A stretch of DNA of 56,759 nucleotides from Bacillota bacterium (lineage in GTDB: Bacteria; Armatimonadota; HRBIN16). Below the pieces are notes generated by a model. The model made no database searches, had not been told where the DNA came from, and saw only the letters and a program-made list of their open reading frames with translations. Within the stretch, counting starts at the first letter, position 1. Every line of letters begins with the position of its first letter. A program made the translations under genes and the position numbers. Positions 1-56,759 of the stretch are shown here, in pieces. Location of the stretch: assembly GCA_023511455.1 (NCBI GenBank), contig JAIMBJ010000021.1:1-56759 (forward strand). The letters are read 5' to 3'.

Positions 1-2
1 TG

Positions 3-536
3 TATTTGCAGGGCATCTCGCCGGTGCAGCGAAACAATGAGTGGCATCACTTTGACCCGTTGGGCACGGCGCAGGTGATTACGAACAGCAGTGCGCAGGT
101 GGTGAGCAACAACCTGTATGACCTGTTCGGGGTGTTGCGCCATCCGCAGGGCAGTGCGCAGACGCCGTGGAGGTGGCTATCGGGTGCAGCCTCGGAAGAA
201 GGAACGAGACTTGTGAGACCTACAAGGGTCGTGTCGGTGGCAGCAGAGATGGAGACTACGTGTGCCACGCCACCATCCGTACACATTGCGGCTGTCAACA
301 CGTTAGTGAAGATAACTCCGCTTTTCACCAAACAGGACTGCCGTGAGGCATGCGATTGTTTGTTCCCACGGCGAAAGGGTGAAAAATACAAACTCTGTCT
401 GTGGGTTTGCAAAACCTTGAGGGGCAATACATGCGATGCGCTTTGGGCGTATTGCCAACACCTATTGCGTCACGGGCAGAAACCGGCGGCTGAGGTTTGC
501 AAAACCCTGTACCTTCAACTCTGCTGGGGCAAGTAG
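3..536 (+). CDS. RHS protein C-terminal end with cysteine-rich tip 1 (5' partial)
   Basis: The reading frame is open at the left edge, so this is probably the end of a longer RHS gene. Residues 1-57 are the conserved RHS core end (EWHHFDPLGTAQVITN, then YDLFGVLR and GSAQTPWRW). The core normally forms a shell that carries a variable C-terminal toxin. After PWRW the sequence changes abruptly into an unrelated tip of about 120 residues with ten cysteines, including DCREACDC and C-x3-C-x7-C (CLWVCKTLRGNTC); the word VCKTL occurs twice. I do not recognise the tip. A HEAT-repeat gene starts 13 bases downstream behind a good ribosome binding site, the usual toxin-immunity order. Toxin function is inferred from the RHS architecture only. 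Confidence 0.72.
   Translation, partial: YLQGISPVQRNNEWHHFDPLGTAQVITNSSAQVVSNNLYDLFGVLRHPQGSAQTPWRWLSGAASEEGTRLVRPTRVVSVAAEMETTCATPPSVHIAAVNTLVKITPLFTKQDCREACDCLFPRRKGEKYKLCLWVCKTLRGNTCDALWAYCQHLLRHGQKPAAEVCKTLYLQLCWGK
5..169 (+). repeat. RHS core-end repeat, copy 1
   Basis: About 165 bases encoding the RHS core end. It is nearly identical to 4886-5050 (only about ten differences) and more distantly similar to 3164-3281 and 1202-1340. Repeated core ends next to different tips are the known substrate for tip exchange in RHS loci. Confidence 0.85.
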
Positions 537-548
537 GGGGTGTTCACA

Positions 549-1193
549 ATGGGAGAGGTATCTTTAAATACTGAAGATGTTGGTAGCATTGGTGAAGCAG
601 CGTGGATTCAGATGATTCGCCACCCCGATGACATGATGCGGTTTCGTGCACTGGTGATGCTTCTTTGGGACGATGAGTTCGAGTTTGTTGAGAACCTGCG
701 GACCTCCCGCGAAGTCGCTGAGCAAGTGGTCGCTTTGTTAGATGACCCATCGCCGAAGGTGCGCGGCATGGCTATCTTGGCGCTGGGGCGCGTTCGTGCT
801 ATCGCAAGCATACCGAAATTGACCGCTATTCTTCGGCATCCGGACGAAACAACACCCTCAAAGGTGATGGCGGTAGCTGCTTTAGCCAACCAGCGTCATC
901 CTGATACCGTCCGCGTGTTGAGGTATTTAGCCAATAGCCCAAAGGCGCCTCTGGAGGTGCGTGAGTCGAGCTTGCGTGCGCTGGGTGAATTAGGCGACAC
1001 GGTGTGGCTTCGCAAGCAGATGAGATGTTTTCGTGCAGCCACCCATTGGGAACTTCGATGGGCGCTGGCGCAGGCTCTCATGTATGCTGGCATGGAGGAG
1101 TATCGTGACCTTCTAAGGGAACTTCAAAACGACCCAGAGATACCCAAAGACTTGCGTTCCTTGGCAAGGCGGCACCTACAAGCAAAAGGCTAA
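549..1193 (+). CDS. HEAT-repeat protein, candidate immunity protein for tip 1
   Basis: A soluble protein of 214 residues with no signal peptide or membrane segment. From about residue 20 it is built of helical repeats in the HEAT style (for example DDPSPKVRGMAILALGRV near residues 70-90, and VRESSLRALGELGD near 140), and it ends in a charged helix. HEAT proteins are binding scaffolds with no enzyme activity of their own. The start at 549 is chosen over a GTG at 540 because GTAGGGGG lies 8 bases ahead. It directly follows the RHS tip gene, so an immunity or partner role is likely, but this is positional inference. A second HEAT gene lies at the other end of the array (4371-4862). Confidence 0.75.
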   Translation: MGEVSLNTEDVGSIGEAAWIQMIRHPDDMMRFRALVMLLWDDEFEFVENLRTSREVAEQVVALLDDPSPKVRGMAILALGRVRAIASIPKLTAILRHPDETTPSKVMAVAALANQRHPDTVRVLRYLANSPKAPLEVRESSLRALGELGDTVWLRKQMRCFRAATHWELRWALAQALMYAGMEEYRDLLRELQNDPEIPKDLRSLARRHLQAKG

Positions 1194-1201
1194 TCGGCGG
1201 T

Positions 1202-1340
1202 CTATGAAGTGACGGTTTCTGTGTGTTGCGCTATGATTAGGGCAGTATGCAGACGCTGTGGAGGTGGCGATGGATACAGCCGGGGGAGGATGGGCTGTTA
1301 GTGATAACGGGGCAATTGTACTTACCGCAGCGGATGCTGA
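1202..1340 (+). repeat. Degenerate RHS core-end repeat, copy 2
   Basis: The bases TGTGTTGCGCTATGATTAG then GGCAGTATGCAGACGCTGTG align with the core-end coding sequence of the other copies (GGGGTGTTGCGCTACCAGCAG then GGCAGCGCGCAGACGCCGTG). In the RHS frame it reads LRYD-stop-GSMQTLWRW, so an in-frame TAG separates it from the older part. A small indel near 1210-1215 shifts the upstream part. After WRW the frame continues with EDGLLV and YLPQR, typical RHS sequence lying just beyond the part shared by the other copies. Confidence 0.7.
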
Positions 1341-1696
1341 TACCGCTGTTTAGCGGTAGCTACAACCTACGCAAGGACTGCCCGTTTGGTGAAGGAGGCC
1401 CTTACCCACGTTCCATGTGTGACCAGTTCGTCAAAGGCTGTTATCAAGATGCCGCCAGAGAGCGGGATGAGTGTGAAGGGAGACAAGCCGGTTTTTGCGA
1501 TACTGCTAGGGTCGTCTGCTTGTTTTTGCCCGGCCCCTTGTTGAAGGTTTTTTGTTTCACAGCTGGTACAGTGTGTAGTCGAGACGATACCTGCGGAAAC
1601 CGATATTCTGCGAGGATGAGCTTCTGTATGAGCTGTTTCGACATGTGTGTACGCAACAGCACGTCAGATTCCAGACAAGGAGGCAGCGTTAAATGA
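1247..1696 (+). CDS. Orphan RHS end with cysteine-rich tip 2
   Basis: 149 residues from the ATG at 1247. Residues 1-30 match an RHS core end (QTLWRW, EDGLLV, YLPQR). From about residue 36 a tip with twelve cysteines follows (CPFGEGG, MCDQFVKGC, CMSCFDMC) that is unrelated in sequence to tips 1 and 3 but similar in composition. The RHS part is cut off by an upstream TAG, so this is an orphan cassette that probably cannot be exported on its own. The stop overlaps the start of the next gene (ATGA at 1693-1696), which indicates translational coupling to the membrane protein downstream. I do not recognise the tip; it may be unexpressed until recombined onto a full RHS gene. Confidence 0.6.
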   Translation: MQTLWRWRWIQPGEDGLLVITGQLYLPQRMLIPLFSGSYNLRKDCPFGEGGPYPRSMCDQFVKGCYQDAARERDECEGRQAGFCDTARVVCLFLPGPLLKVFCFTAGTVCSRDDTCGNRYSARMSFCMSCFDMCVRNSTSDSRQGGSVK

Positions 1697-2211
1697 CGGA
1701 AGCGTACATATTCGCATTCGCGGTCATTCTTCCGCCTCTGTTCTTGCACTTTAGTCTCTTGGCTTATGGACACGCAAGAACCATTTTGGGAACGGGGCGT
1801 CACCAAGTGGCTGACTACATTCGGCCACAAACGCTCCTTCCATACCTTTTTACAGCCCTATGGTTGGTCACGGGACTGACCTGTTCCTGGTACGGAAGAG
1901 ATAGACTGCGCGCGTTTGTATCTGCGGCAGCCTACTGCATGTGGAACCAAACGGGCGATCGTAGTGCTCTGTTTCGTTCTTTGCACGATGTACCCGCCGC
2001 TCCCTTCGACTTTGGGCTCTTCTCTGTCGCAACGTTTTTAGTCCTGCAAGTAATCACCGACAAGCGTCTTCAACAGGGGAAATCTGTGGGCTATGTCGAC
2101 ATCACGCTTCTCTGGTTGTTATCGGCAGCTATTTACTGGGGGCTCGCGGGCATGTACTTTCACCGTATTGTTGCTCGCTACGGTGCTTGGTATCACCTAT
2201 GCAACCGTTGA
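1693..2211 (+). CDS. Four-helix membrane protein, candidate immunity protein for tip 2
   Basis: A 172-residue protein with four predicted membrane segments: residues 3-25 (AYIFAFAVILPPLFLHF), about 50-70 (LLPYLFTALWLVTGLTCSWY), about 108-125 (FGLFSVATFLVLQVI) and about 135-160 (ITLLWLLSAAIYWGLAGMYF). It has a strong AGGAGG ribosome binding site at 1678-1683 and a four-base overlap with the tip 2 gene. I recognise no family. Small polytopic proteins are common immunity partners of membrane-acting polymorphic toxins, so that is the best guess; it rests on position and topology alone. Confidence 0.65.
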   Translation: MTEAYIFAFAVILPPLFLHFSLLAYGHARTILGTGRHQVADYIRPQTLLPYLFTALWLVTGLTCSWYGRDRLRAFVSAAAYCMWNQTGDRSALFRSLHDVPAAPFDFGLFSVATFLVLQVITDKRLQQGKSVGYVDITLLWLLSAAIYWGLAGMYFHRIVARYGAWYHLCNR

Positions 2212-2454
2212 TAGAGGTCGCTTTGGCAGCGACAGCAATTGTGGAGGATGCTCAGTGTATTTGGGGGTGTTCGTCCAATGCGACTCTTACGGCAACTGGA
2301 AGTTGCGGGCAACCCAAAACGAAGCCTCCTGCGGAGGCTGAAAACCTGCCATAGCAGTTGTTGTCCCTGTGTTGCCCGCGACTTCAGTCGCCGGGGCACT
2401 TGAGGTGTTTTTTTTCACACACCTTCTCAGACGATTTCAAAAGGAGGCACAGGA
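2212..2454. other. Intergenic stretch inside the RHS array
   Basis: This 243-base stretch has no convincing gene. It holds the hairpin-rich inverted-repeat element at 2291-2397 and the ribosome binding site (AAGGAGG) of the following secreted-protein gene. Confidence 0.6.
2291..2397. repeat. REP-like paired hairpin element
   Basis: GAAGTTGCGGGCAAC (2299-2313) is the near-perfect reverse complement of GTTGCCCGCGACTTC (2371-2385), with one mismatch. Each arm is itself a small hairpin (GCAACT-GGA-AGTTGC and GCGACT-TC-AGTCGC). Between them is a perfect AGCCTCC-TGC-GGAGGCT hairpin (2323-2339). This looks like a bacterial REP/BIME-type element: two inverted palindromes around a third. Confidence 0.6.
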
Positions 2455-3096
2455 ATGAAGACTGTACACCTGCTTGCTCTGGGTTTTACACTGGCGAGCC
2501 CAATCGCCGGGTTCGCAGGACAGTCCCCTCGCCACACCGATCACATTCTCGTGTTCAGTACGATGACCTTTGTGAAACACGACCAGTATCCACCTGAGAC
2601 GAGGATAATGACGCTGATACAGTCCTCGTGCGGCATAGTGTGCGCAGACCTGGATAATGTCTCCATCCTCTCCACGGTCGACGGTCTTTTCCTCCTGGAC
2701 AACAAACGTCGGATGGCGATCCGTATCTCGGGTGCCAAGATTTCCGATTTGTTTCTCTCCCTTACAGGGGTGCAGCGAGACTCAAAGGCTCGTGTTGTCT
2801 CTTCTAAGGTAACAGGCTACGTTTACCATCTTGGCTATCGCTGCCGTGTTGTACACCAGCAGCTGGAAGAGGAAGGAGTACGTTCCCAGCGGACAGAATG
2901 GGTTGCAAGGATTGGGAGCAACGATATCGTGCTTCGCCGCGCTGAAACCGGTTCCCAAGCATATTTTGTGCAGGAGGCATATCGGGTTACATCGGGAGCA
3001 GCCCAAAAATGGCTGACGATCCCCAGTGATTTCTCGATACAGGAATGCAGAAGCATACCAGGGGCGCTACAAAAGATTGCTGCCCATAGCGAATAG
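2455..3096 (+). CDS. Secreted protein of unknown function within the RHS array
   Basis: 213 residues starting with a clear signal peptide (MKTVHLLALGFTLASPIAGF, cut probably after FAG near residue 22). The mature part has four cysteines (two near 59-63, one near 129 and one near 200) and no recognisable domain. The ribosome binding site AAGGAGG lies 8 bases before the ATG. It sits between cassette 2 and cassette 3 and follows a hairpin repeat. It could be a second partner of a cassette or an unrelated inserted gene. Export to the envelope is the only functional statement the sequence supports. Confidence 0.65.
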   Translation: MKTVHLLALGFTLASPIAGFAGQSPRHTDHILVFSTMTFVKHDQYPPETRIMTLIQSSCGIVCADLDNVSILSTVDGLFLLDNKRRMAIRISGAKISDLFLSLTGVQRDSKARVVSSKVTGYVYHLGYRCRVVHQQLEEEGVRSQRTEWVARIGSNDIVLRRAETGSQAYFVQEAYRVTSGAAQKWLTIPSDFSIQECRSIPGALQKIAAHSE

Positions 3097-3114
3097 TCGC
3101 CAAGAACAACTCGT

Positions 3115-3711
3115 ATGCCCTGTACGGTATGGTGCGGACGCTTGCAAGGTACGAGAGACACTTCGGGTACGGCGGGTGTGATTACGAACGGGAGCGCACA
3201 GGTGGTGAGCCACAACGTGTATGACGTCTTCGGGGTATTGCGCTACCAGCAGGGCAGCGCGCAGACGCCGTGGAGGTGGAAGCGGGAACGCCTTAGCGAC
3301 GAAAGCATTCTCCTCAGCCTAGGTGGATGTTGGGTTATTATTCCTAGCAAACTTTGCATTGGACCGGGTTGCTCTGGGAACCCGAAGTGTCCGCCCAAGA
3401 AACCAAGAGACCCTGTTCACGGTGGCTGCCTTGCCATTTGCAAGTCTTTTGCAGCGTTTTGCCGAGGCGGTGTGATTGCGTCGAAGCTGTGCGAGCAGAC
3501 ACTAAAAGTGGGCTGTGAAGCCATTTGTGCAGACATCAGTTCGCGGAAGCCTTTTGAGGACTGTACGACACCATGTAAATCGGTTCCTAGAACGCAGTGC
3601 ATGGATTGCTGCGCAGCGATTTGTCCTCCGGGCGGTTCAACGAAACTGTGCAACACCTACTGCACTAGGGAGGCGACGCCGGACGATGCCGATCACTGGG
3701 TGTGGAGGTGA
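3115..3711 (+). CDS. Orphan RHS end with cysteine-rich tip 3
   Basis: 198 residues from the ATG at 3115; the true start is uncertain because only residues from about 17 (TAGVITNGSAQVV, YDVFGVLRYQQGSAQ, TPWRW) are RHS-like. From about residue 58 a tip with eighteen cysteines in some 140 residues begins (CLAICKSFAAFC, CEQTLKVGCEAIC, CTTPCKSVPRTQCMDCC). C-x3-C followed by x7-C occurs as in tip 1. This suggests a disulfide-rich or metal-binding helical fold; I recognise no family. The stop lies inside the ribosome binding site of the next gene. Like cassette 2 it lacks the RHS shell, so it reads as a stored or displaced tip. Confidence 0.62.
   Translation: MPCTVWCGRLQGTRDTSGTAGVITNGSAQVVSHNVYDVFGVLRYQQGSAQTPWRWKRERLSDESILLSLGGCWVIIPSKLCIGPGCSGNPKCPPKKPRDPVHGGCLAICKSFAAFCRGGVIASKLCEQTLKVGCEAICADISSRKPFEDCTTPCKSVPRTQCMDCCAAICPPGGSTKLCNTYCTREATPDDADHWVWR
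3164..3281 (+). repeat. RHS core-end repeat, copy 3
   Basis: This copy is about 80-85% identical by eye to copies 1 and 4 over the part encoding GTAxVITN to TPWRW. The first 50 or so bases of the repeat unit are missing. Confidence 0.75.
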
Positions 3712-3716
3712 GAGCG

Positions 3717-4319
3717 TTGAACAGACGCACAGCGCTGCTGCTACTCGCCGTTATGCTCGGGAGTGTGCTTGTGACCTATTTTGGGCTGCAACGACCGTCT
3801 CGGCACCTGAGTGTGGCAAATATTGACGACTCACGGGTGCAAAAAATCAGCCGTGTGGGTCCCATTCAGTTGCGGGTACCTTTGTATTTGCCGCCAAAAA
3901 CGCAAACCTTGGCTGTTGAGCTCTCTTACGACGGCGAGGTCTGGAACAGCTTCCTACACGCTGTCACAATGTTGTCTTTGGACGAGGTTTACCAGTTTTA
4001 CCGGCAAAAGTATTTCAAAGAGCGCGTGTATCTATATGACGCCAGAACTCCACGGACCTTCGGGACGCTCCGTTCTCGTCAGCCGCCCTATTTTGTGCTG
4101 GTGGTTTTTCCAGATCCTCGTCAGGAGCGACTGCGTTTTAGCTTTCAAGTCTATCCGAAGGTTTTCTCGGACGATGCTAAACAGTTGGAACTGTCTGAAA
4201 GGGAATCCAACATGACTTACATTTTTGTATCCCTACCTGAGCCTCAGGAGTTCACTATGTTGGGTAAGCCGCAACAAAAAGTGAAATACATCGTTTTATT
4301 ACCACGCGCAGCTGAATAG
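3717..4319 (+). CDS. Membrane-anchored protein, candidate immunity protein for tip 3
   Basis: About 200 residues. A TTG start at 3717 is preferred because GGAGGTGA (3704-3711) lies five bases ahead; GTG codons at 3702 and 3708 are alternatives. Residues 2-22 (NRRTALLLLAVMLGSVLVTY) form one membrane anchor or uncleaved signal, leaving about 175 residues probably outside the cytoplasm. No domain is recognised; the exported part is rich in beta-prone sequence and lacks cysteines. It follows tip 3 without a gap, so it may neutralise that tip in the periplasm, but this is inferred from position. Confidence 0.62.
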   Translation: MNRRTALLLLAVMLGSVLVTYFGLQRPSRHLSVANIDDSRVQKISRVGPIQLRVPLYLPPKTQTLAVELSYDGEVWNSFLHAVTMLSLDEVYQFYRQKYFKERVYLYDARTPRTFGTLRSRQPPYFVLVVFPDPRQERLRFSFQVYPKVFSDDAKQLELSERESNMTYIFVSLPEPQEFTMLGKPQQKVKYIVLLPRAAE

Positions 4320-4370
4320 AACCAGCCGCGTCTCGCAGAGCTTCGTTAAGCTGGTGAGGTGTCAAGAGCA

Positions 4371-4862
4371 ATGCAGAAATCAGTGCGACAACGCGTGGTG
4401 TTGGTCGCCCTGTTGGGTGTGTTGGTGCTGCTGGGTGTTTTCCTGTATCGCCAGCTGCACGTAGGGTGGTTCCTTTTTGCTCTGCGGCATGACTACCCGC
4501 CCAAGACGTTCGTCACGGTAAGGTCACTGCTGCATAAGGCGGAGCGCGGCTATCCCCTATCCGCCGAAGAGTTCGAGATGGTGTCGGGGTATGCCGAACA
4601 CTGGCATCCTGGCATCCGCGTGCGAGTGCTGACAACCTTTTTTTACTTGGCGGACGAGGAGCACGCGGAGCGGGCACGCCAGATAGCGATGGAGCGTCTC
4701 CGTGACCGTGACTGGCTGGTGCGTGTTTATGCGCTTCGTTCCCTCTACCATTTGAGGCATCCGGAGATTTACAGGATTGCCCAACAGCGGGTAGCCGACC
4801 CGCAGGAGCACGAGCGGGTGCGCGAATGGGCGCAGAGGATACTGTCTGTTTCAGAGAGGTGA
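4371..4862 (+). CDS. Membrane-anchored HEAT-repeat protein
   Basis: 163 residues from the ATG at 4371, with GAGGTG 10 bases ahead; a GTG at 4359 is the alternative start. Residues 8-28 form a membrane helix (RVVLVALLGVLVLLGVFLYR), followed by HEAT-like helices (HPGIRVRVLTTFFYLAD near 78-94, RDWLVRVYALRSLYHLRHPE near 114-133). It differs from the HEAT protein at 549-1193 by carrying an anchor. It ends 24 bases before the fourth RHS repeat. A role as a second immunity factor or adaptor of cassette 3 is possible but unproven. Confidence 0.65.
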   Translation: MQKSVRQRVVLVALLGVLVLLGVFLYRQLHVGWFLFALRHDYPPKTFVTVRSLLHKAERGYPLSAEEFEMVSGYAEHWHPGIRVRVLTTFFYLADEEHAERARQIAMERLRDRDWLVRVYALRSLYHLRHPEIYRIAQQRVADPQEHERVREWAQRILSVSER

Positions 4863-4886
4863 ACTACTCAGGTGATTCTGGCACTT

Positions 4887-5051
4887 TTGCAGGGCATCTC
4901 GCTGGTGCGGCGAAACAATGAGTGGCATCACTTTGACCCGTTAGGCACGGCGCAGGTGATTACGAACAGCAGTGCGCAGGTGGTGAGCAACAACCTGTAT
5001 GACATATTCGGGGTGTTGCGGTATCAGCAGGGCAGTGCGCAGACGCCGTGA
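4887..5051 (+). pseudogene. Truncated RHS core end, copy 4 (no tip)
   Basis: 55 codons nearly identical to copy 1 (EWHHFDPLGTAQVITN to GSAQTP), then TGA at 5049-5051 where the other copies read TGG of PWRW. No tip follows. It has no start context of its own and closes the array on the right, so it is read as a remnant or recombination anchor. The underlying DNA repeat spans 4886-5050. Confidence 0.75.
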
Positions 5052-5311
5052 GACGGACTGCCCTGCGCCAAGGCGTGCTGTTTTTCATTCTGCTGGCGCG
5101 TGTCAACGCGGAGGCTGAAGCCCGCAGCAGGAGAGCGTTGTTCAGGTTGCAACAAGGGATTTAGCCCGCAATGACTCTGCATAGAGCGCCAGTTTGACCC
5201 ACTGGCTGCGAGGGAGCCTCTGTCCGGCCGCCCCGCAGTACGGTCCTCCACGTCCAACTCCCCATTCGTCTGGCAGGGCAAACACCGCTTGCGGTAAAAT
5301 ATGCATAATCT
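5052..5311. other. Intergenic stretch between the RHS array and ruvX
   Basis: 260 bases without a convincing gene. It holds a bulged REP-like hairpin at 5107-5125 (GCGGAGGCT paired with AGCCCGC) and an A/T-rich promoter-like end before ruvX. Confidence 0.5.
5271..5308 (+). promoter_or_regulatory. Possible short-leader promoter of ruvX
   Basis: TGGCAG (5271), 18 bases, then TAAAAT (5295-5300), with a second -10-like CATAAT at 5303-5308. The ATG of ruvX is at 5312, so the transcript would have almost no leader, and no ribosome binding site is visible. Confidence 0.35.
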
Positions 5312-5749
5312 ATGGCACGAGTGCTGGCACTGGATATCGGTGAACGGCGTATCGGGGTGGCAATCAGCGACGAGGGAGGCGTCCTTGCACAGCCACTGCA
5401 GGTGATCGTACGCCAAGGCACAGCTACCGATGTGGCGCAGGTGGTGCGTCTGCTACAGGAGCAACAGGCACAGGAAATCGTAGTGGGAATGCCTTACACC
5501 CTGCGTGGACAGCAGGCGGGCGCGGCAGAGAAAGTGCAATCCTTTGTGTCCGCACTGCGCGAAGCCGTGCATGTTCCCATCGTTCTCGTCGACGAGCGGT
5601 TAAGCACCGTCGAGGCGGACAGGCGGATGAGGGAATCCAGTGTCCGGCGCGAGGCGCGTCGGAGCCGTGTGGATGCGGTTGCCGCCGCCCTCATCCTGGA
5701 GCGTTATCTGAGCGAGCGAAGGAACAAAGCGGATGGAGCCAACGGATAA
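5312..5749 (+). CDS. ruvX: RuvX/YqgF family Holliday junction resolvase-like nuclease
   Basis: 145 residues, the usual length. The RNase H-like fold is shown by the first strand LALDIGERRIGVAISD (Asp7), VGMPYTLRG near residue 50, VDERLSTVEADRRMR near 92-106 and the C-terminal VDAVAAALILERYL with the conserved Asp. The family is tied to pre-16S rRNA 5' end processing and Holliday junction resolution. The end overlaps the start of mltG by 17 bases, a pairing seen in many bacteria. There is no ribosome binding site before the ATG. Confidence 0.93.
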   Translation: MARVLALDIGERRIGVAISDEGGVLAQPLQVIVRQGTATDVAQVVRLLQEQQAQEIVVGMPYTLRGQQAGAAEKVQSFVSALREAVHVPIVLVDERLSTVEADRRMRESSVRREARRSRVDAVAAALILERYLSERRNKADGANG

Positions 5750-6758
5750 ACAGCGCACGGGGCGGTGGGTGTTGCTCTCCCTGAGCGTGCTGGCTCTGCT
5801 GCTGGCGGCTGGCTGGTTGTGGTGGCAGTTCCAGCCCGTGGGGCAGGGTTCTCTGCGTCTGGTGAAGGTGGAACCGGGCATGAACGCCCGCCAGATTGGG
5901 CAGAAGTTGCAACGGCAGGGCATCATCCGCCGCGCGTGGGCGTTTGAGTGGGTGGTGCGCGTTAAGGGGTGGAGCGGGCGCCTGCAGCCGGGCACCTACG
6001 AGCTGCGTCCCAGTATGTCGCCCCTGCAGATTGCGCGTCTCATCGCGGAGGGGCAGGTGGCGACCAGCTGGGTGACCATTCCCGAAGGCTATACCGTGCG
6101 CCAGATTGCAGCGTTGATGCAGGAGCGTGGCATTGCCGACCGCGAGGAGTTCCTGCGCCTTGCCACGCAGGAAGGTGATACCTTCTCCGCCTCGTTTCCG
6201 TTGCCGAAGAACCTGGAGGGCTACCTTTTCCCAAATACCTACCGCCTTCCACGGGGCACGGGGGCACGCGCGGCGATACAGAACATGATTTCCCTGCTGG
6301 AGCGCGAAGTCTACCAGAAGTACCGCGCCGAGATCGAGCAGTCGGGGTTCACCTTCCACCAGATTCTCACCATCGCGTCGATGATTGAGCGGGAGGCGAA
6401 AGTGTCGCAGGACCGCCCGCTGATTTCCGCCGTTATCCGCAACCGGCTGCAACGCGACATGAAGCTGGAGATAGACGCTACTGTGCTGTACGCGCTGGGC
6501 ACGCACAAATCGCGCGTGCTGTATCGTGACCTGGAGGTAGATTCCGATTATAATACATACCGGCGAAAGGGGCTGCCTCCGGGACCGATTGCCAATCCGG
6601 GATTAGCCTGTATCGAGGCGGCATTGCGCCCGGCTCAGGTGGACTACCTGTATTACGTGGCGCGTCCGGACGGCAGCCATATCTTCACGCGCACGTTGCA
6701 CGAGCATCGGGTGGCTATCGCACGGGCGCGGGCGGAACGAGCAAGAGCGACACCATGA
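5733..6758 (+). CDS. mltG: Endolytic murein transglycosylase MltG
   Basis: 341 residues, normal for the family. One N-terminal membrane helix (about residues 10-30, VLLSLSVLALLLAAGWLWW) is followed by a LysM-like part and the YceG catalytic domain. The catalytic glutamate is Glu218 in ASMIEREAK. YNTYRRKGLPPGPIANPG and YYVARPDGSHIFTRT are typical end motifs. The enzyme cuts nascent peptidoglycan strands at the membrane and is thought to set glycan length. It overlaps ruvX upstream and the HAD phosphatase downstream by four bases. Confidence 0.95.
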   Translation: MEPTDKQRTGRWVLLSLSVLALLLAAGWLWWQFQPVGQGSLRLVKVEPGMNARQIGQKLQRQGIIRRAWAFEWVVRVKGWSGRLQPGTYELRPSMSPLQIARLIAEGQVATSWVTIPEGYTVRQIAALMQERGIADREEFLRLATQEGDTFSASFPLPKNLEGYLFPNTYRLPRGTGARAAIQNMISLLEREVYQKYRAEIEQSGFTFHQILTIASMIEREAKVSQDRPLISAVIRNRLQRDMKLEIDATVLYALGTHKSRVLYRDLEVDSDYNTYRRKGLPPGPIANPGLACIEAALRPAQVDYLYYVARPDGSHIFTRTLHEHRVAIARARAERARATP

Positions 6759-7336
6759 CGAAACGAGGCTGGCTGAGCTGGTGCCCCGATGAGGTGGTCT
6801 CCAGCGTTACCGACATCGACCCGACTGCACTGCTGCAGCAAGGCATTCGGGCGGTGCTGCTGGACCTGGATAATACGCTGGTGCCCTGGCAGAAGACAGA
6901 TGTACCGGAAGCGATTCGGTGCTGGGTGGAGGCGTTGAAACAGGCAGGCTTGCGTCTGTGTCTGGTCTCCAACACCCGGCGGCGACGCAGGCTGGAGGTG
7001 CTTTCGAAAGATCTGGGCATTGCTTACGTGCCTAAGGCGTTCAAACCGCGCCGGTATGGTCTGCGGCAGGCTCTGGAGCAGCTGGGAACGACTCCTCAGC
7101 AGGCGGTGATGATTGGCGACCAGATGTTCACCGATGTCTGGGGAGGCAACCGCATGGGCATGCGCACCATACTGGTGCTTCCGATGGCGCGGCGCGAGTT
7201 CATCGGCACGAAGGTAAGTCGCCTTCTGGAACGAATATTACTGTGGGCGTACCGCCGGGCGGGTGTGTTGTCACGGGATGCGGGAACCAGCAAAACCATT
7301 TTAACGTCAAACAATCGAGGGGGAATCGGTTCGTGA
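6755..7336 (+). CDS. YqeG-family HAD-IIIA phosphatase
   Basis: 193 residues. The HAD motif I is LLDLDNTLVPW with Asp37 and Asp39; motif II is LCLVSNTRRR, and motif III/IV is AVMIGDQMFTDVWGGNRMGM. These are the hallmarks of the YqeG (YqeG/YkkB-like) HAD IIIA group, whose substrate is not settled. It overlaps mltG by four bases (ATGA) and shares four bases with aroE, so all are translated from one message. The last 30 residues after the HAD fold are low-similarity and may be lineage specific. Confidence 0.88.
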   Translation: MTKRGWLSWCPDEVVSSVTDIDPTALLQQGIRAVLLDLDNTLVPWQKTDVPEAIRCWVEALKQAGLRLCLVSNTRRRRRLEVLSKDLGIAYVPKAFKPRRYGLRQALEQLGTTPQQAVMIGDQMFTDVWGGNRMGMRTILVLPMARREFIGTKVSRLLERILLWAYRRAGVLSRDAGTSKTILTSNNRGGIGS

Positions 7337-8208
7337 GAGTGATTACGGGGCGGACACAAGTGGTGGGCGTGATGGGATATCCGGTGGAGCATAGCCTCTC
7401 TCCGGCAATGCACAACGCCGCGTTCGAGGCGTTGAATATGGACTGGGTTTATGTCCCTCTGCTCACCCCACCCGAAAACGTTCAGGAAGCCATCGCGGGA
7501 TTGCGCGCGATGACTTTTCGGGGCGCGAATATTACCGTGCCTCTGAAGGAACTGATACCGCCTTTGATGGACGAGTTGAGCGAGGTAGCAAAGCAGATTG
7601 GCGCGGTCAACACGGTGTGTCGACGGGAAGATGGCACGCTGTATGGCACGAGCACCGATGGCATCGGTTTTCTGCGGTCGCTGGAATCGGAGCACGTGCT
7701 GATTGGTGACGACCTGCGCGTGGTGGTGCTGGGCACTGGCGGGTCAGCGCGTGCAGTGACGAACGCATTGATTCAGGTCGGTGCGAAGGTGACCGTGGTG
7801 AGCCGTCACCGCGACCGGGCGGCTCAGATGCTGTGGGAGCTGGGAGCAGAAGCCCATGCCCTGCAATACCATGACCCTGCGGTGGTGCAGGTGATGCGAG
7901 AAGCGCAGGTGCTGGTCAACACCACTCCTCTGGGGCTTTATCCCAATGTGGAGGAGATGCCGCCTATCCCGCTGGAAGGATTGCATCCGGATATGCTGGT
8001 GTACGACTTGGTTTACAATCCACCGGTGAGCAGGCTGCTTCGTGAGGCGCAAAAAAGAGGATGTGCCATCATGAACGGCGTAAAAATGCTTGTATACCAG
8101 GGGGCGGAATCCTTTCGATTGTGGACAGGGCAGTACCCGCCTGTGGATGTGATGGAGCAAGTGGTGCGAAAAGCACTGGGCATGGAGTTTGCTGGACAGA
8201 TTGTGTAG
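7333..8208 (+). CDS. aroE: Shikimate dehydrogenase (NADP+)
   Basis: 291 residues, normal length. It reduces 3-dehydroshikimate in the shikimate pathway. The substrate site includes Ser21 and Ser23 (HSLSPAMHN), catalytic Lys72 (NITVPLKE) and Asp109 (GTSTDGIGFL); the nucleotide-binding loop is LGTGGSARAV. VYDLVYNPP and the C-terminal YQGAESFRLWTG are typical. The GTG at 7333 is chosen because it overlaps the previous stop (GTGA) and gives the usual N terminus; an open frame upstream to 7243 lies over the previous gene and is not needed. Confidence 0.95.
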   Translation: MRVITGRTQVVGVMGYPVEHSLSPAMHNAAFEALNMDWVYVPLLTPPENVQEAIAGLRAMTFRGANITVPLKELIPPLMDELSEVAKQIGAVNTVCRREDGTLYGTSTDGIGFLRSLESEHVLIGDDLRVVVLGTGGSARAVTNALIQVGAKVTVVSRHRDRAAQMLWELGAEAHALQYHDPAVVQVMREAQVLVNTTPLGLYPNVEEMPPIPLEGLHPDMLVYDLVYNPPVSRLLREAQKRGCAIMNGVKMLVYQGAESFRLWTGQYPPVDVMEQVVRKALGMEFAGQIV

Positions 8209-8211
8209 AGG

Positions 8212-8240
8212 TTGTGTATCTCGTTATAAAATGCTATGAT
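8212..8240 (+). promoter_or_regulatory. Sigma-70-like promoter ahead of pilB
   Basis: TTGTGT (8212-8217), 17 bases, TATGAT (8235-8240). The predicted transcript begins near 8247, about 83 bases before pilB. It probably drives the pilus operon. Confidence 0.6.
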
Positions 8241-8275
8241 GATGTAACAGGAATCATCTGTGCATTCACCGGATA

Positions 8276-8296
8276 CACCCGTTTCCGGCACGGGTG
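8276..8296 (+). other. Leader hairpin upstream of pilB
   Basis: CACCCGT-TTCCGGC-ACGGGTG: a perfect 7-base stem in the pilB leader, 33 bases before the start codon. There is no run of T, so it is not a terminator. I do not recognise a riboswitch class. Confidence 0.45.
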
Positions 8297-8329
8297 GGGA
8301 GCCAAACAAGTAAACGGGGTGAGAGAGCA

Positions 8330-10102
8330 ATGGCAACCGTACGGAAGAGTCTCGGCGAGTACCTGGTCGAGCGGGGATACATCACGCGCGAGCAGCTGGA
8401 GCAGGCGCAAAAAATCCAGCGCAGCTCCGGTGGCGACCTGGGCAGGATTCTGATCGACAACCAGTGGGCGACACCTGCGCAGGTGGCGGAAGCGCGCGCG
8501 CAGGAACTAGGGGTTCCTTTTGTCGACCTGAACACCTTTACCATCGACCCCAGCGCGGTGAACGTGGTTCCCGAGCGCATTGCCCGACAGCACAAGGTGG
8601 TTCCCATCCTGAAGGATGGGAACGTGTTGACCGTGGCGATGGCGGACGTGAACAACGTGCTGGCGTTTGATGACCTGCGGCTGGTTTCGCGCTGCACCAT
8701 TCGCCCTGCGCTGGCAGCAGCCGACGCCATCGAAGAGGCGATTAACCGCGCCTACCAGTCCGTGGTCGGCAAAGCGCCGGAAGCGGAAGCGTCCACCGCG
8801 GCGGCTGCGCCCGTCGGCGGGGGGATGATGGCGCAGATTAAAGCGGATATCGCACAGGTTGGCGTGGGCATGGATGTGGACGAAGAGGACGTGGAAAGCG
8901 CAGCGCGCGTGGCAGAAGAAGCTCCTATCGTGCGCATTGCCAACACCATTATCCAGCAGGCGGTTAAAGAGCGCGCATCGGATATCCATGTGGAGCCTCA
9001 GGAGCGCGGCGTGCGAATCCGCTACCGCATTGACGGTGTCTTGCACGAGATTATGACCCTGCCCAAGTACATTCAGGCTCCACTCATCTCCCGCTACAAG
9101 ATTATGGCGGAGATGAACATCGCGGAGCGTCGCCTCCCGCAAGACGGACGTATCCCCATCCGCGTGGAAGGCAAAGATTACGACCTGCGTGTGTCTTCTA
9201 TCCCCGTTCACCTCAGCTCTGGCATGGGCGAGAAAATCGTCATGCGTATCCTGGACAAGACCAGCATCCTGATCGGGCTGGAGAAACTGGGCTTCACGCC
9301 TGAAGTTCAGGCGCAGCTGGAAGAACTGGTCATCCAGCCGAACGGTATGGTGCTCTCCACCGGTCCGACGGGTTCGGGAAAGACCACTACCCAGTATTCG
9401 GTGCTGCACAAACTCAACTCGATTGAAAAGAACATCATCACCATCGAGGACCCTGTGGAGTACCAGCTACCGGGTATCAGCCAGGTGCAGGTGAACCGCA
9501 AAGCCGGATTGACCTTTGCGAACGCTCTGCGCTCGTTCCTGCGCCAGGACCCCGATATCATCATGGTCGGTGAAATGCGCGACCTGGAAACGGCGGAAAT
9601 CGCGATTGAGGCATCGCTGACGGGACACCTCGTTCTGACCACCCTGCACACCAACGACGCCCCGTCGGCGGTTATCCGTATGATTGATATGGGTGTGGAG
9701 CCGTACCTTATCTCGGCAACCGTGATTGGTGTTCTGGCACAGCGTCTGGCACGCCGTCTCTGCCCGCACTGCAAGGAACCGTACGAGGTGCCTGCCGCCG
9801 AACTGCGGCGGTTTGGCTTCCGTCCGGAACACCCTGACCAGATGGTAACGCTCTGGCGAGGGCGAGGCTGTGAGGCGTGCCGGTATACCGGGTTCCGCGG
9901 ACGTATCGGCATCTTTGAACTAATGCGGGTGAACGACGAAATCGCGGAACTGATTGTCCGGCGTGCACCGCTGGCAGACATCCGCGACGCGGCAAAGGCG
10001 AACGGCATGCATGAACTGCGTGAGGATGGCTTGCTAAAGGTTCTGGAAGGCGTTACCACACCGGACGAAGTGATGCGTGTGGTCTTCACCGCAGGGCACT
10101 AA
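8330..10102 (+). CDS. pilB: Type IV pilus extension ATPase PilB
   Basis: 590 residues. The N-terminal 160 residues are a MshEN-type domain (LGEYLVERGYITREQLEQA; in related ATPases this domain can bind cyclic di-GMP). The secretion ATPase core follows: Walker A GPTGSGKTTT near 345, Asp box IITIEDPVE, Walker B DPDIIMVGEMRD near 406, His box TLHTNDAP, and a four-cysteine zinc site (CPHC near 478, CEAC near 514). It powers pilus polymerisation at the inner membrane. The ATG at 8330 is preferred over an upstream in-frame codon because GAGAG precedes it and the protein then begins like its relatives. pilT, pilC and pilD follow. Confidence 0.95.
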   Translation: MATVRKSLGEYLVERGYITREQLEQAQKIQRSSGGDLGRILIDNQWATPAQVAEARAQELGVPFVDLNTFTIDPSAVNVVPERIARQHKVVPILKDGNVLTVAMADVNNVLAFDDLRLVSRCTIRPALAAADAIEEAINRAYQSVVGKAPEAEASTAAAAPVGGGMMAQIKADIAQVGVGMDVDEEDVESAARVAEEAPIVRIANTIIQQAVKERASDIHVEPQERGVRIRYRIDGVLHEIMTLPKYIQAPLISRYKIMAEMNIAERRLPQDGRIPIRVEGKDYDLRVSSIPVHLSSGMGEKIVMRILDKTSILIGLEKLGFTPEVQAQLEELVIQPNGMVLSTGPTGSGKTTTQYSVLHKLNSIEKNIITIEDPVEYQLPGISQVQVNRKAGLTFANALRSFLRQDPDIIMVGEMRDLETAEIAIEASLTGHLVLTTLHTNDAPSAVIRMIDMGVEPYLISATVIGVLAQRLARRLCPHCKEPYEVPAAELRRFGFRPEHPDQMVTLWRGRGCEACRYTGFRGRIGIFELMRVNDEIAELIVRRAPLADIRDAAKANGMHELREDGLLKVLEGVTTPDEVMRVVFTAGH

Positions 10103-10129
10103 CAACCATCAAGGGAGGCAGAACTTTCC

Positions 10130-11323
10130 GTGGAGCAGACAACGCAGTTCGATATCGAACCAACCATCGGAGGGCAAACCGCTGCCCCCTCCGCGGCGAC
10201 GGCGGTGCGTCCACGCAGTCTCGAGGATGCGCACATCGACGACCTGCTGCGTATCGTCGTCGAAAAGGGGGCGTCTGACCTGCATCTGTGTGCAGGCGTA
10301 CCACCTGTCATCCGCGTGGACGGCAGGTTGATACCCACCAATTATGAAAAAGCCACGCCGCAGGACACCCAGCGGCTCATGTACGATATCCTGACCGACG
10401 AGCAAATCCAGCGGTTCGAGAGCACCCTGGAGCTGGACTTCTCGTACTCGCTGGGCAAAATGGCACGCTTCCGCGTCAACGTGTATCGCGACCGGGGCGC
10501 AGTGGCGGCGGCGTTCCGACTGATTCCCACTCGCATCCCGACTATTCGTGAGCTGAACCTGCCGCCGGTGCTGGAAGAGCTCACGCGCCTGCCGCGCGGA
10601 TTGATTATTGTCACCGGACCTACCGGTTCGGGAAAGTCCACCACCCAGGCGGCGATGATTAACCAGATTAACATGGAGCGGAGCGTGCACATCGTCACCA
10701 TCGAGGACCCGATTGAATATCTCCACTCGCACCGCTTCAGCATCATCAACCAGCGTGAGCTGGGGCAGGATACCAGGTCGTTCCATAATGCGCTGCGGGC
10801 GGTTCTGCGCGAGGACCCGGACGTGATTCTCGTTGGAGAGATGCGCGACCCGGAGACCATCGCACTGGCGATTACCGCAGCCGAAACCGGACACCTCGTG
10901 CTGGCGACCCTGCACACCAACAGTGCAGCCACCACGATTGACCGTATCGTGGACGTATTCCCGCCTGGACAGCAGGAGCAAATCCGCATCCAGCTCTCCA
11001 ACAGCATTCAGGCGGTCATCTGCCAGCAACTGCTGCCCCGCGCGGGACAACCGGGGCGCGTGCCCGCGGTAGAGGTGATGATTGCCACTCCGGCGATTCG
11101 AAACCTGATTCGCGAAAACAAGGCACACCAGATTACCTCGGTCATCCAGACCAGCGCGAACGTGGGCATGCAGACGATGGACCAGTCGCTGCGTGACCTG
11201 TACATGAAGGGCTGGATTACACTGGAAGAGGCGCTCTCGCGGGCAATGAACCCCGACGAGCTGAAGAAGATGATATCGCCCACCACAGTGACCGAGGGCA
11301 CCGTCGTGGCGCGTGGACGATAG
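10130..11323 (+). CDS. pilT: Type IV pilus retraction ATPase PilT
   Basis: 397 residues, somewhat longer than usual because of a variable N-terminal tail of about 35 residues. Walker A GPTGSGKSTT lies near residue 163, the Asp box is IVTIEDPIEY, Walker B is DPDVILVGEMRDPET, the His box is TLHTNSA, and the PilT-specific AIRNLIRENK occurs near 322. It has no zinc-binding cysteines, which separates it from PilB. It disassembles the pilus for retraction and twitching. The start is GTG, with GGGAGG 11 bases ahead, a rather long spacing. Confidence 0.95.
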   Translation: MEQTTQFDIEPTIGGQTAAPSAATAVRPRSLEDAHIDDLLRIVVEKGASDLHLCAGVPPVIRVDGRLIPTNYEKATPQDTQRLMYDILTDEQIQRFESTLELDFSYSLGKMARFRVNVYRDRGAVAAAFRLIPTRIPTIRELNLPPVLEELTRLPRGLIIVTGPTGSGKSTTQAAMINQINMERSVHIVTIEDPIEYLHSHRFSIINQRELGQDTRSFHNALRAVLREDPDVILVGEMRDPETIALAITAAETGHLVLATLHTNSAATTIDRIVDVFPPGQQEQIRIQLSNSIQAVICQQLLPRAGQPGRVPAVEVMIATPAIRNLIRENKAHQITSVIQTSANVGMQTMDQSLRDLYMKGWITLEEALSRAMNPDELKKMISPTTVTEGTVVARGR

Positions 11324-11335
11324 ACGAGCGGAACC

Positions 11336-11358
11336 GTAGCCGCAGGCTTCAGCCTGCG
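11336..11358. repeat. Short palindromic repeat, copy A
   Basis: GTAGC followed by CGCAGGCTTCAGCCTGCG, an 8-base inverted repeat with a 2-base centre. The same 23-base unit recurs at 11385-11407 and 49041-49063 with only the central base changed. Confidence 0.75.
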
Positions 11359-11384
11359 CTTCAGATAGACCGTTACATGGAATC

Positions 11385-11407
11385 GTAGCCGCAGGCTTTA
11401 GCCTGCG
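11385..11407. repeat. Short palindromic repeat, copy B
   Basis: Same unit as copy A, with T at the variable centre. It lies in the pilT-pilC gap 26 bases after copy A, in the same orientation, and just before the pilC ribosome binding site. Confidence 0.75.
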
Positions 11408-11430
11408 CCGCTGCAGAGGAGGGATCAACA

Positions 11431-12663
11431 ATGCCAACTTTTGCTTACACCTTCCGCGATGCGGCGGGTACCGTGCGTTCTGGCACCTCGGAGGCGGAAA
11501 GCGCAGAAACCCTGCGCCGGCGTTTGCAGGAGCAGGGCTTTACCGTCACCGAGGTGCGTCAGGTGCGCGCACAACGACCAGGCGGCGGTTGGGGACGCGT
11601 GAAGCTCAGCGACCTGGCGATTTTCTGCCGCCAGTTCTCCACCATGCAGGATGCAGGAGTGTCCATCGTGCGCAGTCTGGACGTACTGGCTCAGCAGACC
11701 CAGAGCCCCAAACTGCGACGCATCATCATGGACATTCAGGCGGAAGTGGAAGCCGGTCAGACGCTTTCGAAAGCGATGAGCAAGTACCCGAACGTGTTCT
11801 CCAACCTGTTCATCGGTTTGATACGGGCAGGCGAAGTGGGTGGCGTTCTGGAGGAGAGCCTGCAGCGTCTGGCGGCGTTCCTCGAGGCGGATGTCGCCCT
11901 GCGCCGTAAGGTGCGCGCCGCGATGACCTACCCCACCATCGTGGTGATTGCCGCGCTGGCGATCGTTATCGGGCTGGTGACGTTCATCCTGCCCAAGTTC
12001 TTCGACGTGTTCAGGGACCTGGGCATCAAAGACTTCCCGGTGATGACGCAGATGCTGATGGATTTCAGCAACTTCCTCACCAGCCGATGGTACGTGATGA
12101 TCGCTATCGTGGTGCTGGTGGTCATGGCGTTCCGCATGTTTGTGCGCACCCGTATCGGACGCAGGCTGTATGACCGCCTGAAGCTGAAGCTGCCCGTCTT
12201 CGGTCCGCTGAACCACAAAATCGCACTGGCGCGCTTCTCGCGCACACTCAGCACCCTGCTCAGCTCCGGCGTGCCTATCCTGCAGGCTCTGGAGACGGTG
12301 GCAGGTACGGTGGCGAACGAGATTATCGCCGAGGCGGTGATGGAAGCGCGCGCCCGCATCCGTGAGGGTGACCGAATCGGACCGCCACTGGAGAAAAGCG
12401 GCATGTTCCCGCCGATGGTGGTGCACATGATTTCCATCGGTGAGGAGTCGGGTGCGCTCGACCAGATGCTGTCCAAAGTGGCAGACTTCTACGAGTCGGA
12501 GGTGGAGTCCACCCTGCAATCGCTTACCTCAGCGATTGAGCCGGTGCTCATCGTGCTGCTGGGTGGCATGGTGGGCTTCATCGTCATCTCGTTGCTGTTG
12601 CCGCTGATTACAGCGGTGCAGAGCCTTGCCGGTGGACAGGGCGGCGCCGAAGGCGGCGGATAA
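11431..12663 (+). CDS. pilC: Type IV pilus inner-membrane platform protein PilC
   Basis: 410 residues, normal length. It has the two-fold GspF/PilC layout: a cytoplasmic helical domain with the hallmark FCRQFSTMQDAGVSIVRSLD (near 68-87), a first membrane hairpin near 165-190 (TIVVIAALAIVIGLVTFILP) and 212-235, a second cytoplasmic domain (ALARFSRTLSTLLSSGVPI), and a C-terminal membrane helix (VLIVLLGGMVGFIVISLLLP). The platform couples the PilB and PilT motors to pilin. The ribosome binding site is GAGGAGGG. Confidence 0.95.
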   Translation: MPTFAYTFRDAAGTVRSGTSEAESAETLRRRLQEQGFTVTEVRQVRAQRPGGGWGRVKLSDLAIFCRQFSTMQDAGVSIVRSLDVLAQQTQSPKLRRIIMDIQAEVEAGQTLSKAMSKYPNVFSNLFIGLIRAGEVGGVLEESLQRLAAFLEADVALRRKVRAAMTYPTIVVIAALAIVIGLVTFILPKFFDVFRDLGIKDFPVMTQMLMDFSNFLTSRWYVMIAIVVLVVMAFRMFVRTRIGRRLYDRLKLKLPVFGPLNHKIALARFSRTLSTLLSSGVPILQALETVAGTVANEIIAEAVMEARARIREGDRIGPPLEKSGMFPPMVVHMISIGEESGALDQMLSKVADFYESEVESTLQSLTSAIEPVLIVLLGGMVGFIVISLLLPLITAVQSLAGGQGGAEGGG

Positions 12664-12668
12664 GCGTT

Positions 12669-12696
12669 CAGGGGGCGAGCGAGACATCGCCCCCTG
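12669..12696 (+). other. Hairpin between pilC and pilD
   Basis: CAGGGGGCGA paired perfectly with TCGCCCCCTG around an 8-base loop. No T run follows. It could stabilise the 3' end of the pilBTC message or attenuate read-through into pilD. Confidence 0.55.
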
Positions 12697-12728
12697 CAGG
12701 CAACAGGAAGGATGCGAACCGACGGATT

Positions 12729-13754
12729 ATGCCGGAATGGTACATCGGGCTGGTGGTGTTTATCTACGGGACGGTGGTAGGTAGCTTCCTGAACGTGCTT
12801 ATCTACCGCCTCCCACGTGGTTTATCTATCGTCAAGCCACGTTCCCACTGCCCGAGCTGTAAGACCGAGCTGCGTGCCAGAGACCTGATACCTTTGCTCA
12901 GCTTCCTCTGGCAGCGCGGCAAATGTCGCTACTGTGGCACGCACATCTCCTGGCGCTATTTCTGGGTGGAGCTGACGACCGGACTGCTATTCTGGGGCAT
13001 TTACTGGCGTTACGGCTGGAGCTGGGATACCCTGTTTTATGTGTTTTTTGCGGCAGCGCTGATAGCCGCTTTCTTTATAGACCTGGAACATTTTTTGATT
13101 CCTGATGGATTAAACGTCTTCATGCTGGCGCTGGGCATCGCCCGCAACGCTGTGCTTATTGCCGAAGACAGCCCTCAGGCGTGGATGACCGTAGGCGGGT
13201 GGAAACTGCCTTACGCGCTGGTAGGCGCGGTAGTATGTACACTGCTTTTTGCGACCATCGCTGTGATGGGGCGAGTGATGTTTCGAAAGGACGCTATGGG
13301 CTTTGGAGACGTGAAATTGGCGCGGGCGATTGGCACGCTGATGCCTTTGAAACTCGCGTTGCTGGCTTTTGCGGGCGCGGTGGCTCTGGGAGCTATCGTG
13401 GGAGGATTGCTGGTTATCTTCACGCTGAAACGGCAATCCCCTGCAGGTGCTCCGTCCGCAGCCGGGGCTGCGCCGTCCACTCCTCCTGAACCTCTGACGC
13501 AGATGTTGCTCTACAGCCTCGCGCTGCTGGTTGCACTGGATGTGCTGATATTCCTCTATGACGGCGTGCGCTCCCTGTTTTCGTCGCGCAAAGTTTCCGG
13601 GGCGAGCTCGGAGGAAGAGGAGTTCGTGCCGGGTTTGACCACTATCCCATTCGGTCCTTATATCGTGGCGGCTACACTCATCGCGCTGATAGGCAAGCCC
13701 TATGTGCTGTCGTTGTGGGATGCCTACTGGCGCTGGGCAACAGGAGGTGGGTAG
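12729..13754 (+). CDS. pilD: Prepilin peptidase and N-methyltransferase PilD
   Basis: 341 residues, longer than the usual 250-290. The N-terminal domain has two zinc-binding pairs, CPSC near 40 and CRYC near 66. The aspartate protease site is shown by FIDLEHFLIPD (Asp near 117) and GFGDVKL (Asp near 195). Between the later membrane segments there is an insert of about 25 residues rich in Ala and Pro (SPAGAPSAAGAAPSTPPEPL), and the C terminus is extended by another membrane segment. It cleaves and methylates the prepilins encoded downstream. Those have Ala rather than Gly before the cut in four of five cases, which makes this enzyme's specificity interesting. Confidence 0.93.
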   Translation: MPEWYIGLVVFIYGTVVGSFLNVLIYRLPRGLSIVKPRSHCPSCKTELRARDLIPLLSFLWQRGKCRYCGTHISWRYFWVELTTGLLFWGIYWRYGWSWDTLFYVFFAAALIAAFFIDLEHFLIPDGLNVFMLALGIARNAVLIAEDSPQAWMTVGGWKLPYALVGAVVCTLLFATIAVMGRVMFRKDAMGFGDVKLARAIGTLMPLKLALLAFAGAVALGAIVGGLLVIFTLKRQSPAGAPSAAGAAPSTPPEPLTQMLLYSLALLVALDVLIFLYDGVRSLFSSRKVSGASSEEEEFVPGLTTIPFGPYIVAATLIALIGKPYVLSLWDAYWRWATGGG

Positions 13755-13757
13755 GCG

Positions 13758-14333
13758 ATGGCAGTGCAAGCAGTTTCCAAACCCATCACCTACGAGGAAT
13801 GGCTGCGGATGCCGGAGACGAACCAGCGTTATGAGATTGTCGACGGAGTGTTGCAAATGTCACCTGCGCCGAATATGCTACACCAGCTGCTCGTTGGGGA
13901 GCTGTCTGGGATTTTCCGAAAGTTGGTGCCAAAATCAGTAGGATTGGTAGTTACGGCTCCCATTGACGTAACCGTTTCTCGGTCTCCGCTGAAGGTGCGC
14001 CAGCCGGATGTGATGGTGGTATTGTTCCGTGAGGATGGCTGGCGCGATGTGCAGGCGTTGCTGGATGCGCCGCCCGGGGAGGTTATACCAGACCTGGTGG
14101 TGGTAGTGCTGTCTCCCAGTGAAAGTAGGGTAGCCGTTCAGGAGAAGATAGAGGATTACCAGCGCGCTGGCGTTCGGGAGGCGTGGATTGTCAGTCCAGA
14201 GGCGCAGACGGTAGAGGTACTGCGCTTGAGCGCACAGAAAACCGAGCGCATCGGCTTGTACGGGCGGGGAGATACCGTCCGTTCGGAATTATTGCCAGAA
14301 TTGCAAGTAGATACCGACCGCCTCTTCGCGTAG
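13758..14333 (+). CDS. Uma2-family (DUF820) protein, probably catalytically inactive
   Basis: 191 residues with the Uma2 PD-(D/E)xK nuclease-like layout: TYEEWLRMPETNQRYEIVDG, then QPDVMVV (Asp84), DLVVVVLSPS (112-121) and EKIEDYQRAGVREAWIV. The family normally reads DLVVEVLSPS; here the catalytic Glu position is Val116 (codon GTA at 14103-14105, one base from GAA). The second Uma2 gene in this window, at 21795, keeps the Glu. It starts three bases after pilD and may be co-transcribed with it. The biological role of Uma2 proteins is not established; many genomes of this type carry dozens. Confidence 0.85.
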   Translation: MAVQAVSKPITYEEWLRMPETNQRYEIVDGVLQMSPAPNMLHQLLVGELSGIFRKLVPKSVGLVVTAPIDVTVSRSPLKVRQPDVMVVLFREDGWRDVQALLDAPPGEVIPDLVVVVLSPSESRVAVQEKIEDYQRAGVREAWIVSPEAQTVEVLRLSAQKTERIGLYGRGDTVRSELLPELQVDTDRLFA

Positions 14334-14393
14334 GGGAACAATACGCCCGGAGGCGTCGTCAAAACCGACAGGAAAGGAACGAGGTGACCGACT

Positions 14394-15182
14394 ATGCGAG
14401 ACCGGATTTGCACCAGAGCGTTCACGATGGTGGAGATGCTGACGGTGATAGCGATTATCGCCGTGCTCGCCGCCATCATTTTTCCCGTAGCGGCAACGGT
14501 GCGCGAACAGGCACGTCGCACCACCACCATGTCCAACCTGCACCAGATACAGGTTGCGTTAAAGCTGTACAAACAGGACAATCGAGTGTATCCCGAGGTG
14601 CTGTTGGGCTACGTGGAGTTCGACAACAGCAACAACCCCATACCTGCGGACAGAATCCGCGGGGGCTTCCTGTATCAGGCTTACATCCGTGACATCAACA
14701 TCTTCCGCAGCCCGAACAATCCGGTGAACGACAAAGTGAGCTGGCGGGCGGTGGAGGTGATGCTGCCCGACCCGAGCAATCCCAGCGTGCGTACCAACGA
14801 AATTAACGGCGTGCTGGTAACTCGTCCCTTCTACGTCTTTGACAGCATGGACGTGGGGCAGACCTGCCCGGGCAGTGGGGTGTTCGAGCAGCACTACAGC
14901 CTGTATCGCCCTTACATGCCGACAAGCAATACCGCTGGCCCTCTGGATGACATGTGCCAGCTGCAGTACAACCTGCCGCCGGAGAACACTATCGTGACCT
15001 GGGTGTCCGACCATCGTAGTTGCGACAGGACAGGCAGGCCTACTGCCGGCAGCAAAGACATCGTGCTGCTGCTCAGCGGTACGGCGAAACCGGTCGACTC
15101 GCGCATCATTGCCCAGAAGATGACCGGCAACGACCCGAACTTCAGCAATGCAGGGCAGAACAAGTTCTGGTGCCTGGACTGA
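14394..15182 (+). CDS. Type IV pilin / pseudopilin (PulG-like)
   Basis: 262 residues. It has a short basic leader MRDRICTRA, then the prepilin signature FTMVEMLTVIAIIAVLAAII; Glu5 of the mature protein is present. The residue before the cut is Ala, not the usual Gly. The hydrophobic helix is followed by ATVREQARRTTTMSNLHQIQVALKL, typical of PulG-like pseudopilins, then a cysteine-containing globular part (cysteines near residues 155, 184, 205 and 261). It is the first of four pilin-like genes here and may be a major or minor subunit. The ribosome binding site is GAGGTGA. Confidence 0.88.
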   Translation: MRDRICTRAFTMVEMLTVIAIIAVLAAIIFPVAATVREQARRTTTMSNLHQIQVALKLYKQDNRVYPEVLLGYVEFDNSNNPIPADRIRGGFLYQAYIRDINIFRSPNNPVNDKVSWRAVEVMLPDPSNPSVRTNEINGVLVTRPFYVFDSMDVGQTCPGSGVFEQHYSLYRPYMPTSNTAGPLDDMCQLQYNLPPENTIVTWVSDHRSCDRTGRPTAGSKDIVLLLSGTAKPVDSRIIAQKMTGNDPNFSNAGQNKFWCLD

Positions 15183-15229
15183 GGCAGGATTGCCGTGCGC
15201 TCGGTTGAAGTGGACGCAACGTTGTTACC

Positions 15230-15278
15230 GTGCATGACAAGGAGCGGATGAGATATTGCGCTCACGTTGTGCATGACA
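15230..15278 (+). repeat. Pair of 10-base direct repeats before the PilV-like gene
   Basis: GTGCATGACA occurs at 15230-15239 and 15269-15278, each preceded by ACGTTGT-like sequence. It could be a binding site pair or a chance duplication. Confidence 0.35.
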
Positions 15279-15323
15279 GGGGGACGGTCATAACCCACCA
15301 GATGGTAGGCGGTGGAGGCGAAC

Positions 15324-17156
15324 ATGAAAAAGAATTCAAGAGCATACGCCTTTTCGCTGATTGAGGTGCTGGCGGCGATAGCCGTGCTGACCATCGGCAT
15401 ACTGGTCATTCTGAAGCTGTTTCCGGGCGGTTTCTTCGTGACCCGCGCCGCGGAGAACCGCTCGTTTGCCAGCCGACTGGCTCAGCAGGAGATCGAGCGG
15501 TGGAAAAACAGCGCGACCGCGCTGCCTGCGGGTATCCTCGCGCTGGCACCGTACAGCGACGGCAGCGCGACGGGGGAGGCTATCGATGTCGGGGCGCATC
15601 CCGATAACCTCGCACCGCCCTTGTTGCCGACTGGCATCGACCCTTACTACTACTCCGACATCAACCGCTGGCGGCGAGTGGTGGGCGAAAAGGTGCGAAT
15701 CCCCATCCCTGTGCCTACCATGGTCGGACAGGGCTCTGTGTACGTGCTGGCGGCGGGCCCGTTCGTGGACCAGCCGCTATACGACCCGGTCTCGCAGGTG
15801 TGGCGGCTGAGTAACCTGAATGTGTACGGCTCGCCGATGGTGCGCATCTGGTGGCAGGCGCAAGAGGATGCTCCACCGCCGTTGCGTCGTCCGCATCAGT
15901 ACGCCATCGACTACGACGCCAGCGACGATGGCTCGCACGATGATGTGGTCATCTGGTTCTATCCGACGCCGTACCCGCGCGATTTCACCATCTCCTACGA
16001 CTACTATGACGGCAATGACGGCTGGAAACTGAAGTCGGTTTCCAAGACCATTCCCAACGTGGTGAGCCTGACCGGCGAGCCAGTGAAAATTGAACTGCGC
16101 AGTTATGTCGGACCCGATGGCAGGCCGATTCTGGAGTCGGGATGGCGTATGCGCGGGGGCAGTGAGCTGGTCAGCCGCGAGTTCCGGTTGCTTCCGCTGG
16201 CACAGGCGTGGTCCGATGACCCCTACGAGTTCAAGATACTGCACGGCAACATCGGTCCCTATGCCAACGTGGGCGTTCTGCTGTTCAACCCGCGTGGGCG
16301 CGACTACACCGAGCGTACAGCCCGCGGCGTGGTGCCGCTCACCGCGCACATCGATTACACCGTGCTGGACTGGCACATTATCCGCGAGGACCGGCTGGTT
16401 CCCACAGTGCCTGCCGAAATCAGGCTGAACCTGCGCTTCCTGCGCAAACGCGGCGATAAGCTGGATGACCAGACCACTTATGAAGGGCTAATAAGGGGTG
16501 TGAACTGGAACACACTGCCGCCTAATGACCCGTTACGCCAGCAACCGGACTTCGTGGCGGTGGACCTGCAGACGGGGCAGGTCATTGACCCCATCGTCGG
16601 GCAGGGGGATACCGGCTCGTATCAGGTGGATTACCGCAACGGCATCGTGAACGTGGTGGATCCCACTCTGGCGGGACATACCCTGCGTTTCTACTATCAG
16701 GCGGACGGCGACTGGGGCGTTCTGGTTCTCAAGCCGTACGAGTTGTATCGCGAGCGATACGGCAATCTACTCAGCTACCGCGAGTTTTACGTGGGCGGCG
16801 GGCCCGATGGTGGCTCACCCACGCGCATCTACTTCCCCGTGTGCGATGCCGGCAAGCAGGTGATACTTGGGGAAGTGTACTACGTAGATAGCGCACTGGG
16901 CAAAGATGTGATGCGTGGCGTGCTGGCACGCATCAGCAACCGCACCGAAACAGTGGGGGGACGACCCCTGTGTTACATCGATATCCGCGACATCAAATCC
17001 ACCGCGGTGTCGCTGGACCTGGATGCCTACAACACGTACGGATACGTGGTGCGTGGTGTGAAAGGTGCGTCGTTCAAGGCGCGTGTTATCTGGAAGGAGA
17101 ACAACCGCTGGCAGCGCTATGAGGTGGAAACCATCCTCACGCGCGAAATGGAATAA
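15324..17156 (+). CDS. Large PilV-like minor pilin
   Basis: 610 residues. The leader is MKKNSRAYA followed by the prepilin signature FSLIEVLAAIAVLTIGILVI, with Glu5 present and Ala before the cut. The PilV/GspI-type continuation is FFVTRAAENRSFASRLAQQEIERWK. The remaining 550 residues are a large exported region rich in Tyr, Asp and Pro, without a family I recognise; typical PilV proteins are under 200 residues. The ATG at 15324 follows GGTGGAGG by six bases. Its place between PulG-like and PilW-like genes fits a minor pilin that helps prime pilus assembly. Confidence 0.85.
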   Translation: MKKNSRAYAFSLIEVLAAIAVLTIGILVILKLFPGGFFVTRAAENRSFASRLAQQEIERWKNSATALPAGILALAPYSDGSATGEAIDVGAHPDNLAPPLLPTGIDPYYYSDINRWRRVVGEKVRIPIPVPTMVGQGSVYVLAAGPFVDQPLYDPVSQVWRLSNLNVYGSPMVRIWWQAQEDAPPPLRRPHQYAIDYDASDDGSHDDVVIWFYPTPYPRDFTISYDYYDGNDGWKLKSVSKTIPNVVSLTGEPVKIELRSYVGPDGRPILESGWRMRGGSELVSREFRLLPLAQAWSDDPYEFKILHGNIGPYANVGVLLFNPRGRDYTERTARGVVPLTAHIDYTVLDWHIIREDRLVPTVPAEIRLNLRFLRKRGDKLDDQTTYEGLIRGVNWNTLPPNDPLRQQPDFVAVDLQTGQVIDPIVGQGDTGSYQVDYRNGIVNVVDPTLAGHTLRFYYQADGDWGVLVLKPYELYRERYGNLLSYREFYVGGGPDGGSPTRIYFPVCDAGKQVILGEVYYVDSALGKDVMRGVLARISNRTETVGGRPLCYIDIRDIKSTAVSLDLDAYNTYGYVVRGVKGASFKARVIWKENNRWQRYEVETILTREME

Positions 17157-17203
17157 CACTTATAGAACAAAGAAAACGCGAAGGTGAAACAGGAGTGTCA
17201 CCG

Positions 17204-19069
17204 ATGAGAGAGATAGGCAACACGAAGTTCAGGTCAGCTTTCACGCTGGTGGAGCTGCTGGTGGTAATGGCGATTACTGCTGTGATGCTGGGACTGCTGC
17301 TCGGTCCCATGCTGCAAAGCTTCAACTTCACACGACGGGTGCAGCGGGTGGCGCAAGCACAGGATACCGCACGCAACCTGATGGAGACCATCTCTCGGGA
17401 GATTGCCGACGCCGCTTACGTGTTCGACAACTCTCGGGTGCTGAACCCGTTGACCACTAGCAACCCCGTGAACGATGCCACCCTGCAGTTCACTCTGGTG
17501 GACCAGCGAGGTAATGCGGTCACCTTCTATCTGCCATATACCAAGATCGACTTCGTGTTGCCGGAACGTGCAACCGCAAACGGCACTGGCATTATCGACC
17601 CCACGGACGGCAGCGACTATGTCCCGCCGAGTCAGCGGGTCGGCAAGCCACCTTTGGTGCCGGTGCTTGCGGGACGTACCATCGTGCGCTATTTCATCGC
17701 CCGACGTGACCCCAGCCGTCCTTACAGCAACCGCAATGAGCAACTGCTTGCTACGGCGGCGTTAGACAACCCGTACATCTTGTGGCGTGCGCAGTTTGTG
17801 CTGTACGAACGGAATGGCAATGGGCAGTATGTACCGAATACCAAACTGTTCAAGCTCGACGACTACGGACAGCCCATCATCGACGAGCCGTGGTTCTTCT
17901 ATGATACCCGCACGGCGCCGAATGGCAGGTCGTACATGCAGAACTGGCTGGAGGTCAGCCGCCCGGTGACCGAGGTGGAGGATATCGACCTGCTGAACGT
18001 ACGTTACGACCAGCGCACGGGAGAGATTGTGCAGGTGACGCCGTTGATTCAGTTCCTGCCCGGTCTGGTAACGGATGACCCGGCGGTACCCACCAATCTG
18101 GACGACGCCGCCAACGAAGTGCCCAACACAATCCCCACTGCATATACGACCAAGAAGGGCGGCTGGAGCAGCCCGTTTGTGGTCACCGTCTACCGTGACG
18201 GCTTCAGCACCGTGTATACGACCGGGGACGTGAACGGACAGCTGATGGTGGCGCGTGGAGCTTCCGATGCCTTCCGTTTCAATATCACGGCTTACCAGCT
18301 GATGCAGTCGGCTGGCTGTTATGACGAAGGCACCTGGGATGCGGGGGTGTGTTCCAACCTGCCCGACCCCTGGATACAGGGAAGTGGTTCATGGGAGCGT
18401 AACCCCACTTCGCTGGACGCTCCGTATCCCTATTTGCCGTTCGATGTAGACCCGCGCTCAGGCACGGTCAGCTTCGCTATCCCTGCAGTGGCAGTGTTCC
18501 GACCGGGTGAGCGGCCGGTGTTTGAGTATCTTGCCCGCAACACGCGGGTGGATGAGAGCGGACGACGGTACCTGCTGCTCTCGGAGCCGGACATCAACAA
18601 CACCGCATCCAACAACCGGCAGAGTCCGCTGAGGCTGCTGCAGACCGTGTCCATTGTGCCCGGCTCGGAACGGATTTGGGGACCAGACCAGACGACCCCA
18701 CCCGGCGTGGAGCCGCGTCTGGTACCTTACACCCGCGTGCCCTGGAACGTAACGCCCGGTCCGAACCAGTATCGCATCAACTATCAGGGAACGCGCGACG
18801 GTCATCCCACGCTGCAAACCGGTTATGTGGAGTTCTGGTCGCTGTGGCAGGTGCCATCGGGCACACGGGCAGACGGCACGCCTTACGACCTGCTGCGCGT
18901 GACCTACGCGATACAGTCGAACACCAGAAATGATGTGGTGAAAGTGGATTACATGACGCGCTCGCAATACACGCTGGCAATCAGCATCAAACTGTATGAC
19001 CCGACAACGGGTGACCCACTGTTGATGTCCCTGACCACGCAGGTGCGGGTGCGCAACCTGTTACGATGA
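17204..19069 (+). CDS. Large PilW-like minor pilin
   Basis: 621 residues. The leader is MREIGNTKFRSA, then FTLVELLVVMAITAVMLGLL, with Glu5 present and Ala before the cut. The continuation MLQSFNFTRRVQRVAQAQDT and ETISREIADA is typical of PilW/GspJ proteins. The exported part of over 550 residues is far longer than in known PilW proteins and carries no domain I recognise. The ATG at 17204 has AGGAG eight bases ahead and is preferred over a GTG at 17195. The gene follows the PilV-like gene by 47 bases and precedes the PilX-like gene. Confidence 0.85.
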   Translation: MREIGNTKFRSAFTLVELLVVMAITAVMLGLLLGPMLQSFNFTRRVQRVAQAQDTARNLMETISREIADAAYVFDNSRVLNPLTTSNPVNDATLQFTLVDQRGNAVTFYLPYTKIDFVLPERATANGTGIIDPTDGSDYVPPSQRVGKPPLVPVLAGRTIVRYFIARRDPSRPYSNRNEQLLATAALDNPYILWRAQFVLYERNGNGQYVPNTKLFKLDDYGQPIIDEPWFFYDTRTAPNGRSYMQNWLEVSRPVTEVEDIDLLNVRYDQRTGEIVQVTPLIQFLPGLVTDDPAVPTNLDDAANEVPNTIPTAYTTKKGGWSSPFVVTVYRDGFSTVYTTGDVNGQLMVARGASDAFRFNITAYQLMQSAGCYDEGTWDAGVCSNLPDPWIQGSGSWERNPTSLDAPYPYLPFDVDPRSGTVSFAIPAVAVFRPGERPVFEYLARNTRVDESGRRYLLLSEPDINNTASNNRQSPLRLLQTVSIVPGSERIWGPDQTTPPGVEPRLVPYTRVPWNVTPGPNQYRINYQGTRDGHPTLQTGYVEFWSLWQVPSGTRADGTPYDLLRVTYAIQSNTRNDVVKVDYMTRSQYTLAISIKLYDPTTGDPLLMSLTTQVRVRNLLR

Positions 19070-19093
19070 GAGCGGGAGGGGGAAGTGCGAAAA

Positions 19094-21793
19094 ATGAGTA
19101 AACCAGTGTGGACGAAGGCGATGTGTCCTGCACACGCGCAGCGTGGACAAACGCTGGTCGTGGCGGTAGTGGTCATGTTCGTCATGATGTTTATGGGCGC
19201 GCTGTTCGTGGCGATTATCGGGCGAAACCTCGAGAACGCGGCACGCAGTGGCAGAGTAACCGATGCCCAGTACTTTGCGGAGGCGGGCATCCAGTACGCC
19301 GACCAGCAGCTGACCTTCAGCGAAGAAGGTGCCGACTGGCGTCCCGTGCCGGCGAACCTGCCTCCGGACCAGTGCCGCGACCCGGACTATCAGTGGCTGC
19401 GTCCATACGCCCCCACCGAATCCACCACGTTGAACCCGTGTGGCACGCCGGCGGCTGGTCCCAGCGGCGGCTACAGTCGCGTGTTGTTCGAAAACGGACG
19501 CGCGCTGATACGGGTAAGCTATAATCCTCGTCCGTACGACCCGAACGACCCCGAGTCGGGACCGCTCTCCCGCTTCATCAAGATAGAATCTGTTGGACGG
19601 GTGGGGCGCATCGACCCGAATGACCCGACCATGCTGACCGCGGCGGCGACCGGTTTGCGGCGGGAAATGGTGGCTTACAAGGCTATCGGTATCACCGACT
19701 ACCTGCGCTTCATCACCAACCGCGATAACCGCGCCAACGTGGTGGTGGAGCTGGGTGTGCCGGAAGGCATCGTGGGACACGATGCGAACGGAAACCCGAT
19801 ACCGGTGCGACTCATCTGGGGTAGTAACACCAGTGGTGCGCCTATCCGCGTCAACGGGAACCTCAAATGGCACGGCGAGGTGGAACTGACCCTCAATCCC
19901 CAGGCTGGAGACCGGGTGGAGGTAGCAGGAGACATCCTTCTGGCACCTCGCGCGCAGGTGACGGTGAATAACAATGCCCTGCTTCCCAGCAACAGCCCCA
20001 CATTCAATACCTATGGCGGTGTGGTGCGCGACGGACGCGCCGGCGTGGGCGTGGATGGGGGAGCCCGCTTGGCAACGCGACTGGAACCACCCCTTATCGA
20101 CCTGACAGACCCGGCCACCAACGTGAACCGCTACTGGAGTATGACGCGCAACTCGGGCGCGCTGGTCGGCGGGCGCAATAGCGGCTTGTTCGGCTTCGGC
20201 AGGGGTATTTACATCAATAACCGTGCCGATGTACTGCGCGAGCCGGGCTTGTTTGGCGGTCCCACCGTGCGCAGTGAGTTCCTGCGGTTGATAGACTCGC
20301 GCAACTGGCAGGGACCCTACTATGTGCCGCCGGGCGCTATCATCCGACTGAACCCCTTTGGCTTTACCATCCAGCTCACACGCGGGCGATGGCGCGCTCC
20401 GAATGGGGCAAACACCAACGCGGTGACCATGGTGTGTACATACCTGCCCGACGGACGGCTATCGCAAGACCTGCTGGACCCCTCCCTGAACAAGGCGGCG
20501 GTCGGACTGCCGTTCGTCACTCAGTTCAGCGGTGTCATCTATGCCGAAGGGAATATCCGCATTCGCGGCATCATCCCGCAGGGCAAGCAGCTCACTGTGG
20601 TGTCGGGTGGCAATATCTTCATCGAGGGCAACCTGATGAAACCGCGCCTGCCGAACGGTCTGCCCGACAACACCAGCGCCATCGCCCTGCTGGCGAAAGA
20701 GAACATTGTGGTCAATACCACGCTTTTCATCGACCCCGAACTGGGTACTGAAGCGGGCGGCTGGAACGAGCAGGACGCGCCGCTGAACTTCCCTTCGTGG
20801 CACAGGGCGATGTTGCCTACCCAGAGGCAATCCTTTGTGTTCTCATCAGCGGTTTCATTGAACACCTATTTCAGCAATACATGGCCTCATGGTCTGAAAC
20901 TTCTGGTGCGCCATGCTGCCATCGAGAACGAGCAGACCAGCATCTTCCTGCACGTGAACTATCCGGTGAACGATACCAACGGCAACGGTGTTCTGGACGA
21001 AGACCTGTATCGCTTCCCGGGAGGCGTTCTGGACGCGCTGGGCTTGCCGACCATCTATGTGGTGAACGCCTCAGGGGTAAACTACGAGCATCTGGGGCTG
21101 GAACTGCTGCGCAATCTGTCGCCGTTCAACACCAATCCGCCGAACCATCCCACCAACCCGCGTAGCGACTACGTGTTGAATACCGCACCCGGCGCGGAGA
21201 ACCGCCTGACCTTTGAGGTCAACAGCGGTTGGGGCAATGTGCCCGCCAACGAGTACCATCTGAGCCGGGTGGCGGTGGTACCCATGGACATTGAGATTGC
21301 TGCGCTGATGTACGCGCAGGAGGGGTCGTTTGTGGTGTTGCCGGGCGAGTGGTTCAACACCGACCCGCGCGATACCTTCCCCATCGGCTCCAGCCCGTCG
21401 TCGGTAGACCAGAACCTGCGCAGGCAGCTGTATGGGGTGCTTTCGCCGGTGTACCCGTTCTACGCTCAACCGCTGGATATTCGCATCGTGATACGGGGAG
21501 CGATTGCAGAGAACCTGCCGTGGGCGATACAGGACCAGGGCGAGTGGCTGAAGAAGTGGGGCTGGATACCGCCACAGTACGGCAATTCGGGTATCCCGAT
21601 ACCGCCATCGCACCTGCGCGACCCGCGTAACCCCGCGCGCGACCTGCCGATGGGCTACAATCTTATCATGGAGTACGACCCGGTGTTCACCAGCGCGGGC
21701 GTGGTGCGCGTCGATCAGTATGGACGCCGGTTGCCACCGATGCCGCGCCTGCCGGTGTGCCCAGGACTACTCTATGTCGGGGAGATGAGGTGA
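19094..21793 (+). CDS. Very large PilX/GspK-like minor pilin
   Basis: About 899 residues. The leader ends in AQRG, followed by QTLVVAVVVMFVMMFMGALF, then NLENAARSGRVTDAQYFAEAGIQYA. This is the PilX/GspK pattern: Gly before the cut, no Glu5, and an AEAGIxYA helix. The middle (about residues 250-550) has alternating short beta-like repeats (VNGNLKWHGEVELTL, AEGNIRIRGIIPQGK, GGNIFIEGNL) that suggest a parallel beta solenoid. Normal PilX and GspK proteins are 150-350 residues. The start at 19094 is chosen for spacing from GGAGGGGGA; a GTG at 19085 is possible. It overlaps nothing but sits two bases from the next gene. Confidence 0.8.
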   Translation: MSKPVWTKAMCPAHAQRGQTLVVAVVVMFVMMFMGALFVAIIGRNLENAARSGRVTDAQYFAEAGIQYADQQLTFSEEGADWRPVPANLPPDQCRDPDYQWLRPYAPTESTTLNPCGTPAAGPSGGYSRVLFENGRALIRVSYNPRPYDPNDPESGPLSRFIKIESVGRVGRIDPNDPTMLTAAATGLRREMVAYKAIGITDYLRFITNRDNRANVVVELGVPEGIVGHDANGNPIPVRLIWGSNTSGAPIRVNGNLKWHGEVELTLNPQAGDRVEVAGDILLAPRAQVTVNNNALLPSNSPTFNTYGGVVRDGRAGVGVDGGARLATRLEPPLIDLTDPATNVNRYWSMTRNSGALVGGRNSGLFGFGRGIYINNRADVLREPGLFGGPTVRSEFLRLIDSRNWQGPYYVPPGAIIRLNPFGFTIQLTRGRWRAPNGANTNAVTMVCTYLPDGRLSQDLLDPSLNKAAVGLPFVTQFSGVIYAEGNIRIRGIIPQGKQLTVVSGGNIFIEGNLMKPRLPNGLPDNTSAIALLAKENIVVNTTLFIDPELGTEAGGWNEQDAPLNFPSWHRAMLPTQRQSFVFSSAVSLNTYFSNTWPHGLKLLVRHAAIENEQTSIFLHVNYPVNDTNGNGVLDEDLYRFPGGVLDALGLPTIYVVNASGVNYEHLGLELLRNLSPFNTNPPNHPTNPRSDYVLNTAPGAENRLTFEVNSGWGNVPANEYHLSRVAVVPMDIEIAALMYAQEGSFVVLPGEWFNTDPRDTFPIGSSPSSVDQNLRRQLYGVLSPVYPFYAQPLDIRIVIRGAIAENLPWAIQDQGEWLKKWGWIPPQYGNSGIPIPPSHLRDPRNPARDLPMGYNLIMEYDPVFTSAGVVRVDQYGRRLPPMPRLPVCPGLLYVGEMR

Positions 21794-21794
21794 A

Positions 21795-22445
21795 ATGGCG
21801 ATTGCGGCATCGCGCAAGGAGCAAATGGTCTACCCTGAATCCGACGGGAAGCCGATGGCAGATAACACGAAGCAGTTTCGCTGGATAGTAACCCTCGAGG
21901 GTGGCTTCGAGGCGCTGTTCCGCGACAGGGAGGACGTGTTTGTGGCGGGTGACCTGTTCTGGTACCCCGTCGAAGGGCACCCCGATATCCGCATGGCACC
22001 TGATGTGATGATTGTCTTCGGACGCCCGAAGGGTGACAGACCCTCTTACAAACAGTGGGAAGAGGAGAACATCGCGCCGCACGTGGTCTTCGAAGTGCTG
22101 TCACCCAGCAACTCGCTGCTGGAGATGGCGAAGAAGCTAGAGTTTTACGACCGCTATGGTGTGGAGGAGTACTACCTGTATGACCCGGAAACCGGCGACT
22201 TTACCGGCTGGATTCGTGGCGAGGACGGTCGGCTGCGGGTGATAGACGAGATTCAGGGCTGGGTGAGCCCGAGGTTAGGAGTGCGCTTTGAGACCGAGAA
22301 CGGCGAGCTGCGCGTCATCCGTCCCGACGGGCAGCGGTTTATGACCTATCTGGAGTTACAACAGCAAGCGGAGCAAGAGCGTCAACGCGCTGCTAAGCTG
22401 GCGCAACGCTTGCGGGAACTGGGCATCGATCCCGAGCAGATTTGA
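21795..22445 (+). CDS. Uma2-family (DUF820) protein
   Basis: 216 residues. The Uma2 nuclease-like core is intact: APDVMIVF (Asp), HVVFEVLSPS (Glu) and KKLEFYDRYGVEEYYLYDPE (Lys). A C-terminal coiled-coil tail of about 35 residues (ELQQQAEQERQRAAKLAQRL) follows, a frequent variant of the family. It begins one base after the stop of the PilX-like gene, so it is part of the same transcript. Why such a gene sits inside a pilin operon is unclear. Function unknown; a DNA-cleaving role is only suggested by the fold. Confidence 0.87.
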   Translation: MAIAASRKEQMVYPESDGKPMADNTKQFRWIVTLEGGFEALFRDREDVFVAGDLFWYPVEGHPDIRMAPDVMIVFGRPKGDRPSYKQWEEENIAPHVVFEVLSPSNSLLEMAKKLEFYDRYGVEEYYLYDPETGDFTGWIRGEDGRLRVIDEIQGWVSPRLGVRFETENGELRVIRPDGQRFMTYLELQQQAEQERQRAAKLAQRLRELGIDPEQI

Positions 22446-22460
22446 GCCGAGAGAAGGGTG

Positions 22461-25400
22461 ATGACAATGCGAAACCGACTGGTTTTCCTGATATTTCTGG
22501 GCGTTGTGGCAGGTTGGCTGGGTATGGTGCGCACGGCACAGGGCGACGCCTATACCTATACCACCGTGCGCAAGCAGATTCGCGTCGGTGTGTTGCAAAT
22601 CGGCAGTAATCCGGTACTGACGCCCTTCGTGTGGCACGTGCTGGACCGGCGCACCGACTACAAACCCGCCGGGTGGGATTTCGTCAATCCGCTGGCGGCT
22701 CCCGGCAGCCGGAAGAACATGGCGACCTACTGGGTGGTCAACCTCGACCAGATATCGATGGAAGACCTTGCCAGATATGACGCGCTGGTGGTCGCCACGC
22801 AGGGCAGTAACATCGGCTTCACCCCCGAACAGCGCGAGAAACTGCGCAAATTCGTCGACGCGGGGGGTCTGCTCTGGATAGATAACCAGACCGCGTATAC
22901 CATCGATACGCGCGCTCCGCTCTTTCTGGACCTGCAGTTCAATAACGAGGGCTCAACCGGCGGATTGCTGGCATATCCGACCCATCCTCTGGTGAACGCG
23001 CCCTATCCAATAAGTGCAGGCGAGGTCAATCAGATGGGAGCCGGCATTCGCGGCTCGTTGAGCGCGGTCGGCGCGGATTTGAATGCGCCCCCTGCACCCG
23101 GTGTGCTGGCTCCGATTGTGGTGCGTCAGGACAATCGCCGTCCGGTTCTGGCGGCTGGTCAGTATGGCAGTGGAGCAGTGGTGGTCTCTTCGATAGGAAT
23201 CGCTTATGCCCTCAGTCAGGCGGTTGCGCCGCCGGGAGGACCCGTAGCAAACGAGAACTTCTTTGCAGCCGCGCCACAGAACCTGAAGTTCGGCTACAAC
23301 ATGATACAGTGGGCGTCGGCGTTTACCGCTCAGCGCAAGAACGCCCGACGCACCGCCGGTAGTTTCGAAAGCATCGGTGCGCCGCTGGTGGAGAAGTGGG
23401 GCTTGACCGGACTGCAGGCAGTGGGCACCTTCGCCTCCGCTCCGGTATTCTACAATGGCGCGCTGTTTGTGGTGGGGGCGTCGCCGTTCGGCGACCTGCG
23501 CCTGTACTGCTTCGACGCGAACCCGCGCCGCGACATCGACGGCGACGGCAACGAGGACGACGGTCTGCCCGACCTGTGGCAGCGCGGCACGCCATACGAC
23601 GAAATCTGGGAGGCTCCGCTGGGAAGCGAACCCGCCTCGACACCGCAGATTGTGGAGATTGCACCCAGCAGTAATGACCCCCTGCAACGTGCGCTGGTGG
23701 TTGTTGCGCTGAAGAACGGAACCGTGCAGGCGTACCGCGCGTTCCCTCGCACTGGAGGTATCAACACCCCGATTGCGGGGCTATCGGACGGCTCGAATCT
23801 GGTCTGGGAACGCACATTGCCTAACGCCGTGCCGTTCGACGATGAGAACGTGCCTGCTCCAGCCTTTGCGGAAGGGTTAATCGTGGTTCCCGCTGCTCAA
23901 TCGGGCACCGGCGGTAACAATGGGCGGCTCTACGTACTGTGGGCAGCCACCGGCGACATCATCAACTCAGGCAGTGCAGGGCAGGACTGGATACAGCCGC
24001 GTACCAATCTGCCCCTCATCCGCGGCGGCGTGACGCTTGGCTATGTGCAGGACAGAGGACAAACAGGCGAAGGCTCTATCGCCAACGACCTGATGGCTTA
24101 CGTTTCCACTGCGCCCAGCTCCACGACCGGCACGCTGACCAGTTCGGTATACGCCTTCTGGTTGGGTACCAGGGGCGAGGTGCTGAGCAATCCCAATAAC
24201 GACAAGCGCACCTTCGTGACGCGCGCACAGGGACGGCAGCTGCATATCTTCCTGGCGGATACCAGCGTTCCCTACGCTTCCCTGAACCCGGTGGTGTGGG
24301 TGTACAATCGCGAATCGACCGGCGCGCTGACGCTCGTAGACCGCTATGACCTGCCCGACTCGCGCATTACCGTGAACGCGGGCACCATCGTGTTTGCCAG
24401 CCAACCCGCGGCGAACCCCGTGGTGGTGATGAACTACTTCATCGACTGGGGTAAATCACCCGGCACGCCCATCCGCAGCACGGTGGGCATCGCGGATGTT
24501 GTTCCCAACCCCAGTAAGACCATCATGGACCAGCCTGCACTGGATGCCAGTGATAACGTGATTTACACCACCGACAACGGTAGCATCTACGGCTTACTGG
24601 AACAGCCCGGCAACCGTACGGTCATGCGCTGGCGGTGGCAGCTGCATGGCGGCTACACCGACCAGATTACACCGCAGCAGTCGGTGAATGTGCCGCCGTC
24701 GCTGGTGCTGAAGCACACGCTGTTTGGTACCAGAGTGCCGCCGGGGGCTGAGGTAGGGCTGACGCCGGGTGGCTTCACCGCGCCGCCCGCCGTCTTCGGC
24801 GACACCACCTACGCGGTAGCGGAAGCACGGGGCACCTTCCCGGGTATTCCGTTCCCCATTTCGGGTACCGTGCTGATGGCGTTCCAGAACAACCCGAAAG
24901 TGGAGCTGCGCCTGCGCGATGAGAACGGCAACCCGGCGTCCATTCCTGCCAACGCCACCCTGCAGATTCGGCAGGTGGATGTGATACGCAGCACCAGCGG
25001 TACCACGCAGTACACCTACGTGCAACCGGCGCAGTATTCGGTGAACCGTGCGGCGGGCGTGATAACCATCAACAACATGATGCCAGGCGCAGGCGGGGGA
25101 GGTGCCGTCTTCGCTTTCAGCCTGTCGCAGCCCACCCTGGTGGTGGTGACCGCGGGCAGCGAACCTCCGCGCCAGTATTACATCCAGCCCGCCACATACA
25201 GCAACCTGAAATGGTTCATGTTCATTCCCTCGGTTCGGGTAAAAGCCTCACCGGTGGTGGCGGGCGATGTGGTCTACCTGTCGGCGCAGGTGGACGCGCC
25301 GGGCGTGCAGGTATCCACTGTCATCGCGGTCTCTGCAGACCCCACTGCTACCGACCCCAGCATCCAGCAGGGTGACGACGTACCCCTGCTCACGCAAGAG

Positions 25401-27011
25401 TCGGACAAGCCGAACCACGTGCTGTGGCCCGCGCTGGGCAAGCCCGCTGATTACGGGTATGACCCCACCAACCCGGCAACGTGGGGACCGTCGCTCATTA
25501 ACCTGCTAACGGCGACCCTGAACGAGCTCCGTCGGGCGCAGGTGGGCACGCGGGGCATCGCGGCAGTAGCGGCGTCGAACGGACTGCTGGCGGCGGTGGG
25601 CGATACGGGCATTAAAGTGTTCGAGCGACAGATGACACTGATCGCCGATAGCCACCGGTTGCTGGAGATGGACCCCGGCGGCAAAGTGGCATGGAGCATG
25701 GATGCCAGCAAACTATGGGGTGCAGCTTCTGGAGGCTCCGCTCCAGTGGTTAGCATCACTCCGACCTCGGTCGCGCGCCCTGCGCGGGTATACCGCACCA
25801 GTGCCAACGAAATGATTGTGGTGGACACGGGCAACAACCGCATTGTGTGGGTAGACAAGGCGGGCAACGTGAAGTCGGAGCTGCGCCGCTTCGAGAACCC
25901 GCCGCGTCTGGACCTGTCTGACCCGAGCAAGCCGCCTGCGCCACTGGCTCCGGGTGACCCGCATGAGCTGCGGGAGCCCCAGGACATCAGCGTATACGCG
26001 GAGTACGTGCCCAGAGTCGGTGCGGACGGCAGGCGTCTCAATCCGTTTGAGGATGCCCAGGACCTGGAGTACTGGGTGCATTACCTGATTGCCGACACGG
26101 GCAACGGACGGCTGGTGGACGTGATAGACCGTTACGCTGCGGACAGCGCCACCGGCGCGGTTGGTCCACTGATTGCGGCGCGGCAGCTGCTGTGGACCAG
26201 CGCGGAGGGCGCTGAGCGGCGCAAGTACCGCTACACGGGCGTGCAGCGGGTGGTTTCCGGATACAGAGCGGGTGCGCCGGTGTTCACGCTGGTGGCAACG
26301 GTGGCGAATTATCGGGTGCGTCCGGATGGGACGGGCGAAGAGGGCGTCGGTGGCACGGTGATGGTGCGCACCATCGGCGCCGGACTGGACATCACCGAGG
26401 CTTTCAGCGAGGTGCTTCTGCCCAACGAGCCTCTGGGGTCGAACAACCGCGTGCCCATCGGCAGCCCCAACAGCGTGCAGGTCTATCCGGTACGCTACGA
26501 CAGCGGCACGGGAGAGGTTGTGTACCATATCGTGCTGGCGACGGACAAGGGCGTGTTCGACCTCGAACGCCTTGCCCCCAACCAGTGGCGCATCAAATGG
26601 CGATTAACGGATGAGGTCTACCGCAGCCTCACCCATCTACGCGACCGCATCCGGGGACCCCAGCCGGTAGACACCTATATCAGCCGCGCCATTCCACTGT
26701 GGGCGGTCAGCGCGGTACGTCTGGCGAACGGTCACTATCTGATATGCAACGCCTACCGTGGGGTATTGCCCGATAGCAGTCGCTTCAATGGCGAGGTGTT
26801 CGAGATAGACCCCAGCAACTACAATCCGGGCGCGACCCGCACCGAGAACGAGATCGACGGTCCTCGCACGTATCTGACCGATGGAATGCGGCCGGAAGAC
26901 ATCGTGTGGTGGACGCCCAGACGGGTGAAAAGCTGGGCAAACGTGAGCGAGGTCATCAGCAGCGATACGTATCGGGTGGATACGCCGTTCTTTGCGGACA
27001 GACCGTTCTAG
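22461..27011 (+). CDS. Giant exported protein with GATase-like N terminus and propeller-like repeats
   Basis: About 1516 residues with a signal peptide (MRNRLVFLIFLGVVAGWLG, cut near TAQG). Residues about 30-290 resemble a glutamine-amidotransferase-like fold of the DUF4159 type (ARYDALVVATQGSNIGFTPE, VDAGGLLWIDNQTAY), without catalytic residues I can point to. The long remainder has beta-propeller-like stretches: ASDNVIYTTDNGSIYGLLEQ near 695, and NHL-like DTGNNRIVWVDKAGNVKSEL near 1120 and IADTGNGRLVDVIDRY near 1212. It follows the PilVWX-like genes where PilY1 stands in other bacteria. A pilus-tip or surface role is inferred from position, size and fold. Start codons at 22458, 22461 and 22467 are all possible. 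Confidence 0.7.
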   Translation: MTMRNRLVFLIFLGVVAGWLGMVRTAQGDAYTYTTVRKQIRVGVLQIGSNPVLTPFVWHVLDRRTDYKPAGWDFVNPLAAPGSRKNMATYWVVNLDQISMEDLARYDALVVATQGSNIGFTPEQREKLRKFVDAGGLLWIDNQTAYTIDTRAPLFLDLQFNNEGSTGGLLAYPTHPLVNAPYPISAGEVNQMGAGIRGSLSAVGADLNAPPAPGVLAPIVVRQDNRRPVLAAGQYGSGAVVVSSIGIAYALSQAVAPPGGPVANENFFAAAPQNLKFGYNMIQWASAFTAQRKNARRTAGSFESIGAPLVEKWGLTGLQAVGTFASAPVFYNGALFVVGASPFGDLRLYCFDANPRRDIDGDGNEDDGLPDLWQRGTPYDEIWEAPLGSEPASTPQIVEIAPSSNDPLQRALVVVALKNGTVQAYRAFPRTGGINTPIAGLSDGSNLVWERTLPNAVPFDDENVPAPAFAEGLIVVPAAQSGTGGNNGRLYVLWAATGDIINSGSAGQDWIQPRTNLPLIRGGVTLGYVQDRGQTGEGSIANDLMAYVSTAPSSTTGTLTSSVYAFWLGTRGEVLSNPNNDKRTFVTRAQGRQLHIFLADTSVPYASLNPVVWVYNRESTGALTLVDRYDLPDSRITVNAGTIVFASQPAANPVVVMNYFIDWGKSPGTPIRSTVGIADVVPNPSKTIMDQPALDASDNVIYTTDNGSIYGLLEQPGNRTVMRWRWQLHGGYTDQITPQQSVNVPPSLVLKHTLFGTRVPPGAEVGLTPGGFTAPPAVFGDTTYAVAEARGTFPGIPFPISGTVLMAFQNNPKVELRLRDENGNPASIPANATLQIRQVDVIRSTSGTTQYTYVQPAQYSVNRAAGVITINNMMPGAGGGGAVFAFSLSQPTLVVVTAGSEPPRQYYIQPATYSNLKWFMFIPSVRVKASPVVAGDVVYLSAQVDAPGVQVSTVIAVSADPTATDPSIQQGDDVPLLTQESDKPNHVLWPALGKPADYGYDPTNPATWGPSLINLLTATLNELRRAQVGTRGIAAVAASNGLLAAVGDTGIKVFERQMTLIADSHRLLEMDPGGKVAWSMDASKLWGAASGGSAPVVSITPTSVARPARVYRTSANEMIVVDTGNNRIVWVDKAGNVKSELRRFENPPRLDLSDPSKPPAPLAPGDPHELREPQDISVYAEYVPRVGADGRRLNPFEDAQDLEYWVHYLIADTGNGRLVDVIDRYAADSATGAVGPLIAARQLLWTSAEGAERRKYRYTGVQRVVSGYRAGAPVFTLVATVANYRVRPDGTGEEGVGGTVMVRTIGAGLDITEAFSEVLLPNEPLGSNNRVPIGSPNSVQVYPVRYDSGTGEVVYHIVLATDKGVFDLERLAPNQWRIKWRLTDEVYRSLTHLRDRIRGPQPVDTYISRAIPLWAVSAVRLANGHYLICNAYRGVLPDSSRFNGEVFEIDPSNYNPGATRTENEIDGPRTYLTDGMRPEDIVWWTPRRVKSWANVSEVISSDTYRVDTPFFADRPF

Positions 27012-27150
27012 GGCTGATCCTGACCGGGCAATCCTGTGGACGGCGAGGCACGCGCCATGCCGTTGCCGAACGAACGGGCATCTCCGGTCGTCAAATAGCA
27101 TTGACAGAATCAAGCAGACCACTGCCGAGTGAAGCGAGGTTGGGATAAAC

Positions 27151-30100
27151 ATGGCAACAGCGAGAGGATGGTTACTGGCTTGTGTCATCGGAAGCGTACT
27201 GCTCATACAGTATGCGGCTCGGGCGGACGACTTTCCGATGTTCCGCCGTGACTCCCAGCGTACGGGGGCGACGAACCTGACTACAGAAGCGGGTCCGGGC
27301 AGAGCATTCCTGCGCTGGTGGTGGCCCGCACAGCAGGACAGGGGCATCCCCCTGGAGATCGACCGCGACGGGGTCAATCGTGCGGGCGACTACGCGGTGA
27401 TACAGGGCTCGGTGACCACCATCAACATTACCGATGCCAATGCGGTCACCGATTGCTTCCGCGACTCTTACGACTATGCCAGCGCGGTCAATCCGAGCAA
27501 CGCCGATGACCCCACCAGCGGCGCGACGGTGGTTGTCCGCTGGCGCAACGCCACTCCCGCCGAACTCGACCCGGATAACTCCGCCTATAACCCGCTTGTT
27601 GCCAGACCGACTCGCTATCAGATTGCGTTGTGGTTCCCCTCCAGCGGCACGGCAAACGGACGGAACGTCCGCGAGGCGGTGGTCAAAGTCCGCTATCCCG
27701 TAGGAGCCAACGATTACAAAGAGATTATCCTGATAGTGAACCAGACAGCCGGTGGACGATGGGTGCGATTGGGAACAGCAGGTAGCACCGCGTATATTTA
27801 CAATTCCGGCACCGGGAAATGGGAGCGCACCCTGCTTCGCGGCGACCTGTTGTTCCCCTTTGATGGTCGTCGCCCCGTGGAGGTCTATGCCTACAATACC
27901 TCCACCCACACCGACGAGGACGGCAACTTTGATGACGCTGGTCGGCTGGTGGTGTTTGACGGCGTACGCTTCATGCCCGACATGGGGGCGTTTTATTCCT
28001 CACCGGTTGCCGCGACCATCCGGGTAGCGCCCGGGCGCTCCGAGCAGCTGGTGTACATCGGGCGCATCGAGCGGGTTCCTTCTGACGATGACCCCACCGC
28101 CAGCGTGGAAATCGGCGTGCTGTACTGCTTTGACAACGTGGGGCGGGTGGTCTGGCGGTATCCGTTAAACGTCAGCGGTCAACGTGCGGTCACCGTGGAT
28201 GACGCCGATGGCGCACCTGCGTTCCAGGCGGATGTAGGGTGGGTTACTCCCCCCGTGTTACAGCCTGAGCCGTATGGAACCAGCTACGTGCAAGCACCCG
28301 TCGTCCCGACTTCCGACCCCGACACCTGGTTGCGCGTGCGGTGGCAGCCCGACCTGCAGCCCTCCAGCGGTAGCACGACAGCCCGATACACCGTTTACGT
28401 CTGGTTACCGCAGGACGATGGCACTGTTGCCAGAAGCACGGTCGCACGCTACATCGTCCACCACGAGGAGGGCACAACCGTCGTGGAGGTAGACCAGACA
28501 CAGAACACTGCCGGAGGGCAGTGGTTCAGTTTGGGAACCTACCTGATGCGACAGGGCACAACGAACTATGTGGAGCTGGTCAACTATACGCGCCTTGCTT
28601 CAGAAGTTGGGCGCGTGGTGATTGCCGACGCCGCCCGGTTCGTGGAGCAGGGCACTGGCGCGAGCGGCGTCTTCTCCACGCCTGTGGTGCAAACGGTGCC
28701 GATGCGTGTATCGGGAGGCACTGTCGTCGACCGGCAGGTGGTCTTCTTCTCCGCGAACAACGGGAAGGTGTATGCGCTGGACGCCGTTGGCAACGGCGAC
28801 GGGACCACCTTCTCATACTGGATATGGCCGCAGGAACCTCTGAACGAACGTCCGGTCGTCGGTTCGTTCGGTTACTCTTCGCCGCTAGTGGTCAACATCG
28901 GCACGAGCGGTAGCCCCGATTGGCGGGTGTATGTGGCAAACTCGAACGGGCGAGTGTACTGTCTGGACGCCAGCGGCAACGGCGACTTCAGCACGAGCAA
29001 CCCCGGCACCACCGACCGCATCTGGGTGTATCCCGCAGCGGACAAGGCGGCGGTGGTGGATGGGTTCGTGTCGTCTCCTGCCTATAACCGCACGCAGGGT
29101 GAAGGCCCCACCGTTTTCGTCGGTGGTCTGGATGGACGTTTGTACGCTCTGGATGCCGAAGGGGACAATGGCACTACCACCGAGCGATGGATTTACCCCG
29201 GCAAATATGAACCTGCGTCCGGGGACGACCCTTCTTTACCCGAAGAACTGCCACTGGACCCCATCTCCACCACTCCTGCCGTGTTCGACGGCAAGGTGTA
29301 CTTCGCCGCCGCCGACGGGCGCGTGTACTGCGTGAAGGAGAAGGGCACCGGACGCCGGCGCACCGAGCGCGTGTGGGTGTGGCCCTACGCACAGCGACCA
29401 CCGATAAGCACCGCTGGCGACGAGGAGCCGGTGGAGCCGTTTGTCTACTCCTCGCCGACAGTGGCGGCGCAGGTGAACACCATCACCGGCGTGCGCGATG
29501 TGGTGTTCATCGGCGACCGGGGCGGCACGGTCTATGCTCTGGACGCACAGGGCATCGGCAACGGCAGAACGGAGCTGGTATGGCAGGACGTGACCAACCC
29601 CGCGAGCCCCGTTGCTTCTGCCAGTGGCTCGTTGGGAGCAGCAATCTATTCGTCGATGACGTTTACTCAGATTATCCCGAGCCGTTCGGCAACCGGGGCG
29701 ACGCCGTTGCCTGCGGTGGTGTTCGGCTTGATGGACGGCAAGGTGCTGGCGTTGAACGCCTTTAACGGTGGGCCGGGCTCCTTCCGGCAGGTGCTGGACA
29801 ACAATAACAACGTCATCAACGTGCGCGGGGATGTGCTGTGGGGCTGGCAGACGCTGGGTGAGCAGGTGTTTGCCTCGCCCGCGGTGGCGAACAACTGGAT
29901 GTACATTGCTGGCGATGACGGCATCATCTATGCGTTCTCGCCCACAGGGGGCTATCTGACGCCGGGCGAGCCTCCGGGGGCGGAGCTGGTGGATGCTTTA
30001 CTCAGCCCGAACCTGGCGAATCTGCAGGTGGAGGTCTTTACTGCGCAGGAGTACGCCGATATCGTGCAACGGCGCACCCGCACCCCGGAGGAAGTGGTCG

Positions 30101-33100
30101 CAGGTGGGCACACGCGCAAAGTGGGCTACGAATGGGGCGACACGGTGTACGTGATTGCCTACGGCATGCAGGGATTGGTGCCGCCTGCGCGTTCGGTCAC
30201 GCTTACTCTGCGAAGCCGCGCCGCAACGGTGAACCGCACCGTAGGGGTTGTTCCTTATGGCAGTGATACCGGCCCGGCGCAGAAGTGGATGGCGTATCAT
30301 GCCTTCCGTATCACCCCCACCCAGGACGGCGATGCGTGGACGCCTGGCGCACGTTATGCCGCGGCGGTGCGGGTAACCTCCACCACCACATCCGGCGGCG
30401 GGCAACAGACCGCAACCATGACGCTGGAGCGCACACCGGAGCCGTATTTCGAGTTCACCATCGCCCATCCGCTGGCTCTGCGTATACTGAACCCGGATGG
30501 CACGGTCAATCCGAACCTGGAAGTGGGCTGGATTGGGCAGACGGTGGTAGGTACCTCCGTGCCTCAAGAGCTGAGCATGAACGGCAATGCAGGCAAGTTC
30601 CTGCAGCTGGAAATCGGTCTGGTGCCACATGGCGCCAGTAGTGCGCGCCTGATACAAATTGCCGACCGCTCTAAGGTAGCCTTGCGCGGCGGTGACCCGC
30701 TACGCGTGAAGGTGCAGCGGGCGAACGTTGCCTGGCATAACAACGACGACGGCTCTCTCGCGGTGATTAACCCGCTGCCCTGGGACGAATTGCCCGTGAA
30801 TATCCCGAACACCAGCGTGGACTACCCCGATATCCCTGAGCGGGCGGTGAAGGTGGCAGCTGGTGGTGCAGACCTGTTTGCCGCATCGCGCGGCGGCGCT
30901 CTGGCAGCCCCCACCGACCCGGTCGGCGTAGAGCCGGAGTGGACCAGCTGGACGCTGATTCCGACCGTGGGCGAGGTGAGTGTGCAGGTACCGCGCTTCC
31001 AGCCGGCGAACCTGGTGGGCTTCGACGGAGAGAATCCGTACACGGCGCGCGGTTACGCTACCCGTATCCGCCGTCCCATCCGCATCTACGTGGATGTGAA
31101 CAACAACGGTCAGCTGGACCTGCCGGGCGGAGCGGCACTGAGGCAAACGCCTCCGGCTACCCGCGAGGAGCCGTACCGCGAGTTCCGGATCACGCTGGGC
31201 GTGCCGCCCGATATGCGCCTGCGCGTGGAGGAGGAGACCGTCGATATCGGTGCGGTACCGCACGGTTTCGGTGTGCACCCCGACCCGGCGAACTTCGCCT
31301 TCCGCCCGCCTATCTCCGATGCGGACCCGGTGTATAACACCAACCCGTGGTACCGGGCGATAAAACCTGCGTGGAAACCCTTCACGGTGCGCAGTCTGAG
31401 TAACGTGAACCTGCTGAACGTGCGCGCTGTGGGGTCGGTGGACTACCTGGATGCCAGCGGCAACCCGGTGTTCCAGAACCCACTGCCAATCACGCTGGTC
31501 AGCGACCAGGTAAGCCCGTTCTACTGGGAGGTTAGCCCGCTGGGCGACCCAACCTTTACCTTCCACAAACCGGCGCTGACGGCGGGTTGGGTGCGTCGCC
31601 CGGATGGCAGCGTGGTACAGCAGAACGTGTTTACCTCGCTGGACTTGATTTACGACCCGATGTGGTTAACGTTCCGCCCGCCGCAGTACCAGGGCTTCCC
31701 GGGGATGCATACGCTGCACAAGCCACGCCCGGACAGTAGTCCAACGGTGCTGTCTATTCCCGACAAACCTTACCCGGGCGCAGCGGGTGGTGCATTCGAC
31801 AATGTGCCCACGACCAAACCTCTGGTCAGTGTGCAGGTTCCGCTGGGCACGCCGGCGGGAACCTACAGCAACTACATCCGCATCTTCGAGGCGGCGTCGT
31901 GGAACCCGTATGTGCTGGGTATCCAGGCCAACAATCAGCCCGCGCAGCCCGTCAGCGAACCCACCATGCGCGTGAAGGTGACTGTCACCGAATCGCGCTT
32001 GACCAACAGCTGGACGAGCGGTTCTCTGCCTCAGCTGGACACGGTGTGGCAGGGTATCCCGCCGCAACCCGGACAGCCGGGCTACCTGGCGGCGAACGTA
32101 CAACCCGCCGCGCTGATGTTGCCGGAGGGAATGTTGCTGGCATGGAGCAGCAACTGGAGCCGCAACCGCGTCACCGAAGACGGCAGCGACAGCTACCGCG
32201 AGACGCAACCCTCAGGTAGCAACGCCTGGTTCCTGCATCTCGCGGTGCTGCCGCGCGATGCACAGCGCGGGGTGTGGACAGCCGCCTCACCGAATCAATG
32301 GTGGAGCGGACGCGGTGTGGAATACCCGCGTGACCCCACGAACAGCTCCGTGCGCGACAAGTACGGCAGACTGTTCACTACCCAGCCCGGTACGGTGATA
32401 CCGTCCTCCATCAAACACTACTCGCCCACGTTCTTCATTGTGGGTGGACAACCCTATCTGCTGTGGCAGGGGCAGGCAGCGAAGAGGCAGGACACCGGCG
32501 TGGTGCTCACCGAAAACGTGACCTTCGTCGCGCCGATAGTGAACGGTGTGCCGGGTACCCCTGTTGCGCTGGGCAACGATGTCTGGCTGCCGCGCTTCCA
32601 GCCTCGCGTGGTTGTGGTGGGCGGTGTACCGGTGATGTTCTGGTATAGCGGCGCCAGCGGACGTTACACCATCTACTATAACGCCTGCCTGGGCAATCCG
32701 TTGAACCCCAGCGCGTGGACGCGCGACCAGCAACTGCCGGTGCCCGCGGTGGTGACCAACGCCTTTGAACCGCTGGCTATCCCGCGCCTTGGCGCGCTGG
32801 ATGTCATCTACACGGCTTCCACCAAGACGAGACAAACCAATGAGCTGATACTCACCCGCTTCACGCTGGGTGGCGGTGGCAGACTGGTTCCGGTGGACCT
32901 GCCGCCCGTGCGCGGGGAGGTGCTACAGCGCATCGGTACCACCAACGTGTGGATGTCGCGCGACCTGTCATGGAACCGCAACCAGCGCATCCGCATCTGG
33001 CGCGTGGGCGACCCGCACCCGCTGGCAGCCAGCGACATCCAGCAATCGGGTGACTACTATTACGACCGGCGCTATGACTCGAACACGGGTATCCTGTACC

Positions 33101-33960
33101 TGACCCGCTACACCGACAGCGCACGCACGCAAATCGACTGGCAGGCGGTGATCGACCTGTCGGCGGGCACAGTGACCTTCCCCTATCGTGCGCCATCGCG
33201 CACCGATGTGGTGTTTGCGGATTACACGCCGCGCGCCATGCGCCTGACTGCCAATCACGGCTGGAACTCGCTGGTACCGAACGATGGCGTGCCCGTGCCG
33301 CAACCCGTCGCCTTCTACGCGGGGGCGAACAGCGCGCCCACCGGTGGGCTGGAGAAGTCGCTGAACCCGCGCTGGAAGTACATCCTGCCCGCGCTCAACA
33401 ACCCCACGCAGTCGCCACCGGTGGACAGGCTGTGGTTGTTCTACCGCAAGTCTACTGGCTCCACGCCGGCGGAAGTGTTCGTGGTGAAGACCATGCGCCT
33501 GGGAGTGCAACTGCCCACACCGGTGTTCACACCCATCATTACCGACGGTCAGGGCGAGCGACGTCCCGATGTGTCGGGGGTGTCGGTCACGGGCATCAGC
33601 GCGCCTGTTGGCCCGGTGGAGGTGGACTTCGCGCGAGGGCGCATCTACTTCACCGAGGCGGACGAGGGCAAACTGGTCAGCATCACCTACATTGGTCTGG
33701 ACGCGCAGGGCAATCCGGAATCTTCGCCGCGCACAGTGGCAGGCGTGGTGCGCTGGATCGACGAGACCTCCGAAGCCACCGAAGGTTCGCAGGCGCTGGT
33801 GCCGCTGGTGGGCGCAACCAGCGAAAGCAACCTGTTTGCCCTCAAGGACGAGTTCGAGCCGAAGGTGTGGCTGTTCTGGAACAGCACGCGCACCGGCACC
33901 AGTGACCTGTTCTTCCAGACCTTCAGCCCGCGACTGTATCCGGACGTCATCGTGCCGTAA
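27151..33960 (+). CDS. Giant exported protein with PQQ-type beta-propeller repeats
   Basis: 2269 residues, the largest gene here. The signal peptide is GWLLACVIGSVLLIQYAARA, followed by DDFPMFRRDSQRTGAT, a typical start of PQQ-like repeat proteins (W/FPMFRxD). Residues about 535-930 hold at least seven blades (GKVYALDAVGNGDG, GRVYCLDASGNGDF, GRLYALDAEGDN, GTVYALDAQG, GKVLALNAF, GIIYAFSPTGG). The C-terminal half is beta-rich and unassigned. A strong terminator follows 6 bases after the stop. It may be the outermost pilus-associated adhesin or a co-transcribed surface protein. No calcium-binding or integrin-type motif was confirmed by eye. Confidence 0.75.
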   Translation: MATARGWLLACVIGSVLLIQYAARADDFPMFRRDSQRTGATNLTTEAGPGRAFLRWWWPAQQDRGIPLEIDRDGVNRAGDYAVIQGSVTTINITDANAVTDCFRDSYDYASAVNPSNADDPTSGATVVVRWRNATPAELDPDNSAYNPLVARPTRYQIALWFPSSGTANGRNVREAVVKVRYPVGANDYKEIILIVNQTAGGRWVRLGTAGSTAYIYNSGTGKWERTLLRGDLLFPFDGRRPVEVYAYNTSTHTDEDGNFDDAGRLVVFDGVRFMPDMGAFYSSPVAATIRVAPGRSEQLVYIGRIERVPSDDDPTASVEIGVLYCFDNVGRVVWRYPLNVSGQRAVTVDDADGAPAFQADVGWVTPPVLQPEPYGTSYVQAPVVPTSDPDTWLRVRWQPDLQPSSGSTTARYTVYVWLPQDDGTVARSTVARYIVHHEEGTTVVEVDQTQNTAGGQWFSLGTYLMRQGTTNYVELVNYTRLASEVGRVVIADAARFVEQGTGASGVFSTPVVQTVPMRVSGGTVVDRQVVFFSANNGKVYALDAVGNGDGTTFSYWIWPQEPLNERPVVGSFGYSSPLVVNIGTSGSPDWRVYVANSNGRVYCLDASGNGDFSTSNPGTTDRIWVYPAADKAAVVDGFVSSPAYNRTQGEGPTVFVGGLDGRLYALDAEGDNGTTTERWIYPGKYEPASGDDPSLPEELPLDPISTTPAVFDGKVYFAAADGRVYCVKEKGTGRRRTERVWVWPYAQRPPISTAGDEEPVEPFVYSSPTVAAQVNTITGVRDVVFIGDRGGTVYALDAQGIGNGRTELVWQDVTNPASPVASASGSLGAAIYSSMTFTQIIPSRSATGATPLPAVVFGLMDGKVLALNAFNGGPGSFRQVLDNNNNVINVRGDVLWGWQTLGEQVFASPAVANNWMYIAGDDGIIYAFSPTGGYLTPGEPPGAELVDALLSPNLANLQVEVFTAQEYADIVQRRTRTPEEVVAGGHTRKVGYEWGDTVYVIAYGMQGLVPPARSVTLTLRSRAATVNRTVGVVPYGSDTGPAQKWMAYHAFRITPTQDGDAWTPGARYAAAVRVTSTTTSGGGQQTATMTLERTPEPYFEFTIAHPLALRILNPDGTVNPNLEVGWIGQTVVGTSVPQELSMNGNAGKFLQLEIGLVPHGASSARLIQIADRSKVALRGGDPLRVKVQRANVAWHNNDDGSLAVINPLPWDELPVNIPNTSVDYPDIPERAVKVAAGGADLFAASRGGALAAPTDPVGVEPEWTSWTLIPTVGEVSVQVPRFQPANLVGFDGENPYTARGYATRIRRPIRIYVDVNNNGQLDLPGGAALRQTPPATREEPYREFRITLGVPPDMRLRVEEETVDIGAVPHGFGVHPDPANFAFRPPISDADPVYNTNPWYRAIKPAWKPFTVRSLSNVNLLNVRAVGSVDYLDASGNPVFQNPLPITLVSDQVSPFYWEVSPLGDPTFTFHKPALTAGWVRRPDGSVVQQNVFTSLDLIYDPMWLTFRPPQYQGFPGMHTLHKPRPDSSPTVLSIPDKPYPGAAGGAFDNVPTTKPLVSVQVPLGTPAGTYSNYIRIFEAASWNPYVLGIQANNQPAQPVSEPTMRVKVTVTESRLTNSWTSGSLPQLDTVWQGIPPQPGQPGYLAANVQPAALMLPEGMLLAWSSNWSRNRVTEDGSDSYRETQPSGSNAWFLHLAVLPRDAQRGVWTAASPNQWWSGRGVEYPRDPTNSSVRDKYGRLFTTQPGTVIPSSIKHYSPTFFIVGGQPYLLWQGQAAKRQDTGVVLTENVTFVAPIVNGVPGTPVALGNDVWLPRFQPRVVVVGGVPVMFWYSGASGRYTIYYNACLGNPLNPSAWTRDQQLPVPAVVTNAFEPLAIPRLGALDVIYTASTKTRQTNELILTRFTLGGGGRLVPVDLPPVRGEVLQRIGTTNVWMSRDLSWNRNQRIRIWRVGDPHPLAASDIQQSGDYYYDRRYDSNTGILYLTRYTDSARTQIDWQAVIDLSAGTVTFPYRAPSRTDVVFADYTPRAMRLTANHGWNSLVPNDGVPVPQPVAFYAGANSAPTGGLEKSLNPRWKYILPALNNPTQSPPVDRLWLFYRKSTGSTPAEVFVVKTMRLGVQLPTPVFTPIITDGQGERRPDVSGVSVTGISAPVGPVEVDFARGRIYFTEADEGKLVSITYIGLDAQGNPESSPRTVAGVVRWIDETSEATEGSQALVPLVGATSESNLFALKDEFEPKVWLFWNSTRTGTSDLFFQTFSPRLYPDVIVP

Positions 33961-33966
33961 CTATGT

Positions 33967-33996
33967 GGGGGCAGACGCAGGGCGTCTGCCCCCTTT
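33967..33996 (+). terminator. Strong rho-independent terminator after the pilin operon
   Basis: GGGGGCAGACGC, loop AGG, GCGTCTGCCCCC, then TTTCTC: a perfect 12-base stem. It ends the long plus-strand unit that runs from pilB or the pilin genes. Confidence 0.9.
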
Positions 33997-34052
33997 CTCA
34001 TCGATCCCCCGCTCCACCCGTCCTTCATCCAGTCGTTCCGCCACAACGGTCT

Positions 34053-34080
34053 TTGCGCCAGATGTCGGATATGCTATATT
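34053..34080 (+). promoter_or_regulatory. Promoter of the restriction-modification operon
   Basis: TTGCGC (34053-34058), 16 bases, TATATT (34075-34080). The start codon follows about 20 bases later. Confidence 0.5.
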
Positions 34081-34100
34081 ATAGTCTCGGAGCAATGAGG

Positions 34101-35411
34101 ATGCATGAAGAACGACTGCGCGAACAAATGAGCTTGCTATACCTGCCCGAAGCGGTGCAGGAGGAACCCGTTGTTGACCAAGATTGGGACTACGCAACCG
34201 CCAATACCAAAACGCACACGCACGGGTTCCACACCTACCCTGCCATGATGATTCCGCAGGTAGCCCGACGGCTGATACGCCTGTATGCACGTCCCCACGA
34301 AACACTGTTAGACCCTTTTTGTGGTTCAGGTACGTCTTTAGTGGAGGCGCGGTTGGCGGGGCTGAACGCCTATGGGATAGACCTCAACCCTCTGGCGGTG
34401 TTGCTAGCGAGGGTGAAAACCACGCCTCTGCCCGCAGACCACCTGCAAGCCGCTCTGTCGCAGATATACGAGCGCTACCGACAGCTCCGGAGCCTTCCGG
34501 AAGAGGAGCAAATCCACCGAATTCCGCGCTTTTTCCATATCGATTACTGGTTTGCGCCAGCGATACAACGCGACTTAGCGCTGCTGCGCGATGTCATCCT
34601 TGAGATACCACACCAGCCGACACGTGAGTTCTTTCTGGTGGCTTTCTCGCATACGGTGCGCGAGTGTTCCTACACGCGCAAAGGCGAGTTCAAACTGTAT
34701 CGCATTCCCTTAGAGCAGCAACACAATCACCAGCCCGATGTACTGGCAGTGTTCTTAGCGAAAGCCGAGGCGAATATTGCGGGGATGACGCAGTTTGCTA
34801 GCGAAATCAAACCGGCGACATGGGTTCAGGTGTTCCAAGCGGACACACGTCAGCGCCAACCGATACCGGACGAGAGTGTCGATATTGTGGTGACATCGCC
34901 ACCGTATGGCGATTCGCACACGACAGTGGCTTATGGACAGTTCTCACGCTTGTCGTTGCAGTGGCTGGGTCTGTCAGACGAGGAAGCCAAGAGCATCGAT
35001 ACTCGGGCGCTGGGCGGGAAGGATACCGGCGACAGCCAGCGGAACTATCAGTCACGCAGCCTTGAAGACACCTTGTCGCAAATCACGTCTCGCGACAAAC
35101 GGCGGGCGAAGCAGGTACGTGCTTTTTACGACGATTTCGCCTTGTGCCTGAAAGAGATAACGCGGGTCTGTCGGTTGGGAGCAAGAGCCTGCTTCGTAGT
35201 GGGTAATCGTACTGTGCGAGGAGTGAAAATCCCCACAGATACCATTTTGGTGGAGATGGCGCAGTGTTTCGGTTGGCGGTTACGAGACACTTTCGAGCGG
35301 CGGATTCCCAACAAGCGCATGCCTCTGCAAAACAGCCCTAGCAACGTGCCCGGCGAAAAAGGAGAGACGATGACGCGAGAGCATATTGTCGTGTTGGAGA
35401 AAGAGGTATGA
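34101..35411 (+). CDS. Type II DNA methyltransferase (TSPPY motif, probable N4-cytosine)
   Basis: 436 residues from the ATG at 34101 (CGGAG eight bases ahead; ATG 34095 also possible). The AdoMet-binding motif I DPFCGSGTSLVEARL is at 71-85 and the catalytic TSPPYGDS near 263-270. The S-PP-Y form is typical of N4-cytosine methyltransferases, although some N6-adenine enzymes share it. The N-terminal KTHTHGFHTYPAMMIPQVA is common in this group. It modifies the site cut by the nuclease encoded next; the two genes overlap by four bases (ATGA). An open frame extends to 33963 but lies over the terminator and promoter. Confidence 0.88.
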   Translation: MHEERLREQMSLLYLPEAVQEEPVVDQDWDYATANTKTHTHGFHTYPAMMIPQVARRLIRLYARPHETLLDPFCGSGTSLVEARLAGLNAYGIDLNPLAVLLARVKTTPLPADHLQAALSQIYERYRQLRSLPEEEQIHRIPRFFHIDYWFAPAIQRDLALLRDVILEIPHQPTREFFLVAFSHTVRECSYTRKGEFKLYRIPLEQQHNHQPDVLAVFLAKAEANIAGMTQFASEIKPATWVQVFQADTRQRQPIPDESVDIVVTSPPYGDSHTTVAYGQFSRLSLQWLGLSDEEAKSIDTRALGGKDTGDSQRNYQSRSLEDTLSQITSRDKRRAKQVRAFYDDFALCLKEITRVCRLGARACFVVGNRTVRGVKIPTDTILVEMAQCFGWRLRDTFERRIPNKRMPLQNSPSNVPGEKGETMTREHIVVLEKEV

Positions 35412-36304
35412 ATCAGTGGGAAGACCTTCAGAGGGAGTTACAAGGTAGCAAGGGCTTTGCTGCCTGGGTGAGACAGCAGGTTATCCCTCGGGGCACACAA
35501 CTTGCGGAAGAGGCACGACAGCACGTTTTCCGGCAACGATGGAATAATACTTTACCCTCGCAAGATGAAATACTGCGGGATGTGGATTCTCTGTTTTGTG
35601 AGTTTCTCGACACTGAGTATGCACTCTACTTGAGGTATGAGGAGCAATGCGCGCTCAAGGCAGTTGAGCTTGCTTTGAGTGACCACGCAGCACAGCAATA
35701 TCCAAATACCTCTTATTTGATTAAATCGGCAATATCCGCCTTAGAGACGCCTACCACGTCTCCGTTGGAGAAACTGAAGGCAGTGGCGGAGCACCTCAGA
35801 CCTTTTTACCGACTGTTTGAGCAGTCTCTGGCACAGGGGCGCATGAGTAGAGCAGGGGGCAGTGCTCAACTCCACCTGGACTATCTTCTGAGGCACCTTG
35901 GTTATGCTGGCGAATTCGAAACGCAGCAGGTTTTGAACGGCAAAGTCGATTTTCTCTTTCCAAGCAGACAGGCATGGGAACTGGATAGACAGCGATGTAT
36001 CGTTGTCTCAGTCAAGCGTTCGCTCCGTGAGCGATATAAGCAGGTTTTCGAGGAACTCGGTATCACAGGAGGTTTGACTGTTTATTTGGTCATTACGCAA
36101 ACTCTTGATGAAGCAAAAAAAGACCTGACGAAAGAGAAGATAGATAATATTCGCAAGCAGAACGTTTATCTCGTCGTGCGAGATGTGGTCAAGAACAACA
36201 TGTTTCCCAAAGAGAATCGAGCCTTAAGTTTCTCCCAATTTATGACAGAGGAACTCCCTTTGCGCCGACGTCTTTGGCAACCCTTGTTGGGGGAGCAGAG
36301 GTAA
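35408..36304 (+). CDS. Type II restriction endonuclease, EcoRII-C-like
   Basis: 298 residues. The C-terminal domain shows an EcoRII-C/PD-(D/E)xK pattern: RAGGSAQLHLDYLL (148-161), GKVDFLFPS (Asp181), then VVSVKRSLRERYKQV with Lys203 and Arg207-Arg209. In the family as I recall it, the first motif carries Glu where this protein has Gln154. The N-terminal 140 residues are helical and probably bind DNA or regulate. It overlaps the methyltransferase gene by four bases and scpA by one, so it is read on one message with both. The recognition site cannot be told from sequence; relatives with N4-cytosine partners often recognise CCWGG-like sites. Confidence 0.72.
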   Translation: MNQWEDLQRELQGSKGFAAWVRQQVIPRGTQLAEEARQHVFRQRWNNTLPSQDEILRDVDSLFCEFLDTEYALYLRYEEQCALKAVELALSDHAAQQYPNTSYLIKSAISALETPTTSPLEKLKAVAEHLRPFYRLFEQSLAQGRMSRAGGSAQLHLDYLLRHLGYAGEFETQQVLNGKVDFLFPSRQAWELDRQRCIVVSVKRSLRERYKQVFEELGITGGLTVYLVITQTLDEAKKDLTKEKIDNIRKQNVYLVVRDVVKNNMFPKENRALSFSQFMTEELPLRRRLWQPLLGEQR

Positions 36305-37065
36305 TGCCTAGGCCGATGCAAATGGTGCTCCATCTGCCGATTTTCGAGGGTCCGTTGGACCTGTTGCTCCACCTCGTGCGTGAGAACAGGGTTTCCATTA
36401 CCGACATCCCCATTGCGCTTATCACTGACCAGTATCTGGAATACCTGCGCATGATGGAGGAGCTGGACCTGGACATCGCCAGCGAGTTTCTGGTGATGGC
36501 GGCGACCCTGCTGGAGATTAAATCGCGCATGTTGCTGCCGAAACCGCCCCGATTGGAAGAGGAAGACGAAGAGGAAGACCCGCGCGCGCAGCTGGTGGCG
36601 CGGCTGGTGGAGTACCAGAAATACAAAGCGCTGGTGGAGACGCTACAAACATGGGAAGCCGAACGCAAGCAGTGGTTCTTTCGCAGCCCCGATGCGCCGG
36701 TACCGGATTACGAACTGCCCATCCCGCTCGGGGAGCTGACCCCACAACACCTGCTGCGTGCGCTGGAACGGTTGCTCGCGGAGGCGGTAGATACCCCGCC
36801 GCCTGCCATTCTCATCCCGCGCAAGAGACTGTCTCTACGGTTGAAGATAGTGGAAGTATGGCGGCGGATACATACTGCCGCAGAGGGGTTGCGCTTTGAG
36901 CAGTTGCTGGATGCGCCGTTCACCCGATGGGAGGTGCTGCTGACCTTTCTGGCGGTACTGGAGCTGATGCGACAGGGCAGGGTGGAAGCCCGTCAGGACG
37001 AACTGTTCGGCGAGATTACCCTGTGGGCGCGAAAGGAGGCAGGCGATGGACATCCCACAGCTTAG
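36304..37065 (+). CDS. scpA: Segregation and condensation protein A
   Basis: 253 residues, normal length. This kleisin bridges the SMC heads of bacterial condensin. The N-terminal LPIFEGPLDLLLHLVRENRV and ISDI-like TDIPIALITDQYLEYL are the family hallmark, followed by ASEFLVMAATLLEIKSRMLLP. The C-terminal winged helix near 195-245 is FTRWEVLLTFLAVLELMRQG. The ATG at 36304 overlaps the nuclease stop (TAATG). It overlaps scpB by 20 bases, the usual arrangement. Confidence 0.95.
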   Translation: MPRPMQMVLHLPIFEGPLDLLLHLVRENRVSITDIPIALITDQYLEYLRMMEELDLDIASEFLVMAATLLEIKSRMLLPKPPRLEEEDEEEDPRAQLVARLVEYQKYKALVETLQTWEAERKQWFFRSPDAPVPDYELPIPLGELTPQHLLRALERLLAEAVDTPPPAILIPRKRLSLRLKIVEVWRRIHTAAEGLRFEQLLDAPFTRWEVLLTFLAVLELMRQGRVEARQDELFGEITLWARKEAGDGHPTA

Positions 37066-37597
37066 CCGCGCACTGGAGTGCGTGCTGTTTGTCGCCACTG
37101 AACCGGTGCCGATGAAAACGCTGATAGAGGTCTTCCGTGTCGAGGAGCCACAGTTACAGCAGGCGATCGAAGCTCTGGAAGACCGTCTGCAGGCAAGCGG
37201 TTTGCAGGTGGTGCGGGTGGCAGGAGGTTATCAGCTGTGCACGCGCCCGGAGTATGCTGAGGTGGTAGCGCGTTACCTGCAGCCGCAACCCAGTAAGCTG
37301 TCCCGTGCCGCGCTGGAGACCGTCGCCATCATCGCCTACCGCCAGCCGATTACCCTGCCGGAAATCGAGGCGATTCGTGGGGTACAATCGGAAGGGGTTG
37401 TCCGCACGCTGTTGCAGCGTGGATTGATTCAGGAGGTCGGGCGTAAGCCCACGGCGGGCAGACCTGTGCTTTACGGCACGACGCCACAGTTTCTGCATTA
37501 CTTTGGGCTGAATTCGCTGGACGAACTGCCTGAACTGGAGGAGCTCAGCCCACCAGAGGGGAATCAGAGCGAAGCACTGGAGCTGTCGCCGGGGTAA
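37046..37597 (+). CDS. scpB: Segregation and condensation protein B
   Basis: 183 residues with two winged-helix domains. LSRALECVLFVATEPVP opens the first. The signature SRAALETVAIIAYRQPITLPEIEAIRGVQSEGVVRTLL covers about residues 90-127, and GRPVLYGTTPQFLHYFGLNSLDELP closes the second. It binds ScpA in the SMC condensin complex. It starts inside the end of scpA, so it is translationally coupled. Confidence 0.95.
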   Translation: MDIPQLSRALECVLFVATEPVPMKTLIEVFRVEEPQLQQAIEALEDRLQASGLQVVRVAGGYQLCTRPEYAEVVARYLQPQPSKLSRAALETVAIIAYRQPITLPEIEAIRGVQSEGVVRTLLQRGLIQEVGRKPTAGRPVLYGTTPQFLHYFGLNSLDELPELEELSPPEGNQSEALELSPG

Positions 37598-37660
37598 TCA
37601 GCGTCGGTGTGCAGAGCATCGCGTGATAACGCTTGACATAGCAGGAGGAGTCTTCGCAAC

Positions 37661-38863
37661 GTGCGTGGAGCCATCATCTTTTGCCTGTTCTGGTTGCTGA
37701 TAGCGGGGGCGGCAAACGCCATCCCTCCGCCTGTTCTGAAAGCCAAATCGGCGATACTGGTGGATGCCGAGACCGGTCAGGTGCTGTACGAGTTGCGCGC
37801 GGACGAGCGTCGCGCCATCGCCAGCACCACCAAGATGATGACCGCCATCCTGCTGATTGAGCGGGGCAATCTGGACGACCTGGTCGTCGCTACCGAGAAC
37901 GCTGTGAACACCCGCTACGCGAACCTGAACATGACGCCGGGCGAGACCATTCCCCTGCGCGATATGCTGTATGCCATTATGCTGCGTTCTTCCAACGACG
38001 GTAGCGTAGCGGCGGCAGAGTACCTGTGCGGTAGCGAAGAGCGGTTCGTCGAGCTGATGAACGAGAAGGCGCGAGAACTGGGCTTGACCAACACCCACTT
38101 CGCCAACTCGCACGGGCTCGACCACCCAAACCATTACTCCACCGCGCGCGATCTTGCGACCCTCGCGCGTTATTGCATCCAGAACCCGCTGTTCAACGAA
38201 ATTGTGCGCACGCAAAAGGCGCGCATCCTGCGCTCGGTGAACCAGCAGGACGTGGTGGTGACCACGCACGCACGCTGTTTGAAGCACCTGCCGGGCGCGG
38301 ACGGCATCAAGACCGGCTACACGGCAAAAGCGGGCAGATGCTTTGTCGGCTCGGTGACGCGCAACGGCTGGCGTCTGATTTCGGTGGTGCTGGGCAGTAC
38401 CGACGCCGACAGGGATACCCATGCGCTCATCGAGTGGGCGTATAAGCAGTATACGCGCATTGATCTGGCGCAGGCGGGCGGACTGGTAGGCGAACTCAGG
38501 GTGGATGGAGCCAGACCGGAAGCCGTGCCTGTGGTGGCTGCCGCGCCTCTGCGTGTCATCGTACCGAGACGGTGGGGGAACGAAGTGAAGCCGGTGTTGC
38601 ATCTGGATTCTGCCAGACCTCCCATCCAGCAGGGGCAGCCTTTGGGGGAGCTGCGGGCGGTGATCAACGGCAAGGTGATGGCAAAGGTGCCTGTCACCGC
38701 GGCGGTGGAGGCGAAAATGGTCACTCGCCTGAGCATTGCGCTGTGGATAGTGCTCGGTGCGTTCATCTGGGTGACCAGTCGCCTTGCCCGACGCGGGATG
38801 CTCCGCGGATATCGGGGTCGCAACAGCGTGCGCCGTTCGGGTATCATGAGGTGGGGGGATTGA
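37661..38863 (+). CDS. D-alanyl-D-alanine carboxypeptidase (PBP5/DacF type)
   Basis: 400 residues with an N-terminal signal (GAIIFCLFWLLIAGAANA). The penicilloyl serine transferase motifs are all present: STTK near 54-57, SSN near 110-112 and KTG near 216-218 (DGIKTGYTAKAG). A C-terminal beta-rich domain and a membrane helix (LSIALWIVLGAFIWVTS near 360-378) anchor it outside the cell membrane. It trims the terminal D-Ala of peptidoglycan stem peptides. The start is GTG, with AGGAGGAG ahead. It is followed three bases later by larE; a functional link is not evident. Confidence 0.92.
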   Translation: MRGAIIFCLFWLLIAGAANAIPPPVLKAKSAILVDAETGQVLYELRADERRAIASTTKMMTAILLIERGNLDDLVVATENAVNTRYANLNMTPGETIPLRDMLYAIMLRSSNDGSVAAAEYLCGSEERFVELMNEKARELGLTNTHFANSHGLDHPNHYSTARDLATLARYCIQNPLFNEIVRTQKARILRSVNQQDVVVTTHARCLKHLPGADGIKTGYTAKAGRCFVGSVTRNGWRLISVVLGSTDADRDTHALIEWAYKQYTRIDLAQAGGLVGELRVDGARPEAVPVVAAAPLRVIVPRRWGNEVKPVLHLDSARPPIQQGQPLGELRAVINGKVMAKVPVTAAVEAKMVTRLSIALWIVLGAFIWVTSRLARRGMLRGYRGRNSVRRSGIMRWGD

Positions 38864-38866
38864 ACG

Positions 38867-39721
38867 ATGTCTGATTGGCAGAGCAAACAGGAGCGTTTGA
38901 TTGCCATTCTGCGAGAGATGGGCAGCGTGGCTGTAGGCTACTCGGGTGGTGTGGATAGCACCTACCTGATGCATATCGCACATGAAGCACTGGGCGATAG
39001 AGCCCTGGCAGTCATCGGCGACTCGGAGGCGTTTCCCGCAGGCGAGATCGAAGAGGCGCGAAACCTGGCGGAGTCGCGCGGCTGGCGATACGTGGTGGTG
39101 CGCACGCATGAGCTGAGCAACCCGCACTTTCGAGTGAACAACCCCGACCGCTGTTACCACTGCAAGACCGAGCTGTTCGGGGTGATAAGGCGGGTAGCGG
39201 ACGAACACGGCATCCAGTGGGTGGCAGATGGTTCGCACGCGGGCGATGAGGGCGATTACCGTCCCGGAAAGCGCGCCGCGGCAGAGAGGGGAGTGCGCAG
39301 CCCCCTGCGCGAAGCGGGCTTCACGAAAGAGGACATTCGTCAGGCGGCACAGGCGGCGGGTTTACCCAACTGGGATAAGCCTTCGTTTGCGTGCCTTTCC
39401 TCACGATTTCCATACGGTACGGTCATCACACCGGAGCTGCTCGCACAGGTGGACGCTGCAGAGCGATGCCTGCGCGAGCTGGGTTTCCGACAGTTTCGGG
39501 TACGCCACCACGATACGATTGCACGCATTGAGGTGGAGAAAGCAGAGCTGGCGCGTGTGGTAGAGCTGGCAGACATCATCGTGCCGCGTTTCAAGGAGAT
39601 CGGCTATCTGTATGTGACACTGGATCTGGCGGGCTATCGCACCGGCAGCCTGAACGAGCCGCTTCGTAAAGCGGGGCTCATCCGCACCGATTCGATCGAG
39701 GTAGCAACGCATGGACGTTAA
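38867..39721 (+). CDS. larE: Nickel-pincer cofactor sulfur insertase LarE (three-cysteine type)
   Basis: 284 residues. The PP-loop ATPase motif GYSGGVDSTY is at 24-33; DGSHAGDEGDYRPG and KPSFACLSSRFPYGT are typical. LarE adds sulfur to pyridinium bis-carboxylate adenylate during synthesis of the nickel-pincer nucleotide. Cys176 matches the sulfur-donating cysteine of the well-studied enzyme. This protein also has Cys96 and Cys99 (RCYHCK), as in LarE proteins that hold an iron-sulfur cluster and act catalytically rather than giving up their own sulfur. It overlaps larB by 11 bases. Confidence 0.93.
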   Translation: MSDWQSKQERLIAILREMGSVAVGYSGGVDSTYLMHIAHEALGDRALAVIGDSEAFPAGEIEEARNLAESRGWRYVVVRTHELSNPHFRVNNPDRCYHCKTELFGVIRRVADEHGIQWVADGSHAGDEGDYRPGKRAAAERGVRSPLREAGFTKEDIRQAAQAAGLPNWDKPSFACLSSRFPYGTVITPELLAQVDAAERCLRELGFRQFRVRHHDTIARIEVEKAELARVVELADIIVPRFKEIGYLYVTLDLAGYRTGSLNEPLRKAGLIRTDSIEVATHGR

Positions 39722-40466
39722 AGCCTTAGAGCAGCTGTTGCAGGCGGTGCGCGAGGGTAGCCTCTCGGTACAGGATGCTTTACAGCAGCTCCGTGCCCTG
39801 CCTTATGAAAACTTGGAGTTTGCCCGCATCGACACCCATCGGGCACTGCGCGTCGGCTTCCCTGAGGTGGTGTTCTGTCAGGGAAAGACGCCAGATCAGG
39901 TGGTGGCGATACTGGAAAGGCTGGGCAACCGCCATCGAAAAGTCTTAGCCACCCGTGCTTCTCCCGAGCTGGCGTCGATGGTGACGGAGCGCATTCCACG
40001 CGCACGCTATCATGAGACGGCGCGTATTCTGGTGGTGGGTGAGAGCGAGCCAGAGAGCGAGATACCCCAGGACCGTTATGTGCTGGTCGTGGCGGCAGGG
40101 ACATCCGACTTGCCTGTGGCGGAAGAGGCAGCGGTCACCGCACTGGAGATGGGCAGTCGGGTGGAACGGCTGTACGACGTGGGGGTAGCAGGCTTACACC
40201 GGCTGCTATCGCAATCCGAGAAGCTGTTCGCAGCCAACGTGCTGGTGGTAGTCGCCGGCATGGAGGGGGCTTTGCCCAGCGTGGTGGGTGGTCTGGTCAG
40301 CCGACCCGTCATTGCCGTGCCGACCAGCGTGGGTTACGGGGCGCACTTTGGCGGGCTCGCGCCGCTGTTGACCATGCTGAACTCCTGTGCGCCCGGCGTG
40401 GCAGTGGTGAACATCGATAACGGCTTCGGGGCGGGCTATCTGGCGCATATGATTAACTGCGGGTAG
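39711..40466 (+). CDS. larB: Nickel-pincer cofactor biosynthesis protein LarB
   Basis: 251 residues. The C-terminal half is PurE-like (VVAAGTSDLPVAEEAAVTA, VVAGMEGALPSVVGGLVSRP, ATSVGYG-type PTSVGYGAHFGG, VNIDNGFGAGYLA). LarB carboxylates and hydrolyses nicotinic acid adenine dinucleotide, the first step of nickel-pincer synthesis. It overlaps larE. No larC (nickel insertase) and no lactate racemase larA are in this window; they may be elsewhere. Confidence 0.94.
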   Translation: MDVKALEQLLQAVREGSLSVQDALQQLRALPYENLEFARIDTHRALRVGFPEVVFCQGKTPDQVVAILERLGNRHRKVLATRASPELASMVTERIPRARYHETARILVVGESEPESEIPQDRYVLVVAAGTSDLPVAEEAAVTALEMGSRVERLYDVGVAGLHRLLSQSEKLFAANVLVVVAGMEGALPSVVGGLVSRPVIAVPTSVGYGAHFGGLAPLLTMLNSCAPGVAVVNIDNGFGAGYLAHMINCG

Positions 40467-40500
40467 TACGAGTTTTTCGGAAAAAATCTCCCTTGAACCC

Positions 40501-40529
40501 TTGACAACCGTGTAGAAAAGGTGTATCAT
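40501..40529 (+). promoter_or_regulatory. Consensus promoter of the LacI-pseudopilin unit
   Basis: TTGACA (40501-40506), 17 bases, TATCAT (40524-40529). It lies directly upstream of the palindromic operator. Confidence 0.8.
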
Positions 40530-40534
40530 CTATT

Positions 40535-40558
40535 CGAAACGTTTCGCGAAACGTTTCG
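40535..40558. promoter_or_regulatory. LacI-family operator, tandem palindrome
   Basis: CGAAACGTTTCG occurs twice in a row, so the whole 24-base stretch is also a palindrome. It begins six bases after the -10 box, where a bound repressor would block transcription start. AAACGTTT-centred palindromes are classic LacI/GalR operators, so autoregulation is likely. Confidence 0.85.
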
Positions 40559-40569
40559 GAAAGTGAACG

Positions 40570-41622
40570 ATGCCTGCGACTATTCGCGACATAGCCAAAA
40601 GACTGGGGATCTCCGTCTCCACGGTGTCCTATGCGCTGAACGGCGGTCCGCGCCCTGTGCCGGAGGAGATACGCCTGAAGGTGCTGGAGGTGGCGCGTGA
40701 GCTGGACTACCGCCCGAACCGTCTTGCTCGTTCGATGGTCACCGGCAAAACCGAGACCATCGCCGTTGTGCCGCCAGTGGTGACGCGCAACATGCTGCGC
40801 TCTCCCTACATCCACGCGATGCTATCCAGCATTGCCGACGCGGTCGGCGAGCACGGTTATGACATTCTGCTGCACACCTCTGCCACGCCAATGGATGACG
40901 TGACTCTGGTGCAGTCGTTGTTAAGCGGCAAGGTGGATGGTACCCTGCTCATCGCTCCGCTAGGCACATCGCAGGTGCCTCAGGAGCTGCATCTGCGCCA
41001 CGTTCCATGTGTGGTGGTATCGGCAAGGATAGAAGGGATGCCCAGTGTGTGCGTGGATAACACAGCAGGTATCTTCGCGGCGATGGACTGGCTGTACGCT
41101 CAGGGTCATCGCAGGTTCGGCTTCGTGGGTGGGCCGCCAGCATTCTACGATGCTCAACAGCGCCTGCTCGCCTTTCGCCAGTATCTGGAGGAACGCCAGT
41201 TGCCCCTGCGCAGTGAGTGGCTCGCGGAAGGGGACTTTACGGCGCGAGGTGCGATGAGCGGTGCGCGGGCGATGCTGACCCTGTCGGAACGCCCCACAGC
41301 CGTCCTGGCGGCAAACGATGAAACCGCGGCGGGTATCCTGCAAGTCGCTCAGGAGCTGGGGCTGCGTGTGCCCGAAGACGTGTCGGTGGTGGGCTTTGAC
41401 GACACGCCTTTTGCCCAGGTATTGTCCCCCCAGTTGAGTACTGTGCGCCAGCCGCTAGAGCAGATGGCTACTGAAGCGGTCAACATGCTCATGGAGTGGA
41501 TAGAAAAGCGGGAACCGCCCGCCGACAGAGAACGGACGTTCGCGACGGAACTGGTGCTGCGGCAAAGCACAGCGCCGGCTCCCGGTCTACTATCTGAATC
41601 ACCAGGAGGTCACACACCATGA
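40570..41622 (+). CDS. LacI-family transcriptional regulator
   Basis: 350 residues. The N-terminal helix-turn-helix [23 protein letters not shown] and hinge [10 protein letters not shown] are followed by a periplasmic-binding-like sugar domain ([29 protein letters not shown] near 160-188, [45 protein letters not shown]). It presumably responds to a sugar or glycoside and represses its own unit through the operator just upstream. It is coupled to the pseudopilin gene by an ATGA overlap. Neighbouring carbohydrate genes on the other strand suggest the ligand class but do not prove it. Confidence 0.93.
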
Positions 41623-42407
41623 AACGTTACGCATTTACGCTCATCGAGCTGCTGGTTGTTATCGCGATTATCGCGATACTGGCAGCGATTTTGTTCCCGG
41701 TTTTCGCTCAGGCGCGGGAAAAGGCGCGTCAAGCGAGCTGTCTAAGCAACATGAAGCAGATAGGATTGGCGACGCGCATGTACCTTCAGGACTATGACGA
41801 GGTCTGGTTCCCCGCCTGGCACAATCGCCCGGAAGGCAACGGGCACTGGTTCTTCCGCGTCTCGCCCTACATCAAGTCGGGCACGGGTGACAACTGGGAT
41901 ACCTATCGGCAGAGCAGTGAAATCCGAATCTGCCCGTCGGGTATCGCCAAACGGTTCAACTACTCCATGAACGGTCACATCTGCCCGCTGTGGGGTGATT
42001 GGGATGGCTGGGTGCACTATGTGCCCGACAGCGACTCGATCTTCACCCACCCGGCGGAGACCATTGTGTACGGCGATGGCACGCAGATTGGCGCATGGGG
42101 CTATGACACCTCCGCCAACTTCTGCTGGTGGCCCGGGCAGGAGTTCTGCTGGTGGGGACGCTTCCCCGAAGGCGATAACGATCCCCTGTGGAGGTTGCTG
42201 GACCGCGACCTGAGCGCCAGCGACTGGGACGGCAATAACTGGGACTGGACACGGAACCAGGGCTATGGTCAGGTGCGCTATCGCCACAACATGACCGCCA
42301 GCTTCGTGTTTGCAGACGGGCACGCCAAAGCGATCCGTCGTGGGTTGGTGAAGGTGCCATACAACTGGTCCCTCACCGGTAAGGATGAAAACGACTGGTC
42401 GCGGTAA
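41619..42407 (+). CDS. Pseudopilin with C-terminal H-Xn-DG motif (DUF1559-like)
   Basis: 262 residues. The leader is only MKRYA, then [20 protein letters not shown] with Glu5, followed by [26 protein letters not shown]. The C-terminal region has [15 protein letters not shown], the H-Xn-DG motif of a pseudopilin group greatly expanded in Planctomycetes, Lentisphaerae and Armatimonadetes. The residue before the cut is Ala. The globular part is very rich in Trp (more than fifteen). The AGGAGGT site and ATGA overlap couple it to the LacI regulator, so this exported subunit is made under sugar-type control. Function unknown. Confidence 0.9.
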
Positions 42408-42417
42408 GTAACCCTGT

Positions 42418-42453
42418 GCCGAGCCCCCCGCCCCGGTGGAGGGCTCGGCTTTT
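42418..42453 (+). terminator. Rho-independent terminator after the pseudopilin gene
   Basis: GCCGAGCCC pairs with GGGCTCGGC around a 14-base loop, followed by TTTT. It may also serve the converging aldo/keto reductase gene. Confidence 0.85.
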
Positions 42454-42464
42454 CAATCCTCGGC

Positions 42465-43322
42465 TTACGCCGCGCGCGCGAAGATGGGCGTCAGCTTTTC
42501 TGCCTCTGCACGCAGCTGTTGCTCCTCGCGCGGGGTGATTCGTCGGAAACGCCGCTCGCCCAGCTGCAACGCCATCTTGAAGATGTTCTCATCGCCCGGA
42601 GGGATGGCGGCGGTCACGTTGGGCAGGGACAGGGTGAAACGCAGCGCCAGCTCCGCCAGTTTCGGGTCGGTAATCGGCTCGTACCAGCATTTCTCCAGTC
42701 GTTTCGCGCCCTCTTGCCAGTGAGTCCGCGCCATCGCTTTCAGGGCAAGCAACGTCACGCCGCGTTTGGGAGCTTCCTTCAGCAGCTCCCAGCCGAAGTT
42801 ACCCTTGAACAGCGTGACAAAGTTGAACGGGAACAGCGCGCTGTCAAACGGAAACCGCTTAATGGCTTCCAGGGCGACCTCTTCCGAATGCGCACTGAAG
42901 CCGATGTAGCGCACCTTGCCCTGCTCGCGTGCCTTCAGGAAGACCTCCATCGCGCCTCCGGGGGCAAAGCACTGCTCCAGCTCCTGCATGTTGGAAAGGG
43001 CGTGCAGCTGATAAAGATCAAAGTGGTCGGTCTGCAGTTTGCGCAGCGAGGCTTCCAGCTCTTCCTGTGCGCCTTTGGCGTCGCGTTTGGCGGTTTTGCA
43101 CGCGAGGAAGATTTTGTCGCGGAAGGGCTTAATGGCGGGGCCCATTCGCTCTTCGGCATCCCAGTAGGTAGGCGCGACGTCGAAGTAATTGACGCCACGC
43201 TCGAACGCCTCGCGCGCGATGGCATCCGCCTCTTTTTGGGGCAATCGCGCCAGCACGATGCCTCCCAAACCGATGATGGAGAGTTTATCTCCCTTCTTAC
43301 CATACGGACGTTTGGCAATCAT
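42465..43322 (-). CDS. Aldo/keto reductase
   Basis: 285 residues with a complete AKR catalytic tetrad: Asp48 and Tyr53 (NYFDVAPTYWDAEERMG), Lys76 (LACKTAKRD) and His107 (DLYQLHALS). It is an NADPH-dependent oxidoreductase with a TIM barrel; the substrate cannot be told. The start overlaps the end of the GH20 gene by four bases, so it is probably co-transcribed with it and acts on a sugar or sugar-derived carbonyl. No iron-sulfur ferredoxin extension is present at the C terminus, unlike some longer family members. Confidence 0.92.
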   Translation of the reverse strand: MIAKRPYGKKGDKLSIIGLGGIVLARLPQKEADAIAREAFERGVNYFDVAPTYWDAEERMGPAIKPFRDKIFLACKTAKRDAKGAQEELEASLRKLQTDHFDLYQLHALSNMQELEQCFAPGGAMEVFLKAREQGKVRYIGFSAHSEEVALEAIKRFPFDSALFPFNFVTLFKGNFGWELLKEAPKRGVTLLALKAMARTHWQEGAKRLEKCWYEPITDPKLAELALRFTLSLPNVTAAIPPGDENIFKMALQLGERRFRRITPREEQQLRAEAEKLTPIFARAA

Positions 43323-45181
43323 GGTGCACCTCCCTCATACTCCGTCAGCCGTTGTTCCAGCACACGGGTGCTGTCTTGCAGTCCGCCTTCGCGGTTGCGG
43401 GCGACCCACAACCGGCGATGCTCGCCCAGTATCTCACGCATCTCGGCAGCCAGAGCCTGTCGCTCCGATTCTGTGCTAATGATACCCGTACGCACCGCCA
43501 GCGCGCGACGGCAACCGTGCAACAACATCCGCACCGCGTTGGCAAACTCGTCGACGATCAGGCTGGCGTCTGCCCTGTCCATGCGCGCGCGGGACAGAGG
43601 CTCGCTCACCGTGCGGATATAATCCATCGTCGCGCGGATGGTCTGCTCGGTCACGCCTTCGGGCATGGGCTGGGACAGCGAGGAATGCACGAAGTGGAAC
43701 AGCACACTGGCGTTACCCACCAGATGCCCGATTTTCTGGTAGGCGTTGCCGAGGTCATAGACCAGCCTGCCCATCGCTTCCGCCTCATCGTGGAAAACGT
43801 GCGTATCCAGCGCGCACACGATGTCGAGGTCGCGGTTCGCCTGATAGCACCACGAGTATGCCGCACCCGCCGCAAATCCCAAGTAGCTCACCGGCAGATA
43901 CTGCCAGTGCCCGTTATCGCCCCAGTCGGTTATCAGGTAGCCGATGGCGCCGTGTTTGAGACCGTTCTCGGCGGCGTTGCGCAGATTGCCAAGGCAGTTG
44001 TCCGTTCGCCCGACGATGGTGTTCCACGAGGAGGTACCCGGACACACGAAAAAGGGAATGCCCGACGCCGCGAACTTCGCGCCGTGTGCATCGAAGGGGT
44101 GTTCCGCCTCGTAGCCCCATTCCAGCGCGACCATGTCTTTGGGCAGCTCCGGCACCAGCTCAGGATGCTCCATGATGATGTCGCCCCAGAAGTGCATGGT
44201 GCGTCCGTGCCGTTGGACCAGCTCGTAAATCTTCAACAAAAACTCCAGATACACCCGTCCTTTGCCTTTGCGCTCACACTCCGCTTTGCTCTTGCCCTGG
44301 CCGAGGTCGAAGGTTTCGTCGCAGCCCACGTTGAACTTGCGGCTGCTGAAGTGCGGCAATAGCTCCTCGTACAGCCCGGCGATGAACTGCAGGCTTTCCG
44401 GGTTGGTGGGGTCGAGGCTGAAGGGTTCATCGCTATGTCCGCCCCACGGCCAGTCGAACCCGTCAGGGCATTCGGCGAGATGGCGATAGCGGGGCAACTT
44501 CAGCCAGCGGTGCATGTGCCCGAAGGAGTTCTGATTCGGAACCAGCTCCATGAACCGTTGGCGGCAGTAGGCGTCCAGCCGCAGGATGTCCTCGCCGGTC
44601 ATCGGGCTGGCTTGCGCCCATGCTTCGCGGTGCTGGCGGTAGGCAAAGGTATGCTCGGTGTACAGCTCCAGATGGTTTATCTTCCACTCCGCCAGCTCAT
44701 CCACCAGCGCAAACAGCGTTTCCAGCGTGGGCACCTTGTCGCGGCTGATGTCCAGCATCACTCCGCGCGAGGGGAAGTCGGGGTGGTCATCGATATCGCC
44801 ACAGGGCAGCTCGCCTGCGCACTGGCGAAGTATCTGCCGCAGGGTCATCACCCCGTAGAACAGCCCCGCAGCGTCGCCAGAAACAAGGTGGATGCGCTCT
44901 GGCGTGATGCGCAACCGGTAGCTCTGTGCGGGAACGTCTGCGTCTGCTTCCAGAGTCAGGATGAACTGTGCCAGCGGGTCGCCCTCCGCACTGCCCGCCC
45001 AAAGGCTCCATTCCATGCCCTGCGTCTCCCACACTGCCTCCTGCAGGCGCGCGGCGATGGGGAACACCGTTTGCGGGTCACCCTGACAGACGATGCGGGC
45101 GTTATGGCGAAGAGGCAAAACACCCTGTGCCTCGCGCGTGCGGCGTGGTGTGGGTAGCAGAATCAGCTCGCTCAGGTTCAT
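43319..45181 (-). CDS. Glycoside hydrolase family 20 (beta-N-acetylhexosaminidase-like)
   Basis: 620 residues without a signal peptide, so probably cytoplasmic. The N-terminal GH20b-like domain (residues 1-130) includes YRLRITPERIHLVSGDAAGLFYG and VMTLRQIL. The barrel begins at FPSRGVMLDISRDKVPT and contains the catalytic Asp-Glu pair near 288-289 (NVGCDETFDLG). A helical domain of about 150 residues follows the barrel. It removes N-acetylglucosamine or N-acetylgalactosamine ends, with the Glu as acid. The ribosome binding site is GGAAGGAG. It leads an operon with the aldo/keto reductase. Confidence 0.9.
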   Translation of the reverse strand: MNLSELILLPTPRRTREAQGVLPLRHNARIVCQGDPQTVFPIAARLQEAVWETQGMEWSLWAGSAEGDPLAQFILTLEADADVPAQSYRLRITPERIHLVSGDAAGLFYGVMTLRQILRQCAGELPCGDIDDHPDFPSRGVMLDISRDKVPTLETLFALVDELAEWKINHLELYTEHTFAYRQHREAWAQASPMTGEDILRLDAYCRQRFMELVPNQNSFGHMHRWLKLPRYRHLAECPDGFDWPWGGHSDEPFSLDPTNPESLQFIAGLYEELLPHFSSRKFNVGCDETFDLGQGKSKAECERKGKGRVYLEFLLKIYELVQRHGRTMHFWGDIIMEHPELVPELPKDMVALEWGYEAEHPFDAHGAKFAASGIPFFVCPGTSSWNTIVGRTDNCLGNLRNAAENGLKHGAIGYLITDWGDNGHWQYLPVSYLGFAAGAAYSWCYQANRDLDIVCALDTHVFHDEAEAMGRLVYDLGNAYQKIGHLVGNASVLFHFVHSSLSQPMPEGVTEQTIRATMDYIRTVSEPLSRARMDRADASLIVDEFANAVRMLLHGCRRALAVRTGIISTESERQALAAEMREILGEHRRLWVARNREGGLQDSTRVLEQRLTEYEGGAP

Positions 45182-45230
45182 CGCAACGCTCCTTCCTTGA
45201 GAACGGATTCATCGGCAAAGCACATCAGCC

Positions 45231-45767
45231 ATGCCAGCACCGACGCAACTCCTGTATTCAGTTGCACACGGGCAGGGGATAATCCTGTCTGCAGGGGAAG
45301 ATTTCAGACAGGCGATGGAAATCGCTTCGTCCGCGACCGTGTGGAACGACGGCTCGGTGGGAGCCGTGCCGGAACACCTGCGATACACATGGGGCAGGGT
45401 CTCTACGGGAGAGGTGCTGGAAGAGGGCGGTGTACGGATGACCTCTGGGCAAGCCCCGACCTACCAATTCCGGGTGCCACAACCTGACCTGCCTCCATCC
45501 GACCTGTCTCTGGCCGTGGAAGGGCCGCCCTTCCTGCGCGGTAGAGTCTCCCTGAGCGGTCTCATCGTCGGTTACCTGTTCACCGGCGATATCGACGGCG
45601 ATGGGGAGGTGACCCTGCTCGACTTCGGCAGGCTGGTGGCTGCGTTCGGCAGTACCGCCGGTGATGAGCGGTATGACATCGATGCCGACCTGGACGGGGA
45701 CGGCGAGGTGGGACTGTTTGACTTCGCGCGGCTGGTGATGCACTTCGGCATGGCAGCGGAGGACTGA
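45231..45767 (+). CDS. Dockerin-like calcium-binding fragment
   Basis: 178 residues with no signal peptide. The C-terminal 65 residues contain two EF-hand-like dockerin repeats (DIDGDGEVTLLDFGRLVAAFG and DLDGDGEVGLFDFARLVMHFG, each DxDGDGxV-x2-xDF). Such modules usually end large secreted proteins. The part before them (MPAPTQLLYSVAHGQGI to VSLSGLIVGYLF) looks like the tail of a beta-rich domain. The absence of an export signal and the short length suggest the 3' remnant of a larger gene, or a start not recognised. It ends two bases before the converging ATPase gene. Confidence 0.55.
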   Translation: MPAPTQLLYSVAHGQGIILSAGEDFRQAMEIASSATVWNDGSVGAVPEHLRYTWGRVSTGEVLEEGGVRMTSGQAPTYQFRVPQPDLPPSDLSLAVEGPPFLRGRVSLSGLIVGYLFTGDIDGDGEVTLLDFGRLVAAFGSTAGDERYDIDADLDGDGEVGLFDFARLVMHFGMAAED

Positions 45768-45769
45768 CC

Positions 45770-47029
45770 TCACGCCATGCCGGCGAACACCGCCTTGATG
45801 ACCTCATACGGGGTCGTGACGCCCCGCAGCACCTTCTCGCGCCCGTCCTCCAGCATGGTACGCATTCCTTCCTGACGGGCGATTTGCAGAATCTCATCGC
45901 CGGAGGCGCGCCGCAGGATGGCTTTGCGGATTTCGGGCGTGACTTTGAGCAGCTCAAAGATGCCCGTCCGCCCGCGAAAGCCCGTGCCGCGGCACGCCTC
46001 GCACCCCTTGCCGATGAAGAACTGATGCTTCGCAGGGGCGTCGAGCGGTAGCCCCAGCGCTTTCAGCTCCTCCGGATTGGGCTGGTAGGGCACGCGGCAG
46101 TTACCGCAAATGATGGGTACCAGACGCTGCGCCATCACCCGCACCAGCGTGGCGGCAATCAGGTAGTCCTCCGCACCCATGTCGATCATGCGACTGATGG
46201 TCTCCACCGCGTTGTTGGTGTGCAGGGTAGTGAAGACCAGATGTCCGGTGAGCGCGGCTTGAATGCCAATCTGCAGCGACTCGCGGTCGCGGATTTCGCC
46301 AATCATGATGACATCAGGGTCGTGGCGCAGGATGGCGCGCAGCGCTTTGGGGAAAGTCACCTTTTCGGTGACGTGTATCTGCATGATGTTGTCGGGGAAC
46401 TCGTACTCCACCGGGTCCTCCACCGTGATGATGTTGCGGTGCTTGCGGTCGAGCAGGTTGATGGAGGCGTAAAGCGTGGAGGTCTTGCCCGCGCCGGTGG
46501 GGCCGGTCACCACCATCATGCCGTAGGCGGTTTGCAGGGACTGCTTCCAGTCTGCCAGCACGTCCGGCGGCATACCCAGCTTGTCCAGGTCCACGCGCAT
46601 CTGCGCCGGGTCCAGCAGACGGATGGCGATGCGCTCGCCGTTGAGCGAGGGGATGCACGAGACGCGCGCACTGAGCTTGCGGTCGTTATACTCCATGTCG
46701 ATGCGCCCATCTTGCGTCTCGCGTTTCTCGTCGATGTGCATGTCGGCGGCGAGCTTGACGCGGGTGATCATAGCCTGTATGAGCTCGGGGTCGGTAACGG
46801 TCTGGAATTCGTGCAGTAGCCCGTCGATACGGAAACGGATGCGCAGCAGGTTGCGCTCAGGATGGAGATGGATATCCGATGCGCCCGCGTCCAGCGCACG
46901 CATGAACATGAGGTCCACCGCCTGCACCGCCAGCGACAGCTCTTGCCCGCCCATCTCGCGCATGGTGCCCGGCTGTCGCATCATTAGTCGAAACGAGCGT
47001 CCTGAACTGCGCATCCCCTGATTGTACAT
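45770..47029 (-). CDS. Short PilB/GspE-type secretion ATPase lacking the N-terminal domain
   Basis: 419 residues. The core is intact: AGASDIHLHPERNLLRIRFRIDG, Walker A GPTGAGKTST near 187, Asp box IITVEDPVEYEFP, Walker B DPDVIMIGEIRD, His box TLHTNNA, and zinc cysteines CGNC and CEAC. The MshEN domain of about 150 residues found in the PilB at 8330 is absent. The GAGGAAGAGG site favours the start at 47029. It lies 12 bases after the DUF1080 gene on the same strand, so it is co-transcribed with carbohydrate genes rather than with the pilus genes. It might serve a second pseudopilus. Confidence 0.88.
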   Translation of the reverse strand: MYNQGMRSSGRSFRLMMRQPGTMREMGGQELSLAVQAVDLMFMRALDAGASDIHLHPERNLLRIRFRIDGLLHEFQTVTDPELIQAMITRVKLAADMHIDEKRETQDGRIDMEYNDRKLSARVSCIPSLNGERIAIRLLDPAQMRVDLDKLGMPPDVLADWKQSLQTAYGMMVVTGPTGAGKTSTLYASINLLDRKHRNIITVEDPVEYEFPDNIMQIHVTEKVTFPKALRAILRHDPDVIMIGEIRDRESLQIGIQAALTGHLVFTTLHTNNAVETISRMIDMGAEDYLIAATLVRVMAQRLVPIICGNCRVPYQPNPEELKALGLPLDAPAKHQFFIGKGCEACRGTGFRGRTGIFELLKVTPEIRKAILRRASGDEILQIARQEGMRTMLEDGREKVLRGVTTPYEVIKAVFAGMA

Positions 47030-47041
47030 GCCTCTTCCTCG

Positions 47042-47671
47042 CTACCTGCTGATTTCCAGAATGCGGATGTTGCGGAATCGCACGCGGCTGTTCTCGCCCC
47101 ACGCGCCCTCGCCGCCATGCACCTGCAAGCCGATGTAACCCTCGCGCGGGTAGCGTGCCTCCGTGTCCTGAAAGTCTATCGTTTTGACACCGTTGAGCCA
47201 GGCGGTGATGTGTGCTGGCTGTCCCACGATGCGTACCCGTAGCTTGTTCCAGCCCTTCTCTTTGTACGCTTTCTGCCAGTCCTCGTACTGCACCAGAAAT
47301 CCAGCCGTGCCGGACGCATACAGACTGCCCACATAACCGCCGTCGCGGTAGTCGATGGTAATCTGGTAGCCCATGCCGTCGTCGCGCGTGCGCAGGAACA
47401 GCCCGCTGTCCACCGGATAGTCTGCCTGAAACTCCAGTTCGATGTCGAAGTCGCTAAACTTGCGCTCGGTACCCAGCAGTCCGCCGGTGTGGTCGGTATC
47501 CTGATTACCCACCAGCGCACCTTTTTCCACCTTCCACACGCCGCCGCGCCCACCGTGCACCGCCATCAGCCGCCAGCCGTTCATGGTTTTGCCGTCAAAC
47601 AGCTTCTGCCAGCGCGGCGCGGCGAGCACCGACACACAGAAAAGGGTCAGCAGAATCCATGTCCATCGCAT
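47042..47671 (-). CDS. DUF1080 protein (3-keto-disaccharide hydrolase family)
   Basis: About 209 residues with a signal peptide (MRWTWILLTLFCVSVLAA). The jelly-roll DUF1080 domain is seen from WQKLFDGKTMNGWRL through FDIELEFQADYPVDSGLFLR, GYQITIDYRDGGYVGSLY and YIGLQVHGGEG. Family members cleave 3-keto-glycosides or bind sugars. The start at 47671 is preferred (TAGGAG seven bases ahead) over 47689, which would overlap the preceding gene. It lies between the DUF4832 gene and the secretion ATPase gene in one operon. Confidence 0.85.
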   Translation of the reverse strand: MRWTWILLTLFCVSVLAAPRWQKLFDGKTMNGWRLMAVHGGRGGVWKVEKGALVGNQDTDHTGGLLGTERKFSDFDIELEFQADYPVDSGLFLRTRDDGMGYQITIDYRDGGYVGSLYASGTAGFLVQYEDWQKAYKEKGWNKLRVRIVGQPAHITAWLNGVKTIDFQDTEARYPREGYIGLQVHGGEGAWGENSRVRFRNIRILEISR

Positions 47672-47681
47672 CCTTGCGCTC

Positions 47682-48962
47682 CTAAACACTGATGGTATCC
47701 ACCACGTTCCACCCGTTGACGTTTGTTAGCCTGTTGGCGAACTGGATGTCGGGCAAGTTGCGCCAGGGGTCGCGGATGCCGAGTGCCAGCCGGTAGCGTC
47801 CACCCGTGACCTGCAGTGGCATCTGCGTGCTGAAGCGGAAGTCACCAGGCAGCCATCGGGTGATGTCCACATCCGCGCGGTGTATCTGCGCCACGCTATC
47901 GTCCTCGCGCAGCAGAGCGATTTCCACCGCCCACGGGTAATAGAACGGCGCAACCCCCTCGTTGACGCCACGCACCTGCAGGTTCAGCATTCGTTCCCGA
48001 ATCTGCCACGAGACTTCTGTCAGGCGGTACTGGTAGCCCATGCGCCGCACCATCCAGCGGGCGTTGTCCAGCTCCTGCGGGCTGAGGTCGCTCTCCAGAA
48101 TAGGGCAATAGGGGCCGACCCAGCTCAGGTGCATTCGCTCCAGCATGGTGCGCGTCTTTGCCCACTCGGAGCTGAGGTACTTTTTGCCCTGCATGGGAAC
48201 CATCTCCGCGCCGATGGCGGCTACTTTCCAGTTATCCTCTCTGCCCGCGCGTCGGAGGCTGGGCAGGAAGTACCAGTCTTGAGCCGGTTGCCCTTCGAAG
48301 CCGTCGGTGTCTTCGGGGAACATGTCATCGTGGTAGCCCAGCCATGGCTCGGAGGTGGCGGGGTAGGGATAGCGGGCAAGCAGAATCTTGTGGGGAAACG
48401 CCTGCCGGTAAGCGCGCACCACCGCCCGCTGTGTGGCTTCGCTGGCAAACAGTTCTGTGCGGGGCCAGGTGTGCCATTCGCCCCAGAACCCCAGTGTGCC
48501 CAGCGCCACAAAAGCCACTCGCGGGTTGCGGTTGTATCGCTCTCCCAGCGCGCCGATGAAGTCCAGCAGAGGGGTCAGCAGGCGCGGGTCGTCATAGTCC
48601 GGCGCAAGCCCCTTGCCGATATCGGGAATGTCATAGGGGCGCATCGCCACGCCACGATCAATGACCCACTGCGGCACGCCCACCGGCAGGTTAGGGTAAT
48701 CCAGATACAGCCGGAACACCACATGCTTGCCGCGGGCGTTAGGGCTGTCCCACTTTTCACGTTCCCACTGCGCGAAGCGGTAGACGCCTCGTTCCGGCTC
48801 CAGCTCGCGCCAGGAGACGTACTGATAGGTCATTCGTGCAGGCAGTGCGTAGGTGCTCCACTCGTGGCTGTAGGCAGCCCAGCCCTTGAGCGGGTTGCTC
48901 AGCGGGCCTTCCGCCGGAGCCGGGCGCACCACACGCGATTGTACCGGACGCCGTTGTGCCAT
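47682..48962 (-). CDS. DUF4832-domain protein, glycosidase-like barrel
   Basis: About 426 residues. NPLKGWAAYSHEWS, TYQYVSWRELEPERGVYRF, GKHVVFRLYLDYPNLPVG and VALGTLGFWGEWHTWPR are typical of DUF4832/DUF4874-type proteins with a TIM barrel resembling glycoside hydrolases. The acidic residues in ELEPE and GEWH resemble a catalytic pair, but no activity is established for the family. The C-terminal 100 residues are a beta-sandwich (REDDSVAQIHRADVDITRWL). No signal peptide is evident. ATG 48962 is preferred over GTG 48971 because AGGTG then sits at proper spacing. A clear promoter precedes it. Confidence 0.8.
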   Translation of the reverse strand: MAQRRPVQSRVVRPAPAEGPLSNPLKGWAAYSHEWSTYALPARMTYQYVSWRELEPERGVYRFAQWEREKWDSPNARGKHVVFRLYLDYPNLPVGVPQWVIDRGVAMRPYDIPDIGKGLAPDYDDPRLLTPLLDFIGALGERYNRNPRVAFVALGTLGFWGEWHTWPRTELFASEATQRAVVRAYRQAFPHKILLARYPYPATSEPWLGYHDDMFPEDTDGFEGQPAQDWYFLPSLRRAGREDNWKVAAIGAEMVPMQGKKYLSSEWAKTRTMLERMHLSWVGPYCPILESDLSPQELDNARWMVRRMGYQYRLTEVSWQIRERMLNLQVRGVNEGVAPFYYPWAVEIALLREDDSVAQIHRADVDITRWLPGDFRFSTQMPLQVTGGRYRLALGIRDPWRNLPDIQFANRLTNVNGWNVVDTISV

Positions 48963-48978
48963 CGCGTTCACCTGCTGT

Positions 48979-49008
48979 ATTTTAGAAGGATTCTGCCCCG
49001 ATTGTCAA
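48979..49008 (-). promoter_or_regulatory. Promoter of the DUF4832-DUF1080-ATPase operon
   Basis: On the minus strand: TTGACA (49008-49003), 18 bases, TAAAAT (48984-48979), 16 bases before the ATG. Confidence 0.72.
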
Positions 49009-49040
49009 CGAGCATCGTGGCTGTTCAGGATACCCAGAAT

Positions 49041-49063
49041 GTAGCCGCAGGCTTGAGCCTGCG
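49041..49063. repeat. Short palindromic repeat, copy C
   Basis: Same 23-base unit as at 11336 and 11385, with G at the variable centre (CGCAGGCTTGAGCCTGCG). It lies between divergent promoters. Confidence 0.75.
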
Positions 49064-49075
49064 CTGTCTGCTCCT

Positions 49076-49105
49076 CTGGCAAAACCCACCCTTTTATGGT
49101 ATCCT
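49076..49105 (+). promoter_or_regulatory. Probable promoter of der
   Basis: CTGGCA (49076-49081), 18 bases, TATCCT (49100-49105). If used, transcription starts about 11 bases before the ATG at 49123, which argues against the upstream ATG at 49096. Confidence 0.4.
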
Positions 49106-49122
49106 CTTTAGCGGTGTCCACG

Positions 49123-50499
49123 ATGGAAAAAACCTCGGTACAAACCGTCGGCGAATCCCAGCAGTTGCGATTGCCCACCGTGGCGATTGTGGGGCGACCG
49201 AACGTGGGTAAATCCACCCTGTTCAACCGCCTGGTGGGCAGGCGTGTGGCGATTGTCGAAGATACGCCCGGCATCACTCGAGACCGCCTGTACGGGGAAG
49301 CCGAGTGGCGGGGACGTGCGTTTCAGGTGGTGGACACGGGCGGTGTGCTGCTGGAAGATGAAGACCCCCTCATCACGCAGGTGCGCATCCAGGCGCTGGC
49401 GGCGATCGAGGAGGCGGATGTTATCCTGTTCATGGTGGACGCAGTAGAGGGCATCACCCCTGCTGACGAGGAACTGGCGGATGTGCTGCGCACCACGACC
49501 AAACCCGTGCTGCTAATGGCAAACAAGGTGGACAACACCCGTCGCGAGGCAGACGCCGCCGAGTTCTATGCGCTGGGCTGGGAAGAGGTGTTCACCATCT
49601 CGGCGATACACGGACACGGCGTGGCAGAGGTGCTGGACAGGCTGATAGAACTGCTCCCTCCCGCTCGCCCTCTGGAGGAGGAAGACACCGCCATCAAAAT
49701 TGCCATTGTGGGTAGACCCAATGTGGGTAAGTCCTCATTGGTGAACGCCATCCTCGGCGCGCCGCGCGTGATTGTCAGCGAAATCCCCGGCACCACCCGC
49801 GACGCGATAGACACTCCCGTCGAGCGCGATGGACAGAAAATGGTGCTGATCGACACCGCAGGTATCCGCCGTCCGGGCAAGGTGCAGGGTTCCATCGAGT
49901 ACTACAGTATGCTGAGGGCGCAAAAAGCCATCCAGCGGTGCGATGTTGCGCTGCTGGTGCTGGACGGCCCGCAGGGTGTCACCGATGGCGACAAGCGTGT
50001 GGGCGGTTACGCGGTGGAGGAAGGTCGCGCCTGCGTGGTGGTGGTCAACAAGTGGGACCTGATGAAAAACCCCACCAGCAAGGCGTTAATGATGGACTTC
50101 ACGCGCATTTTCCGCAAAGAGTGTCCGTTCCTGCAATTTGCGCCGCTGGTGTTCGCGAGTGCGCTGACCGGCATGGGCGTTTCGGGTGTGGTGGATACTG
50201 CGCTGGAGGCGGCGGAAGCACACGCCCACCGCATACCCACCGGCGTGCTGAACCGTCTCATCCACGATGCGGTGGATGCCCGCCCGTACAGCCGCAAGGG
50301 CAAGATGCTGAAGGTCTATTATGCCACCATGCCCTCGGTGAAACCGCCGACGGTGGTGCTATTTGTGAACGACCCGGACATCGTGCATTTCTCATACCTG
50401 CGCTATCTGGAAAACGCCATCCGTCAGCAGTTTCCACTGGAGGGGACACCCATCCGTATCGAGGTGCGGGAAGCGAAAGGCAAAGCGAGGGATGAGTGA
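49123..50499 (+). CDS. der: Ribosome assembly GTPase Der (EngA)
   Basis: 458 residues with two tandem GTPase domains and a C-terminal KH-like domain. The first P-loop GRPNVGKSTLFN is at 24-35, with DTGGV as switch II and NKVDN as the specificity motif. The second is GRPNVGKSSLVN near 196, with DTAGI and NKWDL. It binds the 50S subunit during maturation. ATG 49123 is preferred because the putative promoter overlaps ATG 49096; neither has a clear ribosome binding site. It overlaps glnE by eight bases. Confidence 0.95.
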   Translation: MEKTSVQTVGESQQLRLPTVAIVGRPNVGKSTLFNRLVGRRVAIVEDTPGITRDRLYGEAEWRGRAFQVVDTGGVLLEDEDPLITQVRIQALAAIEEADVILFMVDAVEGITPADEELADVLRTTTKPVLLMANKVDNTRREADAAEFYALGWEEVFTISAIHGHGVAEVLDRLIELLPPARPLEEEDTAIKIAIVGRPNVGKSSLVNAILGAPRVIVSEIPGTTRDAIDTPVERDGQKMVLIDTAGIRRPGKVQGSIEYYSMLRAQKAIQRCDVALLVLDGPQGVTDGDKRVGGYAVEEGRACVVVVNKWDLMKNPTSKALMMDFTRIFRKECPFLQFAPLVFASALTGMGVSGVVDTALEAAEAHAHRIPTGVLNRLIHDAVDARPYSRKGKMLKVYYATMPSVKPPTVVLFVNDPDIVHFSYLRYLENAIRQQFPLEGTPIRIEVREAKGKARDE

Positions 50500-53400
50500 A
50501 CATCCTCTGGAATCACTGACCGACGCGCAGTTGCAGGAGCTGGGTATCCGCGATTTACAGCGGGCGCGTACCATCTTCGAAATCCTGCGAGGATGGGGAC
50601 CACACGCCGAAGCCTTTGACCGGATGCTACCCCACCTGCTGCAGGCAATGAAGCTCTCGCCCGACCCCGATATGGCTTTGAACAACTTCGAGCGCTGGCA
50701 GGCGAACCTGGCAAACCGCTTGCCCTACTACCGCTTCCTTGCCGAGAACCCGACCGTGCTGGAGATTTTCTTTACGGTGTGTGCCACCAGCCAGTTCTTC
50801 TCCGAAATCCTCATACAGAACCCGGAATATTTTGAGTTCTTTTCCGACCCCAGCCTGCGCCGACGTCCCAAAACCGCTGCTCAGCATTACCGCGACCTGC
50901 AGAATCTGATGCGCACCTGCGCCAGCTACGGGATGAAGATAGATGCCCTGCGCCGTTACAAGCAGCGTGAGGTGCTGCGTATCGGCGTGATGGACATTCT
51001 GGGTGTGCTGGACCTGCCGGAAGTGGCGCAGGCTTTCAGTGACTTCGCCGATGCCTGTGTGCAGGTAGCGTACGAAATGGCGCATGAAGAGCTCTCTGTC
51101 CGCTACGGGATGACCGGCACCCCCGCCTTAGCCGCCATCGGCATGGGCAAGTTGGGTGGCAGGGAGCTCAACTATTCCTCCGATATCGACCTCATTTTTG
51201 TGCATCACGACGAAGTGGGTGTGACGGGCAAACTGACGGGCACGCAGTACGCCGAGCGTCTGGCACAGGAGATAGTCAACGTGCTGGCCAGAAACACCGA
51301 GCGCGGCTTCGTCTTCCGGGTCGACCTGCGCCTGCGCCCCGAGGGCAGATACGGTCCTCCCAGCCGTTCACTCAGCAGCTACCGCAACTACTACGAGAGC
51401 TGGGCGGAGACATGGGAGCGACAGGCGTTGATTAAGGCGCGTTTTGTAGCAGGCGACCCGCGCGTGGGCGAGGCGTTCGTGCGCATGGCGGAGGAATACA
51501 CCTACCAGAGCTATGTGCCCGCCGAATGGGTGGAGGACATCCGCCACAACAAACGGCGTCTGGAGCAGAAAGCCGCCCTTGCCGACGAAACGCATACCAA
51601 CGTGAAAATCGGGGAAGGGGGTATCCGCGATATCGAGTTTGCCGTGCAGTTGCTGCAACTGCTGGTGGGTGGTCAGCATCCCTCGGTGCGCACGAGCAAC
51701 ACGCTGGAGGCTTTGCAACGTCTGCGTCGGGAAGGGTTCCTCACCCCGGAGGAAGCCATCATCCTGCGGGAAAGCTACTGTTTCCTGCGCACCGTCGAGC
51801 ATCGGTTGCAGATACTGTATGAACAGCAAACCCAGAGACTGCCAGCCGACCCCCGACAGCTGGAACTGCTGGCGCGGCGCATGGGTTTCGAGAACGCCGA
51901 ATATTTCCGCGAAACATATGACCGCGTCCGTGCGCAGGTGCGCGACATCTTCCTGCGGGTTTTCTACGGTGAGGCGGGCGACCGCGTGATGCAGCAACAG
52001 GAGAGCATTCTGCGCGACCTGCTGAGCGCTATCGACGACCCCAGAGCGCAGGAGAAAGTGCGCCAGCATCTGGAGCAAAACGGCTTTCGCGACCCGCAAG
52101 CGGCTTTGCGCCTGATGCAAATCCCGCTGATGGGCACGGATGCAGGAATAGAAGAGGCTTCTGGTATCGAGTCTATCGCTCGCGGCGCAGCCAGCCCCGC
52201 CATGCGCCAGAGCTTTCTGCGTATCGCACCCGCGTTGATGACCTACGCCTCGCGCAGTCCCTCGCCCGATGATGCCCTGCTGGGCATTGAAACCCTTGCG
52301 CTGGCAGTGCCTAACCGCGCGCAGCTCTACACCGCTTTCGCAGACAGTCCGGAGGTGTTGCGCCGACTGGTAGAGCTGGCTGGAGCCAGTCCCCCCACCA
52401 TGCGCCTGCTCAGCAACCATCAGGAGCTACTGGACACCCTCTTCAGTGAGGAGATTATCGAACATGAACCCAAGGGGCGCGAGCAGATGCGGGATGAACT
52501 GCGCCAGCGGCTGGGCTTGCCGGAAGAGCTGCGCCCCGGCACCCCGCGCGGCTATCCGGAGCGGCAGGCACAGACGATAGCCTCCTTCATCCGACGCGAG
52601 AGGTTGCGCATCATCGCCCGGGATGTGTGGGGCGAGGCGCGCGGCGTGGATACCGCCAGAGACCTGACCAACCTGACCGAAGCGGTGCTGGAATGCGCGC
52701 TGCAGATGGTTCAGGCGAGCGCTATCGAGCAAAACCCCGAGTGGGAAGAGGTGCTTCGCTCGGTAGCGATTGTCGGCATGGGCAAACTGGGCGGATGGGA
52801 ACTCGGGTACGCCTCCGACGCGGATATCCTGTTTGTGTTTGAACACCCTGCCTCTGTCTCGCACGCCGAGGCGTACGCTGTTACCGCGAAGATGTGCGAG
52901 GAGTTCCTGCAGCTGTGCCGATTGGTGCGCGCGCAGGATGTGCCGCTGGAGGTAGATGCCCGGTTGCGCCCGGAGGGGCGTTTTGGAGCCATCGTGCGAA
53001 CCACAGACGATTACCGTCAGTACTACCTCACGCGCGGTGAAACCTGGGAACGGCAGGCGTTGATTAAAGCCCGCCCCGTCGCAGGTAACCCGACGGTAGG
53101 CGAGAGATGGCGTCAGATGGTGGAAGAGGAGGTGGTGTATGCGCGCGGGTTGACTGAAGAGGAGATGGAGTCCATCCGCCACATCAAGCGCAGGGTGGAA
53201 AACGAACGCCTCAAACCGGAGTGCCGCTGGCGCGATGTGAAACTGGGGCATGGTGGTATGGTAGACATCGAGTTCACCGTGCACGCATGGCAGCTGCGGG
53301 TTGGGAAGCAACACCGCAGTGTGCGCCACACCAGCACCCTCTCCGCCCTGTATGCCCTGCGCATGATTGCGCTGGTCTCACCGGCGGACAGCCGTAACGT

Positions 53401-53611
53401 GGCGGAGGCTTACCCCCTCTGGAGTACCATACGTAACGCACTTACCCTGCGTCACGGTATACCGCGCGATGTGATACCCGATGATGAGGCGGAGCTAAGG
53501 GTACTGGCCCGGATACTGGGCAGGGAAGAGCCGGCGCAGATGTTGCAGGAGTTCGAACAGCTGATGCGCGAAGTAAGAGGGTGGGTGGAGCGCGACCTGT
53601 TTGGGGATTGA
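50492..53611 (+). CDS. glnE: Bifunctional glutamine synthetase adenylyltransferase/deadenylylase
   Basis: 1039 residues, normal length. Two nucleotidyltransferase domains are marked by GMGKLGGRELNYSSDIDLIF near 217 (removes AMP) and GMGKLGGWELGYASDADILF near 760 (adds AMP), each followed by VDLRLRPEGRYG or VDARLRPEGRFG and RGETWERQALIKAR-type motifs. It adjusts glutamine synthetase activity to nitrogen supply. The start lies inside the der stop region (GCGAGGG ahead). No glnA or PII gene is in this window. Confidence 0.95.
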   Translation: MSEHPLESLTDAQLQELGIRDLQRARTIFEILRGWGPHAEAFDRMLPHLLQAMKLSPDPDMALNNFERWQANLANRLPYYRFLAENPTVLEIFFTVCATSQFFSEILIQNPEYFEFFSDPSLRRRPKTAAQHYRDLQNLMRTCASYGMKIDALRRYKQREVLRIGVMDILGVLDLPEVAQAFSDFADACVQVAYEMAHEELSVRYGMTGTPALAAIGMGKLGGRELNYSSDIDLIFVHHDEVGVTGKLTGTQYAERLAQEIVNVLARNTERGFVFRVDLRLRPEGRYGPPSRSLSSYRNYYESWAETWERQALIKARFVAGDPRVGEAFVRMAEEYTYQSYVPAEWVEDIRHNKRRLEQKAALADETHTNVKIGEGGIRDIEFAVQLLQLLVGGQHPSVRTSNTLEALQRLRREGFLTPEEAIILRESYCFLRTVEHRLQILYEQQTQRLPADPRQLELLARRMGFENAEYFRETYDRVRAQVRDIFLRVFYGEAGDRVMQQQESILRDLLSAIDDPRAQEKVRQHLEQNGFRDPQAALRLMQIPLMGTDAGIEEASGIESIARGAASPAMRQSFLRIAPALMTYASRSPSPDDALLGIETLALAVPNRAQLYTAFADSPEVLRRLVELAGASPPTMRLLSNHQELLDTLFSEEIIEHEPKGREQMRDELRQRLGLPEELRPGTPRGYPERQAQTIASFIRRERLRIIARDVWGEARGVDTARDLTNLTEAVLECALQMVQASAIEQNPEWEEVLRSVAIVGMGKLGGWELGYASDADILFVFEHPASVSHAEAYAVTAKMCEEFLQLCRLVRAQDVPLEVDARLRPEGRFGAIVRTTDDYRQYYLTRGETWERQALIKARPVAGNPTVGERWRQMVEEEVVYARGLTEEEMESIRHIKRRVENERLKPECRWRDVKLGHGGMVDIEFTVHAWQLRVGKQHRSVRHTSTLSALYALRMIALVSPADSRNVAEAYPLWSTIRNALTLRHGIPRDVIPDDEAELRVLARILGREEPAQMLQEFEQLMREVRGWVERDLFGD

Positions 53612-53616
53612 TATTC

Positions 53617-54240
53617 ATGTCTGTGTCTGATTTGCTGTTATGGTTTGCAAGGGATTACGGGCTGGCGCTGCTGGTCGGCTATTTGGTCGGGGGTATCCCC
53701 TTCGGCTGGTTGATTGCCAAACTGTGGAAAGGGGTCGACCTGCGCGAGGTGGGCAGCGGCAACATCGGCGCGACCAACGCCTATCGCGTGCTGGGACCGG
53801 CAGCAGGTATTATCGTCTTTCTGCTGGACACCGCTAAAGGCAGTGTGCCTATCCTGCTGGGCAACGTTTTCGAGTGGGACGGCATCTCGGCGGGTATCGG
53901 CGCGATTGTGGGGCACAGCTTTTCACCGTACCTGCGCGGGAAGGGCGGCAGGGCGGTCGCCACCAGCCTGGGAGTATTCCTCGCGCTTTCACCATGGGCA
54001 TCGCTTTGTGCATTTGCCACGTGGGGCGTGCTGGTGCTTCTCACACGCTATGTGTCAGTAGCCTCTGTGTTCGGCTCTCTATCCCTGCCGCTGGTGTGGA
54101 TGTGGGTTTTCCAGACGAACGGTATCGTGCATGGAGCGGCTCTGCTCGCGGCGTTGTGGATTACCTGGAAGCACCGTCCGAACTTCCAGCGGCTGCGGGC
54201 TGGCGCGGAACCACGAGTGAATCTTTGGGGGAGACGCTGA
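53617..54240 (+). CDS. plsY: Glycerol-3-phosphate acyltransferase PlsY
   Basis: 207 residues with five membrane helices. The conserved loops are present: LVGGIPFGWLIAKLWKGVDLREVGSGNIGATNAYRVLG (loop 1, with SGNIGATN) and a GHSFSPYLRGKGGRAVATSLG loop near 110. It transfers the acyl group from acyl phosphate to glycerol-3-phosphate, the first step of phospholipid synthesis. The ATG at 53617 is used; an open frame to 53581 runs over the end of glnE. It overlaps the AMMECR1 gene by one base (TGATG). Confidence 0.94.
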   Translation: MSVSDLLLWFARDYGLALLVGYLVGGIPFGWLIAKLWKGVDLREVGSGNIGATNAYRVLGPAAGIIVFLLDTAKGSVPILLGNVFEWDGISAGIGAIVGHSFSPYLRGKGGRAVATSLGVFLALSPWASLCAFATWGVLVLLTRYVSVASVFGSLSLPLVWMWVFQTNGIVHGAALLAALWITWKHRPNFQRLRAGAEPRVNLWGRR

Positions 54241-54767
54241 TGGGGAAAGGACATCATCCATACGTGCAGCTGGCGCGTGAAGCTGTGGAGCACTTCTTGA
54301 GGGACAGGGAAATCATTGAGCCGCCTCCCGATTTGCCACCACCTCCGACAGAAAAATGGCAGGGCGTTTTCGTTTCGATACACACTGCGGATGGGCAGCT
54401 GAGGGGCTGTATCGGGACGCTGCGTCCGCTACATCCCGACATCGGCAGGGAAATCATCGCGGTCGCGCTGGATGCGGCGCTGAAGGACCCGCGCTTCCCG
54501 CCGGTGGACGTATCGGAGTTGCACGACCTGGAGTACACCGTATACGTGCTGCATCCGCCTGAACCGGTGCAATCGGTGGAGGAGCTCGACCCGCGTGTGT
54601 ATGGGGTTATCGTGTACACGGAGGACGGTCGGCGGGGTCTGTTGCTGCCCGATTTGCCGGAGGTGAACACCGTCGAAAAACAGCTGCAAATCGCCTGCAT
54701 GAAGGCGGGCATCGCCCCTGGCGAATCGTTCTCGTTGGAGCGGTTCAGGGCGGATAAGTTCGAGTGA
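54240..54767 (+). CDS. AMMECR1-domain protein (AmmeMemoRadiSam system protein A)
   Basis: 175 residues. The AMMECR1 fold is shown by GVFVSIHTADGQLRGCIGTLRP (43-64), DPRFPPVDVSELHDLEYTVYVL and the tail KAGIAPGESFSLERFRADKF. The family often stands beside Memo and radical SAM genes; neither is here, so this is a stand-alone copy. Its biochemical role is not known. The start at 54240 overlaps the plsY stop; upstream open frame belongs to a plsY shadow. Confidence 0.9.
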   Translation: MGKGHHPYVQLAREAVEHFLRDREIIEPPPDLPPPPTEKWQGVFVSIHTADGQLRGCIGTLRPLHPDIGREIIAVALDAALKDPRFPPVDVSELHDLEYTVYVLHPPEPVQSVEELDPRVYGVIVYTEDGRRGLLLPDLPEVNTVEKQLQIACMKAGIAPGESFSLERFRADKFE

Positions 54768-54787
54768 GGTAATGATTGCGTGCCGCG

Positions 54788-55447
54788 TCAGGCTCTTACC
54801 GGCTGCACCAGCCTGCCGTCGCGTAGAGAGTAGATGCGGTCGGCGTCCGCCAGCATCTCGGGGTCGTGCGTGACCACCACCACCGCCCCTCTCTCGCGGT
54901 AGTCCGCCAGCAGACGAATGACCGCATGTCCGTTGATATGGTCTAACGAGGCGGTGGGTTCGTCCGCGAAGATAATCTGCGGTTGATGCACCATTGCCCG
55001 CACCACACACACCCGTTGCCTCTCCCCGCCCGACAGCTTGTGCGGGTAGCGGTTGGCGAGATGCAACAGCCCCAGCTGCTCGAAGAGCTGCAGTGCCCTC
55101 CCATACGCCTCGCGGTCGCCCGGCACCGCCACCAGCACATTCTCCAGCGCGGTGAGATACGGCAACAGGTATGGCTGCTGGAACACGAAACCGAACTCAC
55201 GCCGACGCAATTGCATCCGTTCTCGCTCGCTCATCAGGTGAATCACCCGATTGTGAAAGCGCACCTCGCCACTGGTAGGCAGCTTGAGACCGCTCATCAG
55301 GTACAGCAGGCTACTCTTGCCCGAACCGGAAGGTCCCATGATGCCCACGAACTCGCCCTGCCGCACCTCTACCGATACGCGGTCCACCGCCAGTACCACG
55401 CGCTCCGCCTCCCGATATGCCAGCGTCACCTCGTCCGTCCACAGCAT
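54788..55447 (-). CDS. ABC transporter ATP-binding protein (LolD/MacB type)
   Basis: 219 residues, normal. Walker A GPSGSGKSS is at 38-46, signature LSGGERQRVCVVRAM near 140, Walker B IIFADEPTASLD near 160, and the His switch VVVVTHDPE near 195. The lack of membrane segments and its place four bases after the FtsX-like permease gene fit a MacB/LolD-like pair that uses ATP to move lipoproteins or other molecules, or to signal to envelope enzymes. Substrate unknown. Confidence 0.92.
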   Translation of the reverse strand: MLWTDEVTLAYREAERVVLAVDRVSVEVRQGEFVGIMGPSGSGKSSLLYLMSGLKLPTSGEVRFHNRVIHLMSERERMQLRRREFGFVFQQPYLLPYLTALENVLVAVPGDREAYGRALQLFEQLGLLHLANRYPHKLSGGERQRVCVVRAMVHQPQIIFADEPTASLDHINGHAVIRLLADYRERGAVVVVTHDPEMLADADRIYSLRDGRLVQPVRA

Positions 55448-55451
55448 TTGC

Positions 55452-56630
55452 CTACACCTTCCGCTCGATCACCAGCACAGGGTCCATCGCCAGCAGACGC
55501 GGCCCCACCGACATTGCCGCGAAAGCCAGCACCGCAATCGGCACGGGGATGGTGTACCGATATGCCTGCCAGTCCATCGGCTGCAGCAGCATCCCGCGCG
55601 GTTCGAACACCCACCAGTACAGTGCCCACAGGATACCCATACTCAGCAGAACGCCTGTCGTCCAGCCCAGCATGACCAGCAGCGCGGTTTCCCGCACCAC
55701 GCGCCACAGCAGCATCCCCCGCGTGTAGCCCATCGCGGCAAGCAGGGCGAACTCCGGCAACCTCTGCATGAAGAAGATGTTGGAGAGCATACCCATCATG
55801 ATGGCAATCACCAGCACCACGATGGTAATCACAATGTTCATAATCAGATACAGGTTTCTCAGCGACGAGCGCAGTTCTCGCACCAGCTGCCCGTATGTGA
55901 ACAGCCGCACCTGTCGCTTGTCCAGAGCTTTGTCGAGCCGCCTGTCCAGTTCGGGTTGCTGTTGCGGTGTGGGCGCGGCAACCACAATCTCTTCCAAAGG
56001 GGGGAAATAGTGCTTTTGCACGAACTCTTTGGAGATAACGGCGAACCAGTTCTCGCCGTCCAGCAGCCCCACCAGTTTCGCCGGCACGGGGGCGAAGCTG
56101 TCTTCTATGTTGGGCGCGAGTACCACATCACCGATTTTCAGGTTGCGGTTACGCGCAATGCCCACCGACAGCGCGCACGCCGCTTCGCCCTCGCGCGGCA
56201 ACCTGCCCTCTACCAGCCTCATGCGGGTCAGGCGCAACATCTTCGGCATATCCTCCTGCGTTAAGCCGAACAGCACGAACGGAAACTTGCCGAAGATGGT
56301 GTGGATGTTGGTGAAGCACACGCTGATACGGTAAATCTCTCTGGCAAGCGGCTCGGCGCGGATGGTCTGTTCCGCTCTGGGGTCTACCTGATTGCCATTG
56401 CGCGGCACTGCCACCAGAAAATAGCGGTTATAGCCGTATACGGTGAGCACGGTGAGGTCGATACTGCGGATAATGGTGACTACCGTGCCTATCAGCACCA
56501 CCGACAGCACAATAACCAATGCCATCGGCGCGGTACGCGAGAGGTTGCGCCGAAAAAAGAGCCACGCGGAAAGCGGATTGGTCGCTGCCAAAACAGCCGG
56601 AATAGCTTCCCTCTTCTCTGCCGTCTGCAT
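55452..56630 (-). CDS. FtsX-like ABC transporter permease
   Basis: 392 residues with the four-helix MacB/FtsX layout: an N-terminal helix near 36-55 (ALVIVLSVVLIGTVVTII), a long exported domain of about 200 residues, and three C-terminal helices (LYLIMNIVITIVVLVIAIMM, TALLVMLGWTTGVLLSMGIL, IAVLAFAAMSVGPRLL). Of the two usual subtypes it lacks the full MacB N-terminal ATPase, which is encoded separately just downstream. A TATACT box sits seven bases before the ATG, leaving no room for a leader or ribosome binding site. Confidence 0.9.
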   Translation of the reverse strand: MQTAEKREAIPAVLAATNPLSAWLFFRRNLSRTAPMALVIVLSVVLIGTVVTIIRSIDLTVLTVYGYNRYFLVAVPRNGNQVDPRAEQTIRAEPLAREIYRISVCFTNIHTIFGKFPFVLFGLTQEDMPKMLRLTRMRLVEGRLPREGEAACALSVGIARNRNLKIGDVVLAPNIEDSFAPVPAKLVGLLDGENWFAVISKEFVQKHYFPPLEEIVVAAPTPQQQPELDRRLDKALDKRQVRLFTYGQLVRELRSSLRNLYLIMNIVITIVVLVIAIMMGMLSNIFFMQRLPEFALLAAMGYTRGMLLWRVVRETALLVMLGWTTGVLLSMGILWALYWWVFEPRGMLLQPMDWQAYRYTIPVPIAVLAFAAMSVGPRLLAMDPVLVIERKV

Positions 56631-56636
56631 ACTTCC

Positions 56637-56667
56637 AGTATACTTGAGCGGGGGGGAGCAAAATCAA
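56637..56667 (-). promoter_or_regulatory. Possible leaderless promoter of the ABC transporter operon
   Basis: On the minus strand: TTGATT (56667-56662), 19 bases, TATACT (56642-56637), then only six bases to the ATG. Confidence 0.45.
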
Positions 56668-56690
56668 GGGAAGCTGGCTACCTGTGGTTT

Positions 56691-56731
56691 CCAATTTGAA
56701 ATGTCCTATTTTATTCCCAATTTGAAATGTC
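56691..56731. repeat. Two 15-base direct repeats, possible insertion sequence end
   Basis: CCAATTTGAAATGTC occurs at 56691-56705 and 56717-56731. The A/T-rich sequence contrasts with the rest of the window. Multiple short repeats near a TGT end are a feature of IS21-family termini, but the element would lie beyond the right edge and no transposase is seen. Confidence 0.35.
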
Positions 56732-56759
56732 ACATCGTCTTAATCCCCGGAAATACCTT

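Follow-up and report, generated by a model that had tools for sequence, protein, structure and literature searches.

PilY1 is treated as the standard tip adhesin and sensor of type IVa pili (T4aP). Outside Proteobacteria, the PilA1-PilA2-PilA3-ComZ genes of Thermus thermophilus form a pilin cluster with a large outermost pilin, and we know of no giant propeller proteins in that cluster. PilY1 is defined by its C-terminal PF05567 propeller, the only domains reported from its N terminus are vWFA and DUF4114, and the identity among PilY1 proteins is generally <40% (PMC13190605). The calcium motif of PilY1 matters for pilus function (PMC13190605, PMC8833165), and PilY1.1 of M. xanthus carries the variant DxDxDNxxD (PMC8833165). 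In the model proposed for M. xanthus, a PilX pilin without Glu5 is the tip pilin that holds PilY1, and the outermost pilins, PilX and GspK, characteristically lack this residue (PMC7541494).

This study analyzed a minor-pilin locus of Armatimonadota in a stretch of 56,759 nucleotides (hereafter, the window), which is contig C21 of a parent genome (G000) of 3.85 Mb that is 99% complete. The six genes named in the initial annotation, namely those of four minor pilins and two giant proteins, were present at their original coordinates, and all six lie on the plus strand (Table 1). Their extent was revised: the start had been placed at 14394, whereas the real start lies upstream and includes pilB, pilT, pilC, and pilD. 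The presence of these four genes upstream indicates that the six genes make up the distal half of a locus for a type IVa pilus.

Table 1. Features of the pilus locus, with positions numbered from the first letter of the window
Feature	Coordinates	Strand	Evidence
pilB, extension ATPase (MshEN + T2SSE)	8294..10102	+	TIGR02538 648.5 bits, cut-off 675.65
pilT, retraction ATPase	10130..11323	+	TIGR01420 513 bits, cut-off 319
pilC, platform protein (T2SSF)	11431..12663	+	PF00482 above cut-off; T4P PilC models under cut-off
pilD, prepilin peptidase	12729..13754	+	PF06750 and PF01478 above cut-off
Uma2-family gene, between pilD and first pilin	13758..14333	+	PF05685 E=2e-29
Minor pilin, GspG/FimU position, 262 aa	14394..15182	+	TIGR01710 43 bits (under cut-off); N_methyl above cut-off
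PilV-like minor pilin, 614 aa	15312..17156	+	TIGR02523 E=4e-7, under cut-off
PilW-like minor pilin, 624 aa	17195..19069	+	N_methyl above cut-off; HpsC, Verru_Chthon C under cut-off
PilX/GspK-like tip-type pilin, 902 aa	19085..21793	+	No family match; prepilin segment without Glu5
Uma2-family gene, between PilX-like and giant 1	21795..22445	+	PF05685 E=7e-16
Giant 1, 1517 aa	22458..27011	+	DUF4159-like domain, PQQ-like repeats, NHL-like repeats
Calcium-type loop DIDGDGNED, giant 1 residues 359-367	23532..23558	+	Exact PilY1 motif 1
Giant 2, 2269 aa	27151..33960	+	PQQ/BamB-type propeller, two Golvesin_C stretches, long C-terminal region
Intrinsic-terminator-like hairpin	33967..33993	+	12 pairs, 10 G-C, then TTTCTC

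PilB, PilT, PilC, and PilD together with class III pilins, the combination that marks a type IVa pilus, were all found. The PilB protein scored slightly under the cut-off of TIGR02538 but higher with this model than with that of GspE, and the combination typical of a type II secretion system (T2SS), GspE without a retraction ATPase, was not found, with PilT encoded in the locus itself. Because PilT adjoins the other genes and scores well above its cut-off, and because pilB, pilT, pilC, and pilD lie directly upstream, the locus is assigned to a retractile T4aP rather than to a T2SS. PF11104 (PilM) and PF00263 (secretin) were matched above their cut-offs elsewhere in the genome, and one of each lies close together on contig C5.

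The best model for the first pilin was that of GspG, that for the second was PilV, and those for the third were HpsC and Verru_Chthon C. The matches were mostly confined to the N-terminal segment, and the equivalog models all scored under their curated cut-offs; the pilin names used here are therefore approximate. A Verru_Chthon cassette was considered and set aside, because its models match the pilins in the N-terminal segment only and do not match the PilX-like protein, for which the HMM scan returned no family at all. The prepilin segment of the PilX-like protein (RG/QTLVVAVVVMF, with the slash marking the cleavage site) lacks Glu5 and carries Gly immediately ahead of the cleavage site, a pattern shared by nearly all of the PilX-like relatives compared. 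In the other three pilins (RAFTMVEM, YAFSLIEV, and SAFTLVEL; 14394-19069), the residue before the cleavage site is Ala, whereas Gly is usual and occurs in many relatives. The pilins of the window are several times the usual size, three of them comprising 600-900 aa.

The row of pilins followed by giants was confirmed, with the correction that a Uma2-family gene separates the PilX-like gene from giant 1. Uma2 is a putative nuclease family, and this copy aligns only to positions 47-146 of the 172 positions of the profile. The gap between the PilX-like gene and giant 1 measured 646 bases in a congener of the window and at most 331 bases elsewhere, and outside the window's own family (f1) no such gap was big enough for a Uma2 gene. 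The insertion at this site thus appears to be confined to that family. Both Uma2 genes of the locus probably stand outside the pilus system.

At the other end, the terminator-like hairpin begins six bases past the giant 2 stop codon and closes the unit; it was the strongest of 21 terminator candidates in 14300-34200. A promoter scan of the locus yielded fewer sites than did shuffled sequences, and no promoter evidence was drawn from it. Giant 2 is directly followed by a DNA methyltransferase gene (N6_N4_Mtase, E=1e-14), the first possible ATG of which is overlapped by the hairpin, so that the gene probably starts further downstream. A 298-aa open reading frame downstream of the methyltransferase had no NCBIfam match, and the two (33963-36304) are possibly a restriction-modification pair.

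Giant 1 has a signal-peptide-like N terminus as judged by eye, as do many of its homologues. The initial annotation had labelled both giants as propeller proteins; for giant 1 the label suits the PQQ-like and NHL-like repeats but not residues about 40-290, which form a DUF4159/DUF4350-like domain. Among 27 giant-1 homologues, 19 matched DUF4159 (E<=0.1). PQQ-like repeats, which follow this domain, were matched in 14 of the 27 homologues and NHL-like repeats (at about 1040-1260 in the protein of the window) in 7/27; giant 1 itself matches both repeat types weakly. The N terminus is the best-conserved part of giant 1, which is the opposite of PilY1. The motif Dx(D/N)xDGxxD, the calcium motif 1 of PilY1, was found in exact form in 22/27 homologues (shuffle mean 0.1), falling at one aligned site. 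Among the five homologues without the exact motif, L059 departs from it by one letter and L058 by two, and it is lost in L077, L079, and L083. Loops of the DxDxDGxxD type are common in secreted proteins generally, and the motif in giant 1 is thus a parallel to PilY1 and not proof.

The N terminus of giant 2 is also signal-peptide-like as judged by eye. A PQQ/BamB-type propeller was located at about 515-935, within which residues 519-799 match PQQ_2 above its cut-off, and the protein also contains two Golvesin_C stretches. Its C-terminal region is long. Giant-2 homologues carry lineage-specific additions, including DUF11 and NPCBM-associated domains (the latter in one homologue). Their N-terminal identity is mostly 10-25%, and the last 49 residues, with 37% identity, are the best-conserved stretch. 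The calcium motif is rare in these proteins (2/20). A search of genome contigs with giant 2 returned close relatives only, including Armatimonadetes and Chthonomonadia MAGs. AlphaFold2 models of giant 1 residues 293-1490 (mean pLDDT 30) and giant 2 residues 1070-2269 (mean pLDDT 27) were unusable; the underlying alignments, consisting of close relatives only, were not diverse, which accounts for the low confidence of both.

The earlier statement that the N termini of the giants do not resemble that of PilY1 is correct. Because the defining part of PilY1 is the C-terminal propeller, this dissimilarity has no diagnostic value. The C-terminal profile was likewise unmatched: at E<=0.1, PF05567 was found in 0/27 giant-1 and 0/20 giant-2 proteins. 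A six-frame search with the same profile gave no match in 61 genomes, a result to be read with the fact that the control genomes also gave none. When compared with PDB entries, giant-1 profiles matched designed propellers, NHL proteins, and BamB, and the PilY1 entry 3HX6 was not among the matches listed; the C-terminal profile of giant 2 had no meaningful PDB match. Matches of the giant-1 profile to TAL effectors were set aside as artefacts, being mostly single-position or very short stretches.

These searches bear on the ancestry of the giants. They may be true but highly diverged relatives of PilY1, with the giant-1 propeller descended from that of PilY1 and invisible to profiles. The same place in the operon, the large size, the signal peptide seen by eye, and the exact calcium motif beside propeller-like repeats in giant 1 are consistent with such descent, as is the generally low identity (<40%) among accepted PilY1 proteins (PMC13190605). 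However, the failure of PF05567 to match any of 47 proteins at E values up to 0.1, and the fact that the best families in the PDB comparison were BamB/PQQ and NHL without 3HX6, make common descent unlikely in our assessment. This explanation concerns ancestry and is compatible with a function on the pilus tip.

The distribution of the genes was analyzed in 61 genomes representing 27 families of Armatimonadota. Single-sequence searches identified the PilX-like protein in 60 genomes, giant 1 in 45, and giant 2 in 32, and profiles built from conserved parts identified each giant in 44. The profile scoring left out weak short giant-1 matches and one weak giant-2 match, and one genome (G013) was scored positive for giant 2 from the single-sequence search. 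Both giants were present in 41 genomes and neither in 14, with each occurring alone in 3 (Fisher p = 1.7e-8); by family, 19 had both, 6 had neither, and 2 had giant 1 only (p = 9e-5). Genomes with a single giant were mostly those with the locus at a contig end or with an incomplete assembly. The pairwise distance matrices of PilX, giant 1, and giant 2 correlated with r = 0.84-0.87, as expected for vertical co-inheritance; these correlations and the co-occurrence partly reflect shared ancestry.

The open reading frame maps of 40 neighbourhoods revealed pilins, PilX, giant 1, and giant 2 on one strand and in this order in most cases. Conservation of the order within the phylum, which had been put forward as a check, was borne out: the PilX-like gene lies next upstream of giant 1 in 27/27 aligned loci (in the window's own family, with the Uma2 gene between them). 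The contrary case, in which the giants would be conserved away from pilin genes, was checked and does not describe these loci, since the PilX-like gene precedes giant 1 in every one of them. The second giant lies next downstream of giant 1 in 24/27 loci, in several of which it is truncated where the contig or stretch ends, and giant 2 was found away from pilins in three loci only (G027 and G040 of family f17, and G044 of f25). Overlaps of 4 bases, seen in several families, join PilX to giant 1 (L078 and L084) and giant 1 to giant 2 (L058, L062, and L080). Conservation of this order over some 20 families excludes a chance arrangement. The pilVWX-type operon ending in two giants of secreted type is therefore real, as first noted, and occurs in 21 of the 27 sampled families.

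In the remaining six families (f4, f10, f19, f21, f23, and f27), the pilins are kept and both giants are absent, indicating that the giants are not required for every such pilus. The PilX-like protein is longer in families without giants (e.g., L065 and L067-L070), with a median of about 1250 vs 1010 aa (p = 0.002). In one of these families (f21), a gene for a PD40 (WD40-like) propeller protein lies directly 3' of the PilX-like gene (L067:9105-10787 and L069:9166-10659).

The main functional rival to a place on the pilus is that the giants are cargo: large proteins of the cell surface or of biofilms that a pilus- or T2SS-like machinery helps to secrete and that are then released or stay on the surface, without becoming part of the pilus tip. 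In the T2SS, the tip pilin that contacts substrates is GspK, which likewise lacks Glu5, and PilY1 has been described as analogous to T2SS substrates (PMC7541494); moreover, Denise et al. assigned T2SSs to Armatimonadetes (PMC6668835). The three genomes with giant 2 away from pilins agree with this explanation, and the Golvesin_C, PQQ, and NPCBM-associated domains (the last in one homologue) would suit a carbohydrate-associated secreted protein. By contrast, the locus encodes PilT, the tie between giant 1 and PilX in every aligned locus goes beyond what is usual for cargo, and the giants are gained and lost together, and we therefore regard export as cargo as quite unlikely. It is very improbable that the giants are periplasmic or outer-membrane scaffolds (e.g., for PilQ or for the assembly of large pilins) that merely share the transcription unit and stay off the pilus, since giant 2, with its great length and the variable domains at its N terminus, resembles a surface-exposed ligand module and not a conserved chaperone, even though the BamB-type propeller matches, the very large pilins (600-900 aa), and the retention of pilins in giant-less families would fit such a role.

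The position of the giants, their co-inheritance, their secretion-type architecture, and the calcium motif together favour the view that two proteins here take the functional place of PilY1. We consider it reasonably likely that the two giants serve in this capacity on the tip of a retractile type IVa pilus, and they probably accomplish the task of PilY1 by other means. The proposal that they are tip adhesins or sensors, made in the initial annotation, would follow from gene position and from the parallels with described systems. The locus may encode the tip-initiation complex of a T4aP in a phylum in which PilY1 was not detected. The FimU/GspG-, PilV-, PilW-, and PilX-like pilins would assemble in the inner membrane into a priming complex whose outermost subunit is the PilX-like pilin without Glu5; both giants would enter the periplasm via Sec, dock on that pilin, and be carried outward on the pilus end. 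There they may act together as an adhesin and probably also as a calcium-dependent tip module, which is the part played by PilY1 elsewhere. Of the two, giant 2 is the better candidate for contact with surfaces, given that its N terminus is variable and rich in domains and its C terminus conserved; giant 1, which adjoins PilX in every locus aligned and bears the calcium-type loop, would more likely serve as the bridge. We propose more tentatively, and with somewhat less than even confidence, that this is a phylum-wide, PilY1-independent two-giant tip module that converged on the position and calcium motif of PilY1, and hence that unrelated proteins can fill the PilY1 slot.

A minor-pilin operon that is kept while PilY1 is undetected and two large proteins stand instead would be a natural test of the requirements of tip complexes. 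The giants also offer specific candidates for roles in attachment and motility in a phylum that has been little studied, and the six giant-less families provide built-in controls. A limited search of open-access literature found no published description of a two-giant operon, and the passages of the Fimbriimonas genome paper in which pilus genes are counted contain no such operon. Because the search was limited to open-access papers, the description of the system as undescribed is provisional.

Compared with BamB/PQQ and NHL propeller proteins, the giants match in their repeats but scored 29 bits against a BamB equivalog cut-off of 423; they are also much larger, and their gene context is different. 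The likeness to the T2SS pseudopilins GspG-K lies in the first pilin, which scores best against GspG, and in the absence of Glu5 from both the PilX-like protein and GspK. In contrast to a T2SS, PilT is present here, the PilB model outscores GspE, and the giants have no T2SS counterpart.

The closest resemblance is to the pilVWX-pilY1 operons of M. xanthus (clusters 1-3) and P. aeruginosa, in which FimU/GspG-, PilV-, PilW-, and PilX-like genes occur in the same order and are followed by that of a large secreted propeller protein; a PilX without Glu5 is common to both. Two giants without PF05567 stand here in place of one PilY1, and giant 1 bears a DUF4159-like N-terminal domain, whereas vWFA or DUF4114 has been reported in PilY1 (PMC13190605). 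Each giant shares a different trait with PilY1: Dx(D/N)xDGxxD, which is common but not universal in PilY1, is typical of giant 1 and not of giant 2 and is a likeness of motif only, whereas a variable N terminus with a conserved C terminus is shared by giant 2 and not by giant 1. The position directly after the minor pilins, which is usual but not universal for PilY1, is matched by the giants.
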